Shown here piece by piece: positions 1-64,000 of a stretch of 64,000 nt of DNA. How positions within the stretch are numbered: position 1 is the stretch's first letter; the number at the start of each line of letters is the position of its first letter. Both the position numbers and the translations under genes were made by a program. The notes below the pieces were generated by a model. The model did no database searches. It was not told the origin of the DNA and saw nothing but the letters and a program-made list of their open reading frames with translations. The DNA lies in the NCBI RefSeq assembly GCF_002943525.1, contig NZ_CP025394.1, positions 6,773,001 through 6,837,000 on the forward strand. Direction: 5' to 3'. The DNA is from Kitasatospora sp. MMS16-BH015 (GTDB lineage: Bacteria; Actinomycetota; Actinomycetes; Streptomycetales; Streptomycetaceae).

Positions 1-2067
1 CGGTTCGGCGATGGCGATCTCGGTGATCAGTCGGCACCAGCCTTCGGAGGCGGTCGGGGCGCCTTCGGCCGGCTCGGCGTCCTGGGCGTCATAAGCGTTT
101 TCGGCGGCCGCGGGGTCGAGCAGTCGGAGGAGGCAGGGCAGCAGCCAGGCGGATTCGGCCGGGCAGACCAGTCGGTCGAGCGCCTCGGCGAGCTTGGTCC
201 GGGCCGCGTCCGGCGAGTCGGCCGGGGTGATCCCGCAGTACGCCTTGAGCGTCTCGGCCTGCGTGGCCGCGACGCTGCCGTCGCCGGTGGCCGGAGCGCG
301 GCTGACCAGTACCCGGACCGGCGTGGACCGGTCGGCGACCAGCCGCTCGAACTCGGCCAGGAAGGTGGTCTTGCCGATCCCCCGGTCGCCCAGGACGGTC
401 ACCAGGTGCGGCATCGAGCGGAGCCTGGTGCGGTCCAGAACGCCGCGCAGCAGCTCGAGTTCGAGCTCGCGCTCGACGGTGGGCAGGCCCTCCTGCGGAC
501 GCGCCCCGCGCCGGGGGCCGTGGATCGGCCAACCGGCGCCCTCCGCGTCCTCGAAGGCCGGACCGTCCCCGTAGGCGACCAGGGCGGAGGTCGCCCGGTA
601 GGTGGCGTCGCAGGCCAGCAGCTCGCCCTCCTCGGCCAGGTCGAGCAGCTGCTGACAGCGGTCGAGCAGGCTGCCGGTGATCGAGACGGGCACCGTCGGG
701 TCCTCCCGGTGGTAGCGCAGCAGGGCGTCCCCGGTGGCCACGGCCGCGTGGAACTCCGGCTGCTGCCCGGCCGGGGCGGAGTGGGCCAGCAGCCCGGCGG
801 CGGCCCGGAAGCCGTCCCGGATCGCCATCGCGGCGAACACCGCGTCCTCGGCGTGGCCCTCGCCCTGGCGGCCCTTGAAGAGCGCGAGCGAGACCGAGCC
901 GATCGAGGCCGCGACCACCCCGCCGAAGTGCCGGATGTGCTCCTGGATCATCCCGGACATCTCGTCGAGCAGCTCGTCGATGTCCGAGGGCGCGTCCTGG
1001 TGCAGCTCGACGTCCAGGATTGTGCGCATGATCAGCACGCTGACCTGCTCCCGCTCCGCCGTCGCCGGCCGCGGCCCGGCCCCGCTCGGGGCGGATGGCG
1101 ACGGTGCGCCGGAGGGCGATAGCGGGAGCGAGGGCGCAGCGGCGGAGGAAGGAGCGGCGGAGGGCGTCGGGGCCGGGGTGACGGGGCGCGGGGGCGCGGC
1201 CTCGGTGGTCGGGGCCGCCGGTCGAGCGGGCCGGCGGAGCTCGACCGGGGCCGGGGCGGGCTCGGCGGCCTCCAGGTTGAGCGCCGGGTCGTGGTTGAGG
1301 ATGGCCTGCTGGAGCGCCTGCAGCTCCCGGCTCGGCTCCAGGCCGAGCTCCTCCACCAGGGCCGTGCGCAGCCGGCTGTAGGCGTTCAGCGCGTCGGCCT
1401 GGCGCCCGCAGCGGTACAGCGCGAGCACCAGCTGCCCGTACGAGCGCTCGCGCAGCGTCGCGGTGGTGGCCGTGGCCTCCAGCTCGGGAAGGATCTCGTG
1501 GTGCCGTCCGCAGGCCAGCTCGGCCTCGAAGCAGTCCTCCACGGCGTCGAGCCGGGCGTTCTGGATGGTCGTCAGCTCCGGCCAGCAGACGCCGGTCTCG
1601 ACCAGGTCGGCCAGCGCGGTGCCGCGCCAGAGCGCGAGGGCGTCCCGGAGTAACCGGGCCGCCTGTGCCGGGTCTCCGGCCGTCAACTTCGCCCGGCCCT
1701 CCTCCACCCGGCGCTGGTACCGGTGGAGGTCGATCGCCTCCGGGTCGACCTGGAGCCGGTAGCCGGGAGCCTGGGTCAGCAGGGCCGCCCGGCCGGATCC
1801 GGCCGGTTCGGGCGCCTGCCGGGACGGCTCGGACGGTGCGGCCGAGAGCAGCTGGCGCAGGCCCCAGACCGCGTTCTGCAGGATCTTGCGGGCGGAGGCC
1901 GGGGCGTCGTCGACCGGCCAGAGGGCGTTGAGCAACTGGCTGGTGGGCACCACGCGGTTGGGCTGGAGCAGCAGGAAGCCGAGGGTGGCCCGCTGCTTGA
2001 CCCCGCCCAGCGCGACGGGGCCGGAGGTTTCCAGAATCTCCAGCGGACCCAGAACACGGAACTGCAC
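1..2067 (-). CDS. SARP-family activator with degenerate cyclase-like domain and P-loop ATPase (PimR type), 3' end outside window
   Basis: Open from a GTG at 2067 to base 1 with no stop, so 689 residues are visible and the C-terminus lies outside. The start has a GGGGGA ribosome site just upstream. Residues 1-95 form the SARP winged-helix domain (start VQFRVLGPLEI) and about 100-250 the bacterial transcriptional activation domain. A Pro/Ala-rich linker follows. At about 336-440 there is a class III nucleotidyl-cyclase-like domain, and at about 557 a Walker A (GDRGIGKTT). This order, SARP then cyclase-like then ATPase, is that of PimR/PteR-type pathway activators. Both metal-binding Asp positions of the cyclase domain look substituted (Arg and Ser), so it is probably not catalytic. 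Inferred role: pathway-specific activator of this cluster, consistent with SARP-like repeats at most promoters here. Confidence 0.9.
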   Translation of the reverse strand, partial: MQFRVLGPLEILETSGPVALGGVKQRATLGFLLLQPNRVVPTSQLLNALWPVDDAPASARKILQNAVWGLRQLLSAAPSEPSRQAPEPAGSGRAALLTQAPGYRLQVDPEAIDLHRYQRRVEEGRAKLTAGDPAQAARLLRDALALWRGTALADLVETGVCWPELTTIQNARLDAVEDCFEAELACGRHHEILPELEATATTATLRERSYGQLVLALYRCGRQADALNAYSRLRTALVEELGLEPSRELQALQQAILNHDPALNLEAAEPAPAPVELRRPARPAAPTTEAAPPRPVTPAPTPSAAPSSAAAPSLPLSPSGAPSPSAPSGAGPRPATAEREQVSVLIMRTILDVELHQDAPSDIDELLDEMSGMIQEHIRHFGGVVAASIGSVSLALFKGRQGEGHAEDAVFAAMAIRDGFRAAAGLLAHSAPAGQQPEFHAAVATGDALLRYHREDPTVPVSITGSLLDRCQQLLDLAEEGELLACDATYRATSALVAYGDGPAFEDAEGAGWPIHGPRRGARPQEGLPTVERELELELLRGVLDRTRLRSMPHLVTVLGDRGIGKTTFLAEFERLVADRSTPVRVLVSRAPATGDGSVAATQAETLKAYCGITPADSPDAARTKLAEALDRLVCPAESAWLLPCLLRLLDPAAAENAYDAQDAEPAEGAPTASEGWCRLITEIAIAEP

Positions 2068-2207
2068 TGATTCCCCCTAAGTCGAATTTCCCGGGGTATG
2101 ACGAGCGGGTGGCGCGACCAGTGGCTTCCGGCCAGTTGATTCGTCTACCCCCTCTGCACGATGCCACCCGACAGACCCCAAGGTAAGTACTGACTTTTTG
2201 GTAACCA

Positions 2208-2223
2208 CCTGGGAGATCCCTGG
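2208..2223. promoter_or_regulatory. Palindromic GGGAGATCCC site upstream of the SARP gene
   Basis: An inverted repeat centred on GGGAGATCCC (2211-2220) lies about 145 bp upstream of the SARP start. It resembles the core of the PAS-LuxR (PimM) operator, GGGAWWTCCC, but the outer positions match poorly and no PAS-LuxR gene is in the window. The rest of 2068-2345 holds no convincing ORF. It is the 5' region of the SARP gene and also carries a GGTAAGTAC element at 2182-2190. Confidence 0.3.
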
Positions 2224-2345
2224 GTGCGGCTTCTGAGCGGTGTCGATGGCCTGATCTCGTCCTCGACGGGCAGGATTCCGCCAATGACCGTACGGCCGGA
2301 TTCCGATTGGGGGGAGGTGGGTGCCGAAGCGCGGGAACGGAAAAG

Positions 2346-2390
2346 GCAGCCAGGCCCGGGGCGGCGGGGGTCCGCTCCGGGCCTGGCTGC
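2346..2390. terminator. Stem-loop terminator after the imine-reductase-like gene
   Basis: A 14-bp perfect stem (GCAGCCAGGCCCGG at 2346-2359 pairing with 2377-2390) encloses a G-rich loop. It lies just past the stop at 2414 of the minus-strand imine-reductase-like gene and separates it from the SARP gene. Confidence 0.6.
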
Positions 2391-2413
2391 TGTTCGGGGG
2401 GTGGGTCAGCGTG

Positions 2414-2875
2414 TCACTCGGCGCCCTTCGGGTGGCGGATGCCCTGGGCCTTGCTGGCCTTGACCAGCTTGGCCAGGCCGACCTGGTCGAGGGCCACGGT
2501 GGAGACGGCGTTGCCGTACTGGCCCGCGTCCACCTGCTGGGCCGCCCCGGCGATGCCGGGCAGCGCGACGTGGGTGATCCAGGCTTCGGCGAAGGGAAGC
2601 AGTGCCGCCGCCGGGATCTTCTCCGAGCCGACCAGGGCGAAGCCGTGCAGGGCGTCGTAGTCGAGCAGGCAGGCCACCGCCACCGGGCTCGCCGCCGCCG
2701 CCTCGGCCACGCCCGCCGCCTCCACCGCGCCCTGTGCGACGAGCGCGTACGCCTTGCCGGCGGAGCGGTTCCAGACGGTGGTCGGGTGGCCGGCCGCGAC
2801 GAATGCGGCCGCCAGGGCGGTGCCCATCAGGCCGAGGCCGAGGACGGTTACGGGAGTGCGGTGTTCATCCGCCAT
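2414..2875 (-). CDS. Imine-reductase/6-phosphogluconate-dehydrogenase-like protein, internally deleted
   Basis: A 153-residue product from the ATG at 2875, which has an AGGA site nine bases upstream; an in-frame start at 2911 is less well placed. Residues 8-75 are a typical NAD(P)-binding Rossmann start (GLGLMG at 13-18, then VWNRSAGKA). Normal members of the NADPH imine reductase family are about 290 residues. Here the Rossmann half ends at LLDYDALHG and runs straight into FALVGSEKIPA, which in the family belongs to the C-terminal helical dimerisation domain (QVDAGQY, LAKLVKASKAQGI). About 95 central residues and about 35 C-terminal residues appear to be missing. A cluster making a cyclic imine would plausibly use such an enzyme, but this copy may be non-catalytic or a decaying remnant that kept its frame. 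Confidence 0.75.
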   Translation of the reverse strand: MADEHRTPVTVLGLGLMGTALAAAFVAAGHPTTVWNRSAGKAYALVAQGAVEAAGVAEAAAASPVAVACLLDYDALHGFALVGSEKIPAAALLPFAEAWITHVALPGIAGAAQQVDAGQYGNAVSTVALDQVGLAKLVKASKAQGIRHPKGAE

Positions 2876-2958
2876 GACAGTAATTCCTGGGGTAGACATT
2901 GCATTCGGCATATCGGCGAGTTCGGGTCGAAACTAGTGGCCGTCCGGAGTCGCGGCAA

Positions 2959-2967
2959 GTACTTACC
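2959..2967 (-). promoter_or_regulatory. GGTAAGTAC element upstream of the imine-reductase-like gene
   Basis: The minus strand reads GGTAAGTAC, overlapping the palindrome AAGTACTT, about 85 bp upstream of the gene start at 2875. The same 9-mer occurs in two other promoter regions of the cluster (2182-2190 and 13089-13097). Its function is unknown. Confidence 0.35.
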
Positions 2968-3016
2968 TACAAGTCCGTGCCACGTCGGCCGGCGGGGATC
3001 CACGAGTCCACCGCCG

Positions 3017-3034
3017 GGTAACCGTCGGCTAACC
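3017..3034 (-). promoter_or_regulatory. Candidate SARP operator 1 (imine-reductase-like gene)
   Basis: On the minus strand GGTTAGC (3034-3028) and GGTTACC (3023-3017) are repeated with an 11-bp period, pointing toward the gene starting at 2875. The gap to the gene is longer than at the other sites and no clear -10 hexamer lies in phase, so this is one of the weaker assignments. Confidence 0.45.
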
Positions 3035-3052
3035 ACCGGGAGGAGGCCGGCA

Positions 3053-3085
3053 GATTACCGCTTCGTGACCGGGGCCGGGAATGAT
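3053..3085 (+). promoter_or_regulatory. Candidate SARP operator 2 and promoter (first SnoaL-like gene)
   Basis: GATTACC at 3053 and CGTGACC at 3064 are 11 bp apart. A -10-like AATGAT starts 9 bp after the second element, and the start codon at 3132 is about 61 bp downstream. The same pair of heptamers recurs exactly upstream of the FAAL operon at 3643. Confidence 0.6.
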
Positions 3086-3131
3086 TCCGAGCGGGACTTT
3101 CGCGCATCGAGAGAACGGGAGCACCACCACC

Positions 3132-3518
3132 ATGACCGACGCCTACGACTTCGCCATTCCGGACGACCCCGACCTGCAGAACGAGCTGTTCATCCGGGTC
3201 TTCAACGAGGGTGACGGGGCCGCCTTCGACTCGATGTACGCGCCCGACGCGATCTCCAACATGTCCGGGGTGGCGCTCACCGGGGCGGAGCGGACCGCCT
3301 TCTTCAAGGAATTCCTGGCCACCGGGCCGAAGATCCGCTCGCGGGTCAAGCAGACCTACACCACGGGCGACACCTCGCTGCTCATCGTGGACTACACCCT
3401 GGACATCCCGGGCCCCGAGGGGGTCCACACCGTGCAGGGCACCTGCACCGACGTGCTGTTCCGGGACGCGAACGGCAAGTGGACGATGGCCGTGGACCGG
3501 CCGGTCCCGACGGCCTGA
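3132..3518 (+). CDS. SnoaL-like / NTF2-fold protein
   Basis: A 128-residue protein starting at the ATG at 3132; GGGAG lies ten bases upstream. The sequence has the compact NTF2-like pattern of the SnoaL/DUF4440 group: an N-terminal helix with FNEGDGAAFDSMYAPDAI, a middle TGAERTAFFKEFL, then strands ending in GKWTMAVDRP. These folds act as small cyclases, isomerases or binding proteins in many polyketide clusters. It is clearly paralogous to the gene at 17134-17532 (shared FN.GD, MY..DAI, TG and GKW motifs). It follows a candidate SARP operator and is closed by its own terminator. A ring-forming or isomerising role on the polyketide imine is an inference; no catalytic residue can be assigned with certainty. 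Confidence 0.85.
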   Translation: MTDAYDFAIPDDPDLQNELFIRVFNEGDGAAFDSMYAPDAISNMSGVALTGAERTAFFKEFLATGPKIRSRVKQTYTTGDTSLLIVDYTLDIPGPEGVHTVQGTCTDVLFRDANGKWTMAVDRPVPTA

Positions 3519-3530
3519 CGGGTCGTCGGC

Positions 3531-3574
3531 GGCGGCGCCGGCTCCGGGTGATCTCGCCCGGGGCCGGCGCCGCC
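3531..3574. terminator. Stem-loop after first SnoaL-like gene
   Basis: A 12-bp arm, GGCGGCGCCGGC (3531-3542), pairs with GCCGGCGCCGCC (3563-3574), extended inward by CCGGG/CCCGG. It lies just downstream of the stop at 3518. Confidence 0.55.
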
Positions 3575-3642
3575 GCATTTCCCTGTCCGGCCGCCGGTGA
3601 ATCCCCGTCATTTCGGCGGTCTTTCCGGTGGGGGGAACGGGC

Positions 3643-3697
3643 GATTACCGCGCCGTGACCCGGCATTTGAGGGGTGGTGTGCCGGGCGCCTTAGGGT
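3643..3697 (+). promoter_or_regulatory. Candidate SARP operator 3 and promoter (FAAL-KASIII-carboxylase operon)
   Basis: GATTACC at 3643 and CGTGACC at 3654 are repeated with an 11-bp period. A -10-like TAGGGT occupies 3692-3697, 31 bp after the second heptamer. The first ORF of the operon starts at 3729. Confidence 0.65.
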
Positions 3698-3728
3698 CTG
3701 CCTTGACTGCGTTCTCCGGGGAGGGTGA

Positions 3729-3905
3729 ATGGAACCTGTGGCCGAGTACGTGAGGGTGGGGAAATCCGCGCGCGAGGTCGCCGAGCGGTCGGGCGGCGGC
3801 GATCCGGTGGAACTCCGACGGGTGGCGACCAACGCCGAGATGCTGCTGGCGATCTTCTCGCGGACCTCCGTGATCCGCCGGGCCGGAAGGAGCACCGAAG
3901 CATGA
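3729..3905 (+). CDS. 58-residue protein of unknown function, translationally coupled to the FAAL gene
   Basis: An ATG at 3729 follows a GGGGAGGG ribosome site, and the stop at 3903-3905 overlaps the start of the next gene as ATGA. The product (start MEPVAEYVRVGKSAREVAER) is rich in Arg, Glu, Ala and Val, with no signal peptide, membrane segment or phosphopantetheine Ser motif, so it is not a small acyl carrier protein. I do not recognise the family. Position as first cistron, good ribosome site and the exact 1-bp overlap argue that it is translated, either as a functional small protein or as a leader that couples translation of the FAAL. Confidence 0.6.
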   Translation: MEPVAEYVRVGKSAREVAERSGGGDPVELRRVATNAEMLLAIFSRTSVIRRAGRSTEA

Positions 3906-5686
3906 GCACGATCGGCGCCGATCTGGGGTCCGGTGAGGTGCGCAGCCTTCCGGACGCGCTGCGGCTGCGCAGCAGACTGCAGCCCGAGCAGACCGCCTAC
4001 GTCTTCCTGCGCAACGGCGAGGAGCCGGCGGCGAGCCTGACCTACGGTCAGCTGGACCTGGCCGCCCGGGTACGGGCGGGCTACCTGGTGGCGGCCGGGC
4101 TCGCCGGGGGCAGTGTGGTGCTGCTCTACCCGTCCGGGCTGGAGTTCGTCCGGAGCCTGCTGGGCTGCATGTACGCGGGCGTGGCCGGTGCCCCGGTGCA
4201 GGTGCCGCGCCGCCGACAGGGGCTGGCCCGGCTGCGCCGGGTGGCGGACGACGCCGGGACCACCACGGTGCTGACCACCACGGCCGTCAAGCGCGAGCTG
4301 GAGGAGAACTTCGCCGACGCGCCCGAGCTCGCGGGGCTGACCCTGGTGGACACCACGCTGCTGCCGGTCACCCTGGCGCACGGGTGGTGCTACGTCAGCC
4401 CGCCGGCCGAGGGGGTGGCGCTGCTCCAGTACACCTCCGGCTCCACCGGGGACCCGAAGGGCGTGGTGATCACGCACGCCAACTTCGCCGCCAACGCCGC
4501 CGAGACGGACGAGCTCTGGCCCTGCGGCGAGGACGCCCGGGTGGTCTCCTGGCTGCCGCTCTTCCACGACATGGGCCTGCTGTTCGGCGTGGTGCTGCCG
4601 CTCTGGGCCGGGGTGCCGTCCTACCTGATGGAGCCGGAGGCGTTCATCCGCCGCCCGGCCCGCTGGCTGGAGGCCGTCTCCCGGTTCCGGGGCACCCACG
4701 CGGCGGCGCCCAGCTTCGCCTACGAGCTGTGCGTCCGGGCCGCCCGGGAGGGCGGGGTCGGCGCCGAGCTGGACCTGAGCAGCTGGCGGGTGGCGGCGAA
4801 CGGTGCCGAGCCGGTGCGCCGGCAGACCGTCCAGGCCTTCGCCGAGGCCTTCGCGCCGCTGGGTTTCGCGGCCCGCGCGATGTGCCCGGGGTACGGGCTG
4901 GCGGAGAACACCCTCAAGGTCACCGGCAGCCCGCAGACCCGCGAGCCCGGGGTGCTCTGGCTGGCCGCCGAGGGCCTGCGCGAGGGGCGGGCCGAGCCCG
5001 TGGGCGAGACCGCGCCCGGCGCGGTGCCGCTGGTCAGCAGCGGGGTGACGGTGCCCGGCACGGTGGTGCGGATCGTCGATCCGGAGAGCCGCGTGGCCCG
5101 GCCGGACGGCCGGGTGGGCGAGATCTGGGTGGACGGCCCGTGCGTGGGCGCCGGCTACCGGGGCCGTCCCGAGGAGAGCGAGCTGACCTTCCGGGCCCGG
5201 ATCGCGGGCGAGGAGACCGGGCGGTACCTGCGCACCGGTGACCTGGGCCTGTTGCACGAGGGCGAGCTGTACGTCACCGGTCGGCTCAAGGACGTGATCA
5301 TCCGCCAGGGCCGCAACTACTACCCGCAGGATGTGGAGCTCTCGGCCGAGGGCGCGGTGCCGGGCCTGCACCCCAACTGCGCGGCGGCCTTCTCGGTCGA
5401 AGCGGACGGAGCTGACGGAACGGACGGAGCTGGCGGGCGGGAGCGGCTGGTGGTGCTGGTCGAGGCGGACGGCCGGGTGCTGAAGCAGCCGGGTCTGCGT
5501 GAGCTGCGCAAGCGGGTGCGGGACGCGATCTGGGAGAACCAGCGGCTGGAGGCCGACGAGATCGTGGTGCTCCGGCGCGGGGCGCTCTCCCGCACCTCCA
5601 GCGGCAAGGTGCAGCGGCGGCTCTGCCGGTCCCGTTACACCGGCGGGGAGTTGGCGCAGGCGATCGTCTCCGGTGGGGAGGAGTGA
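3902..5686 (+). CDS. Fatty acyl-AMP ligase (FAAL / FadD-like)
   Basis: A 594-residue adenylate-forming enzyme. Visible core motifs are the P-loop YTSGSTGDPKGVV, the FAAL-type SWLPLFHDMGL, the YGLAENTLKV segment that holds the A5 Glu, TGDLG with the ribose-binding Asp, GRLKDVIIRQGRNYYPQDVE and the late Lys in SRTSSGKVQRR. The layout follows FAALs (FadD32-like), which form acyl-adenylates and pass the acyl group to a carrier protein; some relatives make acyl-CoA instead. Its start overlaps the preceding ORF and its stop overlaps the KASIII start (TGATG). The PKS has a KSQ loading module, so a role in priming the main chain is unlikely. Supplying an acyl group for KASIII and the carboxylase is the contextual guess. 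Confidence 0.9.
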   Translation: MSTIGADLGSGEVRSLPDALRLRSRLQPEQTAYVFLRNGEEPAASLTYGQLDLAARVRAGYLVAAGLAGGSVVLLYPSGLEFVRSLLGCMYAGVAGAPVQVPRRRQGLARLRRVADDAGTTTVLTTTAVKRELEENFADAPELAGLTLVDTTLLPVTLAHGWCYVSPPAEGVALLQYTSGSTGDPKGVVITHANFAANAAETDELWPCGEDARVVSWLPLFHDMGLLFGVVLPLWAGVPSYLMEPEAFIRRPARWLEAVSRFRGTHAAAPSFAYELCVRAAREGGVGAELDLSSWRVAANGAEPVRRQTVQAFAEAFAPLGFAARAMCPGYGLAENTLKVTGSPQTREPGVLWLAAEGLREGRAEPVGETAPGAVPLVSSGVTVPGTVVRIVDPESRVARPDGRVGEIWVDGPCVGAGYRGRPEESELTFRARIAGEETGRYLRTGDLGLLHEGELYVTGRLKDVIIRQGRNYYPQDVELSAEGAVPGLHPNCAAAFSVEADGADGTDGAGGRERLVVLVEADGRVLKQPGLRELRKRVRDAIWENQRLEADEIVVLRRGALSRTSSGKVQRRLCRSRYTGGELAQAIVSGGEE

Positions 5687-6705
5687 TGGCGGCCGCACCG
5701 GCCCCGGCCGCCTTACGCGCCGCGCCGGCCGGCCCGGCGGGCTCCCGGATCCTCGGTGTCGGCGCCTACCGGCCGGCCCGGATCGTCGGCAACGAGGAGA
5801 TCTGCACCCGGATCGACTCCGACGACGCCTGGATCCGCCAGCGTTCGGGCATCGCCACCCGGCACTTCGCCGGGCCGGGCGAGACGGTGGTCACCATGGC
5901 GGTGGAGGCCGGGCTCAAGGCGCTGGCCCAGGCGGGGGTGGCCCCCGCCCAGGTCGACCTGGTGCTGCTCGCCTCGATGTCCCACCTCGGCCGCGCCTCG
6001 GCGGCGGCCCCGGAGGTGGCCCACCTGCTGGGCGCCGGCCGGGCGGCGGCCACCGACCTGAGCGCCGCCTGCGCGGGGTTCTGCTATGCGCTGGGGGTGG
6101 CCGACTCGATGATCCGGGCCGGCGCGGCCCGGCACGTGGTGGTGGTCGGGGCCGAGAGGATGACCGACATCGTCGACCCCTACGACCGGGACACCGCCTT
6201 CATCTTCGGTGACGGCGCCGGTGCGGTGGTGCTCGGCCCCGCCGCGGTACCGGGCGTCGGGCCGGTGGTCTGGGGCACCGAGGGCGACCGGCATGGGCTG
6301 ATCGCCCGCGACCGGTCCTGGCCGGAGGCCCGGGAGCGCCCCGACCCCTGGCCCACCCTGCGGATGGACGGCCCCCAGGTGTTCCGCTGGGCCATCGCCA
6401 AGGTGCCCGAGATCGGCGGCGCGGCGCTGGCCGCCGCCGGAGTCACCGCGGCCGATCTGGCCGCGTTCGTGCCGCACCAGGCCAACCTGAGGATCGTGGA
6501 CACCTCGGCCCGCAGGCTCGGCCTGCCCGGGCACACCGCGGTGGCCCGCGACATCGTCCGCTCCGGCAACACCTCGGCCGCCTCCGTCCCGCTGGCCCTG
6601 GACGACCTGCTGGCCCGGGGTGAACTCCTTAGCGGCGGCCTGGCGTTGCTGGTGGGCTTCGGCGCCGGGCTGGCCTACGCCGCCCAGGTGGTGGCGCTGC
6701 CATGA
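5686..6705 (+). CDS. 3-oxoacyl-ACP synthase III family protein (KASIII / FabH-like)
   Basis: A 339-residue thiolase-fold enzyme starting at the ATG that overlaps the FAAL stop. The catalytic triad is complete: Cys129 in [11 protein letters not shown], His264 in PHQANLRI and Asn295 in [10 protein letters not shown]. The length and the [13 protein letters not shown] segment near the N-terminus are typical of FabH. Such enzymes condense an acyl-CoA with malonyl-ACP, or act as acyltransferases in secondary metabolism. Being sandwiched between a FAAL and an acyl-CoA carboxylase suggests it helps build an acyl chain for an unusual extender or a side-chain acyl group. The stop overlaps an ATG at 6702 (ATGA). 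Confidence 0.9.
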
Positions 6706-6734
6706 CCGTAACGAGCACAGCCAAGGGAGACACC

Positions 6735-8309
6735 ATGCCTGGACACGGAGCCGGCACCACGGCCGAGCGGATCGCGGAGCTGACCCGTCGGCGGGCCGAA
6801 TCCCGCGCGCCGGTGGACGAGGGAGCCGTCCGACGCCAGCACGAGAAGGGCAAGTTGACCGCTCGCGAGCGGATCGACGCGCTGCTCGACCCGGGCTCCT
6901 TCGTCGAGTTCGACGCGCTGGCCAGGCACCGCTGCCACAACCTCGGGATGGAGCGCCAACGGCCGCTCGGGGACGGCGTGGTGACCGGCTACGGCACCGT
7001 AGACGGCCGCCAGGTCTGCCTGTTCGCCCAGGACTTCACCGTCTTCGGCGGCAGTCTGGGCGAGGTGTACGGCGAGAAGATCATCAAGGTGATGGACTTC
7101 GCCACCCGCACCGGTACCCCGATCATCGGCATCAACGACTCCGGCGGCGCCCGGATCCAGGAGGGCGTGGTCTCGCTCGCCCTCTACGCCGAGCTGGTCA
7201 AGCGGCACGTGGAGGCCTCCGGGGTCGTCCCGCAGATCTCGCTGATGACCGGCCCGTGCGCCGGCGGGGCGGTCTACGCCCCCGCGATCACCGACTTCGT
7301 GGTGATGGTGGACGGCATCTCGCACATGTTCGTCACCGGCCCGGACGTGCTGCGCACCGTGACCGGCCAGGAGGTGGACCGCGAGGAGCTGGGCGGCGCG
7401 CTCAGCCACAACACCGTCTCCGGCAACGCGCACTACCTGGCCGCCGACGAGAAGGACGCCTTCGAGTACGTCCGCCTCCTGCTGGGCTACCTGCCCGCCA
7501 ACAACATGGAGGACCCGCCGGTCTACCGCAGCGAGGCACCGGCCGGGCTGACCGAGAGCGACCTCGCCCTGGACACCCTCATCCCGGACGACCGCAACCG
7601 CCCGTACGACATGCTGCGGGTGCTGCACAGCGTGCTCGACGACGGCGAACTGCTCGAAGTGCAGCCGATGTTCGCGCGCAACATGATCTGCGGGTTCGGC
7701 CGGGTGGACGGGCGCAGCGTCGGCGTGGTGGCCAACCAGCCGATGCACCTGGCCGGGGTGATCGACATCGACGCGAGCGAGAAGGCGGCCCGGTTCATCC
7801 GGATGTGCGACGCCTTCCACGTGCCGGTGCTGACCTTCGTGGACGTGCCGGGCTTCATGCCCGGCCTCGACCAGGAGCAGGGCGGCATCATTCGGCGCGG
7901 CGCGAAGATGATCTACGCCTACGCGGAGGCCACCGTGCCGATGGTCACCGTGATCACCCGCAAGGCGTACGGTGGCGGCTACGGCGTGATGGGCTCCAAG
8001 CACCTGGGGATCGACGTCAACCTCGCCTGGCCGACGGCCGAGATCGCCGTGATGGGCGGCGACAGCGCGGTCAGCGTCCTGCACCGCAAGGCCCTGCGGG
8101 AGGCCGAGGACCCGGAGGCGGAGCGGGAGCGGCTGCGCACCGAGTACGAGCGGGCGCTCTGCAACCCCTACCTGGCGGCCGAGCGCGGCTACGTGGACGC
8201 GGTGATCCTGCCGCAGGAGACCCGCGCCCAGGTGGCCGGTGCGCTGCGGCTGCTCCGGGACAAGCGCAAGACCCGGCTGCCCCGCAAGCACGGGAACATC
8301 CCGCTGTGA
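6735..8309 (+). CDS. Acyl-CoA carboxylase carboxyltransferase (beta) subunit, PccB-like
   Basis: A 524-residue product from the ATG at 6735, preceded by a strong AAGGGAG site; an in-frame ATG at 6702 overlaps the KASIII stop and may be the coupled start. It has both crotonase-fold halves: [12 protein letters not shown] and [14 protein letters not shown] in the first, [24 protein letters not shown] and [14 protein letters not shown] in the second. In actinobacterial enzymes the residue after the last AYGGxY helps set substrate size (as I recall, Asp in propionyl-specific PccB). Here it is Gly417, which would open the pocket. This fits a carboxylase for longer acyl-CoA but does not prove it. 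The biotinylated alpha subunit is not in the window and is probably supplied by the housekeeping gene, as is usual. Confidence 0.92.
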
Positions 8310-8542
8310 CGGCGCCGGGGGAGGGGGAGGTGGGTCTGCGAGTCACCCGCGGGTGCCCGACGGATGCCGAACTCGCGGCCGTGGTCGTCGCGTTGGCCGT
8401 GGTCGCGGGTGGTCAGGGCGCGGCCGGCCGAGGTGCGGCGGCCGGGGGCGGCGGAGTGCCGCGCTCGGACCGGAGCGAGCGGCTGCGGCGGGCGCCGGAG
8501 CTGCGCGGCCCGGGGGCCTGGCGCGCGAGCGGCTGGCGCTGA
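8306..8542 (+). CDS. Acyl-CoA carboxylase epsilon subunit
   Basis: A GTG at 8306 overlaps the stop of the beta-subunit gene (GTGA) and opens a 78-residue frame. The N-terminal part reads [19 protein letters not shown] and the protein ends in [11 protein letters not shown], the hallmark C-terminus of the small AccE/PccE epsilon subunits of actinobacterial acyl-CoA carboxylases. These stabilise or activate the alpha-beta complex. The middle is low-complexity Gly/Ala/Arg. Presence of a dedicated epsilon next to beta shows that this carboxylase is a complete secondary-metabolism version, needing only a shared biotin subunit. It is the last gene of the 3729-8542 operon. Confidence 0.85.
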
Positions 8543-8546
8543 GCGT

Positions 8547-8594
8547 ACGACGGTGCCCGGCCTGCCCCCTCGGGGACGGGCCGGGCACCGTCGT
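8547..8594. terminator. Bidirectional terminator between epsilon subunit and thioesterase
   Basis: A perfect 16-bp stem (8547-8562 with 8579-8594) sits between the converging epsilon-subunit (stop 8542) and thioesterase (stop 8600) genes. Confidence 0.8.
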
Positions 8595-8599
8595 GTCGG

Positions 8600-9367
8600 T
8601 CAGGCGGGTTGGAGTGCGGTGCGGATCACCTTGGCGAGCTGCTCCACCGCGCCGTCGAGGTAGAAGTGGCCACCGCCGAACACCTCCAACTCGGCTGGAG
8701 CCGAGGTGAGTTCGAGCCAGCCGGCGGCGGCCTCGACCGGCACCACCGGGTCGGCGTCGCCGACCAGGGCGGTGAGCGGGCAGGGCAGCGGCGGCTGCGG
8801 CGTCCAGCGGTAGCCGCTGAGGGCCAGGTAGTCGGCACGCAGCACGGGCAGCACCAGGGCGAGCAGCTCCGGGTCATCGAACACGGCACCGCTGGTGCCG
8901 CCCAACAGGCGGATCCGGTCCAGCAGTTCGGTGTCGCCGCGGACCAGGTCGGCCGGGCCCGGACCGAGCGAGGGCGCGCTCCGGCCGGAGACGAAGAGCC
9001 GCACCGGGCCGGCCGCGGGGGCCTTCGCCGGTGGGGCCGTGAGCAGGCGGGCCGTCTCGTAGGCGACCAGCGCGCCCATGCTGTGGCCGAACAGGGCGTA
9101 CGGCCGGGCGGGGGCGCGGCGCAGTTCGGCCGCGACCGCCTCGGCCATCCCGGTGAGGAGGGTGGCGGGCGGTTCGAGACGGCGGTCCTGGCGGCCCGGG
9201 TACTGGACGGCCAGCAGCTCGACCTCGGGGGCGAGCGCGCGGGCCAGCGGGACGAACGCGCTGGCCGCGCCGCCGGCATGCGGGAAGCAGATCAACCGGG
9301 GCACGTCCGGCAGTGGCGCGGCCAGCCTGCGGAGCCAGCCCCGGCCGTCGGCGGGTGGGGTGGTCAT
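8600..9367 (-). CDS. Type II thioesterase
   Basis: A 255-residue alpha/beta-hydrolase of the standalone editing thioesterase type found beside PKS and NRPS genes. The N-terminal LICFPHAGGAASAF, nucleophile Ser96 in GHSMG, acid in GDADPVV and the His in GGGHFYLDG are all present. Such enzymes remove stalled or wrongly decarboxylated acyl groups from acyl carrier proteins. It is the second gene of a minus-strand pair, 9 bp downstream of the aminotransferase. The PKS ends in a reductase, so this protein is not the release enzyme. The same partnership of aminotransferase, type II thioesterase and acyl-CoA carboxylase is known in the coelimycin cluster. Confidence 0.93.
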   Translation of the reverse strand: MTTPPADGRGWLRRLAAPLPDVPRLICFPHAGGAASAFVPLARALAPEVELLAVQYPGRQDRRLEPPATLLTGMAEAVAAELRRAPARPYALFGHSMGALVAYETARLLTAPPAKAPAAGPVRLFVSGRSAPSLGPGPADLVRGDTELLDRIRLLGGTSGAVFDDPELLALVLPVLRADYLALSGYRWTPQPPLPCPLTALVGDADPVVPVEAAAGWLELTSAPAELEVFGGGHFYLDGAVEQLAKVIRTALQPA

Positions 9368-9376
9368 CGCGGCCCC

Positions 9377-10918
9377 TCAGCCCTGGAACAGCCGGTGCTC
9401 GTCCTGCCGGGCGAGCACCGCGCACAGGTCGCGCAGCGCCGTCTCCAACTGGTCGATCTCGGCCTGGGAGAGGTGGACGGAGGGCTCGAAGCGCAGCGTG
9501 TTCACGGCGCTCGCGGTCGGGAAGGTGCGGATCCGGTGCGCCCGCAGCAGGAAGCCGGAGAGCACGTAGCCGAAGACGCCGGACTGCGCGGCCTCCCGGA
9601 TCCCGGCAGCGGTGGCGGCGGACTGGTCGCGGAACTCCAGCCCGATCATCAGGCCCCGCCCCCGGACGTCCGTGACCACCTCGGGGAACTCCCGGCGGAG
9701 CGCCTCGAACAGGGCCAGCAGCCGCTCGCCGCTGCGCTCCGCCAGCCGGTACGCGGCGCCGCCGTCGGCCTCCAGGAGCTCCAGCACCCGGAGCGCCAGC
9801 GCCGAGGAGAAGGTGTCCTTGGCGAAGGTCGAGCTGTGCAGCAGCTCGAACTCCTTGCGGTACCGGCCGGCCCGGATCAGGGTGGCGGAGGTCTTGGCGA
9901 TGCCGCCGCCGAGGCCCTTGGCCAGGGTGATGTAGTCGGCTCGCAGGCCGAGGTGCGAGGCGGCGAAGAAGGCGCCGGTGCGGCCGAGGCCGCTCTGGAT
10001 CTCGTCCACCACGATCGGGCAGTCGATCTCCGCGCAGACCTGCTCGATCTCTCGGGCGAACTCCTCGCTCACCGGCCGGATCCCGCCCTCGCCCTGGATC
10101 ACCTCCAGCACGAAGGCGCAGAACAGCGGGAACTCGTGCTCGACCACCCGCACCGTGCCGTCCGCCACCGCCAGGCTCCGCGCGCTGACCCGCTCGGCCT
10201 CGACGATCTTGGCGAGTGCGCCGGGCTCGTTCAGCGGCACGAACCTGGCCGGGGCGGCCATCGCCGCGAAGGGTGTCCGGAAGGCGGCGTTGTAGGTCAG
10301 CTGGACGCTGGCCACCAGCTTGCCGTGGAAGGAGCCCTCCGGGGTCAGGAAGAGCGGCGCTCGGCCCGCCAACTCGGCGTTGTGCGCTGTCACTTCGGCG
10401 AGCAGCCGGTCGAACTCGGCCGGGTCGCCGGCCTGTCCGGCCGCCACCGCCGCGCGGGCCCGTTCGGTCTCGGCCTCGACAGTCTGGAACAGGGCCTGGA
10501 CCCGGAGCACCCGGTCGAGCTCGGCGTGCTTGACCGCCACCTCCACCGACTCCGCGCCGCTGTTCGCGAAGACGGTGAAGTACGGCTCCGCCCCGGGGAA
10601 TTCGCGCTGCAGGATGGTGTTCAGCGCGGCGCCCACCCGGCTCGCGTAGGGGTGCAGCGAGGCCTGGGCCAGGATCGGGGTGCCGTCCGCCAGCAACTGC
10701 TGCGCGGTGGCCACCAGCTCGGGGTGGTTGTGGCCGAGCACCAGCGCGCCGTAGCCGCCGGCGTAGTCGACCACCGGGATCTCCCGGCCGTCCCGGTCCC
10801 GGTACCAGAGGGTGTTGCCCTCGGCGCGGACGTACTCGACGTCGATCCCGAGCTGGGTCAGGAAACCGAGCATGTGCGGCTCCACCAGGTCGAGTTCGGG
10901 TGCGTCGGCTGCGGTCAT
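9377..10918 (-). CDS. Class III (omega) aminotransferase
   Basis: A 513-residue PLP-dependent class III transaminase. VVDEIQSGLGRTG carries the Asp that contacts the pyridine nitrogen and ITLAKGLGGG the PLP lysine (Lys334). The long N-terminal region with VDYAGGYGALVLGHNHPELV is typical of the family. In polyketide alkaloid clusters (CpkG type) such an enzyme aminates the aldehyde released by a terminal thioester reductase, and the amine then cyclises to an imine. Here the PKS ends in exactly such a reductase, which supports that role. It heads the operon with the type II thioesterase, behind a candidate SARP operator. Confidence 0.92.
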   Translation of the reverse strand: MTAADAPELDLVEPHMLGFLTQLGIDVEYVRAEGNTLWYRDRDGREIPVVDYAGGYGALVLGHNHPELVATAQQLLADGTPILAQASLHPYASRVGAALNTILQREFPGAEPYFTVFANSGAESVEVAVKHAELDRVLRVQALFQTVEAETERARAAVAAGQAGDPAEFDRLLAEVTAHNAELAGRAPLFLTPEGSFHGKLVASVQLTYNAAFRTPFAAMAAPARFVPLNEPGALAKIVEAERVSARSLAVADGTVRVVEHEFPLFCAFVLEVIQGEGGIRPVSEEFAREIEQVCAEIDCPIVVDEIQSGLGRTGAFFAASHLGLRADYITLAKGLGGGIAKTSATLIRAGRYRKEFELLHSSTFAKDTFSSALALRVLELLEADGGAAYRLAERSGERLLALFEALRREFPEVVTDVRGRGLMIGLEFRDQSAATAAGIREAAQSGVFGYVLSGFLLRAHRIRTFPTASAVNTLRFEPSVHLSQAEIDQLETALRDLCAVLARQDEHRLFQG

Positions 10919-10956
10919 GTCGGCCCTCCGGTGCTTGGTGGTGACGGTCGGGCCCG

Positions 10957-11001
10957 ACCATATGCGCGGCCCGCCCCCCTCGCGGTCACGGGCCGGTAAG
11001 C
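10957..11001 (-). promoter_or_regulatory. Candidate SARP operator 4 and promoter (aminotransferase operon)
   Basis: On the minus strand GCTTACC (11001-10995) and CGTGACC (10990-10984) repeat with an 11-bp period. A -10-like TATGGT (10962-10957) lies about 21 bp further on. The gene starts at 10918. Confidence 0.65.
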
Positions 11002-11030
11002 GGGCGCCGCGTCCCTCGGGGCGGATCTCC

Positions 11031-11074
11031 GGTTACCTGGGGGTGACCACGGGTGACAGCTGCCCCGGTAGCGT
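11031..11074 (+). promoter_or_regulatory. Candidate SARP operator 5 and promoter (flavin reductase)
   Basis: GGTTACC at 11031 and GGTGACC at 11042, with a weaker third unit GTGACAG at 11053, give three steps of 11 bp. A -10-like TAGCGT (11069-11074) lies 20 bp after the second heptamer. The gene start is 11136. This operator and operator 4 are back to back in one divergent region. Confidence 0.65.
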
Positions 11075-11135
11075 CGCAGGTCATTGACCATGAATCAGTC
11101 TGATGGAGCGTCACATTTACTCCCGGAAGGATGAC

Positions 11136-11678
11136 ATGTCCGACATCAGTCGCTCCTCCCGGCTGGTCGACCTCGACCAGCCGACGGCCGCCGCCTCGCT
11201 GCGCGAGGTGATGGCGCGGTTCGCCACCGGGGTGGTCGTGCTCACGGTCGGCGGGGAGTCCGTCCACGGCATGACCGCCACCGCGTTCAGCTCGGTCTCC
11301 TTGGAGCCGCCGATGGTGCTCTGCTGCGTGGCCCACAGTGCGGTGATGCACCAGGCGGTCCGGTCCGCCGGGCACTTCGCGGTCTCCCTGCTCGGTGTCG
11401 ACCAGGAGCCGCAGGCCCGGTACTTCGCCGACAAGCAACGCACCCTGGGCCCGGCCCAGTTCGCCACCGTCCGCACCACCGCCGGCGCCCGCACCGGCGC
11501 GCCGCTGCTGGACGGCGCGCTCGGCTGGCTGGAGTGCGAGCTGGTCGACTCGCACCTGGCCGGTGACCACACGATCTTCGTCGGCAGCGTGCTCGACTCC
11601 CGGCGCGGCCCCGCCCGGGAGGCCCTCCTCCACTACGAGGGCACCTTCCGGCCCGGAGCCCGGGAGGCGTCGGTGTAG
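11136..11678 (+). CDS. Flavin reductase (HpaC-like, FMN-binding split barrel)
   Basis: A 180-residue protein; the ATG at 11136 is preferred because GGAAGG ends five bases upstream, although an in-frame ATG exists at 11103. Family motifs are visible: LREVMARFATGVVVLT, GMTATAFSSVSLEPPMVLCCV, and HYEGTF near the end. Members reduce free FMN or FAD with NAD(P)H and hand it to a partner monooxygenase. The obvious partner is the acyl-CoA-dehydrogenase-like monooxygenase at 14243, under the same type of operator. Together they would form a two-component hydroxylase or N-oxygenase acting on the polyketide alkaloid. Confidence 0.9.
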   Translation: MSDISRSSRLVDLDQPTAAASLREVMARFATGVVVLTVGGESVHGMTATAFSSVSLEPPMVLCCVAHSAVMHQAVRSAGHFAVSLLGVDQEPQARYFADKQRTLGPAQFATVRTTAGARTGAPLLDGALGWLECELVDSHLAGDHTIFVGSVLDSRRGPAREALLHYEGTFRPGAREASV

Positions 11679-11697
11679 CCGCCGGGCTCCCGAGACA

Positions 11698-11745
11698 CGA
11701 CCGCCGCCGGTCGGCCCGCTGCCACGGGCCGACCGGCGGCGGTCG
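11698..11745. terminator. Bidirectional terminator between flavin reductase and P450
   Basis: A perfect 21-bp stem (11698-11718 with 11725-11745) and a 6-nt loop lie between the converging flavin-reductase and P450 genes. Confidence 0.85.
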
Positions 11746-11757
11746 TTCGGTACGGGC

Positions 11758-12987
11758 TCAGAGCAGGACCGGCAGCTCGCGGTGGCCGTTGGAGATGAAG
11801 GACTCCAGCCGGTCGAGCCGCTCGGCGGGGTGGGCGAGCCGGAGCCCGGGGAAGCGGTCGAACAGGGCCGAGACGGCGACGGTGGCCTCCAGCCGGGCCA
11901 GCGGCGCGCCGAGGCAGAAGTGCACGCCGTGACCGAAGGCCAGGTGGTCGCGGCGGGTGGCGCGGGTGAGGTCGAAGCGGTCGGCGCTCTCCCCGTGCAC
12001 CTGAGGGTCGCGACCGGCGCCGCCGAAGGAGACCAGGATCGGGTCGCCCTTCGCGATCGTCACGTCATCCAGTGCGATGTCCTCGACGGCGAAGCGCAGC
12101 GGCATGCTGGCGACCGGCGACTCGTACCGAAGGCTCTCCTCCACCGCGTCCTCCCAGGTCGCGGCGGAGCTCCGGATCAGCCCGAGCTGCTCGGGGTGGG
12201 CGAGCAGGGCGGTGACGGTGTGGTCGATCAGGTTGACCGTGGTCTCGTGCCCGGCCGAGTACATCAGGAACACGGTGTCGATCAGCTCGCGCTCGGTCAG
12301 CCCGGAGCCGTCCTCGTCCCGGACCGCGACCAGATCGCTGGTCAGGTCCTCGCCGGGCCGCGCCCGCTTGCTCGCGATGAACTCGGCCGCGAAGGTGTAC
12401 AGCGCGATCCCGTTGGCCTGCGCCTCCTCCTCCGAGAGCGAGGTCTGGAAGATCGCGTGCATCATCCGGAGCAGCTCCGGGCGGGACTCCTCGGGGATCC
12501 CGAGCAGCTCCGAGATCACCTGCACGGGCAGCGGGTAGGCGAATTCCGCTCGCAGGTCCACGGGGCCGTCGGCCGCGGTGCCGGCCAGCCGGTCCAGCAG
12601 CTCGCCGACGATCGCCTCGATCCTGGGCCGCAGCGCGGCCGTCCGGCGGGCGGTGAAGGCCCGGGCCACCAGCTTGCGCAGCCGGCTGTGCTCGGCTCCG
12701 TACGCCGTGATCATGTTCCGGTCCTGGACCCAGATGGCCAACGACCAGGACTTGGCCAGCTCGCCCTCGCCGTTCTCCCAGGCCGGCCAGTGCCGGTAGG
12801 AGTCCCGGGAGACCCGGTCGTCCGTCAGCAGCCGTTTGATCAGCTCCTGGTCGGTGACCGACCAGGCCCGTACCCCGCCGGGCAGCTCGACCAGGGTGGC
12901 CGGCCCCCTGGCGCGGAGCCGGGCGGCCTCCCCGTGGACGTCGCGCCCGGCCGGGTCGAGGACGTACGGGCAGGTTTCTTGCCTCAT
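11758..12987 (-). CDS. Cytochrome P450 (bacterial class I, CYP107-like)
   Basis: A 409-residue product from the ATG at 12987, which has GGGGAGA upstream; the frame extends further to 13152 but without a ribosome site. Diagnostic motifs are the I-helix AGHETT, the K-helix EESLRYE and the haem loop FGHGVHFCLGAPLAR with the ligand Cys358. Soluble, no membrane anchor. Typical of macrolide and polyketide tailoring hydroxylases or epoxidases. Its promoter carries the SARP-like repeats and is divergent from the SDR gene. Its likely substrate is the released polyketide imine or piperidine. Ferredoxin and its reductase are not in the window. Confidence 0.93.
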   Translation of the reverse strand: MRQETCPYVLDPAGRDVHGEAARLRARGPATLVELPGGVRAWSVTDQELIKRLLTDDRVSRDSYRHWPAWENGEGELAKSWSLAIWVQDRNMITAYGAEHSRLRKLVARAFTARRTAALRPRIEAIVGELLDRLAGTAADGPVDLRAEFAYPLPVQVISELLGIPEESRPELLRMMHAIFQTSLSEEEAQANGIALYTFAAEFIASKRARPGEDLTSDLVAVRDEDGSGLTERELIDTVFLMYSAGHETTVNLIDHTVTALLAHPEQLGLIRSSAATWEDAVEESLRYESPVASMPLRFAVEDIALDDVTIAKGDPILVSFGGAGRDPQVHGESADRFDLTRATRRDHLAFGHGVHFCLGAPLARLEATVAVSALFDRFPGLRLAHPAERLDRLESFISNGHRELPVLL

Positions 12988-13026
12988 CGGGTGTCTCCCC
13001 TGGTGGGATCGGGAACTTATCGACCG

Positions 13027-13059
13027 ACCATAGGAGGGCTTCGTCACTGGGTGTTCACG
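13027..13059 (-). promoter_or_regulatory. Candidate SARP operator 6 and promoter (P450)
   Basis: On the minus strand CGTGAAC (13059-13053) and AGTGACG (13048-13042) repeat with an 11-bp period, followed 9 bp later by a -10-like TATGGT (13032-13027). The P450 starts at 12987. Confidence 0.55.
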
Positions 13060-13088
13060 GGCCGGTCTTTCCACTCCACTGACCTCGG

Positions 13089-13117
13089 GGTAAGTACGAA
13101 CCTCATGGTGCGTACTT
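13089..13117. promoter_or_regulatory. GGTAAGTAC element and inverted AAGTAC/GTACTT pair upstream of the SDR
   Basis: GGTAAGTAC lies at 13089-13097 and a GTACTT follows at 13112-13117, giving an inverted repeat with 14-bp spacing in the P450/SDR divergent region. The 9-mer is shared with the regions upstream of the SARP gene and the imine-reductase-like gene. Function unknown. Confidence 0.35.
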
Positions 13118-13211
13118 GATCCACTCGGAAAGCTGGGGAATCCTGACGGCACAGCAGGAGAGTCCTTTGCATGAGGGCATGTCGCGCCTTCGGGCGGCCA
13201 GAGGGGATTTC

Positions 13212-13985
13212 ATGAGCAAGTACGCGGGCAAGAAGGCCGTAATCATCGGTGGGACGATCGGAATGGGCCTCGCCACGGCCCAGGCCCTGGTGGACGGCGG
13301 CGCCGAGGTGCTGCTCACCGGTCGGAACGAGAAGAACCTGGACGCGGCACGGAACGAGCTCGGTCCGTCCGCGCACGTGGTGCGTTCCGACACCGCCGAC
13401 CTGGGCGACATCGAGGCCCTCGGCGGCGTGGTCGAGGAGAAGTTCGGCGACTTCGACTTCCTCTTCGTCAACGCCGGCTACGCCCAGCTCGGCCCGTTCG
13501 GCCAGGTCACCGAGGAGTTCTTCGACCAGACCTTCAACGTCAACACCAAGGGCGCGTTCTTCACCGCGCAGCGGCTCGCCCCGCTGCTCAAGGACGGCGG
13601 CTCGATCGTCTTCACCACCTCGATCGCCAACGACTCGGGCAACCCGGGCATGGGCGTCTACTCGGCCTCCAAGGCCGCCGTCCGCTCGCTGACCAAGGTG
13701 ATCGCGGCCGAGCTGCTGCCGCGGAACATCCGGGTCAACGCGGTGAGCCCGGGCTTCATCCACACCCCGACCGCCGGCATCACCGGTGCCTCGGCCGAGA
13801 TGCTCGCCGCCTTCGAGGCGATCGGCGACCAGCTGACCCCGATGCGCCGGCACGGCTCCTCCGAGGAGGTCGCCCAGGCGGTGCTGTTCCTGGCCTTCGA
13901 CGCCACCTTCACCACCGGTGAGGAGCTGAACGTGGACGGCGGCCTCGGCCAGCGGATCACCCGGCCGCAGCCGCCGCAGCAGTAG
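13212..13985 (+). CDS. Short-chain dehydrogenase/reductase
   Basis: A 257-residue classical SDR from the ATG at 13212 (GAGGGG upstream). The cofactor motif is GGTIGMG at about residues 13-19, NAG is in VNAGYA, and the active site is Ser137 with Tyr150 and Lys154 (YSASK). The long substrate-loop region [14 protein letters not shown] is normal. An Arg near the end of beta-2 (TGRNEKNL) suggests NADP(H). In the cluster it could oxidise the C5 alcohol of the predicted chain to a ketone so that the terminal amine can close on it, or reduce a ring carbonyl; the sequence cannot tell which. No SARP-like repeat is obvious at its promoter, unlike its neighbours. Confidence 0.92.
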
Positions 13986-13999
13986 TCGCGGCCGTGTGA

Positions 14000-14053
14000 C
14001 CGAACGCGGTGCTGCCCCCGGACTCCGTCGTCCGGGGGCAGCACCGCGTTCGG
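14000..14053. terminator. Strong terminator after the SDR
   Basis: A perfect 24-bp stem (14000-14023 with 14030-14053) with a 6-nt loop, starting 14 bp after the SDR stop. Confidence 0.8.
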
Positions 14054-14145
14054 CCGCCGTTCCGTCCGAGTGGTGCGCTCCCATTCCCCGCCCATTCCCC
14101 GGTCATCGGCCGGTCATCGGTGTCGGACATTCCGCCGGATTCGCT

Positions 14146-14200
14146 GATGACCGGTGCGTGACTGACTCCTGGGCCGGTTCGGCGGAGCTTCCGGTACGTT
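14146..14200 (+). promoter_or_regulatory. Candidate SARP operator 7 and promoter (monooxygenase)
   Basis: GATGACC at 14146 and CGTGACT at 14157 repeat with an 11-bp period. A -10-like TACGTT (14195-14200) follows 31 bp after the second heptamer, the same distance as at operator 3. The gene starts at 14243. A second pair of GATGACC on the minus strand (14101-14107 and 14112-14118) faces it. Confidence 0.6.
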
Positions 14201-14242
14201 GTGCCGAAAGTTCCGCGAACCGATGAATCGAGAGGGCGGACC

Positions 14243-15418
14243 ATGACCTCGCAAACCGAATTCGAGAGCCTGCTGGATTCCGTCAGGGAAATCGTTCCGA
14301 CGCTCCGCAAGAATGGCCTCGAAGCGGAGGAGCAGCGCTGGATACCGGACGAGAACATTGCTCTCCTGGAGAAGGCCGGCGTCCTGCGGATGGCCACCCC
14401 GCGCCGCTTCGGCGGGCTCGACCTGCCGGTCGCGCAGCAGGCGGCGGTGCTGGCCGAACTCGCCCGGGGCTGCGCCTCGACGAGCTGGGTGGCGAGCGTC
14501 TGGGTGTCGAGCGCCTGGATGGCGACCCTCTACCCGGAGCAGCTCCAGCAGGAGATCTTCACCTCGCCCTCGATCCGGATCTCCGGCGGCTTCACCCCGA
14601 GCGGGGTGCTCACCCCGGTCGAGGGCGGGTACGTGCTCAACGGCAGCTGGAAGTTCAACTCCGGCTGCCGGGGCGCGGACTGGAACATCGCCACCGCCGT
14701 GGTGGAGCGGCCGGACGGCGGCTACGACGAGGCCGTCGCGATGGTGCCGATGTCGGACTTCTCGATCGAGGACGACTGGCACACCTCCTCGGTGGCCGCC
14801 ACCGGCAGCTGCACCTCCTCGGCGGCGGACGTGTTCGTGCCCGCCCACCGGGTGGTGATCTCGGCTGAGATGCTGGCCGAGCCGCCGGAGGGGTACGTCC
14901 CGCCGGCACCGACCGGCCGCGAGTACGGGCTCTTCAGCTACATCATCGCCCAGGGCGCGGCGTCCCTGGTGGGCATCGCGCGCGGCGCCCACGACCTCTT
15001 CCTGGAGCGGCTGCCCGGCCGCGGCATCACGTACACCTCCTGGACCGACCAGGCGCAGCACCCGCTGACCCAGATCCAGGTGGCCACCGCGGCGAGCAAG
15101 ATCGCGGCGGCGGAGGCACTGCTCGCCGGCCTCTACCGGACGATCCAGGAACGTGCCGACGCCGGTGAGCAGTTGACGCTGGAGGAGCGCGCCACCGTGC
15201 GCGGCCACGCGGCCTACGCGGTGGAGCTGGCCAAGGAGGCGACCACGGCCCTCTACGAGGCCAGCGGCGCCACGGCCATCCAGCGGGCGGTGCCGATCCA
15301 GCGCTTCCACCGCGACCTCCAGGGGCTGGCGCTGCACGGCATGATCCTGCTCCAGCCGAGCCTGGAGGTGTACGGGCGGGTGCTGCTCGGCCTCGACCCC
15401 GACACCCCGCTGCTCTGA
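14243..15418 (+). CDS. Acyl-CoA-dehydrogenase-fold flavin-dependent monooxygenase (group D type)
   Basis: A 391-residue protein from the ATG at 14243. It has the acyl-CoA dehydrogenase fold (LLEKAGVLRMATPRRFGGLDLP near the N-terminus, a central GGYVLNGSWKFNSGC beta-domain, a C-terminal helical domain with HRDLQGLALHG) but resembles the HsaA/DszC-like branch that uses reduced flavin and oxygen. These enzymes hydroxylate or N-oxygenate small substrates and need a separate flavin reductase; one lies at 11136. Inferred role: oxygenation of the alkaloid, at carbon or at nitrogen. A true acyl-CoA dehydrogenase is the alternative, but GSWKFNSGCRGADWN and the C-terminal HRDLQ are monooxygenase-like. 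Confidence 0.87.
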   Translation: MTSQTEFESLLDSVREIVPTLRKNGLEAEEQRWIPDENIALLEKAGVLRMATPRRFGGLDLPVAQQAAVLAELARGCASTSWVASVWVSSAWMATLYPEQLQQEIFTSPSIRISGGFTPSGVLTPVEGGYVLNGSWKFNSGCRGADWNIATAVVERPDGGYDEAVAMVPMSDFSIEDDWHTSSVAATGSCTSSAADVFVPAHRVVISAEMLAEPPEGYVPPAPTGREYGLFSYIIAQGAASLVGIARGAHDLFLERLPGRGITYTSWTDQAQHPLTQIQVATAASKIAAAEALLAGLYRTIQERADAGEQLTLEERATVRGHAAYAVELAKEATTALYEASGATAIQRAVPIQRFHRDLQGLALHGMILLQPSLEVYGRVLLGLDPDTPLL

Positions 15419-15557
15419 CCGCAGGCCGGCCCGGACCGGCGCCCGAACGGCCTCGTAGGCCCCCGTGGCCGCCCGTAGCCCTTGACCCCCGTAGCCATCG
15501 ATCCCGTAGTCCCGGCATACCCCCGGTGCCGTGGCACCAGCCCTAAGGAAGAGAAGA

Positions 15558-17018
15558 GTGAACGAGAACAGAGTTCCGGTCGTCCCGGGAGCCCGGCGCG
15601 CGCTGTCGCGCCGCAACCTGCTCAAGGCGACCGGCCTCGCCTCGCTGGTCAGCACGGCCGGCGTGGGGGTGGCGAGCGCGGACACCACCGGCACGGACTC
15701 CACGTCCAGCTGGTACGACGCGATCGTGGTCGGCGCCGGCTTCGCGGGCGTCACCGCCGCACGGGCCCTGCGGAAGCAGGGGCTGCGGGTGGTGGTGCTG
15801 GAGGCACGCGGCCGGATAGGTGGCCGGACCTGGACCGACACCTTCCTCGGTCAGCAGATCGAGTACGGCGGGCAGTGGGTCGGCTCCGCCCAGTCGCTGG
15901 TGATGGCCGAGCTCCAGCGCTACAACCTGGGCACGGTCTCCGGGAGCATGCCGGACCGGATGCTGCTGCCGGGCCCGGGCGGGCCGGCCCAGGTCGGGAT
16001 CGCCGACGCCGACGCCAAGATGAGCCAGCTCATGGAGCAGCTCTTCGCGGGGGCCAAGGACTACCTGCCCCGCCCGTCCGACCCGCTGTACCGCCGGGAC
16101 CTGCTGACCCCGATCGACAAGCTCTCCCTCCGGGACCGGCTGAATCAGCTCAACCTCTCGGCCCAGGACGAGAGTTGGCTCAGCGGTCTGACCGCCGGCC
16201 AGTCCGGTGGATCGAGTGCGATCGGCGGCCTGGCCGCGCTGGCGCACTGGTGGGCGCTCGCGGGCTGGAGCAACGACGGGTGGGAGGCGGCCACCGCCTA
16301 CCGCCCCGGCACCGGCATGGGCGGCCTGATCACGGCCATGCTCAACGACGCGGCCGTCGACCTGCGGCTCAACTCGCCGGTCGCCGCGATCGACGACAAC
16401 GGCTCGCGAGTCCAGGTCACCACCAAGTCCGGCCGCCGCTACTCGGCGCCGGTCGCGGTGGTGGCGGTGCCCGTCAACCTCTGGCAGACCATCCGGTTCA
16501 CCCCGGGCCTGCCCGCCGCCCACACCGCGGCGACCACCCAGGGCGTCGGCGTACCCAACGCCAGGAAGCTCTGGCTGTACGTCTCCGGGGTCACCGACCG
16601 GGTGGTGGCCCGGGGCGCGGAGGGGGACGTGATCACGACCCTGATCTCCCAGGGGCAGGTGGCGGGCGGCCAGCTCATGGTGGCCTTCAACGGCCTGCCG
16701 GCCCTGGACCTCACCAGCTCGACGGCGATAGAGAGCGCCGTGCGCCACTACCTGCCCTCGGCCCGGCTGCTCGACTACCGGGCGCAGGACTGGGGCAACG
16801 ACCCCTACTCCCTGGGGGGTTGGGCGCTCGGCAAGCCGGGGCAGCTCACCTCGCTCTACCCGGCTATCCAGCAGCCCCAGGGCCGGCTCTCGTTCGCCAC
16901 CGGTGACATCGCCAGTGGGTGGAACGGTTTCGTGGACGGTGCGATCGAGTCCGGCCTGACGGCCGCGGACCAGGCGATGCAGAGCTGGTCCCGGGTGGGT
17001 GCGGTGCGCCTGTCCTGA
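15558..17018 (+). CDS. Tat-secreted flavin amine oxidase
   Basis: A 486-residue protein from a GTG at 15558, with an AAGGAAG ribosome site. The first 45 residues are a twin-arginine signal peptide: SRRNLLKATG, a hydrophobic stretch, then SADTT as probable cleavage region. The mature protein starts with a dinucleotide-binding GAGFAGVTAARAL and carries EARGRIGGRTWT, YGGQWVG and a C-terminal FAD-binding SGWNGFVDGAIESG, the pattern of monoamine-oxidase-like enzymes. Folded export with FAD explains the Tat route. In a cluster predicted to make a cyclic amine, an exported amine oxidase could carry out the last oxidation outside the cell, limiting self-toxicity. Coelimycin also has an exported FAD enzyme, although of a different family as I recall. 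Confidence 0.92.
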   Translation: MNENRVPVVPGARRALSRRNLLKATGLASLVSTAGVGVASADTTGTDSTSSWYDAIVVGAGFAGVTAARALRKQGLRVVVLEARGRIGGRTWTDTFLGQQIEYGGQWVGSAQSLVMAELQRYNLGTVSGSMPDRMLLPGPGGPAQVGIADADAKMSQLMEQLFAGAKDYLPRPSDPLYRRDLLTPIDKLSLRDRLNQLNLSAQDESWLSGLTAGQSGGSSAIGGLAALAHWWALAGWSNDGWEAATAYRPGTGMGGLITAMLNDAAVDLRLNSPVAAIDDNGSRVQVTTKSGRRYSAPVAVVAVPVNLWQTIRFTPGLPAAHTAATTQGVGVPNARKLWLYVSGVTDRVVARGAEGDVITTLISQGQVAGGQLMVAFNGLPALDLTSSTAIESAVRHYLPSARLLDYRAQDWGNDPYSLGGWALGKPGQLTSLYPAIQQPQGRLSFATGDIASGWNGFVDGAIESGLTAADQAMQSWSRVGAVRLS

Positions 17019-17020
17019 AC

Positions 17021-17074
17021 CGACGGGACGGCCCTGGGCGGGGTGGCGCCACCCCGCTCAGGGCCGTCCCGTCG
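17021..17074. terminator. Bidirectional terminator between amine oxidase and second SnoaL-like gene
   Basis: A long inverted repeat: CGACGGGACGGCCCTG (17021-17036) pairs with 17059-17074, and the stem continues inward through CGGGGTGG/CCACCCCG. Confidence 0.75.
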
Positions 17075-17133
17075 AACCGAAAGACCGTGGCTCTCGGGAG
17101 TCACGGCCTTTTGACGATCCGTCAGACGGTTTG

Positions 17134-17532
17134 TCAGGCGGCTTCGGTGCCGAAGGGGTTGTCGATGGCGAACCGCCACTTGCCGTCCTCGCCCCGGCGC
17201 AGCACGTCCAGGCCGGTGCCCTGGAGGTGCTCCGGGCCCTCCGGGGTGGTCACGTCGATCTGCCAATCGACCACCAGGAGCGCGGTGTTGCCGGTCACGT
17301 GCTTCTCACGCAGCTCGGCGGTCATGGTCGGCCGCATCGAGAGGAACTCCGCGAGGGCCTCCTTGCGGGCCTGGCCGGTGAGCGGCTGGCCCGGCTGCCA
17401 GACCGAGATGGCGTCCTCGGTGTACATCCGGTTCACGGCCTCCACGTCACCGGAGTTGAAGGCCTGGACGTAGAGCCTGCCGTGCTCCTCGGCATCGCCG
17501 GCGAGCTCGAAGTTCTCAGCGGTGTTGGTCAT
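17134..17532 (-). CDS. SnoaL-like / NTF2-fold protein (second copy)
   Basis: A 132-residue protein, ATG at 17532. It shares its whole outline with the gene at 3132: [56 protein letters not shown] and a closing [10 protein letters not shown]. The two are diverged paralogues. Possible jobs are cyclisation, isomerisation or binding of a reactive imine or aldehyde. It is divergent from the first PKS gene. On its side of the shared region, GATGAGC (17614-17608) and AGTGAGG (17603-17597) with a TAGCTT -10 (17586-17581) form a weak version of the cluster's operator. Confidence 0.87.
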
Positions 17533-17580
17533 GTCGGAATTGCTCCCACTCTCTTCGCGGTCGAACCGGGACGTGCAGCG

Positions 17581-17614
17581 AAGCTATCCGGGGTCGCCTC
17601 ACTCGGCGCTCATC
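17581..17614 (-). promoter_or_regulatory. Weak candidate SARP operator 9 and promoter (second SnoaL-like gene)
   Basis: On the minus strand GATGAGC (17614-17608) and AGTGAGG (17603-17597) are 11 bp apart, and TAGCTT (17586-17581) follows after 10 bp. The heptamers deviate from the others at the last positions, so this is the weakest of the set. Confidence 0.35.
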
Positions 17615-17643
17615 CCGGGGGCACGGCACGCCCACCGACCAGC

Positions 17644-17698
17644 CCCTACCGGTGGGTTACCCGGACGTTACCGGGCGCTGGGACGGCCCGGCGAGACT
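17644..17698 (+). promoter_or_regulatory. Candidate SARP operator 8 and promoter (PKS genes)
   Basis: Three units with an 11-bp period: CCCTACC at 17644, GGTTACC at 17655 and CGTTACC at 17666. A -10-like GAGACT (17693-17698) lies 20 bp after the last unit. PKS translation starts at 17742-17745. Confidence 0.65.
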
Positions 17699-17744
17699 GC
17701 AGAACGTGCAGTCCCGAATGTCGAGGAAGGGGAATCCGGACGTG

Positions 17745-20700
17745 ATGGCGAATGCAGGACGGCCCGTGTCGGCGATGGCGGACGAGGGGCCGAGCGGATC
17801 GCACATCGCCGTGGTCGGAGTCTCCTGCCGGCTGCCGATGGCCCCGGATCCGGCCGCGTTCTGGCGGTTGCTGCGCACCGGCACCAGCGCGATCACCGAG
17901 GCACCCGTCGGCCGGTTCCGCCCGGGCGGCGAGGCGGCGGCCGGGCGGCGCCGGGGCGGGTACCTGGCCGGGGTCGACGAGTTCGACCCGGCCTTCTTCG
18001 GGATCTCGCCGCGCGAGGCCACCGCGATGGACCCGCAGCAGCGCCTGGTGCTCGAACTCGCCTGGGAGGCCCTGGAGAACGCCGCTATCCGGCCGTCCGA
18101 GCTCGCCGGGAGCCGCACCGGGGTGTTCGTCGGCAGCCACCGGGACGACTACGCCGCCCTGGTCTACCGGCACGGCGAGCACGCCGTCACCCAGCACACC
18201 ATGGCGGGGGTCAGCCGGGGCGTGATCGCCAACCGGGTCTCCTACCACCTCGGGCTGCACGGGCCGAGCCTGACCGTCGACACCGCCCAGTCCTCCTCGC
18301 TGGTCGCCGTCCACCTGGCCTGCGAGAGCCTGCGCAGCGGAGAGTCCACGCTGGCGTTCGCCGCCGGGGTCAACCTCAACCTGCTGACCGAGAGCGCGCT
18401 CGCCGAGGAGCGCTTCGGCGGGCTCTCCCCGGACGGCCGCAGCTACACCTTCGACGCCCGGGCCAACGGCTTCGTCCGGGGCGAGGGCGGCGCCGTGGTG
18501 CTCCTCAAGCCGCTGGAGCGGGCCCTCGCCGACGGCGACCGCGTGCACGGCGTGATCCTCGCCAGCGCCGTCAACAACGACGGCGCCACCCCCGGCCTCA
18601 CCGTGCCCGACCAGGCCGCCCAGGAGGAGCTGCTCCGCCGGGTCTACCGGCAGGCCGGGGTGCCGGCCGCGGCGGTCCAGTACGTGGAGCTGCACGGCAC
18701 CGGGACGCCGGTCGGCGACCCGATCGAGGCCGCAGCGCTGGGCGCCGTGCTCGGGGCCGGGCGCCGGCCCGATCAGCCGCTGCTGGTCGGCTCGGCCAAG
18801 ACCAACGTGGGCCACCTGGAGGGCGGCGCCGGCCTGGTCGGCCTGGTCAAGACCTTGCTCGGCCTGACGCACCGCCAGCTGCCCCCCAGCCTCAACTTCG
18901 AGACCCCCAACCCGAGGATCCCGCTGGCCGAGCTCGGCCTCGCGGTGCAGCGCGAGCTGACCGACTGGCCGCGCCCGGCGGAGCGGCTGCTCGCCGGGGT
19001 GAGCTCCTTCGGTATGGGCGGCACCAACTGCCACCTGGTGCTGGCCGAGGCACCCGAGACCGCCGCCGGACGCCACGGCTCCGGGCCCGCCGCCGTACGC
19101 CTGGGCGCCGCGCCCGGTGCCGTGGGGGCCGGCCCCGTGCCCGGTGCCTTGGCGTCCGGCCCCGTGCCCGCGCTGCTGCCGTTGGTGCTCTCCGGCCGTA
19201 ACCCGGCGGCGCTGCGCGAGCAGGCCGCTCGGCTGCACGCCGCGCTCGGCGCCGAGGAAGCCCCCGAACTGCTCGACGCCGCCTGGACCTTGGCCTCCAC
19301 CCGGGCCACCTTCGAGCATCGGGCGGTCCTCCCGGTGTCCCCGGCCGGGGGGCGGGCTCCGCTGCTCGACCGGCTGCGCGCGTTGGCCGAGGGACGGACC
19401 GCCCCGGGGCTGGTCACCGGCGTGGCCGAGCCCGGCCGGCTCGCCGTGGTCTTCACCGGTCAGGGCAGCCAGCGGACCGGCATGGCGCAGGAGTTGCGCC
19501 GCGACTTCCCGGTCTTCCGGGCCGCCTTCGACGAACTCTGCGGCCACCTCGACCCGTTGCTGCCCCGGCCGCTCCGCGAGGTGATCGAGACCGGCGCGGG
19601 CCTGGACCGCACCGAGTACGCCCAGCCCGCGCTGTTCGCGGTGGAGGTGGCGCTGTACCGGCTGGTCGGCTCGCTGGGGGTGTGCCCCGACTTCCTGGCC
19701 GGCCACTCGATCGGCGAGATCGCCGCCGCGCACGTGGCGGGCACCCTCTCGGCCGCCGACGCGGCCATGCTGGTGGCGGCGCGGGGCCGGCTGATGCAGG
19801 CGCTCCCGGCCGGCGGCGCGATGGTCGCCGTCGAGGCGACCGAGCAGGAGGTCCGCCCGCTGCTGGCCGGTCACGAGCACCGGCTGTCGATCGCCGCCGT
19901 CAACGGCCCGTCGGCCCTGGTGATCGCGGGCGAGGAGGCGGCCGTCACCGAGCTCGCCGCCGCCCTCGCCGCCCGTGGCCGCCGCACCAAGCGGCTGACC
20001 GTCAGCCACGCCTTCCACTCGCCGTTGATGGAGCCGATGCTGGCCGAGTTCCGCTCGGTGCTGGCCGGCCTGACCTTCCACCCGCCGCAGCTCCCCGTGG
20101 TCTCGACCGTCACCGGCGCCCCGGTGGCGGCCGCCCGGTGGTGCTCGCCCGAGTACTGGGTCGAGCAGGTCCGCCGCCCGGTCCGCTTCCTGGACGCCGT
20201 GCGGGCCCTGGAGGAGGCGGGTGTCCGGACCATCCTCGAACTCGGTCCGGACGGCACCTGCTCGGCGATGGCGGCGGAGTCGGTCCGCCGCCCGGCGGGG
20301 CTGGCGGCCGTCCCGGTGCTGCGGCGCGACCGGCCGGAGGCGCGGTCGCTGCACGCGGCGCTGGCGCAGGTCTTCGTCCGGGGCGGCGCGGTCGACTGGG
20401 CTGCGGCCTTCGACGGCGCCTGTGCGCGGCGGGTGGCCCTGCCCACGTACCCGTTCCAGCGGCAGCGGTACTGGGTGGCGGGCGAGCCGGCCGAAGCGGT
20501 GGCGGTGCCGGAACCGGCGGGGGGCGCGGCGGGCGGTGTCGAAGCGGCTGTGGCTGCGGCGGCTGCGGCTGCGGCGGCCGGACCGAAGGCCGAGGAGGTC
20601 GCCGGTCTGGTGGCGGGGGTGCTCGGCCTCGGCTCCGCCGCCGAGCTCGAACTCCGTCTGCCCTTCCGTGACTTGGGCTTCGACTCGCTCATGCTGGTCG

Positions 20701-23700
20701 AGTTGCGGGAGGTGCTGGCCACGGCCGTCGGGCGCGTGCTGCCCACCGGGCTGCTCTTCGATCACCCGACGCCCGCCGCGCTGATCGAGTACGTCCGGAG
20801 TCTGTCGGCCGGGGTCGAGGAGAGCACTCCGGCCGCCGGGCCGGCGGTGGCGGAGGAGGAGCCGATCGCGATCGTCGGGATGGCCTGCCGGTACCCGGGC
20901 GAGGTCGAAACGCCCGAGCAGCTCTGGCAGTTGGTGGCCGACGGGGTGGATGCGATCGGCGCCTTCCCGGCCGACCGGGGTTGGCCCGAGGACCTGTACG
21001 ACCCGGATCCGGACCGGGCGGGTCGCACCACGGCCCGGGCCGGCGGGTTCCTGGCCGGAGCCGACCGGTTCGACGCCGAGTTCTTCGGGATCTCCCCGCG
21101 CGAGGCCCTCGCCATGGACCCGCAGCAGCGGCTGCTGCTGGAGAGCGCCTGGGAGGCCGTGGAGCGGGCCGGGATCGACCCCGAGTCGCTGCGCGGCAGC
21201 CGCACCGGCGTGTTCGTCGGCGCGACCTCGCTGGACTACGGGCCACGGATGCACGAGGCGACCGAGCAGGTGGGCGGGCACCTGCTCACCGGGACCGCCC
21301 CCAGCGTGATGTCCGGCCGGATCGCCTACCAGCTCGGCCTGGCCGGCCCGGCCCTGACCGTCGACACCGCCTGCTCCTCCTCGCTGGTCGCGCTGCACCT
21401 GGCGGTCCGATCGCTGCGCAGCGGCGAATCCGACCTGGCGCTGGCGGGCGGGGCGAGCGTGATGTCCACCCCCGGCATGTTCGTGGAGTTCTCCCGCCAG
21501 CGCGGGCTGGCGGCGGACGGCCGCAGCAAGTCCTTCGCCGAGGCCGCCGACGGCACCTCCTGGGCCGAGGGCGTCGGTCTGCTGCTGGTCGAGCGGCTCT
21601 CGGACGCGCGGCGCAACGGCCACCGGGTGCTCGGGCTGGTCCGGGGCACCGCGATCAACCAGGACGGCGCCTCCAATGGGCTCACCGCACCCAGCGGCCT
21701 CGCCCAGCAGCGCGTGATCCGGGCCGCGCTGGCCGACGCCCGGCTGCGCCCGGCCGAGATCGACGCCGTCGAGTCGCACGGCACCGGCACCCGGCTCGGC
21801 GACCCGATCGAGGCCGAGGCCGTGCTGGCCACCTACGGCCAGGGCCGCGAGGGCGGCGCACCGGTGCTGCTCGGCTCGCTCAAGTCGAACCTCGGCCACA
21901 CCCAGGCCGCCGCCGGGGTCGGTGGCGTGATCAAGATGGTGCTCGCCATGCGGCACGGGGTGTTGCCCAAGAGTCTGCACATCGACCGCCCGACCCCGTA
22001 CGTGGACTGGACCGCCGGCGCCGCCGAACTGCTCACCGAGGCCAGGCCCTGGCCCGAGACCGGCCGCCGCCGGCGCGCCGCCGTCTCCTCCTTCGGCATC
22101 AGCGGCACCAACGCGCACGTGGTGCTGGAGCAGGCCCCGGACCTTCCGGCCGTGCCCGAGCCCCAGCCCGTCGAGCCGGCGGGTCCCGTCCCCTGGGTGC
22201 TCTCGGCCCGCGACGAGGTGGGGCTGCGCGCCCAGGCCGCCCGGCTGCGCGAGCTGGTCGCCGGGCCGGCCGCGCCCCGGTCGGCCGAGCTCGGGCTGGC
22301 GCTGGCCACCACCCGGACGGCCTTCGGCCACCGGGCCGCCGTCACCGGCCGCTCCACCGCGGACCTGCTGGCCGGGCTCGAGGCCCTGGCCGGCGGCGGC
22401 GAGGCCCCCAACCTCCTGCGCGGCACCGCCGGCCGGGCCGGCGCCACCGCCTTCCTGTTCACCGGCCAGGGCGCCCAACGGCCAGGCATGGGGCGGCTGC
22501 TCCACGCGCGGTACCCGGTGTTCGCCGAGGCCCTGGACGCGGTGCTGGCCGCGGTCGATCCTCGGCTCGACCGCCCCCTGGGCGAGCTGCTGTTCGCCGC
22601 AGAGGGTACGGCCGAGGCCGACCTGCTGCACCGCACCGAGTACGCCCAACCCGCCCTGTTCGCAGTCGAGGTGGCGCTGTACCGGCTGCTGGACTCCTTC
22701 GGTCTGCACGCCGACCTGCTGGCCGGCCACTCGATCGGCGAGCTCGCCGCCGCGCACCTGGCCGGTCTCTGGTCGCTGCCCGACGCCGCCGCACTGGTCG
22801 CCGCCCGGGGCCGGCTGATGCAGTCCGCCCGCGCCGACGGGGTGATGATCGCGATCGAGGCCGAGGAGGCCGAGATCACCGCCGCGCTCGCCGAGCACCG
22901 GGGCACGGTCGCCCTCGCGGCGGTCAACGGCCCACGGTCCGTGGTCGTCTCGGGCGACGCCGAGGCCGCCGCCGCCGTCGCGGCCCGCTGGGCGGCCCGA
23001 GGCCGCCGCACCAGGCAGCTGACGGTCAGTCATGCCTTCCATTCGCCGCACCTGGACGGCATCCTCGACGAGTTCCGGCAGGTGGCGGAGTCGGTCGACT
23101 ACGGCACGCCCACCCTGCCGCTGGTCTCCACCCGTACCGGCGAGCTCGCCGACCCCGCCCAGCTGCGCACCGCCGAGTACTGGGTGCGCCAACTGCGGGA
23201 GCCGGTCCGCTTCCTGGCCGCCGTCCGGTCGTTGGAGGCGCGGGGCGCGACCCTGTTCCTGGAGGTCGGCCCGGACGCCGTGCTCAGCCCGCTGGCCGAC
23301 GCCTGCTTCACCGGCTCCGCCACCGCCGTACCGCTGCTGCGGGCCGGCCGTCCCGAGCCCGAGACCCTGGCCGCCGGGCTGGCCCGCGCCTTCACGGCGG
23401 GGGCGCCCGCCACCGTGGCCGCCGGCTTCTTCCCGGCCGCCACCCCCGCCGAGCTGCCCACCTACCCCTTCCAGCGCCGCCGTTACTGGCTCACGCCCGC
23501 CCCCATCGCCGACGCGCGCAGCCTCGGCCTCGACCAGGCGGACCACCCGCTGCTCGGCAGCGCCGTCGCACTCGCCGACCGGGACGACCTGGTGCTCACC
23601 AGTCGCCTCTCCCTGTCCTCGGGCGCGCACGGCTGGCTCGGCGACCACCGGATCGACGGCACCGCCCTGGTGCCGGGCACCGCCTTCCTGGAGCTGGCCC

Positions 23701-26700
23701 TCGCGGCCGGGCAGCGTGCCGGAGCCACCGCCGTCACCGAACTCACCCTGGAAGCACCGCTGTTGCTCTCCGAGCAGCAGGCCGTCCGGCTCCAGGTTGC
23801 GGTCGGCGCCACAGCTGCCGACGGCCGACGGCCGTTCTCCGTGCACGCCCGCCCGGAGGGCGGCGCGCAGGCGCCGCTGCCCTGGGTCAGGCACGCCTCG
23901 GGTCAGCTGGCCCCGGCGGTGCCCGGGCCGGTCACGGACCTGCGGGAGTGGCCGCCGGTCGGCGCCGTCGCCGATCAACTGGACGACGTGTACGGCCGGT
24001 TGGCCGAGGCCGGCTATGAGTACGGGCCCGCGTTCCAGGGCCTGCGGGGGGTGTGGCGGCGCGGCGAGGAGCTCTTCGTCGAGGTCCGGCTGCCCGAGAG
24101 CCCGTCGGCCGAGGGCCGGGCAGCGGGGGCCGAGGCCTACGCGCTCCACCCGGCGCTGCTCGATGCGGTGCTGCACCCGCTGGTGCTGGCCGGTGCCGAT
24201 CCGGCTGACGCCGGTCGCATCCTGCTGCCGTTCGAGTGGAGCGGTGTCATGGTGGGCGCGATGGGTGCCACCGTGCTGCGGGCCCGGATCGTGCCGACCG
24301 GCACCGATGCCTTCACGCTGGCCCTGGCCGACGGCACCGGTGCGGCGGTGGCCGCCGTCGAGTCGCTGACGCTCCGGCGGGCGGCCAGGGCGAGCTTGGC
24401 CGCCACCCCGGTGACCGATGCGCTGTTCGCGCTGGAGTGGCCGGTGCTCGCCGTGCCCCAGGTGGCCGTGCCGCGCTGGGTGGAGGTCGAGGGCGAGGAG
24501 CTGCCGGGCGGCGGGGCGGAGCCCGAGCTGGCCTTGGTGCGCTTCGGGGCCGCCTCGGCCGAGGGCGTGGAGCCGTGGCAGGCCGCGCACGCCTCGGCGC
24601 AGCGGGCGCTTCTGGTGCTCCAGCGGTGGCTGGCCGAGGAGCGGCCCGCCGGGGCGCGGCTGGTGTTCGTCACCGAGCGGGCGGTGGCGGTGGAGCAGGG
24701 GGATCCGGTGACCGGTCTGGCCGCTGCGCCGGTCTGGGGCCTGGCTCGCTCCGCACAGTCCGAGCATCCGGACCGGGTGGTGCTGCTAGACCTGGACGAG
24801 GCGGGCACCGAGCCGGCGGCGCTGGCTGCCGCCGTGGCCGGCGCCGCCGCCCTCGGCGAGTCGCAGCTCGCGCTCCGGAACGGGCAGCTGCACGTCCCGA
24901 GGCTCGCCCGCCCCACCGTGGGGCCGACGGCCGTTCGCGCATCCGCTACGGCCGCCGGCCCGGGCGCGGTCACCGCTGCCGCGCCGGCGGTGCCGCTCAC
25001 CCCGGCCGACCTGGCCACCCCGGTCACCACCCCGGTCACCACGGCCGACCCGGCCGACCCGGCCACCCCGGGGGCCGTCGGCCCGGTCGGCTGGGATCCG
25101 GACGGTACGGTCCTGATCACCGGCGGTACCGGGGGCCTCGGCGCGTTGCTGGCCCGGCACCTGGTCGGTCGGCACGGTGTCCGGCGGTTGCTGCTCAGCA
25201 GTCGGCGTGGGCCGGCGGCCGAGGGTGCGGCGGCGCTGGCCGCCGAGCTCGAAGCGGCGGGGGCGCGGGTGACCGTGGTGGCCGCCGATGCCGCCGACCG
25301 GGGCGAGCTGGCCGCCGTGCTGGCCGCGATCCCGGCCGCCCACCCGTTGACCGCGGTGGTGCACACCGCCGGGGTGCTCGCGGATGCGACCGTCGCCACG
25401 CTGACCCCGGAGAGCCTGACGGCCGTGCTGCGCCCCAAGGTGGACGCGGCCCGGCATCTGCACGAGCTGACGCAGTATCAGGAACTGGCCGCCTTCGTCC
25501 TGTTCTCCTCCGTCTCCGGCCTCACCGGCACCGCCGGCCAGGCCAACTATGCGGCGGCCAACACCTACCTCGACGCGCTCGCCGCCCACCGGGCGGCGGC
25601 CGGGCTGCCCGCCACCGCGCTGGCCTGGGGCCTGTGGGAGGGGACCCACGGGATGGGCGGCCGGCTGGCCGAGGGTGACCTCGCCCGGTGGGCCAGGGCC
25701 GGGGTGACGGCGCTGACGCCCGAGCAGGGGTTGGCGCTGTTCGACGCCGCACTGGCGGGCGGGGCACCACTGGCGGTGCCGGTCGCGCTCGACCTGGCAC
25801 GGCACCGGGGTGGGCCGGAGCAGCCGCCCGTCCTGCTGCGCGGCCTTGTCCGGCGGCCCCGACCCCGGGCCGCCCTCGGGGCGGCCGAGCCGGCCGGTGG
25901 CGCCACCTGGGCCCAGCGGCTTGCCGCGCTCGGGCCGGAGGAGCGGGCCGCCACCGTCCTCGATCTGGTCCGCGCGGAGGTGGCGGGTGCGCTCGGGCAC
26001 GCCGAGGCTGGTCTCATCGAGGCCGAACGGGCCTTCAAGGACCTCGGGTTCGACTCGCTGGCCGGCGTGGACCTGCGCAACCGGCTGAACCGTGTCACCG
26101 GCCTCCGCCTGCCGGCCACCGCCGTCTTCGACCACCCCTCCCCGGCCGCGCTGGCCGCGCACCTGCTCGGGCAGGTGGTGGCGGGCCCGAGGCCCACCGC
26201 CAAGGTCACCGCTCCGTCCGAGGAGCCGATCGCGATCGTCGGGATGGCCTGCCGCTACCCGGGCGGGGTCAACTCGCCCGAGGACCTGTGGCGGTTGGTC
26301 GAAACCGGCACCGACGCGGTCACCGGCTTCCCGGAGAACCGCGGCTGGGACCTGGAGGCGCTCTACCACCCGGACCCGGACCACCGTGGCACCTCCTACG
26401 TTCGCGCGGGCGGCTTCCTGCACGAGGCCGACCGGTTCGACGCCGAGTTCTTCGGCATCTCGCCCCGGGAGGCCACGGCCACCGACCCGCAGCAGCGGCT
26501 GCTGCTGGAGACGGCCTGGGAGACCTTCGAGAGCGCCGGTCTCGACCCGGACGGGCTCCGGGGCAGCGACACCGGTGTCTTCGTCGGTGCCATGTACGAC
26601 GACTACGCCTCCCGACTGCCCAGCTCCCCGGGCGAGTTCGAGGGATTCCTGCTGGCAGGCAACCTCTCCAGCGTGCTCTCCGGGCGGCTCTCCTACACCT

Positions 26701-29700
26701 ACGGCCTGGAGGGCCCGGCGGTCACCGTGGACACGGCCTGCTCCTCCTCGCTGGTGGCGCTGCACCTGGCGGCGCAAGCCCTCCGACAGGGCGAGTGCGA
26801 TCTGGCACTGGCCGGCGGGGTGACGGTGATGTCGGGCCCCACGACGTTCGTCGAGTTCTCCCGGCAGCGTGGTCTGTCGGCGGACGGTCGGTGCAAGTCG
26901 TTCTCCGCGTCGGCGGACGGGACGGGGTGGAGTGAGGGGGTCGGTCTGCTGCTGGTGGAGCGGCTCTCCGACGCGCGGCGGAACGGTCATCGGGTGCTGG
27001 CGGTGGTGCGGGGGACGGCCGTGAATCAGGACGGTGCGTCGAACGGGTTGACCGCGCCGAACGGACCGGCGCAGGAGCGGGTGATCCGACAGGCGTTGGC
27101 GAGTTCCGGGCTGTCGGCGGCGGAGGTGGACGTGGTGGAGGCGCACGGGACGGGGACGCGGCTGGGTGACCCGATCGAGGCCCAGGCGTTGATCGCGACC
27201 TACGGGCAGGATCGGTCGGCCGAACGGCCGCTCTGGCTTGGGTCGTTGAAGTCGAACATCGGGCACAGCCAGGCGGCGGCCGGGGTCGGCGGGGTGATCA
27301 AGATGGTGCAGGCGATGCGGCACGGGGTGCTACCGCGCACCTTGCACGCGGAGGAGCCGTCGCCGCACGTGGACTGGGAGTCGGGCGCGGTGGCGTTGCT
27401 GACGGAGCAGCGGGCGTGGCCGGAGACCGGCGCACCGCGCCGGGCCGGCGTCTCCTCCTTCGGCATCAGTGGCACCAACGCCCACGTGATCGTCGAGCAG
27501 GCCGAGCCCACGGCGGCGGTCGAGCACCCGGCGCCTGCTCCGGCGCTGCCGCTCTGGGTGCTCTCGGCGAAGTCGCCGCAGGCACTGCGCCGCCAGGCCG
27601 AGCGGTTGCACCGCCACCTCACCGGACACCCTGATCTCACGGTGGCGGACATCGGCCACACCCTCGCCACCACCCGCTCCACCCTGCCCCACCGGGCGGC
27701 CGTGGTCGGCACCGGACGGGATGAGCTGCTTGCCTCGCTCGGTCGGTTGGCTGCGGGGCAGGATGACCCCGGCGTGCTGTTCGGCGGCGGTCCGAAGCGA
27801 GGTCGGACGGCCTTCCTGTTCACCGGCCAGGGCAGTCAGCGGCTCGGCATGGGGCGTGAACTCCACGACCGTGTAACGGTGTTCGCCGCCGCGCTGGACG
27901 CCGTCTGCGAGCTGCTCGACCCCGAGCTGGAGCGGCCGCTCAAGGCGGTGCTCTTCGCCGAGCCGGACACCGCCGACTCGGCGCTGCTCGACCAGACCGC
28001 GTACACCCAGGTCGCGCTGTTCGCCGTCGAGGTCGCGCTCTACCGCACGCTCGAACACCACGGTCTGGCCGCCGACTTCCTGCTCGGCCACTCGGTCGGC
28101 GAGCTGACCGCGGCGCACCTCGCCGGTGTGCTGGACCTGGCCGACGCCTGCACCCTGGTGGCCGGCCGGGCCCGGCTCATGCAGGCCGCGAAGGAGGGCG
28201 GCGCGATGGCGGCGCTCGAGGCCGCCGAGGAGGAGGTCCGCACGGTGCTCGCCGGGTACGGGCCGGACGCGGTGGCCGTCGCCGCCGTCAACGGGCCGCG
28301 CTCGACGGTGATCTCCGGTGACGGAGCAGCCGTGGACGCGATCGCCGCCGAGTTCCGTGCCCGGGGCCGCCGTGCCAAGCGGCTGCCGGTCAGCCACGCC
28401 TTCCACTCGCCCCACATGGACGAGGTGCTGGAGGAGTTCCGCGCCCTCGCGGCCGGGTGCACCTTCCACGATCCGCAGCTCCCGGTGGTCTCCAACCTCA
28501 CCGGTGAGCTCGCCACCGCCGCCCAGCTCCGCTCGCCGGACTACTGGGCCGCTCACATCCGCGCCGCCGTCCGCTTCGCCGACGGTGTCAGCCAGTTGGA
28601 AGCCCAGGGCGTCACCGAGTACCTGGAGCTGGGCCCCGACGGAGTGCTGACCGCGATGGCCCTGGACACCCTGGCCGAGGAGCCCGGCACCCTCCGGCCC
28701 GCGCTGCGAGCCGGTCGATCCGAACTGCTCACCTTGGCGGCCGCCCTGGCCCACCTGCACCTCCGCGGTGCCGAGCTCGACTGGTCCGCGCTCTACCCCG
28801 GCGCCCGCCGGGTGGACCTCCCGACCTACGCCTTCGCCCCCCAGCGCCACTGGCTGGAGGCTCCGGACAGCGTCGGCGACGCCGCCGGCTTCGGTCTCGC
28901 CGAGACCGACCACCCGCTGCTCGGCGGCATGGTGCAGCTGGCCGGCCGCGAGGACGAGTACCTGTTCACCGGACGCCTCTCCGGCCGCAACTGGCTTGGT
29001 GAGCACGTGGTGTTGGGGTCGGTGGTGGTGCCGGGTTCGGTGTTCGTGGAGTTGTTGTCGGGTGTGGGTGAGCGGGTTGGTTGTGGGGTGGTGGAGGAGT
29101 TGGTGTTGGGCGCGCCTTTGGTGTTGGGGGTGCGTGGTGGGGTGTCGGTGCAGGTGGTGGTGGGTGCGGTGGGTGTGGGTGGTTCGCGTGGGGTGGAGGT
29201 CTTTGCGCGGTCTGAGGGTGGTGGGGCGTGGGTGTTGCATGCCTCGGGTGTGGTGGGTGTGGGTGGGTCGGTCGGTTCGGTCGATGTGGGTGGTGTGGGG
29301 GTGTGGCCGCCGGTGGGGGCGGTGGAGGTTGATCTGGGTGGTGTGTACGGGCGGTTGGCGGAGGGTGGGTACGGGTATGGTCCGGCGTTTCGTGGGTTGA
29401 GTCGGGTGTGGCGGGGTTCTGGTGAGGTGTTCGCGGAGGTGGTGTTGCCGGAGGGGGTGCGGGGTGAGGCGGGGCGGTATGTGCTGCATCCCGCACTGCT
29501 GGACGCCGCACTGCACACCCTCCTCCCGGGTGTGGTGGAGGAGGGCGGCCAGCCCTGGCTCCCGTTTACCTGGTCCGGCGTCCGCGTGCACGCGGCCGGC
29601 GCCTCCGCCCTGCGGGTCCGGCTGACGCCGGCCCTCTCGACCGACTCCGGGACGCTCACCGTCTCCCTCGTCGCCGCAGACGCCACCGGCGCCCCGGTGG

Positions 29701-31460
29701 CCACCGTCGACTCCCTGTTGCTGCGCCCCCGCTCGGCGGAGGCCCTGCGGGCCGCAGGCGCGGCCGCCGCGCCGGACGGTCTGTTCCGGGTGGACTGGGA
29801 CCCGCTGGAGGTGCAGACCGCGACTCGGGACGGGTGGGTGGTGCTCGGTGCGGGGGCTTCGGTGGCCGAGCTGGGTGGGCTGTTGGTGGGTGGTGTGGTG
29901 CCTTCGGTGGTGGTGGTGCCGTTGGTGTCGGGTGGTGTGGTCGGTGAAGTGACCTCGGGCGTGCTGGAGTTGGTGCAGGGCTGGTTGGCTGAGGCGCGGT
30001 GGGAGGGTTCGCGTCTGGTGCTGGTCGGTGACGGTGCCGATCTGGGGTTGGCGGCCGTGTGGGGTCTGGTGCGGTCGGCGCAGACGGAGCACCCGGGTCG
30101 GTTCGTCCTGGTGGACGCCGACGAGAGTTCCGACTACGAGGCGCTGCTGGCCGGGGTGCTGGCCTCGGGTGTCTCGGAGGCCGCGATCCGTTCCGGCGGG
30201 GTCTCGGTGCCTCGGTGGGTGCGGGCTGAGGTCGATTCGGTTGCCGGGGGCCCTGGTTGGGGTTCGGGGTGGGTGTTGGTGACGGGTGCTTCGGGTGTGT
30301 TGGGTGGGGTGTTGGCGCGGCATCTGGTGGTGGGGCATGGGGTGCGGCGGTTGTTGTTGGTGAGTCGTCGGGGTGGGGGTGCGCCGGGGGCGGCTGAGTT
30401 GGGTGCGGAGTTGGCGGGGTTGGGGGCGGAGGTGGTGTGGGCGGCGTGTGATGTGGCTGATCGTGAGGCGTTGCGGTCGGTGTTGGCGGAGTATGCGGTG
30501 TCGGCGGTGGTGCATTCGGCGGGTGTGGTGGATGACGGTCTGGTGTCGACGCTGACCGGTGAGCGGTTGGCGGCGGTGTTGCGGCCGAAGGCGGTGGCGG
30601 CGTGGAACCTGCATGAGCTGACGCGCGGGTCGGAGTTGTCGGCGTTCGTGTTGTATTCGTCGGTGGCGGGTCTGTTGGGGACGGGTGGGCAGGCCAACTA
30701 TGCGGCGGGGAACGCGTACTTGGATGCGTTGGCGCGGCATCGTCGGGCGTTGGGTCTGCCGGGGGTCTCGCTGGCTTGGGGCCTCTGGGCGGAGGGAAGC
30801 ACCATCTCTGGCCACCTGGCGGAGACGGATCTCCGGCGGCTGGCCCGGCTCGGGCTGCGCCCGCTGAGCACCGGGGACGCGCTCGCCCTGTTCGATGCCG
30901 CGCTGACCACGGACGAGCCGGTGCTCGCGCTGACCCGGTTGGACGCGGGGGCGCTGCGCGAGCAGGGGGTCGAGGTGCCGCCGATGCTCCGTGCCCTGGT
31001 GCCGGCCGCCCGCCGCCGGGCCGAGACGGCGCCGGCGACCGAAGGGCCGACACTGGCCGACGAGTTGGTGCACCTCGACCGGATCGGCCAGGAGCGGCTG
31101 CTGACCGACCTGATCCGCACCCAGGTGGCCGGTGTGCTCGGCCATGCCGACCGTGACGCGGTGGTGGCCGAGCGGGCCTTCCAGGAGATGGGATTCGACT
31201 CGCTGACCGCCGTCGAACTCCGCAACCGGATCAACGCGGCGACCGGCCTGCGCCTGCCCCCCACCGCCGTCTTCGACCACCCCTCCCCGGTGGCACTCGC
31301 GGCGCACCTGCGCACCCGGTTGGTCCCCGAGGAGACCTCCGCCGTCGCACCTGCGCAGGCCGGTGGCCGACGGTCGGAGCCGACCCCCGCGCTCGACAGC
31401 GCCGATCTCGACTCCGCGAGCGATGAGGAGCTCTTCGCGCTCCTGGACGACCTCGACTGA
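17745..31460 (+). CDS. Type I modular polyketide synthase: loading module (KSQ-AT-ACP) and modules 1-2
   Basis: A 4,571-residue megasynthase from the ATG at 17745 (a GTG at 17742 is in frame and equally near an AGGGG site). Domain order by residue: KSQ 21-435, AT 567-912, ACP 947-1021; KS1 1039-1466, AT1 1567-1916, DH1 1920-2220, KR1 2453-2635, ACP1 2736-2812; KS2 2826-3252, AT2 3355-3704, DH2 3706-4002, KR2 4173-4352, ACP2 4446-4529. The loading KS has Gln182 in place of Cys (DTAQSSS), so it decarboxylates malonyl to give an acetyl starter. KS1 and KS2 keep Cys1210 and Cys2999. All three ATs carry HAFH (malonyl). The C-terminus ends in [17 protein letters not shown], a docking segment for the next protein. 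Parts of DH2 and KR2 are almost identical to module 3 and have unusually G/T-rich codons. Confidence 0.97.
17805..20808 (+). other. PKS loading module: KSQ-AT(malonyl)-ACP
   Basis: The KS active site reads [10 protein letters not shown], with Gln182 replacing Cys, the signature of a decarboxylating KSQ. The AT has GHSIG (Ser655) and HAFH (His755), which predicts malonyl. The ACP has LGFDSL with the phosphopantetheine Ser981. Predicted starter: acetyl from malonyl. Confidence 0.93.
20859..26180 (+). other. PKS module 1: KS-AT(malonyl)-DH-KR-ACP
   Basis: KS Cys1210 intact; AT with GHSIG and HAFH. DH has the catalytic His1968 in [10 protein letters not shown] and the second motif [10 protein letters not shown] has GGTGGLG, NYAAAN and an LAD triplet, so B-type is likely. 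ACP has LGFDSL. Predicted outcome: one trans double bond. Confidence 0.9.
28992..29517 (+). repeat. Duplicated DH block, copy A (partner 34372-34897)
   Basis: About 520 bp inside DH2 match 34372-34897 (offset 5,380) with only a handful of mismatches seen by eye. The block is strikingly G/T-rich (runs of GTG, GGT and TTG codons) compared with the C-rich DNA on both sides. This is the mark of a recent duplication or gene conversion, possibly of foreign origin. Confidence 0.8.
29835..30790 (+). repeat. Duplicated KR block, copy A (partner 35203-36158)
   Basis: About 950 bp covering the KR structural and catalytic halves match 35203-36158 (offset 5,368). They are nearly identical except for a divergent patch near 30112-30216. 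Same G/T-rich codon bias as the DH block; the DNA between the two blocks (29518-29834) is ordinary and not conserved. Confidence 0.8.
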
Positions 31461-31548
31461 CCCTGACTCGATTTGCCCGACCGTCGACTCACCGACGGCA
31501 CAGGACTCGTACGTTCCCTTTCTTCACCTCGACCGGAGCTGAGATCAC

Positions 31549-34500
31549 GTGGCTGACGAAGCGCAACTTCGCGAATACCTCAAGCGCGCCATCACCGACG
31601 CTCGCGAGGCGCGCAGGCGCCTACGCGAGGTGGAGGACCGCGAGCACGAGCCGATCGCGATCGTCGGCATGGCCTGCCGGTACCCGGGCGGGGTGCGTTC
31701 GCCGGAGGACCTGTGGCGGCTGGTCGAGACCGGGACGGACGCGGTCGGCGGCTTCCCGGAGAACCGGGGTTGGGATCTGGAGGGTCTTTACGACCCGGAT
31801 CCGGATCGGGTCGGGCACAGTTACACCCACTCGGGCGGGTTCCTGCACGAGGCCGACGGCTTCGATGCGGAGTTCTTCGGGATGTCTCCGCGCGAGGCGC
31901 TGGCCGCCGATCCGCAGCAGCGGCTGCTGCTGGAGACGGCCTGGGAGACCTTCGAGAGCGCCGGCCTCGACCCGGACGCGCTCCGGGGCAGTCGGACCGG
32001 CGTCTACACCGGCCTCATGTACGGCGAGTACGGATCCCGGCCCGGCCTCCCCTCGGACGGGTTCGAGGGCTACCTGTTCAGCGGCAGCGCGGGCAGCATC
32101 GCGGCCGGCCGGCTCTCCTACACCTACGGGTTGGAGGGCCCGGCCGTCTCGGTGGACACGGCCTGCTCCTCCTCGCTGGTGGCGCTGCACCTGGCGGCGC
32201 AGGCACTTCGGCGCGGTGAGTGCGATCTGGCACTGGCCGGTGGTGTGACGGTGATGTCCACGCCGGTCGCCTTCCTCGAGTTCTCCCGGCTCCGTGGGCT
32301 GTCGGCGGACGGTCGGTGCAAGTCGTTCTCCGCGTCGGCGGACGGGACGGGGTGGAGTGAGGGGGTCGGTCTGCTGCTGGTGGAGCGGCTCTCCGACGCG
32401 CGGCGGAACGGTCATCGGGTGCTGGCGGTGGTGCGGGGGACGGCGGTCAACCAGGACGGTGCGTCGAACGGGTTGACCGCGCCGAACGGGCCCTCGCAGG
32501 AGCGGGTGATTCGCGCGGCGCTGGCCGCCGCCGAGCTCACCACGGCCGAGGTGGACGTGGTGGAGGCGCATGGCACCGGCACCCGGCTGGGTGATCCGAT
32601 CGAGGCCCAGGCGCTGCTGGCCACCTACGGTCAGGACCGTCCGGCCGAACGGCCGCTCTGGCTCGGGTCGTTGAAGTCGAATATCGGGCACAGTCAGGCG
32701 GCGGCCGGGGTCGGCGGGGTGATCAAGATGGTGCAGGCGATGCGGCACGGTGTGCTGCCGCGCACCTTGCACGCGGAGGAGCCGTCGCCGCACGTGGACT
32801 GGGAGTCGGGCGCAGTGGCGTTGCTGACGGAGCAGCGGGCGTGGCCGGAGACCGGCGCACCGCGCCGGGCCGGGGTGTCCTCCTTCGGGTTCGGCGGGAC
32901 GAACGCACACGTCATCGTTGAGCAAGCACCGCCGACGGAAGCCGAGTTGGAGGCAGGTAACGCACCCTCGGTGGTGCCGTGGGTGGTGTCGGGGCGTTCG
33001 GCGGAGGCGGTGGCCGCGCAGGCGCGGGCGCTGCTGCCGGTGGCGGAGGGCGCCTCGGTGCTGGACATGGGCTTCTCGCTGGCGACGGGCCGGGCGGCGA
33101 TGGAGCACCGTGCGGTGCTGGTGGGGGAGGATCGCGAGCAACTGCTCTGCAGGTTGCGGGAGGTGGCCGACGGCGGGCCCGCGACGCCCACGGCCGGCGG
33201 TGGGCTGGGTTTCCTGTTCACGGGACAGGGGGCGCAGCGGGTCGGCATGGGCTTGGAGTTGTGCGGTGAGTTCCCGGTGTTCGCGGCGGCCTTCGATGCC
33301 GTGTGCGCCGAGCTGGACGGTCAGTTGGCGCGCCCGTTGCGGGAGGTGATCGCTTCGGGGGAGGGGCTGGAGCAGACCGGGTACGCTCAACCCGCCCTGT
33401 TCGCGGTGGAGGTGGCGCTCTTCCGGCTGGTGGAGTCCTGGGGGGTGCGGCCGGACTACCTGCTGGGCCATTCCATCGGCGAGGTGGCCGCCGCGCATGT
33501 CGCCGGCGTGCTGTCGCTGGCGGATGCCGCTGTGCTGGTCGGTGCGCGGGCCCGGTTGATGCAGGCGCTCCCCGCTGGTGGGGTGATGGTGGCGGTGCAG
33601 GCTTCGGAGGATGAGGTGCTGCCGGCGCTGATCGCGGGAGTTTCGGTGGCGGCGGTGAACGGTCCGCAGGCGGTGGTGCTCTCGGGTGACCGGGATGCCG
33701 TCATGCAGGTCGCGGAGCAGTTCGCGACGAAGGGCCGACGCACCAAGGAGCTGGCGGTCAGTCATGCCTTCCATTCGGTGCACATGGACGGGATGCTGGC
33801 CGAATTCGGCCGGGCCATCGCGGGGTTGGAGTTCGGGCGGCCCCGGATCCCGATCGTCTCGACCCTGACGGGCCGCCTGGCGGACCCCGACCAGCTCCGG
33901 TCCGCCGACTACTGGGTGCGCCAAGTCCGGTTGCCCGTCAGGTTCTTCGACGCCGTTCGAACGCTCTCCGATCAAGGCGTGAGGACGTTCCTGGAGCTCG
34001 GCCCCGACGCGGTGGCTGCGGGCATGGCGGCCGTTGCCGTCGAGGACTCGGCCGACACCCTGTCCACGCCTGCGCTGCGGGTTGGCCACCCGGAGGTGGC
34101 GACCCTCGTCGGCGCGGTGGCCCGGCTGCACGCGCGGGGCGTACCGGTGGACTGGGCGGCGTACTTCGCCGGCACCGGGGCCCGGCGGATCGAGCTGCCC
34201 ACCTATGCCTTCCAGCACCGCAGCTTCTGGCTCACGCCGACCGCCGAGGCCGGGGACATGATGGCCTTCGGGCTGACACCGACCGGGCACCCGCTGCTCG
34301 GTGCGGTTGTGGAGCCGGCCGGTGACACCGGGCTGCTGTTCAGTACCAGGCTGTCGACTCGCACGCATCCGTGGCTTGGTGAGCATGTGGTGTTGGGGTC
34401 GGTGGTGGTGCCGGGTTCGGTGTTCGTGGAGTTGTTGTCGGGTGTGGGTGAGTGGGTTGGTTGTGGGGTGGTGGAGGAGTTGGTGTTGGGCGCGCCTTTG

Positions 34501-37500
34501 GTGTTGGGGGTGCGTGGTGGGGTGTCGGTGCAGGTGGTGGTGGGTGCGGTGGGTGTGGGTGGTTCGCGTGGGGTGGAGGTTTTTGCGCGGTCTGAGGGTG
34601 GTGGGGCGTGGGTGTTGCATGCCTCGGGTGTGGTGGGTGTGGGTGGGTCGGTCGGTTCGGTCGATGTGGGTGGTGTGGGGGTGTGGCCGCCGGTGGGGGC
34701 GGTGGAGGTTGATCTGGGTGGTGTGTACGGGCGGTTGGCGGAGGGTGGGTACGGGTATGGTCCGGCGTTTCGTGGGTTGAGTCGGGTGTGGCGGGGTTCT
34801 GGTGAGGTGTTCGCGGAGGTGGTGTTGCCGGAGGGGGTGCGGGGTGAGGCGGGGCGGTATGTGCTGCATCCCGCACTGCTGGACGCCGCGCTGCACGCCT
34901 TGCTCCCCGGTGTAGCGGACGAGGTCGGGCAGACCGGGTTCCCGTTCGCCTGGTCCGGGGTCCGCGTCGCGGCGACGGGCGCCTCGACCCTGCGGGTCAA
35001 GCTCCGCTCGCTGGGGGCCGACACGGTGTCGCTCGCGGCATTCGACGGTTCGGGCGCGCCGGTCGTCGAGGTGGATTCGCTCCTGTTGCGGCCGCTGTCG
35101 GCGGAGGCGCTCCGCGCGGCCGACCGAGGGGCCGTGGACGGGCTGTTCGGTATCCACTGGATCGACCAGCCCGCACCCGACAGTGGGCCGGAGGCGGCCA
35201 GTTGGGTGGTGCTCGGTGCGGGGGCTTCGGTGGCCGAGCTGGGTGGGCTGTTGGTGGGTGGTGTGGTGCCTTCGGTGGTGGTGGTGCCGTTGGTGTCGGG
35301 TGGTGTGGTCGGTGAAGTGACTCTGAACGTCCTGGAGTTGGTGCAGGGCTGGTTGGCTGAGGCGCGGTGGGAGGGTTCGCGTCTGGTGCTGGTCGGTGAT
35401 GGCGCGGATCTGGGGTTGGCGGCCGTGTGGGGTCTGGTGCGTTCGGCGCAGACGGAGCACCCGGGCCGGTTCGTCCTGGTGGACGCCGGCGGGGCTGATG
35501 GTTACGAGGCTTTGCTGGGTGCGGTGTTGGCCTCCGGTGAGTCGGAGGTGAGGGTGCGCGATGGTGTGGTCTCGGTGCCTCGGTTGGTGCGGGCTGAGGT
35601 CGATTCCGTTGCCGGGGGCCCTGGTTGGGGTTCGGGGTGGGTGTTGGTGACGGGTGCTTCGGGTGTGTTGGGTGGGGTGTTGGCGCGGCATCTGGTGGTG
35701 GGGCATGGGGTGCGGCGGTTGTTGTTGGTGAGTCGTCGGGGTGGGGGTGCGCCGGGGGCGGCTGAGTTGGGTGCGGAGTTGGCGGGGTTGGGGGCGGAGG
35801 TGGTGTGGGCGGCGTGTGATGTGGCTGATCGTGAGGCGTTGCGGTCGGTGTTGGCGGAGTATGCGGTGTCGGCGGTGGTGCATACGGCGGGTGTGGTGGA
35901 TGACGGGCTGGTGTCGGCGCTGACCGGTGAGCGGTTGGCGGCGGTGTTGCGGCCGAAGGCGGTGGCGGCGTGGAACCTGCATGAGCTGACGCGTGGGTCG
36001 GAGTTGTCGGCGTTCGTGTTGTATTCGTCGGTGGCGGGTCTGTTGGGGACGGGTGGGCAGGCCAACTATGCGGCGGGGAACGCGCACTTGGATGCGTTGG
36101 CGCGGCATCGTCGGGCGTTGGGTCTGCCGGGGGTCTCGCTGGCTTGGGGCCTCTGGGAGGAGACCAGTGCGCTGAGCGGCGGGCTCGCCGAGATCGACCG
36201 TAAGCGGATGACCCGGTTGGGGCTGCGTCCGCTGAGCACCGGGGACGCGCTCGCGCTCTTCGATGCCGCGCTGAGCACGGACGAGCCGGTGCTCGCGCTG
36301 ACGGGGGTGGACACGGCGGCGCTGCGTGCGCCGGGAGCCGAAGTGCCGCCGATGCTCCGGGGGTTGGTGCCTGCCGCCCGGCGGCGGGTGGTCGACCACG
36401 GGGCCGCCTCCGGGCTGGCCGAGCAGCTGGCGGCGCTCTCGCCGGCCGGCCGGAAGCAGGCGCTGCTCGACCTCGTCCGTGGCGAGGTCGCCGCTGTCCT
36501 CGGGCATGCCGACCGGAGCGCGGTGGTGGCCGAGCGGGCCTTCCAGGAGATGGGCTTCGACTCGCTCACCGCCGTCGAACTCCGCAACCGGATCAACGCG
36601 GCCACCGGTCTCAAGCTGCCCGCCACGCTCACCTTCGACCATCCCTCCCCGGCCGCCCTGGTGGCTCACTTGGAGGCTGCTCTCACCTCGACACCGGTGA
36701 GTGGCCACCGGATCGAGGCTCGCGGCGTGGCCGACGAGCCGATCGCGATCGTCGGCATGGCCTGCCGGTACCCGGGTGGGGTGCGTTCGCCGGAGGACCT
36801 GTGGCGGCTGGTCGAGACCGGCACCGACGCCGTCGGCGGCTTCCCCGACAACCGCGGGTGGGATCTGGAAGGGCTCTACGATCCGGACCCCGAACGGGTC
36901 GGGCACAGCTACACCCGCTCGGGCGGGTTCCTGCACGAGGCCGACGGCTTCGACGCGGAGTTCTTCGGGATGTCCCCGCGCGAGGCACTGGCCACCGATC
37001 CGCAGCAGCGGCTGCTGCTGGAGACCGCCTGGGAGGCGGTGGAGAGCGCCGGCCTCGACCCGACCGGGCTGCGGGGCAGTCGGACCGGGGTGTACGCCGG
37101 CGTGATGTACCACGACTACGGCTCCTCGGCGCAGCATGTCCCGGACGAGCTGGAGGGCTACCTGGCCGGGGGCAACGCCGGCAGTGTCGCCTCCGGTCGG
37201 GTCTCCTACACGCTCGGCTTGGAGGGCCCGGCGGTCACGGTGGACACGGCGTGTTCCTCCTCGCTGGTGGCGCTGCACCTGGCGGCGCAGGCCCTCCGGC
37301 AGGGTGAGTGCGATCTGGCGCTGGCCGGCGGGGTGACCGTGATGTCCTCGCCGCAGGCGTTCGTGGAGTTCTCCCGTCAGCGTGGCCTCTCGGCGGACGG
37401 CCGGTGCCGATCGTTCTCGGCGCAGGCCGACGGGACGGGGTGGAGTGAGGGGGTCGGTCTGCTGCTGGTGGAGCGGCTCTCGGACGCGCAGCGACTCGGT

Positions 37501-40500
37501 CACCGGGTGCTGGCGGTGGTGCGGGGGACGGCGGTCAACCAGGACGGTGCGTCGAACGGCCTGACCGCGCCGAACGGGCCCTCGCAGGAGCGGGTGATCC
37601 GTGCGGCGCTGGCCGCCGCCGAGCTCACCACGGCCGAGGTGGACGTGGTGGAGGCGCATGGCACCGGCACCCGGCTGGGTGATCCGATCGAGGCCCAGGC
37701 GCTGCTGGCCACCTACGGTCAGGACCGCCCGGCCGAACGGCCGCTCTGGCTCGGGTCGTTGAAGTCGAACATCGGGCACAGCCAGGCGGCGGCCGGGGTC
37801 GGCGGGGTGATCAAGATGGTGCAGGCGATGCGGCACGGTGTGCTGCCGCGCACCTTGCACGCGGAGGAGCCGTCGCCGCACGTGGACTGGAACGCCGGGG
37901 CGGTGTCCCTGCTCACCGAGGCGCGCGAGTGGCCGGCGGGCGACGGCCCTCGGCGGGCAGGCGTCTCCTCCTTCGGCATCAGCGGCACCAATGCGCATGT
38001 GATCGTCGAGCAAGCACCCTCGGCTGAGGCCGAGTTGGTGTCAGGGAGGGCGCCGTCGGTGGTGCCGTGGGTGGTGTCGGGGCGTTCGGCGGAGGCGGTG
38101 GCCGCGCAGGCGCGGGCGCTGCTGCCGGTGGCCGAGGGTGCGGCAGACTTGGACGTGGGCTTCTCGCTGGCGACGGGCCGGGCGGCGCTGGAGCACCGTG
38201 CGGTGCTGGTCGGCGGTGATCGGGCCGAGCTGCTGGAGCGGTTGCGGGAGGCGGCCGGCGGCGGGTCGGTGACGGCCGCGGCCCCGGGGGCGCTCGGCTT
38301 CCTGTTCACCGGCCAGGGGGCGCAGCGGGTCGGCATGGGCCTGGAGTTGTGCGCGGAGTTCCCGGTGTTCGCGGCGGCCCTCGATGCCGTGTGCGCCGAG
38401 CTGGACGGGCAGTTGGCGCGCCCGTTGCGGGAGGTTATCACCTCGGGGGAGGGGCTGGATCTGACCGGCTTCGCTCAACCCGCCCTGTTCGCGGTGGAGG
38501 TGGCGCTCTTCCGGCTGCTGGAGTCCTGGGGGGTGCGGCCGGACTACCTGCTGGGACATTCCATCGGTGAGGTGGCCGCCGCGCATGTCGCCGGCGTGCT
38601 GTCGCTGGCGGATGCCGCTGTGCTGGTCGGTGCGCGGGCCCGGTTGATGCAGGCGCTGCCCACCGGTGGGGCGATGGTGGCCGTGCAGGCCTCGGAAGAG
38701 GAGGTGCTGCCGGCGCTGATCGCGGGAGTCTCGGTGGCGGCGGTGAACGGTCCGCAGGCGGTCGTGCTCTCGGGTGACCGGGATGCCGTCATGCAGGTCG
38801 CCGAGCGCTTCGAGGGTCGACGCACCAAGGAGTTGACGGTCAGTCATGCTTTCCACTCCGCGCACATGGACGGGATGCTCGCCGAATTCGGCCGGGCCAT
38901 CGCGGGGTTGGAGTTCCGGCGTCCGTGGATCCCGATCGTCTCGACCCTGACGGGTCGCCTGGCGGACCCCGACCAGCTCCGGTCCGCCGACTACTGGGTG
39001 CGCCAAGTGCGGCTGCCCGTAAGGTTCGCCGACGCCGTGCAGACCCTGTCCGAGCAGGGGGTGACGGTGCTGCTGGAGCTCGGCCCCGACGCGGTGCTCG
39101 CCGGGTTGGCGCAGGAGGTGCTGGACGGATCGGACACGGCGGCCGTGGCCCTGCTCCGCCGGGACCGGGCGGAGGTGGTGACGGCCGTCGGTGCGGTGGC
39201 CCAACTGCACGCGCGGGGCGTACCGGTGGACTGGGCGGCGTACTTCGCCGGCACCGGAGCTCGGCGGATCGAGCTGCCCACCTACGCCTTCCAGCGGCGG
39301 CGGTACTGGCTGGCCTCGACCGGGGGCGGCGGGGCGGGTGCCGACGCCGCCGAGCTGGGGCTGCGGCCGACCGGGCATCCGCTGCTGGGGGCCGGGGTGG
39401 TGGTCGCGGGGCTGGACGAGGTCCTGTTCACCAGCCGGCTCTCGGCGACGCGGCACCCCTGGCTGGCGGACCGGGCCGTGCTCGGAGCGGTGGTGGTGCC
39501 GGTCTCGGCACTGGTCGAGCTCGCGCTGCGGGCCGGGGCGGAGGTCGGCAGTACGACGCTGGAGGAGCTGAGCCTGCGGGCGCCGCTCGTCCTGCCGGAG
39601 ACCGGCGGGGTGCAGCTCCAGCTCAAGGTCGGCGCGACGGATCCGGCCGGCCGGCGGCGCCTCCTCCTGCACTCCCGTCCGGACGAGCACGCCGCGTGGA
39701 CTCTGCACGCGGAGGGGTGGCTGAGCGACGGCGCGGCGATCGGCGGCGAGGCGGCGGCCGGGGCGGCGACCCCGCTCGTCCTGCCGGAGGAGTACCAGGT
39801 GGACGGCGCGCGGTACGGCCTGCACCCGGAGCTGTGGGAGGCTGCGCTGTCGGGCCTGGTCACGCCGGGGCCGGCGGCCGGTGCCACCTCGGTGCCGGCG
39901 GAGTGGCGTGGCGTCCGCCTGTACGTCCCCGGGGGCACGGCCACCGAAGCGCGGTCGGTCCGGGTCGGCCCCTCGGCAGTCGCCGTGCAACTCCTCGACG
40001 AGAGCGGCCGGGTGATCGCCGAGGTGGAGTCGGTCGAGTACCGGGAGCTGGCCGACAGCGTGTTCCTGCCGGGGCCCGAGCCGCTGCTGCGGGTCGACTG
40101 GACGCCGACCCTGCTCCCGCCGCCCGCCACCCCGATCGGCTGGGGTCGGCTGGCCGGTGCTCCCGCGCAGCTCGGGGAGGAGTACGCCGACCTCGCGGCG
40201 GTGGCTGCCGCGGTGGCGGGCGGTCGGCGGGTGGACGCGGTGCTGGTGGCGCCCGAGCGCTGCCCGGGCGACGTGCTCGGGACGGCGCACCGGGCGACTG
40301 CGGCGGCCCTGGCGCTGGTGCAGCAGTGGCTGGCGGAGGAGCGGCTGGCCGGGACGCGGCTGGTGCTGGTCACGGAGGGGGCGGTGGCCGTCGGCGTCGA
40401 GGAGTCGGTGGATCCCGGCCTGGCCGCCCTCTGGGGGCTGCTGCGGTCGGCGCAGTCGGAGGCGCCTGGGCGGATCCTGCTGGTCGATGCGGCGGACGCG

Positions 40501-42006
40501 GCCGGGCTCGACCCGGCGGTGCTCTCGGCCGTGGTGGCCTCGGGCGAGGAGCAGGTGGCGTTCCGGGCCGGTGCGGTGCACCTGCCCCGGCTGGAGCGGT
40601 TGGCGGGCGGCCCGGGCGAGCGGCTGGCGGGTCTCGCCGAGGGCACCGTGCTGATCACCGGCGGCACCGGGATGCTCGGCGCGCTGTTCGCCCGGCACCT
40701 GGTCACCCGGCACGGTGCCCGGCACCTGCTGCTGGCCGGCCGTCGGGGTGAAGAGGCCCCCGGAGCAGCGGAGTTGGCCGCCGAGCTGGCCGGGCTCGGC
40801 GCGGTGAGCGTCACGTTCGCCCGGTGCGAGGTGGCGAGCCGGGCCGCGCTCGCGGAGCTGCTGGCCGGGATCCCGGCCGAGCGCCCGCTGGCCGCGGTGG
40901 TGCATGCGGCCGGCAGCCTGGACAACGCGCTGGTCGCCGGGCTCTCGCCCGACCGGCTGGCGGCCGTGCTGCGGACCAAGGCCGATGCGGCCTGGCACCT
41001 GCACGAGCTGACCCAGGGTCTTGACCTTGCCGCCTTCGTGCTGTTCTCCTCGGCAGCCGGGGTGCTCGGCAGCCCGGGGCAGGCCAACTACGCGGCGGCG
41101 AACGCCTTCCTGGACGGGCTCGCCCAGCACCGCCGGGCCCTCGGCCTGCCGGCCACCTCGCTCGGCTGGGGCCTCTGGGCCGCAGCGGCCTCCGGGCCGG
41201 CCGGCGGCGGCCTCCGAGCGGGCCTGAACGCGGGGCTCGGCGCGGCCGACCGGCTGCGGGTGGCCCGGGAGGGGTTCGGCGAGGTCACGCCCGAGCGGGG
41301 TACGGCCTGGTTCGACGCCGCCCTCGGGCTGGAGAGTGCGGCGGTGCTGGCCGTGCCGCTCGATGCGACGGCGCTCGCCGAGCGGACGGGCGAGGAGCTC
41401 AGCCCGCTGCTGCGCGGCCTGGTGGCGGGCCGCGCGCGGCGGACGGCCGGTGCGGCCCCGGCCGAGTCGTTGGCCGCCCGGCTGGCCGGGCTCGGCGAGG
41501 CGGAGCGGGCCGAGGCCGTGCTGGCCGTGGTCCGTGGGGTGGTGGCCACCGTGCTCGGGCACGCCGGGGCCGGTGCGGTCGGGGCCGACCGCTCGTTCCA
41601 GGAGCTCGGGTTCGACTCGCTGACCGGTGTGGACCTGCGCAACCGGCTCAATGCGGCCACCGGCATCCGGCTGCCCGCCACCGTGGTCTTCGACCACCCG
41701 AGCCCGGCCGCGCTGACCGAGCACCTGCTGCGGCTGCTGGCCGAGCAGGCCGGCAGGGCCGAGCGGCAGCCGGTGCTCGCCGAACTGGACGACCTGGAGG
41801 CCGCGTTGGCCACTGCCGCGCCGGCGGCGGTGGACCGGTCGGCCGTGCTCGCCCGGCTGCGGACCATCCTGTCGCGGCTCACCGAGTCGGGCTCGGCCGA
41901 GGATCCGGCGGCCACCGGCCCCGACTTCGCGAGCCGGCTCGAAGGAGCAACGGCGGACGACATCTTCGCCCTGATCGACACCGAGTTCGGTCACTCCGCG
42001 GGCTGA
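31549..42006 (+). CDS. Type I modular polyketide synthase: modules 3-4
   Basis: A 3,485-residue protein from a GTG at 31549, 88 bp after the previous PKS gene, so one operon. It opens with a coiled-coil docking segment ([18 protein letters not shown]). Order by residue: KS3 34-459, AT3 553-900, DH3 902-1195, KR3 1361-1541, ACP3 1636-1714; KS4 1730-2157, AT4 2250-2589, DH4 2598-2844, KR4 3033-3211, ACP4 3321-3398. KS cysteines are Cys206 and Cys1902, and both ATs carry HAFH (malonyl). DH3 is intact (His946), but in DH4 the catalytic His is Arg2642 and the second motif reads LHPELWEA instead of LHPxLLDA, so it should be dead. KR4 has LDN in place of LDD. The C-terminus ([15 protein letters not shown]) is a docking segment. 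Confidence 0.97.
34372..34897 (+). repeat. Duplicated DH block, copy B (partner 28992-29517)
   Basis: Module 3 partner of the G/T-rich DH block of module 2; the alignment offset of 5,380 is constant over its length. Confidence 0.8.
35203..36158 (+). repeat. Duplicated KR block, copy B (partner 29835-30790)
   Basis: Module 3 partner of the KR block of module 2; constant offset 5,368, with one divergent patch near 35480-35585. Confidence 0.8.
36736..41740 (+). other. PKS module 4: KS-AT(malonyl)-DH(inactive)-KR-ACP
   Basis: KS Cys1902; AT with GHSIG and HAFH. The DH is shortened and has lost both catalytic residues (Arg at the His position in [22 protein letters not shown] for LHPxLLDA). KR with GGTGMLG, NYAAAN and an atypical LDN triplet. 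ACP with LGFDSL. Predicted outcome: a hydroxyl, stereochemistry uncertain. Confidence 0.87.
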
Positions 42007-42027
42007 CCGCCCCGATCAACCGCCCCG

Positions 42028-42066
42028 CCCTGTCGGACTGCCCTGTCGGACTGCCCGGTCGGACGG
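42028..42066 (+). repeat. Three tandem 13-bp repeats in the PKS intergenic gap
   Basis: CCCTGTCGGACTG at 42028-42040 is repeated exactly at 42041-42053 and with two changes at 42054-42066, filling half of the 83-bp gap before the third PKS gene. No function is evident. Confidence 0.7.
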
Positions 42067-42078
42067 GCCCTGGAAGAA

Positions 42079-42114
42079 GCGGAACCACCATGTCGAGCGG
42101 AACCCCCATGTCGA
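42079..42114 (+). repeat. 18-bp tandem duplication containing the PKS start codon
   Basis: GCGGAACCACCATGTCGA (42079-42096) is repeated with one mismatch at 42097-42114. The duplication gives the third PKS gene two in-frame ATG starts, 42090 and 42108, each behind the same GCGGAAC leader. Confidence 0.75.
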
Positions 42115-45100
42115 ACGAAGAGAAGCTGGTCGAGTACCTGAAGCGGGTGACCGCCGACCTCCAGCGGGCCCGCAGCCGGGTCGCGGATCTGGAGGCCGGG
42201 CGGGAGGAGCCGGTGGCGATCGTCGGGATGGCCTGCCGCTACCCGGGCGCCGCCTCGGCGGCGGAGCTCTGGGAGCTGGTGCTGGCCGAGGGCGACGCGA
42301 TCACCGACTTCCCGACCGACCGGGGCTGGGACCTGGCCGGGCTGTACGACCCGGACCCGGCCAAGCCCGGCAAGACCTACATCAAGCAGGGCGGGTTCCT
42401 GGCCGGGGCCGGCGAGTTCGACGCCGCCTTCTTCGGCATCTCGCCGCGCGAGGCGCTGGCCATGGACCCGCAGCAGCGGGTGCTGCTCGAGACGGCCTGG
42501 GAGGCGCTGGAACAGGCCGGGATCGACCCGGCCGCGCTCAAGGGCACCGACACCGGGGTCTTCGCCGGGCTGGTCGAGCAGAGCTACCTCGATCTGGACA
42601 GCCCGCCGGAGTTCGAGGGCTACCAGATGACCAGCAAGCTCAGCAGCATGGCGAGCGGCCGGATCTCGTACACCCTCGGCCTGGAGGGCCCGTCGGTCTC
42701 GGTGGACACGGCCTGCTCCTCCTCGCTGGTCGCCCTGCACCTGGCCGTCCAGTCGCTGCGCTCGGGCGAGTCCTCGCTGGCGCTGGCCGGGGCCAGTTAC
42801 GTCTCGGCCCACCCCGGCGGCTACCTGGACGGCGCCCGGCAGCGGGCACTCGCCCCGGACGGCCGGTGCAAGCCCTTCGCGGCGGCGGCGGACGGCATCG
42901 GCTGGTCCGAGGGGGTCGGCGTGCTGGTGGTGGAGAAGCTGGCCGACGCGCGGCGCAACGGCCACCGGGTGCTGGCGCTGGTGCGGGGGACGGCGGTCAA
43001 CCAGGACGGTGCCTCGAACGGCCTGACCGCGCCGAACGGGCCCTCGCAGGAGCGGGTGATCCGCGCGGCGCTGGCCGCCGCCAAGCTCACCACGGCCGAT
43101 GTGGACGTGGTGGAGGCGCACGGCACCGGCACCCGGCTGGGTGACCCGATCGAGGCCCAGGCGCTGCTGGCCACCTACGGCCAGGGGCGGCCTGCGGGCC
43201 GGCCGGTCTGGGTGGGCTCGGTGAAGTCGAACATCGGCCACGCGCAGGCGGCGGCCGGGGTCGGCGGGGTGATCAAGATGATCCAGGCGATGCACCACGG
43301 GGTGCTGCCCCGGATGATCAACCTGGACGAGCCCAGCCCGCTGGTCGACTGGTCGGCCGGTGACCTCCGGCTGCTGACCGAGGCCCGTCCCTGGCCCGAG
43401 ACCGGCGCCCCGCGCCGGGCGGCGGTCTCCGCCTTCGGCGCCAGCGGCACCAACGCCCACGTCATCCTGGAGCAGCCGCCTGCGGAGGAGCTCGAAGAGG
43501 CGGTGCCGGGAGGGGAGTTGCTGCCGTTCCTGCTCTCCGGCCGGACGGAGCCGGCGCTCCGGGCCCAGGCCGGGCGGCTCGCGGCCTTCCTCGACCGCAC
43601 CCCCGGCGCCCGCCCGGCCGATCTGGCGCTGTCGCTCGCCACGACCCGGACGGCGCTGGAGCACCGGGCCGTGCTGACCGCCCGGGACACGGCGGGCCTG
43701 CGCGAGCTGCTGGCCGGGCTGGCCGAGGGCGCGCCCGAGGCCGGGGTGGTGCAGGGCCGGGCCGGGGAGGTGGGCCGCACGGTCTTCGTCTTCCCCGGGC
43801 AGGGCAGCCAGTGGCCCGCGATGGCCGAACGGCTGCTGGACGAGTCACCGGTGTTCGCGGCGTGGATCGCCGAGTGCGAGCGGGCGTTGAGCCCCTACCT
43901 GGACTGGTCGCCGACCGAGGTGCTGCGGCGGCGCGAGGGCGCGCCCTCGATCGAGCGGCTCGACGTCGTCCAGCCGGTGCTGTTCGCCGTGATGGTCGCG
44001 CTCGCCGAGCTCTGGCGCGCCCACGGAGTGGAGCCGGCCGCCGTGGTCGGCCACTCGCAGGGCGAGGTGGCCGCCGCCTGCGTGGCCGGCGCGCTCTCGC
44101 TGGAGGACGCCGCCCGGGTGGTCACCCAGCGCAGCCGGCTGGCCCTCTCGCTCCAGGGCACGGGCGGGATGGGCGCGGTCGCGCTGCCCCGGGCCGAGGT
44201 CGAGCGGCGGCTGGAGCGGTGGGGCGGCGAGCTCTCCGTCGCCGTGGTCAACGGCCCGAGCTCGGTGCTGGTCGCGGGTGACCGCGAGCTGCTCGGGGAG
44301 TTCCTCGAGGAGTGCAAGGCGGACGGCGCCCGGATCCGCCGTTTCGACACCGACTTCGCCTCGCACTCCCCCCAAGTGGAGCCCGTCCGGGACGAGCTGC
44401 TCGCGGCGCTGGCCCCGATCCGTCCGCAGGCTGGGGCCGTCCCCTTCTTCTCCACCGTCACCTGCGACTGGGTGGCCGGGGACGCGCTCGACCCGGCGTA
44501 CTGGTACTCCAACCTGCGCCGGCCGGTCGAGTTCGAGCAGGCGATCCGCGCGCTGGCCGAGCAGGGCCACCGGGTCTTCGTGGAGATCAGCCCGCACCCG
44601 GTGCTCTCCTCGGCGCTCCAGGAGATCGCCGAGGAGGCCGTGGTCACCGGCACCCTGCGGCGGGAGGAGGGCGGCCTCGACCGCTTCCTCGCCTCGCTCG
44701 GCGAGCTGCACGTCCGGGGGGTGGCGATCGACTGGGCCGCGCCTTTCGCCGGGCTGGATGCCCGGCGGACCGAACTGCCCACCTACGCCTTCCAGCACGA
44801 GCGGTACTGGTTCGCGCCCGGCTCGGCCACCGTGGACGCCGCCGGGCTCGGCCTCGACCCGACCGGGCACCCGCTGCTCGGTGCCGCCGTACCGCTGGCC
44901 GGGTCCGAGGAGCTGCTCTTCACCACCCGGCTCGCCGCCCACACCCACCCCTGGCTGGGGGCTGCCGCCGAGGTCCCGTCCGCGGTACTGGTGGAGCTGG
45001 CGCTGCGGGCGGGTGACGAGTGCGGCAGCACCGTCCTGGACGCCCTGACCGTGCACCGCCCGCTGCGCCTGCGGCCGGCCGGCGGCCTGCAGCTCCAGCT

Positions 45101-48100
45101 CAAGGCCGGTGCCCCGGCCCCGGACGGCCGCCGCGCACTCACCGTCCACGCCCGCCCCGACCAGGGCGAGGGCAGCTGGACCGAACACGCCCGGGGCACC
45201 CTCGCGGTCCGCGGCCCCGGCGCCCCCTTCGAGCTGACCGACTGGCCACCCACGGGGGCCGAACCGGTCGAGCCGGCCGACCCCGGGCCCGGGGTGACCG
45301 CGTTGTGGCGCCGGGGCGAGGAGCTGTACGCCGAGCTGGAGCTGCCCGAGCAACTCCGGGCGGAGGCAGCCGGGTTCGGGCTGCACCCGGTGCTGCTGGA
45401 CGCGGCCCTGCGCGCCGTGCAGGCGGCCGCCCCCGTCGACGGTACGCTCCACGCGGGCACGCCCGTCGGGGGTTCGCTCGACGCGGGCTCGCCCATCGAC
45501 GGTTCGCTCCATTCGGGCTCGCCTGTCGGCAGCTCCCGCTCAGGCGGCTCGGCGCTCGGCGCCGCCCTGGCCTGGGGCCGGACCCGGCTGTACGCCACCG
45601 GGGCCACCGCGTTGCGCGCCCGCAGCACCACCGCCCCGGACGGGAGCCGCACGCTCCACCTGGCCGACCGGAGCGGTCGGCCGGTGGCCGCCGTCGACGG
45701 ACTGCGGCTCCGCACGGGCGGACCCGCGGCGCCGGCCGCCCGCGACGACGTCTTCCAGACCGCCTGGGAGCCGATCGCGCTGGACGCCCCGATCGAGCAG
45801 CCCCGGCTGGCCGAGCTCACCTCGGCGGCCGAGCTGGCCTCGCTCGCGGCGGCAGTCCGCGGCGGCGAGCGGCTCGACGCCGTGGTGGTCCGCTACCAGA
45901 CCGACCCGGGTGCGGAGGTGGTCGAGTCCGCGCACCGAGGCGCCCGGCGCCTCCTGGCGATCCTCCAAGCCTGGCTCGCCGGGGAGGAGTTGGCCGACAC
46001 CGAGTTGCTTGTCGCCACCCGGGGCGCCGTCGGCGAGAACGTCAACGACCCGGCCGCTGCCACCGTCTGGGGGCTGCTGCGCTCGGCGCAGTCCGAGCAG
46101 CCCGGGCGGGTGGTCCTGGTCGACCTCGACCCGGTGGGGGCGGGGCCCGATCAGGAGCGCGCCGCGCTCGCTTCGGTGGTGGGAGCCGGGGAGCCGCAGG
46201 TCGTGCTGCGCGGCGGCGGGGCCTTCCGGCCCCGGCTGCGGCGGGCTCCGGCGGTCGGGGCCGGAAGGCCGTCCGGGGAGTGGCGGACGGACGGGACGGT
46301 GCTGATCACCGGTGGTACCGGTACGCTCGGCGGGCTGTTCGCCCGGCACCTGGTGGTCGAGCACGGGGTGCGGCATCTGCTGCTCACCAGCCGCCGGGGC
46401 GAACGGGCGCCCGGTGCGGCCGAGTTGACGGCCGAACTGGCCGAGTTGGGCGCCGAGGTGACGGTGGCGGCCTGCGACACCGCCGACCGGACGGCGCTGG
46501 CCGCGCTGCTCGAGGGCATCCCGGCCGACCGGCCGCTGACCGGGGTGGTGCACGCGGCCGGTGTCTCCGACGACGGGCTGATCGACCGCCTGACGCCGGA
46601 GCGGCTGAGCGCGGTGCTGCGCCCCAAGGTGGACGCCGCCTGGCACCTGCACGAGCTGACCCGGCACCTCGACCTCTCCGCCTTCGTGCTGTTCTCCTCA
46701 CTGGCCGGGGTGATCGGTGGCGCCGGGCAGTCCAACTACGCCGCGGCCAACACCTTCCTGGACGCGCTGGCCGAGCACCGGGCCGGTCTCGGGCTGCCCG
46801 CCACCTCGGTCTCCTGGGGTCTGTGGGCACAGACCGGCAGCATGGGCGAGCACCTCGACCAGGCCGACCTGGACCGCATCGCCCGGGCCGGGTACCCGCC
46901 GATCGCCTCCGCGCAGGGCCCGGCGATGCTCGACCTGGCCCTCGGCCTGGACCGGGCGCACGCGGTGGCCGCCCCGCTGGACCTCGCGGCGCTGCGCGAG
47001 CAGCCCCGCCCGGCCCCGGCGGTACTGGCCGGCCTGGTCCGGCGGCCGGCCAGGCCGACGGCCCGGAACGAGGCGGGCGGCCCGGCCGTCGCCGTGGACC
47101 TGGCCGGGCTGACCGAGGCCGAGCAGCACCAGCGGCTGGTCGCGCTGCTGCGGGCCGAGGCGGGCGCGGTGCTCGGCCACCCCGCGCCGGACACCCTGGA
47201 TCCGGACCAGCCGTTCGGCGAGCTCGGCTTCGATTCGCTGACGGCCGTCGAACTCCGCAACCGGATCGCCCAGTTGACCGGTCTGCGGCTGCCCACCACG
47301 CTGGTCTTCGACCACCCCACGCTGAACGGCCTGGCCGAGCACCTGCGGCCCGAACTGGTGGGCTCCGCACCGGTGGTGGAGCAGGGAGCGCCGCTGCCGG
47401 ACTTCCGGGCCGAGCTCCGGCTGGCCGAGGACATCCGGCCAGCCGCCGAGGTGCTGCGCACCGTCGAGGACCCGGCCGAGGTGCTGCTCACCGGGGCCAC
47501 CGGCTTCCTCGGGGCCTTCCTGCTCCGTGACCTGCTGCGCACCACCCGGGCCCGGGTGCACTGCCTGGTGCGCGGTGCGGACCGGGCCGAGGCGACGGCC
47601 CGGCTCCGGGCGAGCCTGGCCTGGTACCGGCTGGCCGAGGAGGTGGACTTCGGCCGGGTGGAGGTGCTGGTCGGCGACCTCGGCCTGCCCGGACTGGGCC
47701 TGGACCCGGCGGAGTTCGACGCGCTCGCCCGGAGCGTGGACGCGGTCTACCACCCGGGGGCGACGGTCAACTGGGTGCAGCCGTACGCGATGCTCAAGCC
47801 CGCCAACGTGCTCGGCACCGAGGAGATCCTGCGGCTGGCGGCCCGGCACCGCACGGTGCCGGTGCACCACGTCTCCACCCTCGGCGTCTTCGTCGGCCGG
47901 GAGAGCGCCGGCGCCCCGCTTCGGGTGGGCGACCCGACCGGCCCGGGCGAGACGCTGCCGACGGGGTACACCCAGAGCAAGTGGGTGGCCGAGGAGCTCA
48001 TCGGCCTCGCGCGCGAGCGCGGCCTGCCGGTCTCGGTCTACCGGGTCGACCTGATCGCGGGCGATCAGCGCCACGGCGCCTGCCAGACCAGGGACTTCGT

Positions 48101-48575
48101 CTGGCTCAGCCTCAAGGGCCTGCTCCAGGCCCGGGCCGTCCCGGCCGGCCTGGCGGTCGACTTCCACCTGACGCCGGTGGACTACGCCAGCGCCGCGATC
48201 CTGACCGTCTCCCGCAATCCGGAGGCCGCCGGCGGCACCTTCCACGTCTGCAACAACAGCGGGCTGGGCTTCACCGCGATGGCGGACCGGCTGCGGGCCT
48301 TCGGCTACCGGCTGGACGAGCTGGACTGGGACACCTGGCGCGAGCGGGTCCTCGCCGACCCGGAAAACGCGATGGTCCCGCTGTTCGACGCCTTCGAGTA
48401 CATGGCGGCGAGCCCGGAGACCTTCTACCCGGCGATCGACGACACCGAGACCAGGAAGGCACTGGTCGGCAGCGGGGTCGAGTGCCCGGAGGCGGGGGTC
48501 GAACTCTTCGACCGGCACGTCCGGTTCTTCACCGAGGCGGGGTACTTCCCGCCGGCCGGGCCGTCGGAGGGCTGA
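42090..48575 (+). CDS. Type I modular polyketide synthase: module 5 and terminal thioester reductase
   Basis: A 2,161-residue protein; start 42090 (GGAAGAAG upstream) or 42108, because the start region is duplicated. It opens with a docking helix ([16 protein letters not shown]). Order by residue: KS 40-464 (Cys209), AT 563-908, DH 916-1224, KR 1401-1581, ACP 1676-1752, TR 1791-2151. The AT has GHSQG and FASH, the methylmalonyl-type signature rather than the HAFH of all the other modules. The DH has lost its whole HxxxGxxxxP motif ([14 protein letters not shown]) and contains a 4 x 30-bp minisatellite, so it is inactive. KR: GGTGTLG, SDD, NYAAAN. The C-terminal domain is an SDR-type thioester reductase ([16 protein letters not shown]), which releases the chain as an aldehyde for the aminotransferase. 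No thioesterase domain is present. Confidence 0.97.
42204..48540 (+). other. PKS module 5: KS-AT(methylmalonyl-type)-DH(inactive)-KR-ACP-TR
   Basis: Only this module departs from malonyl: GHSQG in the AT near 44046 and FASH at 44355-44366. The DH lacks its catalytic His motif, so KR leaves a hydroxyl. The reductase (47460-48540) has the NAD(P)-binding GATGFLG and a Tyr-x3-Lys pair in YTQSK. Predicted release: a 2-alkyl-3,5-dihydroxy trienal. Confidence 0.9.
45432..45551 (+). repeat. In-frame 4 x 30-bp minisatellite in the inactive DH
   Basis: Four consecutive 30-bp units in frame, encoding [30 protein letters not shown] and [10 protein letters not shown]. They lie inside the DH region of module 5, which is already catalytically dead, and look like slippage expansion in a relaxed, linker-like segment. 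Confidence 0.85.
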
Positions 48576-48580
48576 GCCGA

Positions 48581-48610
48581 ACGGGGGAGGGGCGGCCGCC
48601 CCTCCCCCGT
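48581..48610. terminator. Terminator at the end of the PKS operon
   Basis: A perfect 15-bp palindrome (ACGGGGGAGGGGCGG and its complement) between the converging PKS stop (48575) and the HxlR-family stop (48616). Confidence 0.75.
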
Positions 48611-48615
48611 CCGCG

Positions 48616-48954
48616 TCAGGAGGCGTCGGAGGCCTGCACGGGCAGCCGCCCCCGGCCCCAGGCACCGAGCGGACGGAGCGCCAGCTCCAGTGCCAGGCCG
48701 TCCTCGGTCAGCGAGTACTCCACCCGCAGCGGAGCCTCGTCGTACGTCTCGCGCAGCACGATCCCGTCCGCCTCCAGCTCGCGCAGCTGCTGGATCAGCA
48801 CCTTCTCGCTGACGCCGGGGACCTGCCGCCGGAGGTCGCCGAACCGCCGGGCCTGGTCGCGCAGCGCCCAGAGGACCAGCACCTTCCACTTGCCGCTGAT
48901 GACTTCCATCGCGGAGTCCAGACCACAGTGTGTCGGTCTCGCCCGAACGCTCAC
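48616..48954 (-). CDS. HxlR-family transcriptional regulator
   Basis: A 112-residue winged-helix protein from a GTG at 48954. It has the family pattern: a short N-terminus with Cys (HCGLDSAM), ISGKWKVLVLWAL, RRFGDLRRQVPGVSEKVLIQQLRELEADGIV and RVEYSLTEDG. HxlR proteins often respond to reactive aldehydes or quinones through the N-terminal Cys. Its place beside a PKS that releases an aldehyde is suggestive but not proof of a link; it could equally be the first gene outside the cluster. Confidence 0.88.
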   Translation of the reverse strand: MSVRARPTHCGLDSAMEVISGKWKVLVLWALRDQARRFGDLRRQVPGVSEKVLIQQLRELEADGIVLRETYDEAPLRVEYSLTEDGLALELALRPLGAWGRGRLPVQASDAS

Positions 48955-49067
48955 AGCTCCACCCCTGCCATCTCGCCGGTCCGGGAAACCGACCGGCCCA
49001 GTTACGGTGCGTGCTCCAGCCTAGCCCAGCCCGTTCGTCGACGAGCGATGTTGCGAAAGTGCCCGCC

Positions 49068-49745
49068 TCACTGCGGCGGAAGACTCGTTCGTGGGAGGAC
49101 CACCGAGGTGACGACCAGTCCGGCCCCGGCCAGCCAGCGGCCGGGCAGCACGGTGAGCCCCGTCCCGTCCACCTCCGGGCCCGGGACGAGCAGGCGGGCC
49201 TCGAAGGTGCCGCGCACCCGGTCCACCGTGATCAGCGCCTGGTCGAACTCCAGCCGACGGTGCGTCAGCGGGTACCAGGCCTTGTAGACCGCCTCCTTGG
49301 CGCTGAACAGCAGCCGGTCCCAGGCCACGCCGGGGTACGGGCCGCTCAGCCGGCGGATCCACTCCCGCTCGGCGGGCAGCGAGACCGCCTCGAGTACCCC
49401 GTCCTTCAGGGCGCCGTTCGGCTCGGCGTCGATGCCGATCGCGAGCAGGTCCTCGGCCCGGCCGACCGCTGCGGCGCGGTACCCCGCGCAGTGGGTCAGG
49501 CTGCCCACCAGCCCGACCGGCCACCGGGGTTCGCCGTGCTCGCCGGTGAGCACCGGCCCGGCCGCCACCCCCAGCTGCGCCATCGCCCGCCGGGCGCAGG
49601 CCCGCGTCGTCGCGTACTCGGCCTGCCGCGCGGCCACCGACCGGGCGATCCGGGCGCGTTCGGCGGGGTGCAGGTCCTGGACCGGGCTGTCCGCGGTGCT
49701 GCTCGCCGCGGCCACCAGCGCGGGGTCGACGATCCGTTCGATCAT
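49068..49745 (-). CDS. 4'-phosphopantetheinyl transferase (Sfp/EntD type)
   Basis: A 225-residue protein with the conserved magnesium- and CoA-binding motifs GIDAEPN and LFSAKEAVYKAWYP, and the upstream GLVGSLTHCAGYRAAAV that marks the EntD-like branch. It transfers phosphopantetheine from CoA to the Ser of acyl carrier proteins. Six ACPs in the adjacent PKS need this modification, so it is probably the cluster's own activating enzyme. It has no SARP-like repeat at its promoter and may serve several pathways. Confidence 0.93.
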   Translation of the reverse strand: MIERIVDPALVAAASSTADSPVQDLHPAERARIARSVAARQAEYATTRACARRAMAQLGVAAGPVLTGEHGEPRWPVGLVGSLTHCAGYRAAAVGRAEDLLAIGIDAEPNGALKDGVLEAVSLPAEREWIRRLSGPYPGVAWDRLLFSAKEAVYKAWYPLTHRRLEFDQALITVDRVRGTFEARLLVPGPEVDGTGLTVLPGRWLAGAGLVVTSVVLPRTSLPPQ

Positions 49746-49847
49746 GCGCTGCCGGGCCCGGCGTCGGGTAAGCCGTTCGTGGTCACTCCGACACCCTACC
49801 GAAGCGCCCGGCGCCCGACGCCGGTCCTCGGCCGACCGGCTCGGCCT

Positions 49848-50135
49848 TCAGCCTCGGTGGACCGACTCCGGCCGCCGGAGGCCGTCGGCGAGCAGGCGGT
49901 GGCGTTCGATCTCGGTCAGGCCGCCCCATACCCCGTACGGCTCGCGAGTGGTGAGGGCGTAGCGCCGGCACTCGACCCGGACGGTGCAGTGCCCGCAGAC
50001 CGCCTTCGCCGCCGTCTCGCGCTGTTCGAGCCAGGCGGCCCGGTCGGCGGTCCGGCCGCAGGCCCCGTGCAGCTGCTGACGGGCGGGGAAGTCGTCGACC
50101 TCGGTCGGGTGAGGGGCGTGTGGGGTGTGTGCCAC
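49848..50135 (-). CDS. WhiB-like iron-sulphur transcription factor
   Basis: A 95-residue protein starting at a GTG at 50135 with GGAGG upstream; the open frame continues to 50372 but that part is Arg/Pro-rich shadow. Four Cys are placed as in WhiB proteins (one in HGACGRTAD, then CGHCTVRVEC), followed by the GVWGG turn (EPYGVWGGLTEIER) and a basic tail. Such proteins bind a [4Fe-4S] cluster and the primary sigma factor. The target is unknown. Confidence 0.85.
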   Translation of the reverse strand: MAHTPHAPHPTEVDDFPARQQLHGACGRTADRAAWLEQRETAAKAVCGHCTVRVECRRYALTTREPYGVWGGLTEIERHRLLADGLRRPESVHRG

Positions 50136-50322
50136 GGGTGGTCCTCCGCGTCTGGGTAGCCGGCCTGGACCTCGTCTGTCCCGGTTCGTCCGCCCCAAAC
50201 GGCTCAGTCGGCGCCTCGTCCGGTCGGCAGCTGCGCCGGGCCGCCGCGCTCGCGGTACCGGCCGGCCGGTGATCTGCTGGTGGGCGGGTGCGGCCGTGCG
50301 ACAGAGGGACGGAGGAGCGGCG

Positions 50323-50826
50323 ATGGGGACGAGGTCGGAAGAAGAGCCTGGCAAGGGGTTCGACGCGTTCACCGATCTGCTCGACTACCCGGTGTACGTG
50401 GTGACGGCCGCCGCCGCCGGGGCTCGGGCGGGGTGTCTGGTCGGCTTCGCGAGTCAGTGTTCGATCTCGCCGCCGCGCTTCATGGTCTGGCTCTCCACGG
50501 CCAACCGGACGTACCGGGTCGCCCGGGACGCGGACCACCTGGCGGTCCACCTGCTGCCGCCCGACCACGGCCTGGCGGAGCTGTTCGGCGGCCGCACGGG
50601 CGAGGAGGTCGACAAGTTCGCGGCGGTCGACTGGGACGCCGGACCCGCCGGTGCGGTGCTGCTCCGGGCCGCGCCGGCCTGGTTCGTCGGTCGGGTGGTG
50701 GGGCGGTCGGACGGCGGAGACCACGTCGGTTTCCGGCTCGCGCCGGTGGCGGCGGGGCGTGGGCCGCGGGCCCGGCCGATGTCCTTCCGGGAGGTCCGGG
50801 ACATCCGGGCCGGCCATCCGGCCTGA
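50323..50826 (+). CDS. Flavin-reductase-like FMN-binding protein
   Basis: A 167-residue protein from the ATG at 50323 (GGAGGAG upstream). It has the FMN-binding split-barrel outline: DYPVYVVTAAAAGARAGCLVGFASQCSISPPRFMVWLS, then a middle DHLAVHLL and a C-terminal HVGFRLAPV. Members are flavin reductases or flavin-dependent small-molecule reductases. It is divergent from the WhiB-like gene and is not obviously tied to the PKS cluster. It is a distant relative, not a duplicate, of the reductase at 11136. Confidence 0.8.
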   Translation: MGTRSEEEPGKGFDAFTDLLDYPVYVVTAAAAGARAGCLVGFASQCSISPPRFMVWLSTANRTYRVARDADHLAVHLLPPDHGLAELFGGRTGEEVDKFAAVDWDAGPAGAVLLRAAPAWFVGRVVGRSDGGDHVGFRLAPVAAGRGPRARPMSFREVRDIRAGHPA

Positions 50827-50871
50827 CCGCGGGCGCCGGTGTCGGCCCCGGCCTGACCGTGGGCGCCGGTC

Positions 50872-51501
50872 TCAGCTCACGCCCCGGGGGCGGAACTGGA
50901 TGCTGATCCGGGGGCCGGTGGGGCGGGTGGTCTTGGGGACGGCGTGGTCCCAGGTGCGTTGGCAGGAGCCGCCCATCACGAGCAGGTCGCCGTGGCCCAG
51001 GGGGTGGCGGACGGGCGGGTGGCCGCCGGTGCGCGGGCGGAGCAGCAGGGGGCGGGGTGCGCCGACCGAGAGGATGGCGACCATGGTGTCCCGCTGGTTG
51101 CCCCGGCCGTGCCGGTCGCCGTGCCAGGCCACGCTGTCCCGGCCGTCGCGGTAGTAGCAGAGGCCGGCGGTGGCGAAGGGCTCGCCGAGCTCCTCGGCGT
51201 AGTGCGCGCTGAGCGCGTCCCGGGCCCGGTCGAGCACCAGGTCCGGCAGTTCGGCGCCCTCGCGGTAGTGGGCGAGCAGGCGGGGCACGTCCACCACCCG
51301 GTCGTACATCTCCCGCCGCTCGGCCCGCCAGGGCACCTCCTGCAGCAGCCGTTCGAACACCGCGTCGGCCCCGTGCAGCCAGCCGGGCCGCAGGTCGATC
51401 CAGGCGCCCTCGCCCAGCACCGTGCGCCGCACCGCCGCCAGCGGCCCGAGCCCGATCTCCTCGGCCGACCCGAACAGGGAGCCTTGCAGCTGGTAGTCCA
51501 T
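50872..51501 (-). CDS. AlkB-family Fe(II)/2-oxoglutarate dioxygenase
   Basis: A 209-residue protein with the AlkB iron triad: His-x-Asp in AWHGDRHGRG and the distal His in TWDHAVPK, followed by RISIQFRPR with the arginines that bind 2-oxoglutarate. AlkB enzymes oxidatively demethylate alkylated bases in DNA or RNA. Probably a chromosomal DNA-repair gene. Confidence 0.92.
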   Translation of the reverse strand: MDYQLQGSLFGSAEEIGLGPLAAVRRTVLGEGAWIDLRPGWLHGADAVFERLLQEVPWRAERREMYDRVVDVPRLLAHYREGAELPDLVLDRARDALSAHYAEELGEPFATAGLCYYRDGRDSVAWHGDRHGRGNQRDTMVAILSVGAPRPLLLRPRTGGHPPVRHPLGHGDLLVMGGSCQRTWDHAVPKTTRPTGPRISIQFRPRGVS

Positions 51502-51559
51502 GGCTCCACCATAGGCCTTGTTCGAATACTAGTTCGAGTCGAATCCCGTCCGGGCATGG

Positions 51560-51597
51560 CGGAGCCCTCCGGCCGGGGGAGGGCGCGGAGGGCTCCG
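51560..51597. terminator. Terminator after the alpha-galactosidase
   Basis: CGGAGCCCTCCG (51560-51571) pairs with CGGAGGGCTCCG (51586-51597) just past the stop at 51611 of the minus-strand GH27 gene. Confidence 0.7.
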
Positions 51598-51610
51598 GGG
51601 GAGGGGTGGA

Positions 51611-53731
51611 TCAGGAGATGACGGTCCAGCTCTGGCCGGCGGCCGAGGAGCCGGCCGGGTTGGTCATGCCGGTGGAGCCCGCGCCGGGGCCGGAGACGTC
51701 CAGGGTGAGGCCGTTGCCGACGTTGGTGATGGTGAGGGCGCCGGTGGAGGTCTGGGCGACCTTCCACTTCTGCCAGGGGTTGTTGGCGGAGGGGTTGAGC
51801 AGGTAGGCCGTGCCGACGCCGCCGCCGGCGGCGAGCACGGTGTGGCTCTGGGCCGAGGTGTAGCAGTTGGAGCTGATCGTCACGGTGCCGTCGGAGTTCG
51901 AGCCGAACAGCCACTGCTGGGCGGCGTTGCCGGACTGGTAGGCGTTGATGTCGGAGTTGCCGCCGACGTTGGCGTAGCAGCCGCCCTGGATCTCCAGTGC
52001 CTGGCCGCCGGTGCCGCCCGCGCTGATCGCGTGGTACTTGCCGTCGCCGACGATGCTCGGCTGGGCGGGGCCGGTGTTGCCGCCGATGCCGCCGCCCGAG
52101 GTGGCGCCGGCGCCGGTGATCCGGAGCAGGGTGGTGCCGTGGGCCGGTATCCAGCTGCCGCCGACGGTGCCGGAGACCGTGCCGGTGGAGCCGGTCCAGA
52201 CGTCCCGGTAGGAGTACGAGGAGCCGGTCAGGCCGAGCTGGGCGAAGGTCGCGCTGGGCATGGCCCAGTTGTTGGGGTCCTGGTTGACCAGGGCGACGGC
52301 GAGGTCACCGTTGGCCAGGGTGCGCTTGAGGATCACCGGGGCGGTCTGCGAGGCCGGGTAGTTCGGCATGGTGCCGACCAGGGTGGCCGGCTTGGCCAGC
52401 GAGTCCTGGTCGATGGCGATCACGTCGGGGTTCTTCATGATGGCCAGCGCCGAGGAGGTGATCCCGGTCGACCAGGTGTAGCCGTTCGCGCTGTGCTGGG
52501 CGTCGGCGTTGGCCCGCAGGTCGGCGCCGGAGATCAGCGGGGCGGCCATCATCGACAGGATCGACAGCTCGGTGCGCGACTCGTCGTCGGTGAACGGCTT
52601 GTTGCCCGGGTAGGTGTCGGTGACGCCCCAGACGCCGTTGATGTCCTGCCAGCCGGCGAACATCATGTCCAGGTCGTTCCAGCTGCCCGGGTGCACGTTG
52701 CCCGGGTACTTGAGCGCGGTCTGCAGCTGCCCGTTGTAGAGCACGCCGTCCAGCTGGCTGTTGCGGTCGCCGCCGATCCGGCACAGGTTGGCGACCTGCC
52801 CGCACCACACCCCGGTGGGGGAGTAGCCCGGGGCCTGGTGCGCCGGGGTCGGCCCCGCCGCGAGGATCGCCGGGTCGGTGCGGGCCGGGTCGTTGGCGTT
52901 CAGCAGGTACGGGATGCCGGTGTGGGCCGGCTGCGCCGACAGGCTGAGCGTCACCTTCGGCTTGCCCTGCGCGTTGGTGGCCGCGTCCAGCGCCCGCTGG
53001 AAGGCCTGGGTGCGGGCGTAGATGGACTGGGTGAGCTCCTTGCCCTGCCCCTGCGGGTAGTACGCGTAGCCGTCCGGCCCGTAGATGGTCGGCCCGTACG
53101 GACAGTCGTCGTACTTCACGAAGTCGATGCCCCAGTTCACGAAGTCCGTGGCGTCGGTGGCTTCGTGGCCGAGGCTCCCGGGGTGCCCCTGGCAGGTGGT
53201 GTACGTGTCGGTGGCGTACAGACCGAACTTCATGCCCTTGCTGTGGGCGTACCAGGCCAGGTACTGGATCCCGTTCAGCGTCTGCCCGTTGACCACCTGG
53301 CTCGGGAAGTTGCGCGGGTCCGGGGTGAGGTGGCCGCTGGTGGTGTCGTTGCCGTTGCCGTCCGTGCCGGAGACCGGGTTGCCGTTGTTGTCGTACAGCT
53401 GCATCGCGCCGTCGGAGGTCTTGGCGAAGTCCGCGGTCTGGCCGTCGCGGTGGCGGTTCGACCAGCCGTCGTCGATGGTCACGGTGTTGTAGCCGGCCTG
53501 CACCAGGCCGTTGGCCGACATGAAGTCGATGGTCTGCTTGACCTGCTGCTGGTTCACCTGGGTGCCCAGGCTGTTCCAGGAGTTCCAACCCATCGGCGGG
53601 GTCAGCGCATTGCCGTTGCCGAGGGCAACGGCGGGGGCGGCCGTGCCGAGGCTGAGCGCCCCGAGGCCGGAGGCGGCGAGCGCCAGGGTGGCGAGGGCGC
53701 CGGTGAGGCGTCTGCGGACAGGGATGTGCAT
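51611..53731 (-). CDS. Secreted GH27 alpha-galactosidase with C-terminal ricin-type lectin domain
   Basis: A 706-residue product from the ATG at 53731. The first 38 residues are a Sec signal peptide (RRRLTGALATLALAASG, cleavage after APAVA). The catalytic (beta/alpha)8 barrel starts with TPPMGWNSWNSLG and has the nucleophile Asp in DFVKYDDCPYG and the acid/base Asp in WNDLDMMFAGW, as in GH27. A beta-sandwich follows (YRDVWTGSTG, then AHGTTLLRI). After a Gly-rich linker the last 140 residues form a ricin-like beta-trefoil with three QxW motifs (QQW, QKW, QSW), a carbohydrate-binding module. It removes terminal alpha-galactose from plant oligosaccharides or galactomannan. Unrelated to the PKS cluster. 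Confidence 0.93.
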   Translation of the reverse strand: MHIPVRRRLTGALATLALAASGLGALSLGTAAPAVALGNGNALTPPMGWNSWNSLGTQVNQQQVKQTIDFMSANGLVQAGYNTVTIDDGWSNRHRDGQTADFAKTSDGAMQLYDNNGNPVSGTDGNGNDTTSGHLTPDPRNFPSQVVNGQTLNGIQYLAWYAHSKGMKFGLYATDTYTTCQGHPGSLGHEATDATDFVNWGIDFVKYDDCPYGPTIYGPDGYAYYPQGQGKELTQSIYARTQAFQRALDAATNAQGKPKVTLSLSAQPAHTGIPYLLNANDPARTDPAILAAGPTPAHQAPGYSPTGVWCGQVANLCRIGGDRNSQLDGVLYNGQLQTALKYPGNVHPGSWNDLDMMFAGWQDINGVWGVTDTYPGNKPFTDDESRTELSILSMMAAPLISGADLRANADAQHSANGYTWSTGITSSALAIMKNPDVIAIDQDSLAKPATLVGTMPNYPASQTAPVILKRTLANGDLAVALVNQDPNNWAMPSATFAQLGLTGSSYSYRDVWTGSTGTVSGTVGGSWIPAHGTTLLRITGAGATSGGGIGGNTGPAQPSIVGDGKYHAISAGGTGGQALEIQGGCYANVGGNSDINAYQSGNAAQQWLFGSNSDGTVTISSNCYTSAQSHTVLAAGGGVGTAYLLNPSANNPWQKWKVAQTSTGALTITNVGNGLTLDVSGPGAGSTGMTNPAGSSAAGQSWTVIS

Positions 53732-53917
53732 GGCGGCTCCAACGTGGGGGCCTGGTGGGGCACGCTGCGGCTCGTGCGGCACCAGGGTGGTGGGGGGTGG
53801 TGCCATACGATATTGCACACATCAGAAGTGAACAAGAGTGAACAGAAGCGATCGTCAGGTGATCCCCGGGTGACGCCGCTCCGGCAGACGCGTGAACCCC
53901 GCCCATGAACGCGAAAA

Positions 53918-53955
53918 GCCGGGTGCACCACTCCTGCGGGAGCGGCACACCCGGC
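53918..53955. terminator. Stem-loop downstream of the immunity-like gene
   Basis: GCCGGGTG (53918-53925) pairs with CACCCGGC (53948-53955) around an inner CTCC/GGAG hairpin, between the stop at 53970 and the GH27 promoter region. The rest of 53732-53969 holds no ORF; AT-richer DNA near 53805-53850 is probably the GH27 promoter. Confidence 0.5.
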
Positions 53956-53969
53956 GTTCGGCAGCTCGG

Positions 53970-54206
53970 TCAGGCGAGCCTGCGCGTGGCCTCCTCGATG
54001 GCCCACTTCATCAGATCGGCGCTCACCGTCTCATCGATCAGCCGGATGAAGAGCTCGTCCGACCCCTCGTGGCGAAATACCTCGAGGATCTCGACGATCG
54101 CGCCCTGGTCGTTCCTGGTGCGGAACTCGACAATGAGCTCGTCGGAGTCGATCGGCGAGAAGTTTGAAACCTGAACCTCATGTCCGAAGTGTCGTACGGC
54201 AGTCAC
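53970..54206 (-). CDS. Small acidic protein, probable immunity protein of the RHS toxin
   Basis: A 78-residue frame from a GTG at 54206 with GGAGC upstream, 10 bp downstream of the toxin stop and on the same strand. The product (EVQVSNFSPIDSDELIVEF, ending in MKWAIEEATRRLA) is acidic, has no signal peptide and would stay in the cytoplasm. Position and size are those expected of an immunity protein that neutralises the C-terminal toxin. I do not recognise its family, so the role rests on context. Confidence 0.65.
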   Translation of the reverse strand: MTAVRHFGHEVQVSNFSPIDSDELIVEFRTRNDQGAIVEILEVFRHEGSDELFIRLIDETVSADLMKWAIEEATRRLA

Positions 54207-54216
54207 TGAGCAGCTC

Positions 54217-57200
54217 CTAGTCGAGGAATCCCATGAATATGACCTTTCCATCGGTGACCCAGTACCGGATCCCCCGGCCGTCGGTGCTTCGGATGTCGAG
54301 CAGGTTGCTCTTGTACTTTCGGGAGTAGTAGTGCTCGACGGTGTCGACGTTGTCGAGGATGGCATCCTGCACCTGCCGTCCCAGGGCGTTCCACGCCGTC
54401 GGATTGCGCTTCCCCTCGGGAACCGGCCACCGGCCCTCGACATAGGATTCGCGGCCCGGCCCGGAGTGCTTCTCAAGAGCACGTCCAGCCCGCTCGTACT
54501 CCTTCCGCTTGTCCTTCGGGTCGATAGTGGTACCGGACTCCCGCGCCTCCGAGACGAGGTCGTCGTACTTGTCGCAGTTGTGTACCAGGACCGGCGTGGC
54601 TCCGGCCAGCACATAGTAGGTGTGGAGCTGGGCGACCGTCAGGTTGAAGGCGGTCTGCGGCGTGGTCTGATAGCGCTGCACGGTGGTCACCGTGGCAAGG
54701 CTGCCGTCCGGCTGGCGGAGGGTGTCACCGGGGTTGAGATCGGTGGCGTCCGTCCAGCGGTTGGTGGTGACGTCCCAGTACGGGTGGTGGGCCGTCGAGG
54801 TGACGGTCGTCCCGTGGGCCGGATCACCGGCCGGGGTGACGGTCAGTTCGGTGAAGGTGGTGTCGTCGTGGCCGACGATGGTGGCCTGCACCGGCTCGGC
54901 CTTGGTGGTGCCGGTCTGCGGGTCGGTGGCGAGGACGACGTCACCGATGTTCAGGGCGTTGATGGCCTTGAAGGTGCCGTCCGCGAGCTGGACCAGGGTG
55001 CCGGCGGGGAAGCTGTTGCAGGTTTCGCCGCTTGAATTGGAGCTTGGTTCCTCCGCGTGCGAGGGTTCCGAGTTCGGGGTGTCCGATTTCGTTTCCGGTG
55101 TCGGGCCCTCTTCAGCCTTGGTAGCTGCGGCCTCCGCTTCCGCTGCCTCCTTCTCGGTCTTGCGGGCCTCGACCAGGCCCTTCTCCGCTTCGACGGCGAT
55201 CTTTTCGGCGTCGTGGATGGCGGTGTAGGCCTTGTCGGCTTCCTTCCAGAGCTTGACGGCCTTGATGCCGACCTTGACGGCCTTGAAGACCTTGCCCCAC
55301 GGGACGAAGTTGAGGGCTGTGTTGATGCAGCCCATCACGTCGCCCTTGGTGAAGCAGTCGCGGGCGTCGTTGAACCCGATCAGGTCGCCGACGACGTCGA
55401 TGACCTTCTTGATCAGTTCTTCGCGGGCCTGCTTGGCCTTGGCGAGGGCCTCCTCGGCGGCCTGCTGCTGGCGCAGGGCCGCTGCTGCAGCGGCTGCTGC
55501 AGCAGCCTTGTTGTCGCTCGCGGCGGAGGTGCCGGTCGAGCTGGAGGAGCCGTCGCTGCCGCTCGGGGCGGTGGTCCCGCCGGTGACGACCGGGTCGTGC
55601 GGGCCGCGGCAGTAGCCGTCGTCGGTGACGATGCAGGTGCCGGACGGGTCGGAGTGGTCGATCGGGTTGTTGTTGGCGTACGCGTAGCCGTTCCACTGCT
55701 GCGGGTCGCCGGCGATGAACAGCGGGTCGGTGGCCAGGAAACGGCCGGAGGACGGGTCGTACTCGCGGGCGCCGAGGTTGGTCAGGCCGGTGGAGTCGTC
55801 CTGGGTGCCGCCGACGAAGCCCTTGTCGCCGACCCAGGTGCCCGCCGCGGGCTGGGTGCCGCGGGGGTTGCCGAACGGGTCGGTGGGCCGGCGGGTCTGG
55901 GCCAGGGTGGCGGCGTCGAACTGGATGCCGTTGGTGCCGTGGGGGTCCGAGGCCTGGTAGGCCAGGGTCGACGGGGCGGTACCAGCCGTGGTGGTGACGG
56001 TGGTGCGGGCGATGGTGAGGCCGCCCGGTGCGCTGTAGTAGCGGTTGTCGGTCATCGCACCGGAGCTGGTGTCGAGGGTGACCTCGTCCGCGCCCAGGTT
56101 GAGGGTGACCTTGCCGGGGTCGCGGCGGAGCAGCTGGTTGCCGTCCGCGTCGTAGACGTACGAAGTGCCGACCTGTGCCCCGGTGTTCTGGACGGTGGCG
56201 GTCTTGCCCTGGCCGTCCCAGGTCAGGTTCTTGGTGCCGGTCGGGTTGGTGAGGCTGGTGGTGTTGCCGGCCGCGTCGTAGGTGAAGGTGGACTGGGTGG
56301 TGGTGCCGCCGGTGATCACCGAGGAGGTGAGCAGGGCGTGCGGGCCACCGGTGCCGCCACCGGTCTTCGGGTCGGTGGACTTGGTGTTGGCCGTGGTGCC
56401 GAAGGTCTGGTTGACCGTCCGGTCCTTGGAGGTGACGCCGGTCGGGTCGTGCTGGACGAGCTGGGTGCGGTTGCCGGTCTTGTCGTAGGCGTAGGACTGC
56501 CAGTACGGGGACGGGCCGCCGATCCGGCTGCTCGCCGTGGCCGTGGTCGGCTCGACCGGGTTGGTGCAGGCGCCGATGCCCGAGACCGAGGGAGCGGGCT
56601 GCGTGGTCGCGCCGCCCTGGTCGGTCCAGGCGGCGGTGAGCCGGCCCAGGTAGTCGTAGGTGAAGCACTGCTGGTCGGCGGTGGCGCCGTCCTGCACGTC
56701 GCGCACCGAGGTCATCGACCCGGCCTGGTTGAACGTGTAGGTGGTGGCGTCCACGCTCGCGGTCGCGGCGGTCTGCTTGTCCAGGGTGGACTGCACGACG
56801 CGCCCGGTGCCCGGGTCGTAGACCTGGGTGGAGACGACCTGGGTGCCGTAGGGGCCGATCGTGGTACGGGTCGGCTTGCCGAAGGCGTCGTACTGGATGT
56901 CGGAGATGAGGTGCGACTGCCCACTGGTGGTCAGCAGGTTGCCGTCCACGTCGTAGGACTTGGTGACCCGCTCACCCGGCACGGCGCCGGTGGTCCCGAT
57001 GGTGGTGCGCAGCGGCAGCCCGAGGACGGCCGAGTAGGTCTGCGTGGTGGTGTAGGTGCCGGCCAGGCCGTTCTCGACGGACGGGATGGTGACGGAGGCA
57101 CCGGTCGGGCGGTAGCCGTTGTCGTAGCCGGTGACGGCGGTGGTGTACGCGGAGCCCTTGGAGTAGCTGGTCGAGGAGGTCGGCTTGCCCTTGGCCAGGG

Positions 57201-60200
57201 TGTCGTACGTCCAGGAGGCGTTCAGCTTGGAGCTGTCCGTGTTCGAGGTGCCGTCGTACTGCCCGGTCTTGCGGCCCAGCAGGTCGTAGCTGAAGCTGGT
57301 CGACACGCCGCGGCCATCGGTCGCGGTGACCAGGCGTCCGTTGCTGTCGTACGTGCGGTAGGACGTCCCGGCGTCCGGGTCGGTGCTGGAGGTCTGCTCG
57401 CCCAGCAGGTCGTAGCTGTAGGTCCAGGTGTTGCCGCTGGAGTCCTTGCGCCAGCTCGGCGCACCCGCGGGGGTGTAGCCGAACGTGGTCTCGTCGTATG
57501 GGCCGGTGGGCGTGTTCGACTTGTACTGCCGCAGTGCCGTGGTGGCGCCGGTGGCGTCGGTGATGGTGCTGGTGGCGTACCCGCCGGCCGGCGGGGTGAC
57601 GTCGGTGCGGTCGGCGCCGACGTAGGTGGTGGTGGTCCGCCACTGCTCCTGACCGTAGGAGATCGTCTTGGCGGCCGTCACCCGGCCCATGCCGTCGAAC
57701 TCGTTCCAGGTCTGCGCGGGCACCTTGGCGTCCTGCGGCGCGTAGACCGTGCCGACCGGGCCGGAGTCGCTGTTGTAGTAGGCCGAGCTGGCCTTGATCT
57801 GCCAGCCGTGCGAGTCGAAGTTGGCGTCGGTGATCAGGCGCCCGATGGTGCCGTAGACCGGCACCGACTGGGTCTGCCGCACCCGGCCCAGACCGTCGTA
57901 GATCTGGATGCTGGTGGTGTAGGACCCGTTCTCGCGGATCGCGTGGCTGGTCACCGTCGAGGGGGAGGCGGTGCCGTTCAGCGCGTACTCGAAGGTGCGG
58001 TTCGCGGTCTGGGTGGCACTGTCGCGGCCCGGCAGCCAGACCGAGGTCAGGCGGCCGAGGGCGTCGTAGGCCTCGTCGGTGAGGTAGCCGTTCTCGTCCA
58101 CCGCGCGGGTGGGCACGGCGCGGCCCGGGTCCAGCGTGGTGGTGGTCTTCCAGCCCAGCGGGTTGATGACGTCCACCTGGCGGGGCAGCTCACCCGTGGT
58201 CGGGGTGTAGACCGTGTTGGTCGTGGTGCCCTGCTGGTGGGTGGTCTGGTCGGTGTTGTTGGGGTTGGTGGTGGAGAGCTGACGTCCGTAGACGTCGAAG
58301 GTGGCCTTGGCGGTGGACCGGTAGACCGGGTTGCCGCTGCCGTCGTAGCTCGCCAGCACCCGGGTCTCGGTCTGCTCGGCCAACTGGCCGATGGTGCCGA
58401 CCTGCTGGCCGTCGTAGACGGTCTGCATGTCCTGCAGGGTGTTCGCCGCGGTCGGCGTCTGGCCGCAGGCGCCGGAGAGGGTGAGCACCCGGGAGGGGTA
58501 CTCGCTCAGCTGGGCGTTGGCCCCCGAGGCGTAGGTGGTGCTGGAGCAGACCTCCTGCTCCGGGTGGGCCAGGTCGCCCTTGACGTCCGAGGTGAGCACC
58601 CGGCCGGCGTGCGCCGAGTCGTAGGTGGCGTCGCGCTCGGTGGTCCGCCAGGTGCCGTCGGAGAGCAGCGAACGGTCCTTCACCTGGGCGGTGTTGACGG
58701 ACTTCGCGGTCACCTTGGGCAAGGTGGTGGGGTTCTGGGTGTGGGTGGCGGTCACCGGACCGACCCACGGGGTGGAGAGCTCGCCGCCGACCACGGTGCC
58801 GCCGGCGGCGGTGTAGCTCTGGGTCTCCCGGACGAAGCCCGCGTACTCGGGCGCGTCGGTGATCGAGCCGCCCCAGCTGTCGGGGACGGAGACCGAGCGG
58901 GTGGAGCCGCTCGCGAGCACGTCGCCGTCCATGCCGCGCAGGAAGGTGGAGACGGCCTGCGTCTTGGCGCCGTCGCCGCCGTTGCCGGTGGTGGTGGTGA
59001 CGGTCTGGTAGCCGCGGAACTGGTCCCAGGTACGGGACTTGTCGTCGGCGAACTCCGAGTCGTTGCGGTGCCAGGCGGCGCCGCCGCCGTACGCGTAGTC
59101 GGTCACCTTGGCCACGGCGCCGGTGGTGCTGTCCTGCTCGGTGACCTCCTGGACCAGGATCTTCTGGAACCAGTCGTTGACCGGCGTGGTGGAGCCGGGG
59201 GTGGCCCAGATGACCGGCATGCAGGCCATCGTGTTGGAGTCGGCCGAGGCCGGCATGGTGTTCTTCAGCCGCGAGCACTCGACCGGCTTGTAGGTCACGT
59301 TGATCTTGCCACCGGTCTCGGTGGTGATCTGCTGCATGCGCGGGCGGTTGAACTGCGGCGCGGCCGGCACCAGGCCGTCGACCCGGTTGGCGATCTCCCA
59401 CGGGGTGAAGGAGACGGCCGGCAGGCTGATCGGCGTCTTGCCGTTGGAGCCGGTGCGCTGGATCGAGGAGAGCCAGAGGGTCGGCTGGGTGCCGTCGCCC
59501 GGGTCCGGGAAGGTCTGGGTCAGCGCGTAGCTGTCCACCGGCCGGTACGCGCCGGAGACCAGCACGTTGGTGGCGATCGTGGTCAGCCGCTTGGTGGTCC
59601 AGAAGGTCGGCCCGTAGACCGAGCAGCTGCCCGAGGAGGCGCAGTTCTGGTCCAGCGGGGAGTCCGGCCAGTACTGCTGGTTGGCCGTGGTGCGCTGGGA
59701 CGGGTCGCAGGTGATGCTGCCCGAGGGCAGGCAGCGCTCGGCGGTGGTGAAGCTGACCTGGACGGCCGGCTTCGCGGCGCCCTTGGCGGCGATCTGGTCG
59801 GCGAGCCGCTGGCCGTAGCCGATCTGGGTCGGGTACGAGGCGCGGGTGTACCCGGTGAGGGTGCCGGTGCCGTTGTTCTGGCCGCCGCCGCGCGAGTAGT
59901 AGTTGCCCTCCTGCGCGTACGTGTAGGTGATCAGGTTGCCGTGCAGGTCGACGACGTAGTCCAGGTTCCACTGCCAGGCCATCTGGCACCAGGAGGCCTG
60001 GCCGGTCGAGGAGCTGTAGCAGGGGTCGCCGCTGTTGGGCGAGTACACCGGCACGGTGTTCACCGAGTTGGCGGCCGGGTCGGTGCCGTCGCCGCCGGGG
60101 AGGTGGTTGGCGCCGAAGTAGTAGACGGTGCCGTCGGTGGTGGTGACCTTGAAGCCCTCACCGTGCCAGGCGCCGTTGTTGAGGCCGGTCAGCGGCTCGA

Positions 60201-61476
60201 CCAGGGTGCCGTCCTCGCCCTGGAGGTGCAGCGAGCCGTTGCTGTCATCGCGCACCAGCTGGCCCGAGTGGCCGGCCAGGTTGAGCGAGAGGGACTGGCC
60301 CGCCCAGCACTCGTCACCGGAGTTGGTGATGCCGTCGCTGATGCAGGGCTTGTAGTTCCGCGAGACCGAGCCGGTCTGGTAGTCCCAGCCCTCGCCGATC
60401 CAGGAGGACTGCGAGTTGGTGGAGGCCGTCCGGCCGTCCACCGAGGAGGAGTCGTAGCCGAGCGAGAGGCTCGGGGCCGCGCCGCCCAGCGAGGTGGGGG
60501 CGTCCAGCGTGTAGCTGTAGGTGAAGTTGCCGGCGTTCGAGCCGGCGCTCCAGGCCGCCGAGGGGGAGATCGGCGAGGCCGCGAAGCTGCCGCTGCTGCC
60601 GGAGGGCGCGGCCGTGGCGGCCAGCACCATCGCGGGGGCCGCGGCCGAACCGGCCGGGGAGGCCATCGACTTGACGGTGCCGCCGGTCTGCTGGGTCGGC
60701 AGGGTGACCTCGGCCTTGACCTGGCCGGTCCGTGCGTCCACGGAGGAGGCGACCGGGGTCTGCTTCTGGCAGGCGGCCAGCTGAGGCGTGGTCAGCGCAC
60801 AGGCCGGCAGCTCGACCAGGCGGGCCCGGTCGGCCCAACCGGCGTTGCCGGTCAGTGCCTTCATGTCCAGGGTGACCTGCACCGGGCCGGTCGCGGCGGT
60901 GGTGGCATCGGCGCTGCCGAGGGTGAGCACCGGGCCCGGGGCGCCGGCCGCCTTGGCCTTGGCCTGGTCCACCAGCTCGACCTTGACTGAGGGGGCGGGG
61001 GCCTCGGCGGTGGCTGCCGCCGACTTGGCAACGGCCGGGTGGCCGTCCGAGGCGTCCGCCAGCCAGACCGGGAGCTGCCCGGCCTGCACCTGGGCGGAGC
61101 CGGCGGAGGACGGGGAGGCCCCGCCGGTCATCGCCCGGGCGGCCAGCTGCTCGGCGGAGGTCTTCGGGAGGGAGATCGTGGCCGAACCAGCCTGTGGCAG
61201 AGCGGCCTTGGCGGGCTGCCAGTTCTTCGGCACCGGGCCGGTCGGGCCCTTGGTGCCGGGCTTGGGCGCGTTCGCGCCGGGCACCGACTGGGTCTTGGGC
61301 AGCGGGGTCTTCGGCGGGACCCACACCTTGGGGTGCGGCTGGTGGGCCGCGAAGGCCTCGGCCGAAGGGGCGGTCAGCAGCGAGACGGTGACGGCCAGTA
61401 CGGCGGCCGCGCTGGTCAGTCTGCGCCCGTCTCCGGGCTTGGGCCACAGTGGTATTTGCCTACGCAAACCACTCAT
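54217..61476 (-). CDS. Secreted RHS/YD-repeat polymorphic toxin with Hint domain and C-terminal toxin
   Basis: A 2,419-residue product from the ATG at 61476 (AGGAG upstream; an in-frame ATG at 61506 lacks a ribosome site). N-terminal signal peptide (LTSAAAVLAVTVSLLTAPSAEA), then a beta-rich region and at least ten YD repeats (YDALGRLTS, YDGLGRVRQ, YDLLGRKTG, YDYLGRLTA) that form the RHS shell. The core terminator REYDPSSGRFLATDPLF lies near residue 1,920. Next come an Ala-rich coiled-coil pretoxin segment and a Hint/intein-like domain at about 2,150-2,298 (CNSFPAGTLVQLADG, TAHHPYWD, ending VLVHNC), which would autocleave before the last 120 residues. That tail (AGRALEKHSG, NALGRQVQDAIL, GRGIRYWVTDGKVIFMGFLD) is the toxin; it resembles small nuclease-type toxins, but I cannot assign a family. 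Confidence 0.9.
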   Translation of the reverse strand: MSGLRRQIPLWPKPGDGRRLTSAAAVLAVTVSLLTAPSAEAFAAHQPHPKVWVPPKTPLPKTQSVPGANAPKPGTKGPTGPVPKNWQPAKAALPQAGSATISLPKTSAEQLAARAMTGGASPSSAGSAQVQAGQLPVWLADASDGHPAVAKSAAATAEAPAPSVKVELVDQAKAKAAGAPGPVLTLGSADATTAATGPVQVTLDMKALTGNAGWADRARLVELPACALTTPQLAACQKQTPVASSVDARTGQVKAEVTLPTQQTGGTVKSMASPAGSAAAPAMVLAATAAPSGSSGSFAASPISPSAAWSAGSNAGNFTYSYTLDAPTSLGGAAPSLSLGYDSSSVDGRTASTNSQSSWIGEGWDYQTGSVSRNYKPCISDGITNSGDECWAGQSLSLNLAGHSGQLVRDDSNGSLHLQGEDGTLVEPLTGLNNGAWHGEGFKVTTTDGTVYYFGANHLPGGDGTDPAANSVNTVPVYSPNSGDPCYSSSTGQASWCQMAWQWNLDYVVDLHGNLITYTYAQEGNYYSRGGGQNNGTGTLTGYTRASYPTQIGYGQRLADQIAAKGAAKPAVQVSFTTAERCLPSGSITCDPSQRTTANQQYWPDSPLDQNCASSGSCSVYGPTFWTTKRLTTIATNVLVSGAYRPVDSYALTQTFPDPGDGTQPTLWLSSIQRTGSNGKTPISLPAVSFTPWEIANRVDGLVPAAPQFNRPRMQQITTETGGKINVTYKPVECSRLKNTMPASADSNTMACMPVIWATPGSTTPVNDWFQKILVQEVTEQDSTTGAVAKVTDYAYGGGAAWHRNDSEFADDKSRTWDQFRGYQTVTTTTGNGGDGAKTQAVSTFLRGMDGDVLASGSTRSVSVPDSWGGSITDAPEYAGFVRETQSYTAAGGTVVGGELSTPWVGPVTATHTQNPTTLPKVTAKSVNTAQVKDRSLLSDGTWRTTERDATYDSAHAGRVLTSDVKGDLAHPEQEVCSSTTYASGANAQLSEYPSRVLTLSGACGQTPTAANTLQDMQTVYDGQQVGTIGQLAEQTETRVLASYDGSGNPVYRSTAKATFDVYGRQLSTTNPNNTDQTTHQQGTTTNTVYTPTTGELPRQVDVINPLGWKTTTTLDPGRAVPTRAVDENGYLTDEAYDALGRLTSVWLPGRDSATQTANRTFEYALNGTASPSTVTSHAIRENGSYTTSIQIYDGLGRVRQTQSVPVYGTIGRLITDANFDSHGWQIKASSAYYNSDSGPVGTVYAPQDAKVPAQTWNEFDGMGRVTAAKTISYGQEQWRTTTTYVGADRTDVTPPAGGYATSTITDATGATTALRQYKSNTPTGPYDETTFGYTPAGAPSWRKDSSGNTWTYSYDLLGEQTSSTDPDAGTSYRTYDSNGRLVTATDGRGVSTSFSYDLLGRKTGQYDGTSNTDSSKLNASWTYDTLAKGKPTSSTSYSKGSAYTTAVTGYDNGYRPTGASVTIPSVENGLAGTYTTTQTYSAVLGLPLRTTIGTTGAVPGERVTKSYDVDGNLLTTSGQSHLISDIQYDAFGKPTRTTIGPYGTQVVSTQVYDPGTGRVVQSTLDKQTAATASVDATTYTFNQAGSMTSVRDVQDGATADQQCFTYDYLGRLTAAWTDQGGATTQPAPSVSGIGACTNPVEPTTATASSRIGGPSPYWQSYAYDKTGNRTQLVQHDPTGVTSKDRTVNQTFGTTANTKSTDPKTGGGTGGPHALLTSSVITGGTTTQSTFTYDAAGNTTSLTNPTGTKNLTWDGQGKTATVQNTGAQVGTSYVYDADGNQLLRRDPGKVTLNLGADEVTLDTSSGAMTDNRYYSAPGGLTIARTTVTTTAGTAPSTLAYQASDPHGTNGIQFDAATLAQTRRPTDPFGNPRGTQPAAGTWVGDKGFVGGTQDDSTGLTNLGAREYDPSSGRFLATDPLFIAGDPQQWNGYAYANNNPIDHSDPSGTCIVTDDGYCRGPHDPVVTGGTTAPSGSDGSSSSTGTSAASDNKAAAAAAAAAALRQQQAAEEALAKAKQAREELIKKVIDVVGDLIGFNDARDCFTKGDVMGCINTALNFVPWGKVFKAVKVGIKAVKLWKEADKAYTAIHDAEKIAVEAEKGLVEARKTEKEAAEAEAAATKAEEGPTPETKSDTPNSEPSHAEEPSSNSSGETCNSFPAGTLVQLADGTFKAINALNIGDVVLATDPQTGTTKAEPVQATIVGHDDTTFTELTVTPAGDPAHGTTVTSTAHHPYWDVTTNRWTDATDLNPGDTLRQPDGSLATVTTVQRYQTTPQTAFNLTVAQLHTYYVLAGATPVLVHNCDKYDDLVSEARESGTTIDPKDKRKEYERAGRALEKHSGPGRESYVEGRWPVPEGKRNPTAWNALGRQVQDAILDNVDTVEHYYSRKYKSNLLDIRSTDGRGIRYWVTDGKVIFMGFLD

Positions 61477-61512
61477 CTGGGGAGCTCCTGGATCATTTTC
61501 GGACATAAAAAA

Positions 61513-61542
61513 TGACGCCGTGTCAAATATGACAGGGCGTCA
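61513..61542. promoter_or_regulatory. Inverted repeat in the divergent promoter of the two toxin-locus genes
   Basis: TGACGCCGTGTCA (61513-61525) and TGACAGGGCGTCA (61530-61542) form 13-bp arms with one mismatch around AATA, 37 bp upstream of the RHS start. It could be an operator for the RHS gene or a stem-loop in its leader. The remaining part of 61477-61818 has no ORF and an AT-rich stretch near 61620-61670 that may hold the plus-strand promoter. Confidence 0.45.
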
Positions 61543-61818
61543 CAGACCCACGCATTGGTGTCGGGCCACCACAGACCCTAGGGGGCGTGGATCACAAGAT
61601 CCATGCCGGAGTGGGGATTTGGTGAGCTCTTTACTAAAAAAGATCGTGAGAAATCGGTACAAGTGTGACCAATGGCCTCGGCTCGCTTGACCCGCCATCA
61701 AACCGGCATGCATGGTTCCGGATCGAATGCCCGTCTGACCTGACAGGCCGTGCGAGAGGGAACCCCCGCGCTGATGGACAGCACCAGGTCATCGAGAGTC
61801 GGCCGAGGGCCAACTCCG

Positions 61819-64000
61819 GTGAACAGCAGGAGAACGCGTCGTCATCTCGTGTTCACAGTCACCACCGCGCTCGGCCTCGGCCTGCTCGGCGCTCCGGCCG
61901 CGCTGGCCGCCACCGCCGTGCCGGGGCCCGCGCCGACGGTCAACGCGGGCGAGCAGTCCGCGCAGACGGGGATAGCCAAGGCGGTCTACGCGGCCAAGGC
62001 GAAGGCCAAGGCCACCGGGAAGCCGGTGACGATCGACGAGCTGACCACCGAGTCCACCGAGACCTCGGCCAACCCGGACGGCTCGCTGACCAGCACCAGC
62101 CACGCCCAGGCCGTGCGCGCCAAGCGCGGCTCGGGGTGGGCGGACCTGGACGCCACCCTGCACGCGAACGCCGACGGCACCGTCACCCCCGCCGTCACCG
62201 GCGCGGGCCTGAGCCTCTCCGGCGGCGGCACCGGCCCGCTGGCCACCGTGACCACCGCCGACGGCAAGAAGCTCTCCGTCGGCGCCCCCTTCGCGCTGCC
62301 CAAGCCCACGCTGGACGGTGCGACCGCGACCTATGCCTCGGTGCTGCCGGACGTGGACCTGCGGGTCACCGCGCTGCCGAACGGCGGCTGGCGCGACGTG
62401 ATCGTGGTCAACACCGCGGCGGCTGCGGCCAACCCCAAGCTGGCCAAGCTGCACTTCCCGATCGAGACCACGGGCCTGGGCGTCGCCACCGACAAGGCGG
62501 GCAACGTCACGCTCAAGGACAGCGCCGGCACCGTGCGGATGCACGCGCCGACCGCCTTCCAGTGGGACTCCGCCCTCCCGGCCCCGGCCGCCCCCGGCTA
62601 CCACCCGCAGGCCAAGCTCCGCTCGGCCTTCGCCGCGCCGAACGCCGTGGACACCCCGCCGGTCGGCAGCTCCACCGCCGCCGAGCCCGGCGACGCCGCC
62701 ACCGTCGGCACCATGACCACCACGGCCACCGCCACCGGCATGGACCTGACCCCGGACCAGACCAAGCTCGGCAAGGGCACCGGCCCCTGGTACCTGGACC
62801 CCACGGTCAGCGTGGACGGCACCACCCAGGTCACCGCCCAGGTCCAGGAGAACCACCCGGACACGGCGAACGTCAACACCCTCTCCAGCCTGGGCATCGG
62901 CTACTGCGGGTACTCGGACTGCACCGGCTACGGTCGCTACCGCTCGTACTTCCAGCTCGCGATCCCCTCCGTGCTGACCACCCGGAACTCCTCGCACCCG
63001 AACCCGACGGTCTACAACGCCTTCCTGAACGCCAACGTCAACAGCGCGGCCAGCACGGGCACCAACACCCCGATCGGCCTGTACTGGACCGGCCCGATCG
63101 GCAGCGGCACCACCTGGAACAACCAGCCCTGCGGCACCGGCAGCACCATGCAGGGCTGCAGCCAGGTCGGCAACACGTACTGGATCACCAACACCGGTGG
63201 GATCAGCTACGACGTCTCGGCCCAGATGGCCCAGGCCGTCAACGGCCAGTGGGGCAACTGGACCGTCGCGCTCGAAGCCACCGACGAGTACGAGAAGCTG
63301 TACCGCCACCACGTGGACAGCAACCCGAAGATCACCGTCAACTACGACATCGCGCCGACCATCTGGTACCCGCGCACCAGCCCCTCGCCCGGCTTCGCGA
63401 GCGACGGCTCGACCAACGACTGCCCCGGCCAGAGCAACCCGGGCTGGCTCGCCAGCAATCAGACGATCAAGATGACCTCGGCCATCTGGTCGCCGATCGG
63501 TGCCAACGTGGCGACCTGGTACCACCTCTGGGACACCGACTCCTCCGGCACCTACAACACCAACCCCAACACGGGCTACATCTCCACCTATGGTGACGAG
63601 CCCATGCAGGTGGACGCCACCGGCTTCCAGGACGGCCACACCTACCAGTGGGAGTCCCAGGCAGGTGACAGCTGGCTCGCCTCCGCGGTCACCGGCCGCT
63701 GCTACTTCCGGGTGGACAAGACCCCGCCGACGGTGAGCGTCAGCTCCACCCAGTTCCCGCCGATCGGCACCCTGGGTGTCACCAGCACCTCGAAGGTCAA
63801 CGACACCGGCACCTTCACCATCGGCGGCAGCGACCCGGTCCCGGCCGGCGGCAGCGCCTCCGGCCTGGCCTGCTTCCGCTGGAGCGACAACCCCACCCCG
63901 GTCACCGGCTGGAAGTGCAACGCCGGTGGCGACGGCGTCCACGGCGCGGTCATCCCGGCGGGCACGCCGTCCTTCACCTACAAGCCGACCCTCTGGGGCA
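61819..64000 (+). CDS. Large secreted DNRLRE/RHS-associated-type protein, 3' end outside window
   Basis: A GTG at 61819 opens a frame that stays open to the window end (727 residues seen); an in-frame ATG at 61774 is possible but is worse placed for a ribosome site. The N-terminus is a Sec signal peptide (RRTRRHLVFTVTTALGLGLLGAPAALA). The region from about 40 to 230 has the pattern found at the N-terminus of large Streptomyces secreted proteins: TIDELTTESTETSANPDGS, GWADLDATLHANADGTV, SVLPDVDLRVTALPNGGWRDV. It is followed by a beta-rich stalk-like domain with TWNNQP and NTYWITNTGGISYDVS, typical of DNRLRE-type modules, and later Ig-like strands. Such proteins often carry RHS repeats and toxins further on. 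Divergent from the RHS toxin gene, it is probably part of the same locus. Confidence 0.8.
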   Translation, partial: MNSRRTRRHLVFTVTTALGLGLLGAPAALAATAVPGPAPTVNAGEQSAQTGIAKAVYAAKAKAKATGKPVTIDELTTESTETSANPDGSLTSTSHAQAVRAKRGSGWADLDATLHANADGTVTPAVTGAGLSLSGGGTGPLATVTTADGKKLSVGAPFALPKPTLDGATATYASVLPDVDLRVTALPNGGWRDVIVVNTAAAAANPKLAKLHFPIETTGLGVATDKAGNVTLKDSAGTVRMHAPTAFQWDSALPAPAAPGYHPQAKLRSAFAAPNAVDTPPVGSSTAAEPGDAATVGTMTTTATATGMDLTPDQTKLGKGTGPWYLDPTVSVDGTTQVTAQVQENHPDTANVNTLSSLGIGYCGYSDCTGYGRYRSYFQLAIPSVLTTRNSSHPNPTVYNAFLNANVNSAASTGTNTPIGLYWTGPIGSGTTWNNQPCGTGSTMQGCSQVGNTYWITNTGGISYDVSAQMAQAVNGQWGNWTVALEATDEYEKLYRHHVDSNPKITVNYDIAPTIWYPRTSPSPGFASDGSTNDCPGQSNPGWLASNQTIKMTSAIWSPIGANVATWYHLWDTDSSGTYNTNPNTGYISTYGDEPMQVDATGFQDGHTYQWESQAGDSWLASAVTGRCYFRVDKTPPTVSVSSTQFPPIGTLGVTSTSKVNDTGTFTIGGSDPVPAGGSASGLACFRWSDNPTPVTGWKCNAGGDGVHGAVIPAGTPSFTYKPTLWG

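Follow-up and report, generated by a model that had tools for sequence, protein, structure and literature searches.

The Cluster and Its Heptamer Arrays

At its left edge, the window (the whole stretch of 64,000 nucleotides that was analysed) carries a gene for an ArpRI/PimR-like SARP activator. The protein matches the Pfam families BTAD (9.3e-48, 162.7 bits) and AAA_16 (6.5e-8, 33.7 bits) above their cut-offs and Trans_reg_C just under its own (25 bits, cut-off 26.2). With a Trans_reg_C and BTAD N-terminus and an AAA/NTPase part, it belongs to the ATPase-bearing SARP family. The biosynthetic genes form a cluster of the arp/cpk type, characterized by a modular PKS that ends in a thioester reductase and a class III aminotransferase. 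The third PKS ends in NAD_binding_4 (3.9e-66); the aminotransferase (AT) gave family matches, none of the 25 listed being above the cut-off, and has relatives at 50-54%.

Most of the gene units are preceded by arrays of at least two 7-bp elements that are direct repeats with an 11-bp period and centre on TKACC (Table 1). All nine arrays of the initial annotation could be read back with their heptamers, strands, spacers and coordinates. Two of them had been described as pairs, CGTGAAC+AGTGACG before the P450 gene and a weaker one at 17614-17597(-) before SnoaL2; the heptamers of the former and the location of the latter were correct, and both arrays turned out to be triplets. The imine reductase (IRED) array is likewise extended by a weak third heptamer (3012-3006), and the IRED gene behind it is truncated. 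The description of arrays before "almost every" transcription unit is fair, as they precede nine of 11 units, the FAAL/KSIII/carboxylase-type genes being treated as a single operon. The SDR gene has none, and at the promoter of the SARP gene GGTTACC is followed by no more than a poor match to the second heptamer (GGTTACC-N4-AGTCAGT, 2206-2189).

Table 1. Features of the window, with predicted −10 boxes and their offsets (in bases past the heptamers)
Feature	Position	Strand	Context	−10 box (position; offset)
SARP activator gene (ArpRI/PimR-like, ATPase-bearing)	1..2067	-	GTG start 2067; runs past left window edge	
Candidate palindromic operator GTAAGTACTGAC	2183..2194	.	~116 bp before SARP start; overlaps weak pair	
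Candidate palindromic operator GCAAGTACTTAC	2955..2966	.	before imine reductase; counterpart in G016/G036	
Weak array GGTTAGC/GGTTACC/GGTGGAC	3006..3034	-	before imine reductase (2414-2875 -)	no in-phase TANNNT
GATTACC-N4-CGTGACC	3053..3070	+	before SnoaL1 (3132-3518)	no in-phase TANNNT
GATTACC-N4-CGTGACC	3643..3660	+	before FAAL/KSIII/carboxylase-type genes (3729-8309)	TAGGGT (3692-3697; 31)
GCTTACC-N4-CGTGACC	10984..11001	-	before aminotransferase-thioesterase (10918-8600)	TATGGT (10962-10957; 21)
GGTTACC-N4-GGTGACC	11031..11048	+	before flavin reductase (11136-11678)	TAGCGT (11069-11074; 20)
Triplet AAAGACC/CGTGAAC/AGTGACG	13042..13070	-	before P450 (12987-11758)	TATGGT (13032-13027; 20 from second heptamer, 9 from third)
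Palindrome-like GTAAGTACGAAC, 2 mismatches	13090..13101	.	before SDR (13212-13985)	
Opposite-strand pair GATGACC-N4-GATGACC	14101..14118	-	just upstream of ACAD operator	
GATGACC-N4-CGTGACT	14146..14163	+	before ACAD-like monooxygenase and amine-oxidase-like FAD enzyme (14243-17018)	TACGTT (14195-14200; 31)
Weak triplet CGTGCCC/GATGAGC/AGTGAGG	17597..17625	-	before SnoaL2 (17532-17134)	TAGCTT (17586-17581; 21/10)
Triplet CCCTACC/GGTTACC/CGTTACC	17644..17672	+	before PKS1	possible: GAGACT (17693-17698)
HxlR-family regulator gene	48616..48954	-	Pfam HxlR 3.2e-29	

Most Arrays Stand in Helical Phase with a Predicted −10 Box

Behind six of the nine named arrays, a predicted −10 box of the form TANNNT sits 9/10 + 11n bases past the second heptamer, with offsets of 9/10, 20/21 and 31/32. 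An in-phase TANNNT is absent behind the arrays at 3053, 17644/17655 and 3034(-), and SARP control of the last of these is doubtful. The −10 candidate of PKS1, GAGACT, was read by eye and is not a TANNNT; it occurs in the related cluster of genome G104, too.

The same phase was found among 46 loci of closely related SARPs. Among 62 pairs at these loci, 29 have a TANNNT within 60 bp, and 23 of these lie at 20/21/31/32; 27 control pairs, collected at a lower threshold of 12, gave three TANNNT and none in phase. Composite sites (threshold 6) numbered 97 in phase, compared to 1-6 for nine shifted phases and 2-8 for six altered spacings. Since an 11-bp phase to the −10 box is expected of SARPs, this result counts for a SARP as the reader of the repeats. 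The −10 distance shifts by whole turns, and a single fixed activation geometry fails for some of the sites.

The Heptamer Pairs Are Concentrated in the Cluster

With up to one mismatch, TKACC-N5-GTKACC matches nine times in the window, all within 3017-17672, while 100 dinucleotide shuffles of the window yielded a mean of 2.89 and a maximum of 8 matches, none reaching nine. The exact pattern occurs 15 times in the 8,963,858-bp genome, five times in the 14.6-kb cluster stretch and ten times in the remaining ~8.95 Mb, counts that test specificity and not discovery because the pattern was derived from the window sites. Five of the six genome matches with TTACC as first half fall in the cluster stretch, and the reversed pattern, used as a control, gave three matches in the genome. 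The initial annotation had named an equal density of such pairs in unrelated promoters across the genome as the outcome that would speak against it; our scan, run with the consensus pattern in place of a full matrix, shows a concentration of the exact core in the cluster and does not refute the reading.

The 11-bp spacing was also recovered with position matrices. A pair matrix (threshold 13) found ten pairs at the 11-bp offset in window positions 1-17745 and 0-2 at each other offset from 7 to 24, a test that is partly circular because the matrix was trained on eight of those pairs. The matrix built from 23 sites of other clusters gave its top seven window scores to 3053, 3643, 11031, 14146, 17655, 14118(-) and 11001(-); as these 23 sites had been chosen with the window matrix, the reciprocal scan is only partly independent. 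At threshold 14, the 20 neighbourhoods of the closest SARPs contained 35 pairs at 11 bp, compared to means of 4.0 for five frame-matched spacings and 6.7 for all others. The corresponding values were 2 pairs (means 2.8 and 4.5) for 14 distant-SARP loci and 3 pairs (means 5.0 and 8.3) for 20 control stretches, which were placed arbitrarily, not at random, in 18 of the same genomes.

These counts bear on the possibility that what is repeated is just the −35 element (GTGACC/TTGACC) of ordinary sigma-70-type promoters. GTGACC is indeed similar to TTGACA and has TANNNT downstream. However, the gap between the two is 20/21 or 31/32 bp, and not the 17-18 bp of a standard sigma-70 promoter, the spacing test requires a copy 11 bp upstream, and exact core pairs are scarce outside the cluster. 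We give this reading practically no credence.

The Proposed Operator Tracks a Clade of SARP Activators

Relatives of the SARP were sought in 293 genomes; 61 had a match at E <= 1e-60, with eight candidates scored per genome. Besides the window's own, 80 matches were listed, 73 of which are covered by 60 fetched stretches. These were divided at 56.5% tblastn identity (43 loci above, 17 below); the 20- and 14-locus groups of the spacing test were formed with separate genome-search identities. A matrix built from the window sites alone, scoring 7-4-7 sites together with an in-phase TANNNT, was positive at 24 of 26 loci whose SARP reaches 56.5% identity and that hold at least two alkaloid genes, at 8/17 with such a SARP and fewer alkaloid genes, and at 1/17 with more distant SARPs. 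None of 6 aminotransferase-PKS loci with no SARP found and none of the 20 control stretches were positive, and out-of-phase sites appeared at 2/26, 0/17 and 0/17 loci of the respective SARP groups. Loci within one family are related, so that all such counts overstate independence.

No composite site was present at 12 of the 46 close-SARP loci (threshold 6), nor at L076 (SARP 65% identical) at threshold 8. A refined matrix found one site each at 6/17 distant-SARP loci, and 14 distant loci held seven in-phase composites compared to 0-2 out of phase, so that the boundary of the SARP clade is not sharp. The site set at threshold 8 (the 46 loci, L039, L041, L152, L153 and the window) also comprises 97 sites, 74 after removal of near-identical ones, and differs from the 97 at threshold 6. 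The recognition helix alone does not readily explain the specificity: RKILQNAVWGLR and RKMVQNAVSGLR differ little, and G016 and G036, with NAVSGLR, retain the operator.

Three related clusters share genes with that of the window. The one in G104 has SARP, FAAL, KSIII, AT, FRed, P450, SDR, ACAD, AO, both SnoaL and PKS genes, and those of G016 and G036 have a subset, a co-occurrence that agrees with the single pathway to which the initial annotation had assigned these genes. In the promoter comparison with homologous clusters that it had called for, the AT, ACAD, SnoaL2 and PKS promoters of G016 and G036 carry the operator with TANNNT at 32 or 21. The AT genes of all three clusters have the same operator type upstream, and G016 and G036 have a counterpart of the SnoaL2 array with TAGCTT at 21 and a block related to the opposite-strand pair at the equivalent position. 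The initial annotation's reading of the 7-4-7 repeats as SARP operators gains strong support, judged by sequence comparison, from the way the operator tracks close SARP relatives across genomes and from its 11-bp phase to the −10 box.

The distribution across loci also helps to weigh two other readers of the repeats. Positive close-SARP loci are more common with an aminotransferase (26/30) than without (6/13), so that SARP and alkaloid-gene effects are poorly separated. As the SARP is strongly linked to alkaloid genes and several loci have a second SARP (34-40% identical), another cluster-encoded regulator (second SARP, LuxR or HxlR) could bind the repeats, with the SARP clade as a mere fellow traveller. 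Against this, L088, L097 and L100 have operator and SARP although they lack an aminotransferase and hold at most one other alkaloid gene, while the AT-PKS loci L009-L014, with no SARP found within the fetched 17-21 kb, had no composite site (0/6), though they represent a different cluster family. These loci had been considered as orthologous clusters through their AT relatives; they proved to be of another AT-ACAD-PKS family and were used as a control. For HxlR in particular, regulators of this type bind palindromes, and a separate palindrome exists (see below). We regard a different cluster-encoded reader as improbable.

Phosphate or global control through PhoP or AfsR boxes would involve OmpR-type regulators that read 11-bp direct repeats of identical architecture. 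The PhoP heptamer has the consensus GTTCACC, with C at position 4, where the cluster sites have T or G. GTTCACC-N4-GTTCACC with up to one mismatch matches ten times in the genome, once in the window (~61.8 kb) and not at all in 3-17.7 kb, and the arrays were not classed as PhoP boxes. PhoP and AfsR are general regulators, whereas the pairs cluster near one SARP clade and stay at control level near distant SARPs and in control stretches. In favour of such control, passages of PMC10972967 describe an overlap of the sites for PhoP and AfsR at afsS, and the repeat given there for AfsR, CGTT(T/C)ATCGNN, aligns with G-A-T-T-A-C-C. Altogether, we consider control by PhoP or AfsR very improbable, and continue with the cluster's SARP as the reader.

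A Palindrome at the SARP Promoter

The SARP, imine-reductase and SDR promoters share a palindrome (near GTAAGTACTTAC). Its overlap with a SARP-type pair before the SARP gene recurs in G104, ~440 bp upstream of where the SARP start aligns. The HxlR-family regulator encoded in the cluster is the best of the genome's 11 HxlR matches, and the palindromes are perhaps its sites, which suggests a cascade from HxlR to SARP to biosynthetic genes. L072 has an HxlR relative (59%) and no palindrome at up to two mismatches in its 20 kb, so that the link between HxlR and palindrome is not general beyond G016, G036 and G104. The palindrome, the phased −10 elements and the relationship to arp go beyond the initial annotation.

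Proposed Mechanism of Activation

We propose that the repeats are, with high probability, the operator of the cluster's own ArpRI-type SARP activator, a prediction drawn from the DNA. Each 7-bp element would hold one SARP winged-helix domain, with one element per helical turn and two or three protomers aligned along one DNA face. The elements have the consensus G-A/G-T-T/G-A-C-C, followed by C-G-T-G-A-C-C and often by a weaker third one whose core is T-G. As a rule, the last conserved one ends 20/21 bp ahead of the TANNNT −10. Once bound, the SARP would bring sigma-HrdB RNA polymerase to promoters that have no usable −35, as structural work has shown for AfsR. In this way it could jointly activate at least seven units (SnoaL1, FAAL operon, aminotransferase-thioesterase, flavin reductase, P450, monooxygenase-oxidase and PKS) and, more weakly, SnoaL2. 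The SARP gene itself may be under a palindrome-binding HxlR-family repressor from the cluster. What the sequences demonstrate is the sites with their phasing, their concentration in this region of the genome, their conservation and their company with this SARP clade; binding and activation by the SARP, the number of protomers and the part played by HxlR are inferred.

We are somewhat inclined to extend this to one clade-wide code, NNTKACC-N4-SGTGACC plus, optionally, a third element whose core is T-G, for the SARPs (CpkO among them) of C-N polyketide-alkaloid clusters such as those for argimycin, coelimycin and their relatives. The last conserved unit would end 20/21 bp ahead of the −10, a full turn upstream of its AfsR counterpart, the array length (two or three units) would set the phase, and in the window's cluster an HxlR-family repressor would gate the SARP gene via a palindrome overlapping a SARP half-site. 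Such a code would cover SARPs that apparently regulate a large family of polyketide-alkaloid clusters. With it, regulons and cluster borders could be read from DNA and SARP-dependent promoters predicted, and the missing CpkO and ArpRI sites would become testable. The literature searched (titles, abstracts and passages, mainly open literature) names no such operator for these clusters, and an earlier description is possible.

Comparison with Known Systems

Among the closest known systems is the cluster for argimycin P (arp) from Streptomyces argillaceus, in which the SARP ArpRI is essential (PMC5300972, PMC5820336); the passages of both papers name no operator. As far as these passages go, gene kinds and protein sizes match the window, the proteins being paired by kind and size without sequence alignment, and both SARPs have AAA_16. 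Sizes (arp versus window, in amino acids) are 483 and 485 for the oxidase (window start picked by eye), 392 and 391 for the dehydrogenase, 534 and 513 for the aminotransferase, 182 and 180 for the flavin reductase, 257 and 255 for the thioesterase, 137/136 and 128/132 for the two cyclases, and 4625/3575/2203 and 4602/3485/2161 for the PKSs. The imine reductase differs (293 versus 153). FAAL, KSIII, a carboxylase-type subunit, P450, SDR and HxlR are found in the window only, and the TetR repressor ArpRII in arp only.

In the coelimycin-like locus L077/L154 (Streptomyces sp. RerS4 plasmid), the PKS and FAD monooxygenase genes are separated by operators with a phased −10 that face both ways. Its SARP (61% identical) lies between the aminotransferase and a FAD-binding protein, a gene order that resembles that of cpk, with cpkO between cpkG and cpkH. 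According to PMC8062868, from 2021, the DNA sites bound by CpkO, the activator of the coelimycin cluster, had not yet been determined.

SARP-LAL regulators such as PimR, SanG and PolR share with the window the 7-4-7 direct repeats in two or three units and the fusion of SARP to an ATPase half (passages of PMC5930380). The PimR heptamer, CGGCAAG (reverse complement CTTGCCG), is unlike the TKACC core. Pairs of the CTTGCCG type gave no 11-bp peak in the four fetched groups, so that by this test the distant SARP loci are not read in the PimR code either. The afs box of AfsR has a heptamer similar to that of the window operator and, like it, repeats of 11 bp that share one face of the helix ahead of a weak −10. 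By arithmetic from passages of PMC10936776, the conserved elements of the window type in most cases stop a full turn short of the position that those of AfsR reach, and the element adjacent to the −10 is degenerate.

Spacing of the heptamer arrays

Each heptamer pair listed in the initial annotation could be re-read at its coordinate and strand, and the proposal made there, that the arrays are the operator of the SARP encoded at the left edge of the window, is strongly supported by their spacing, their phase to the -10 box and their co-occurrence with relatives of the SARP. The window is a portion of one 8.96-Mb contig. With one mismatch allowed, TKACC-N5-GTKACC has nine matches in the window (2.89 expected), every one of them in 3017-17672; as an exact motif it matches the genome 15 times, as compared to three times for the reversed control, with five of the 15 within this 14.6-kb stretch. 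A pair matrix (threshold 13) yielded 10 pairs at the 11-bp offset and 0-2 at each other offset in positions 1-17745, a test that is partly circular because the matrix was trained on eight of the same pairs. This circularity does not affect its use on other genomes.

Of 293 genomes drawn from the order, 61 (among them that of the window) hold relatives of the 265-residue SARP N-terminus, those outside the window being 48-69% identical. We fetched 60 stretches, representing 73 of the 80 other listed SARP matches, together with the orthologous clusters of two genomes (G016 and G036) and 20 control stretches placed arbitrarily in 18 of the same genomes. At threshold 14, the window-trained matrix detected 35 pairs at the 11-bp offset in the 20 closest SARP loci (five frame-matched offsets average 4.0), seven in the next 10 (3.2) and 20 in the middle 16 (3.2). 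No 11-bp excess was observed at this threshold in the 14 most distant SARP loci (two pairs versus 2.8) or in the controls (three versus 5.0).

Phase to the -10 box

The 46 closer SARP loci contain 62 pairs with a score of 14 or more, which are followed within 60 bases by 29 TANNNT words. Counted from where the second heptamer ends, 12 of these words lie at an offset of 20/21 and 11 at 31/32, three of these being near-copies (L140-L142). Behind 27 control pairs (threshold 12; distant-SARP and control stretches), three TANNNT words were found, none in phase. A refined matrix trained on the 23 phased sites (threshold 6) yielded 97 in-phase composites of heptamer pair and -10 box in the 46 closer loci, versus 1-6 at phases displaced by -5 to +8 and 2-8 at altered heptamer spacing. 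The corresponding counts were seven versus 0-2 in the 14 distant loci and one versus 0-2 in the 20 control stretches.

Boxes identified in the window are listed in the table; no in-phase TANNNT was found at arrays 3053, 17644/17655 and 3034 (-). At the PKS promoter, GAGACT was seen by eye 20 bases behind the last heptamer, and its counterpart in G104, the closest relative of the cluster, lies at 21.

Features of the window (arrays named by pair position; offsets counted from where the second heptamer of the pair ends)
Feature	Position	Strand	-10 word	Offset	Location
Heptamer array	3643		TAGGGT	31	
Heptamer array	11001	-	TATGGT	21	
Heptamer array	11031		TAGCGT	20	
Heptamer array	13059	-	TATGGT	9	
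Heptamer array	14146		TACGTT	31	
Heptamer array	17614	-	TAGCTT	10	
Palindrome near GTAAGTACTTAC	2183-2194				SARP promoter
Palindrome near GTAAGTACTTAC	2955-2966				Imine reductase promoter
Palindrome near GTAAGTACTTAC, two mismatches	13090-13101				SDR promoter
HxlR-family gene	48616-48954	-			Within cluster

Among 74 non-redundant sites, pooled from the 46 loci, the window, G016, G036 and G104, those of the 31/32 class showed a weaker third element that keeps the register (28 of 33 have T at offset 6), a fourth not being clear, and in the 20/21 class (37 sites) the third element was fainter still. With this third element of the 31/32 class included, the final conserved element of most sites ends 20/21 bases short of the -10 box. 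Excerpts of PMC10936776 place the AfsR repeats at -40 to -30 and -29 to -19, which by simple arithmetic, assuming a standard -10 position, leaves about 10 bases between the last heptamer and the -10 box. From this comparison we infer that the operator of the present SARP clade seems to lie one helical turn further upstream than that of AfsR.

Co-occurrence of operator and SARP

Loci were scored positive when they held at least one phased composite by the window-only matrix, and were divided by SARP identity (56.5%) and by the presence of seven alkaloid genes. Counting related, non-independent clusters, with several positives being near-copies (L140-L142; L144 and L145), 24 of 26 loci with a SARP at least 56.5% identical and at least two alkaloid genes were positive, as were 8 of 17 with such a SARP and fewer alkaloid genes, and 1 of 17 with a more distant SARP. 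A phase shift of five bases reduced these counts to 2/26, 0/17 and 0/17, and the refined matrix gave 25/26, 9/17 and 6/17. With either matrix, none of six aminotransferase-PKS loci that yielded no SARP was positive, nor was any of the 20 control stretches. The aminotransferase was still present in five of the eight positive loci with fewer alkaloid genes, and a split by this gene alone resulted in 26/30 positives with it versus 6/13 without. The operator thus tracks the SARP, and still more the SARP together with the alkaloid genes, two factors that these loci do not fully disentangle.

Two SARPs of this clade, facing and about 5 kb apart, occur in the alkaloid-type clusters L136, L137, L140-L142, L144 and L145, besides a third one that is 37-38% identical. 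The window is followed on its right side by a second SARP-like gene (35% identical), from L007:3465 onward (genome ~6839965).

The closest relative and additional features of the cluster

The gene set of G104 includes FAAL, KSIII, P450 (72%), SDR (82%) and HxlR (78%). Heptamer pairs precede its aminotransferase, ACAD-like monooxygenase, PKS, FAAL, SnoaL1 and flavin reductase genes, with a TANNNT word in phase before the aminotransferase (31) and flavin reductase (32) genes and none in phase before the other four. Its SnoaL1-SARP intergenic region carries a GGTTACC-AGTCAGT pair with TATCTT at 21.

The FAAL, KSIII and carboxyltransferase-type genes (3902-8309) are also found in G104, the last only partly, yet were unmatched in the fetched stretches of G016 (60 kb) and G036 (19 kb), which suggests that this block is an added starter-unit or tailoring module. 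The imine reductase (2414-2875, -) has 153 aa as compared to 293 aa in G016; since it lacks part of the C-terminus as well as an internal segment beyond roughly residue 70, it looks decayed. It was unmatched in the fetched G104 stretch. Roughly 28 bp ahead of the ACAD operator, the opposite strand carries a GATGACC-N4-GATGACC pair (14101-14118, -), and a related block is present in G016 and G036. To our knowledge, none of the genes there faces that way.

Palindromes near GTAAGTACTTAC form a putative second operator of the cluster. With at most one mismatch, the genome has three such places, of which two are inside the cluster. Both the palindrome and the HxlR-family gene are also found in G016, G036 and G104. 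In G016 and G036, the HxlR relative (68%) directly precedes the SARP gene, and palindromes lie upstream of it and at the imine reductase. In both the window and G104, a palindrome coincides in part with a weak SARP-type pair; the overlap in G104 is located some 440 bp ahead of the aligned start of the SARP. L072 contains an HxlR relative (59%), and the palindrome was not found within its 20 kb. Based on these few cases, we infer that the HxlR-family protein may repress the SARP gene via the palindrome, a repression that would be lifted by some signal.

Comparison with argimycin P and coelimycin clusters

The gene kinds and protein sizes of the window match those given for the argimycin P cluster in PMC5300972, a likeness by kind and size. 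The third PKS of the window ends in a thioester-reductase-type domain (NAD_binding_4). According to excerpts of PMC5300972 and PMC5820336, loss of the SARP ArpRI abolished production in S. argillaceus. The window sites are consistent with the ArpRI account for the aminotransferase-thioesterase, ACAD-amine-oxidase-like and PKS genes. The imine reductase is preceded by a weak array of the SARP type and by another operator. The excerpted arp paper proposes additional ArpRI-independent promoters for arpK, arpHI and arpHII, although the flavin reductase and SnoaL1 genes of the window carry strong sites.

For CpkO, the coelimycin SARP, the excerpted 2021 paper (PMC8062868) states that binding sites were not determined in earlier studies, and the excerpts of later literature likewise mention none. 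Ahead of the PKS, the operator occurs on both strands in L077 (Streptomyces sp. RerS4 plasmid, coelimycin-like by annotation, L154) as well as in L078 and L087, which are coelimycin-like by homology only; in L077 it lies in the interval separating the PKS from an FAD monooxygenase gene. SARP operators are a known kind of system, and what appears to be new in the present variant is the heptamer, its geometry and the code common to the clade.
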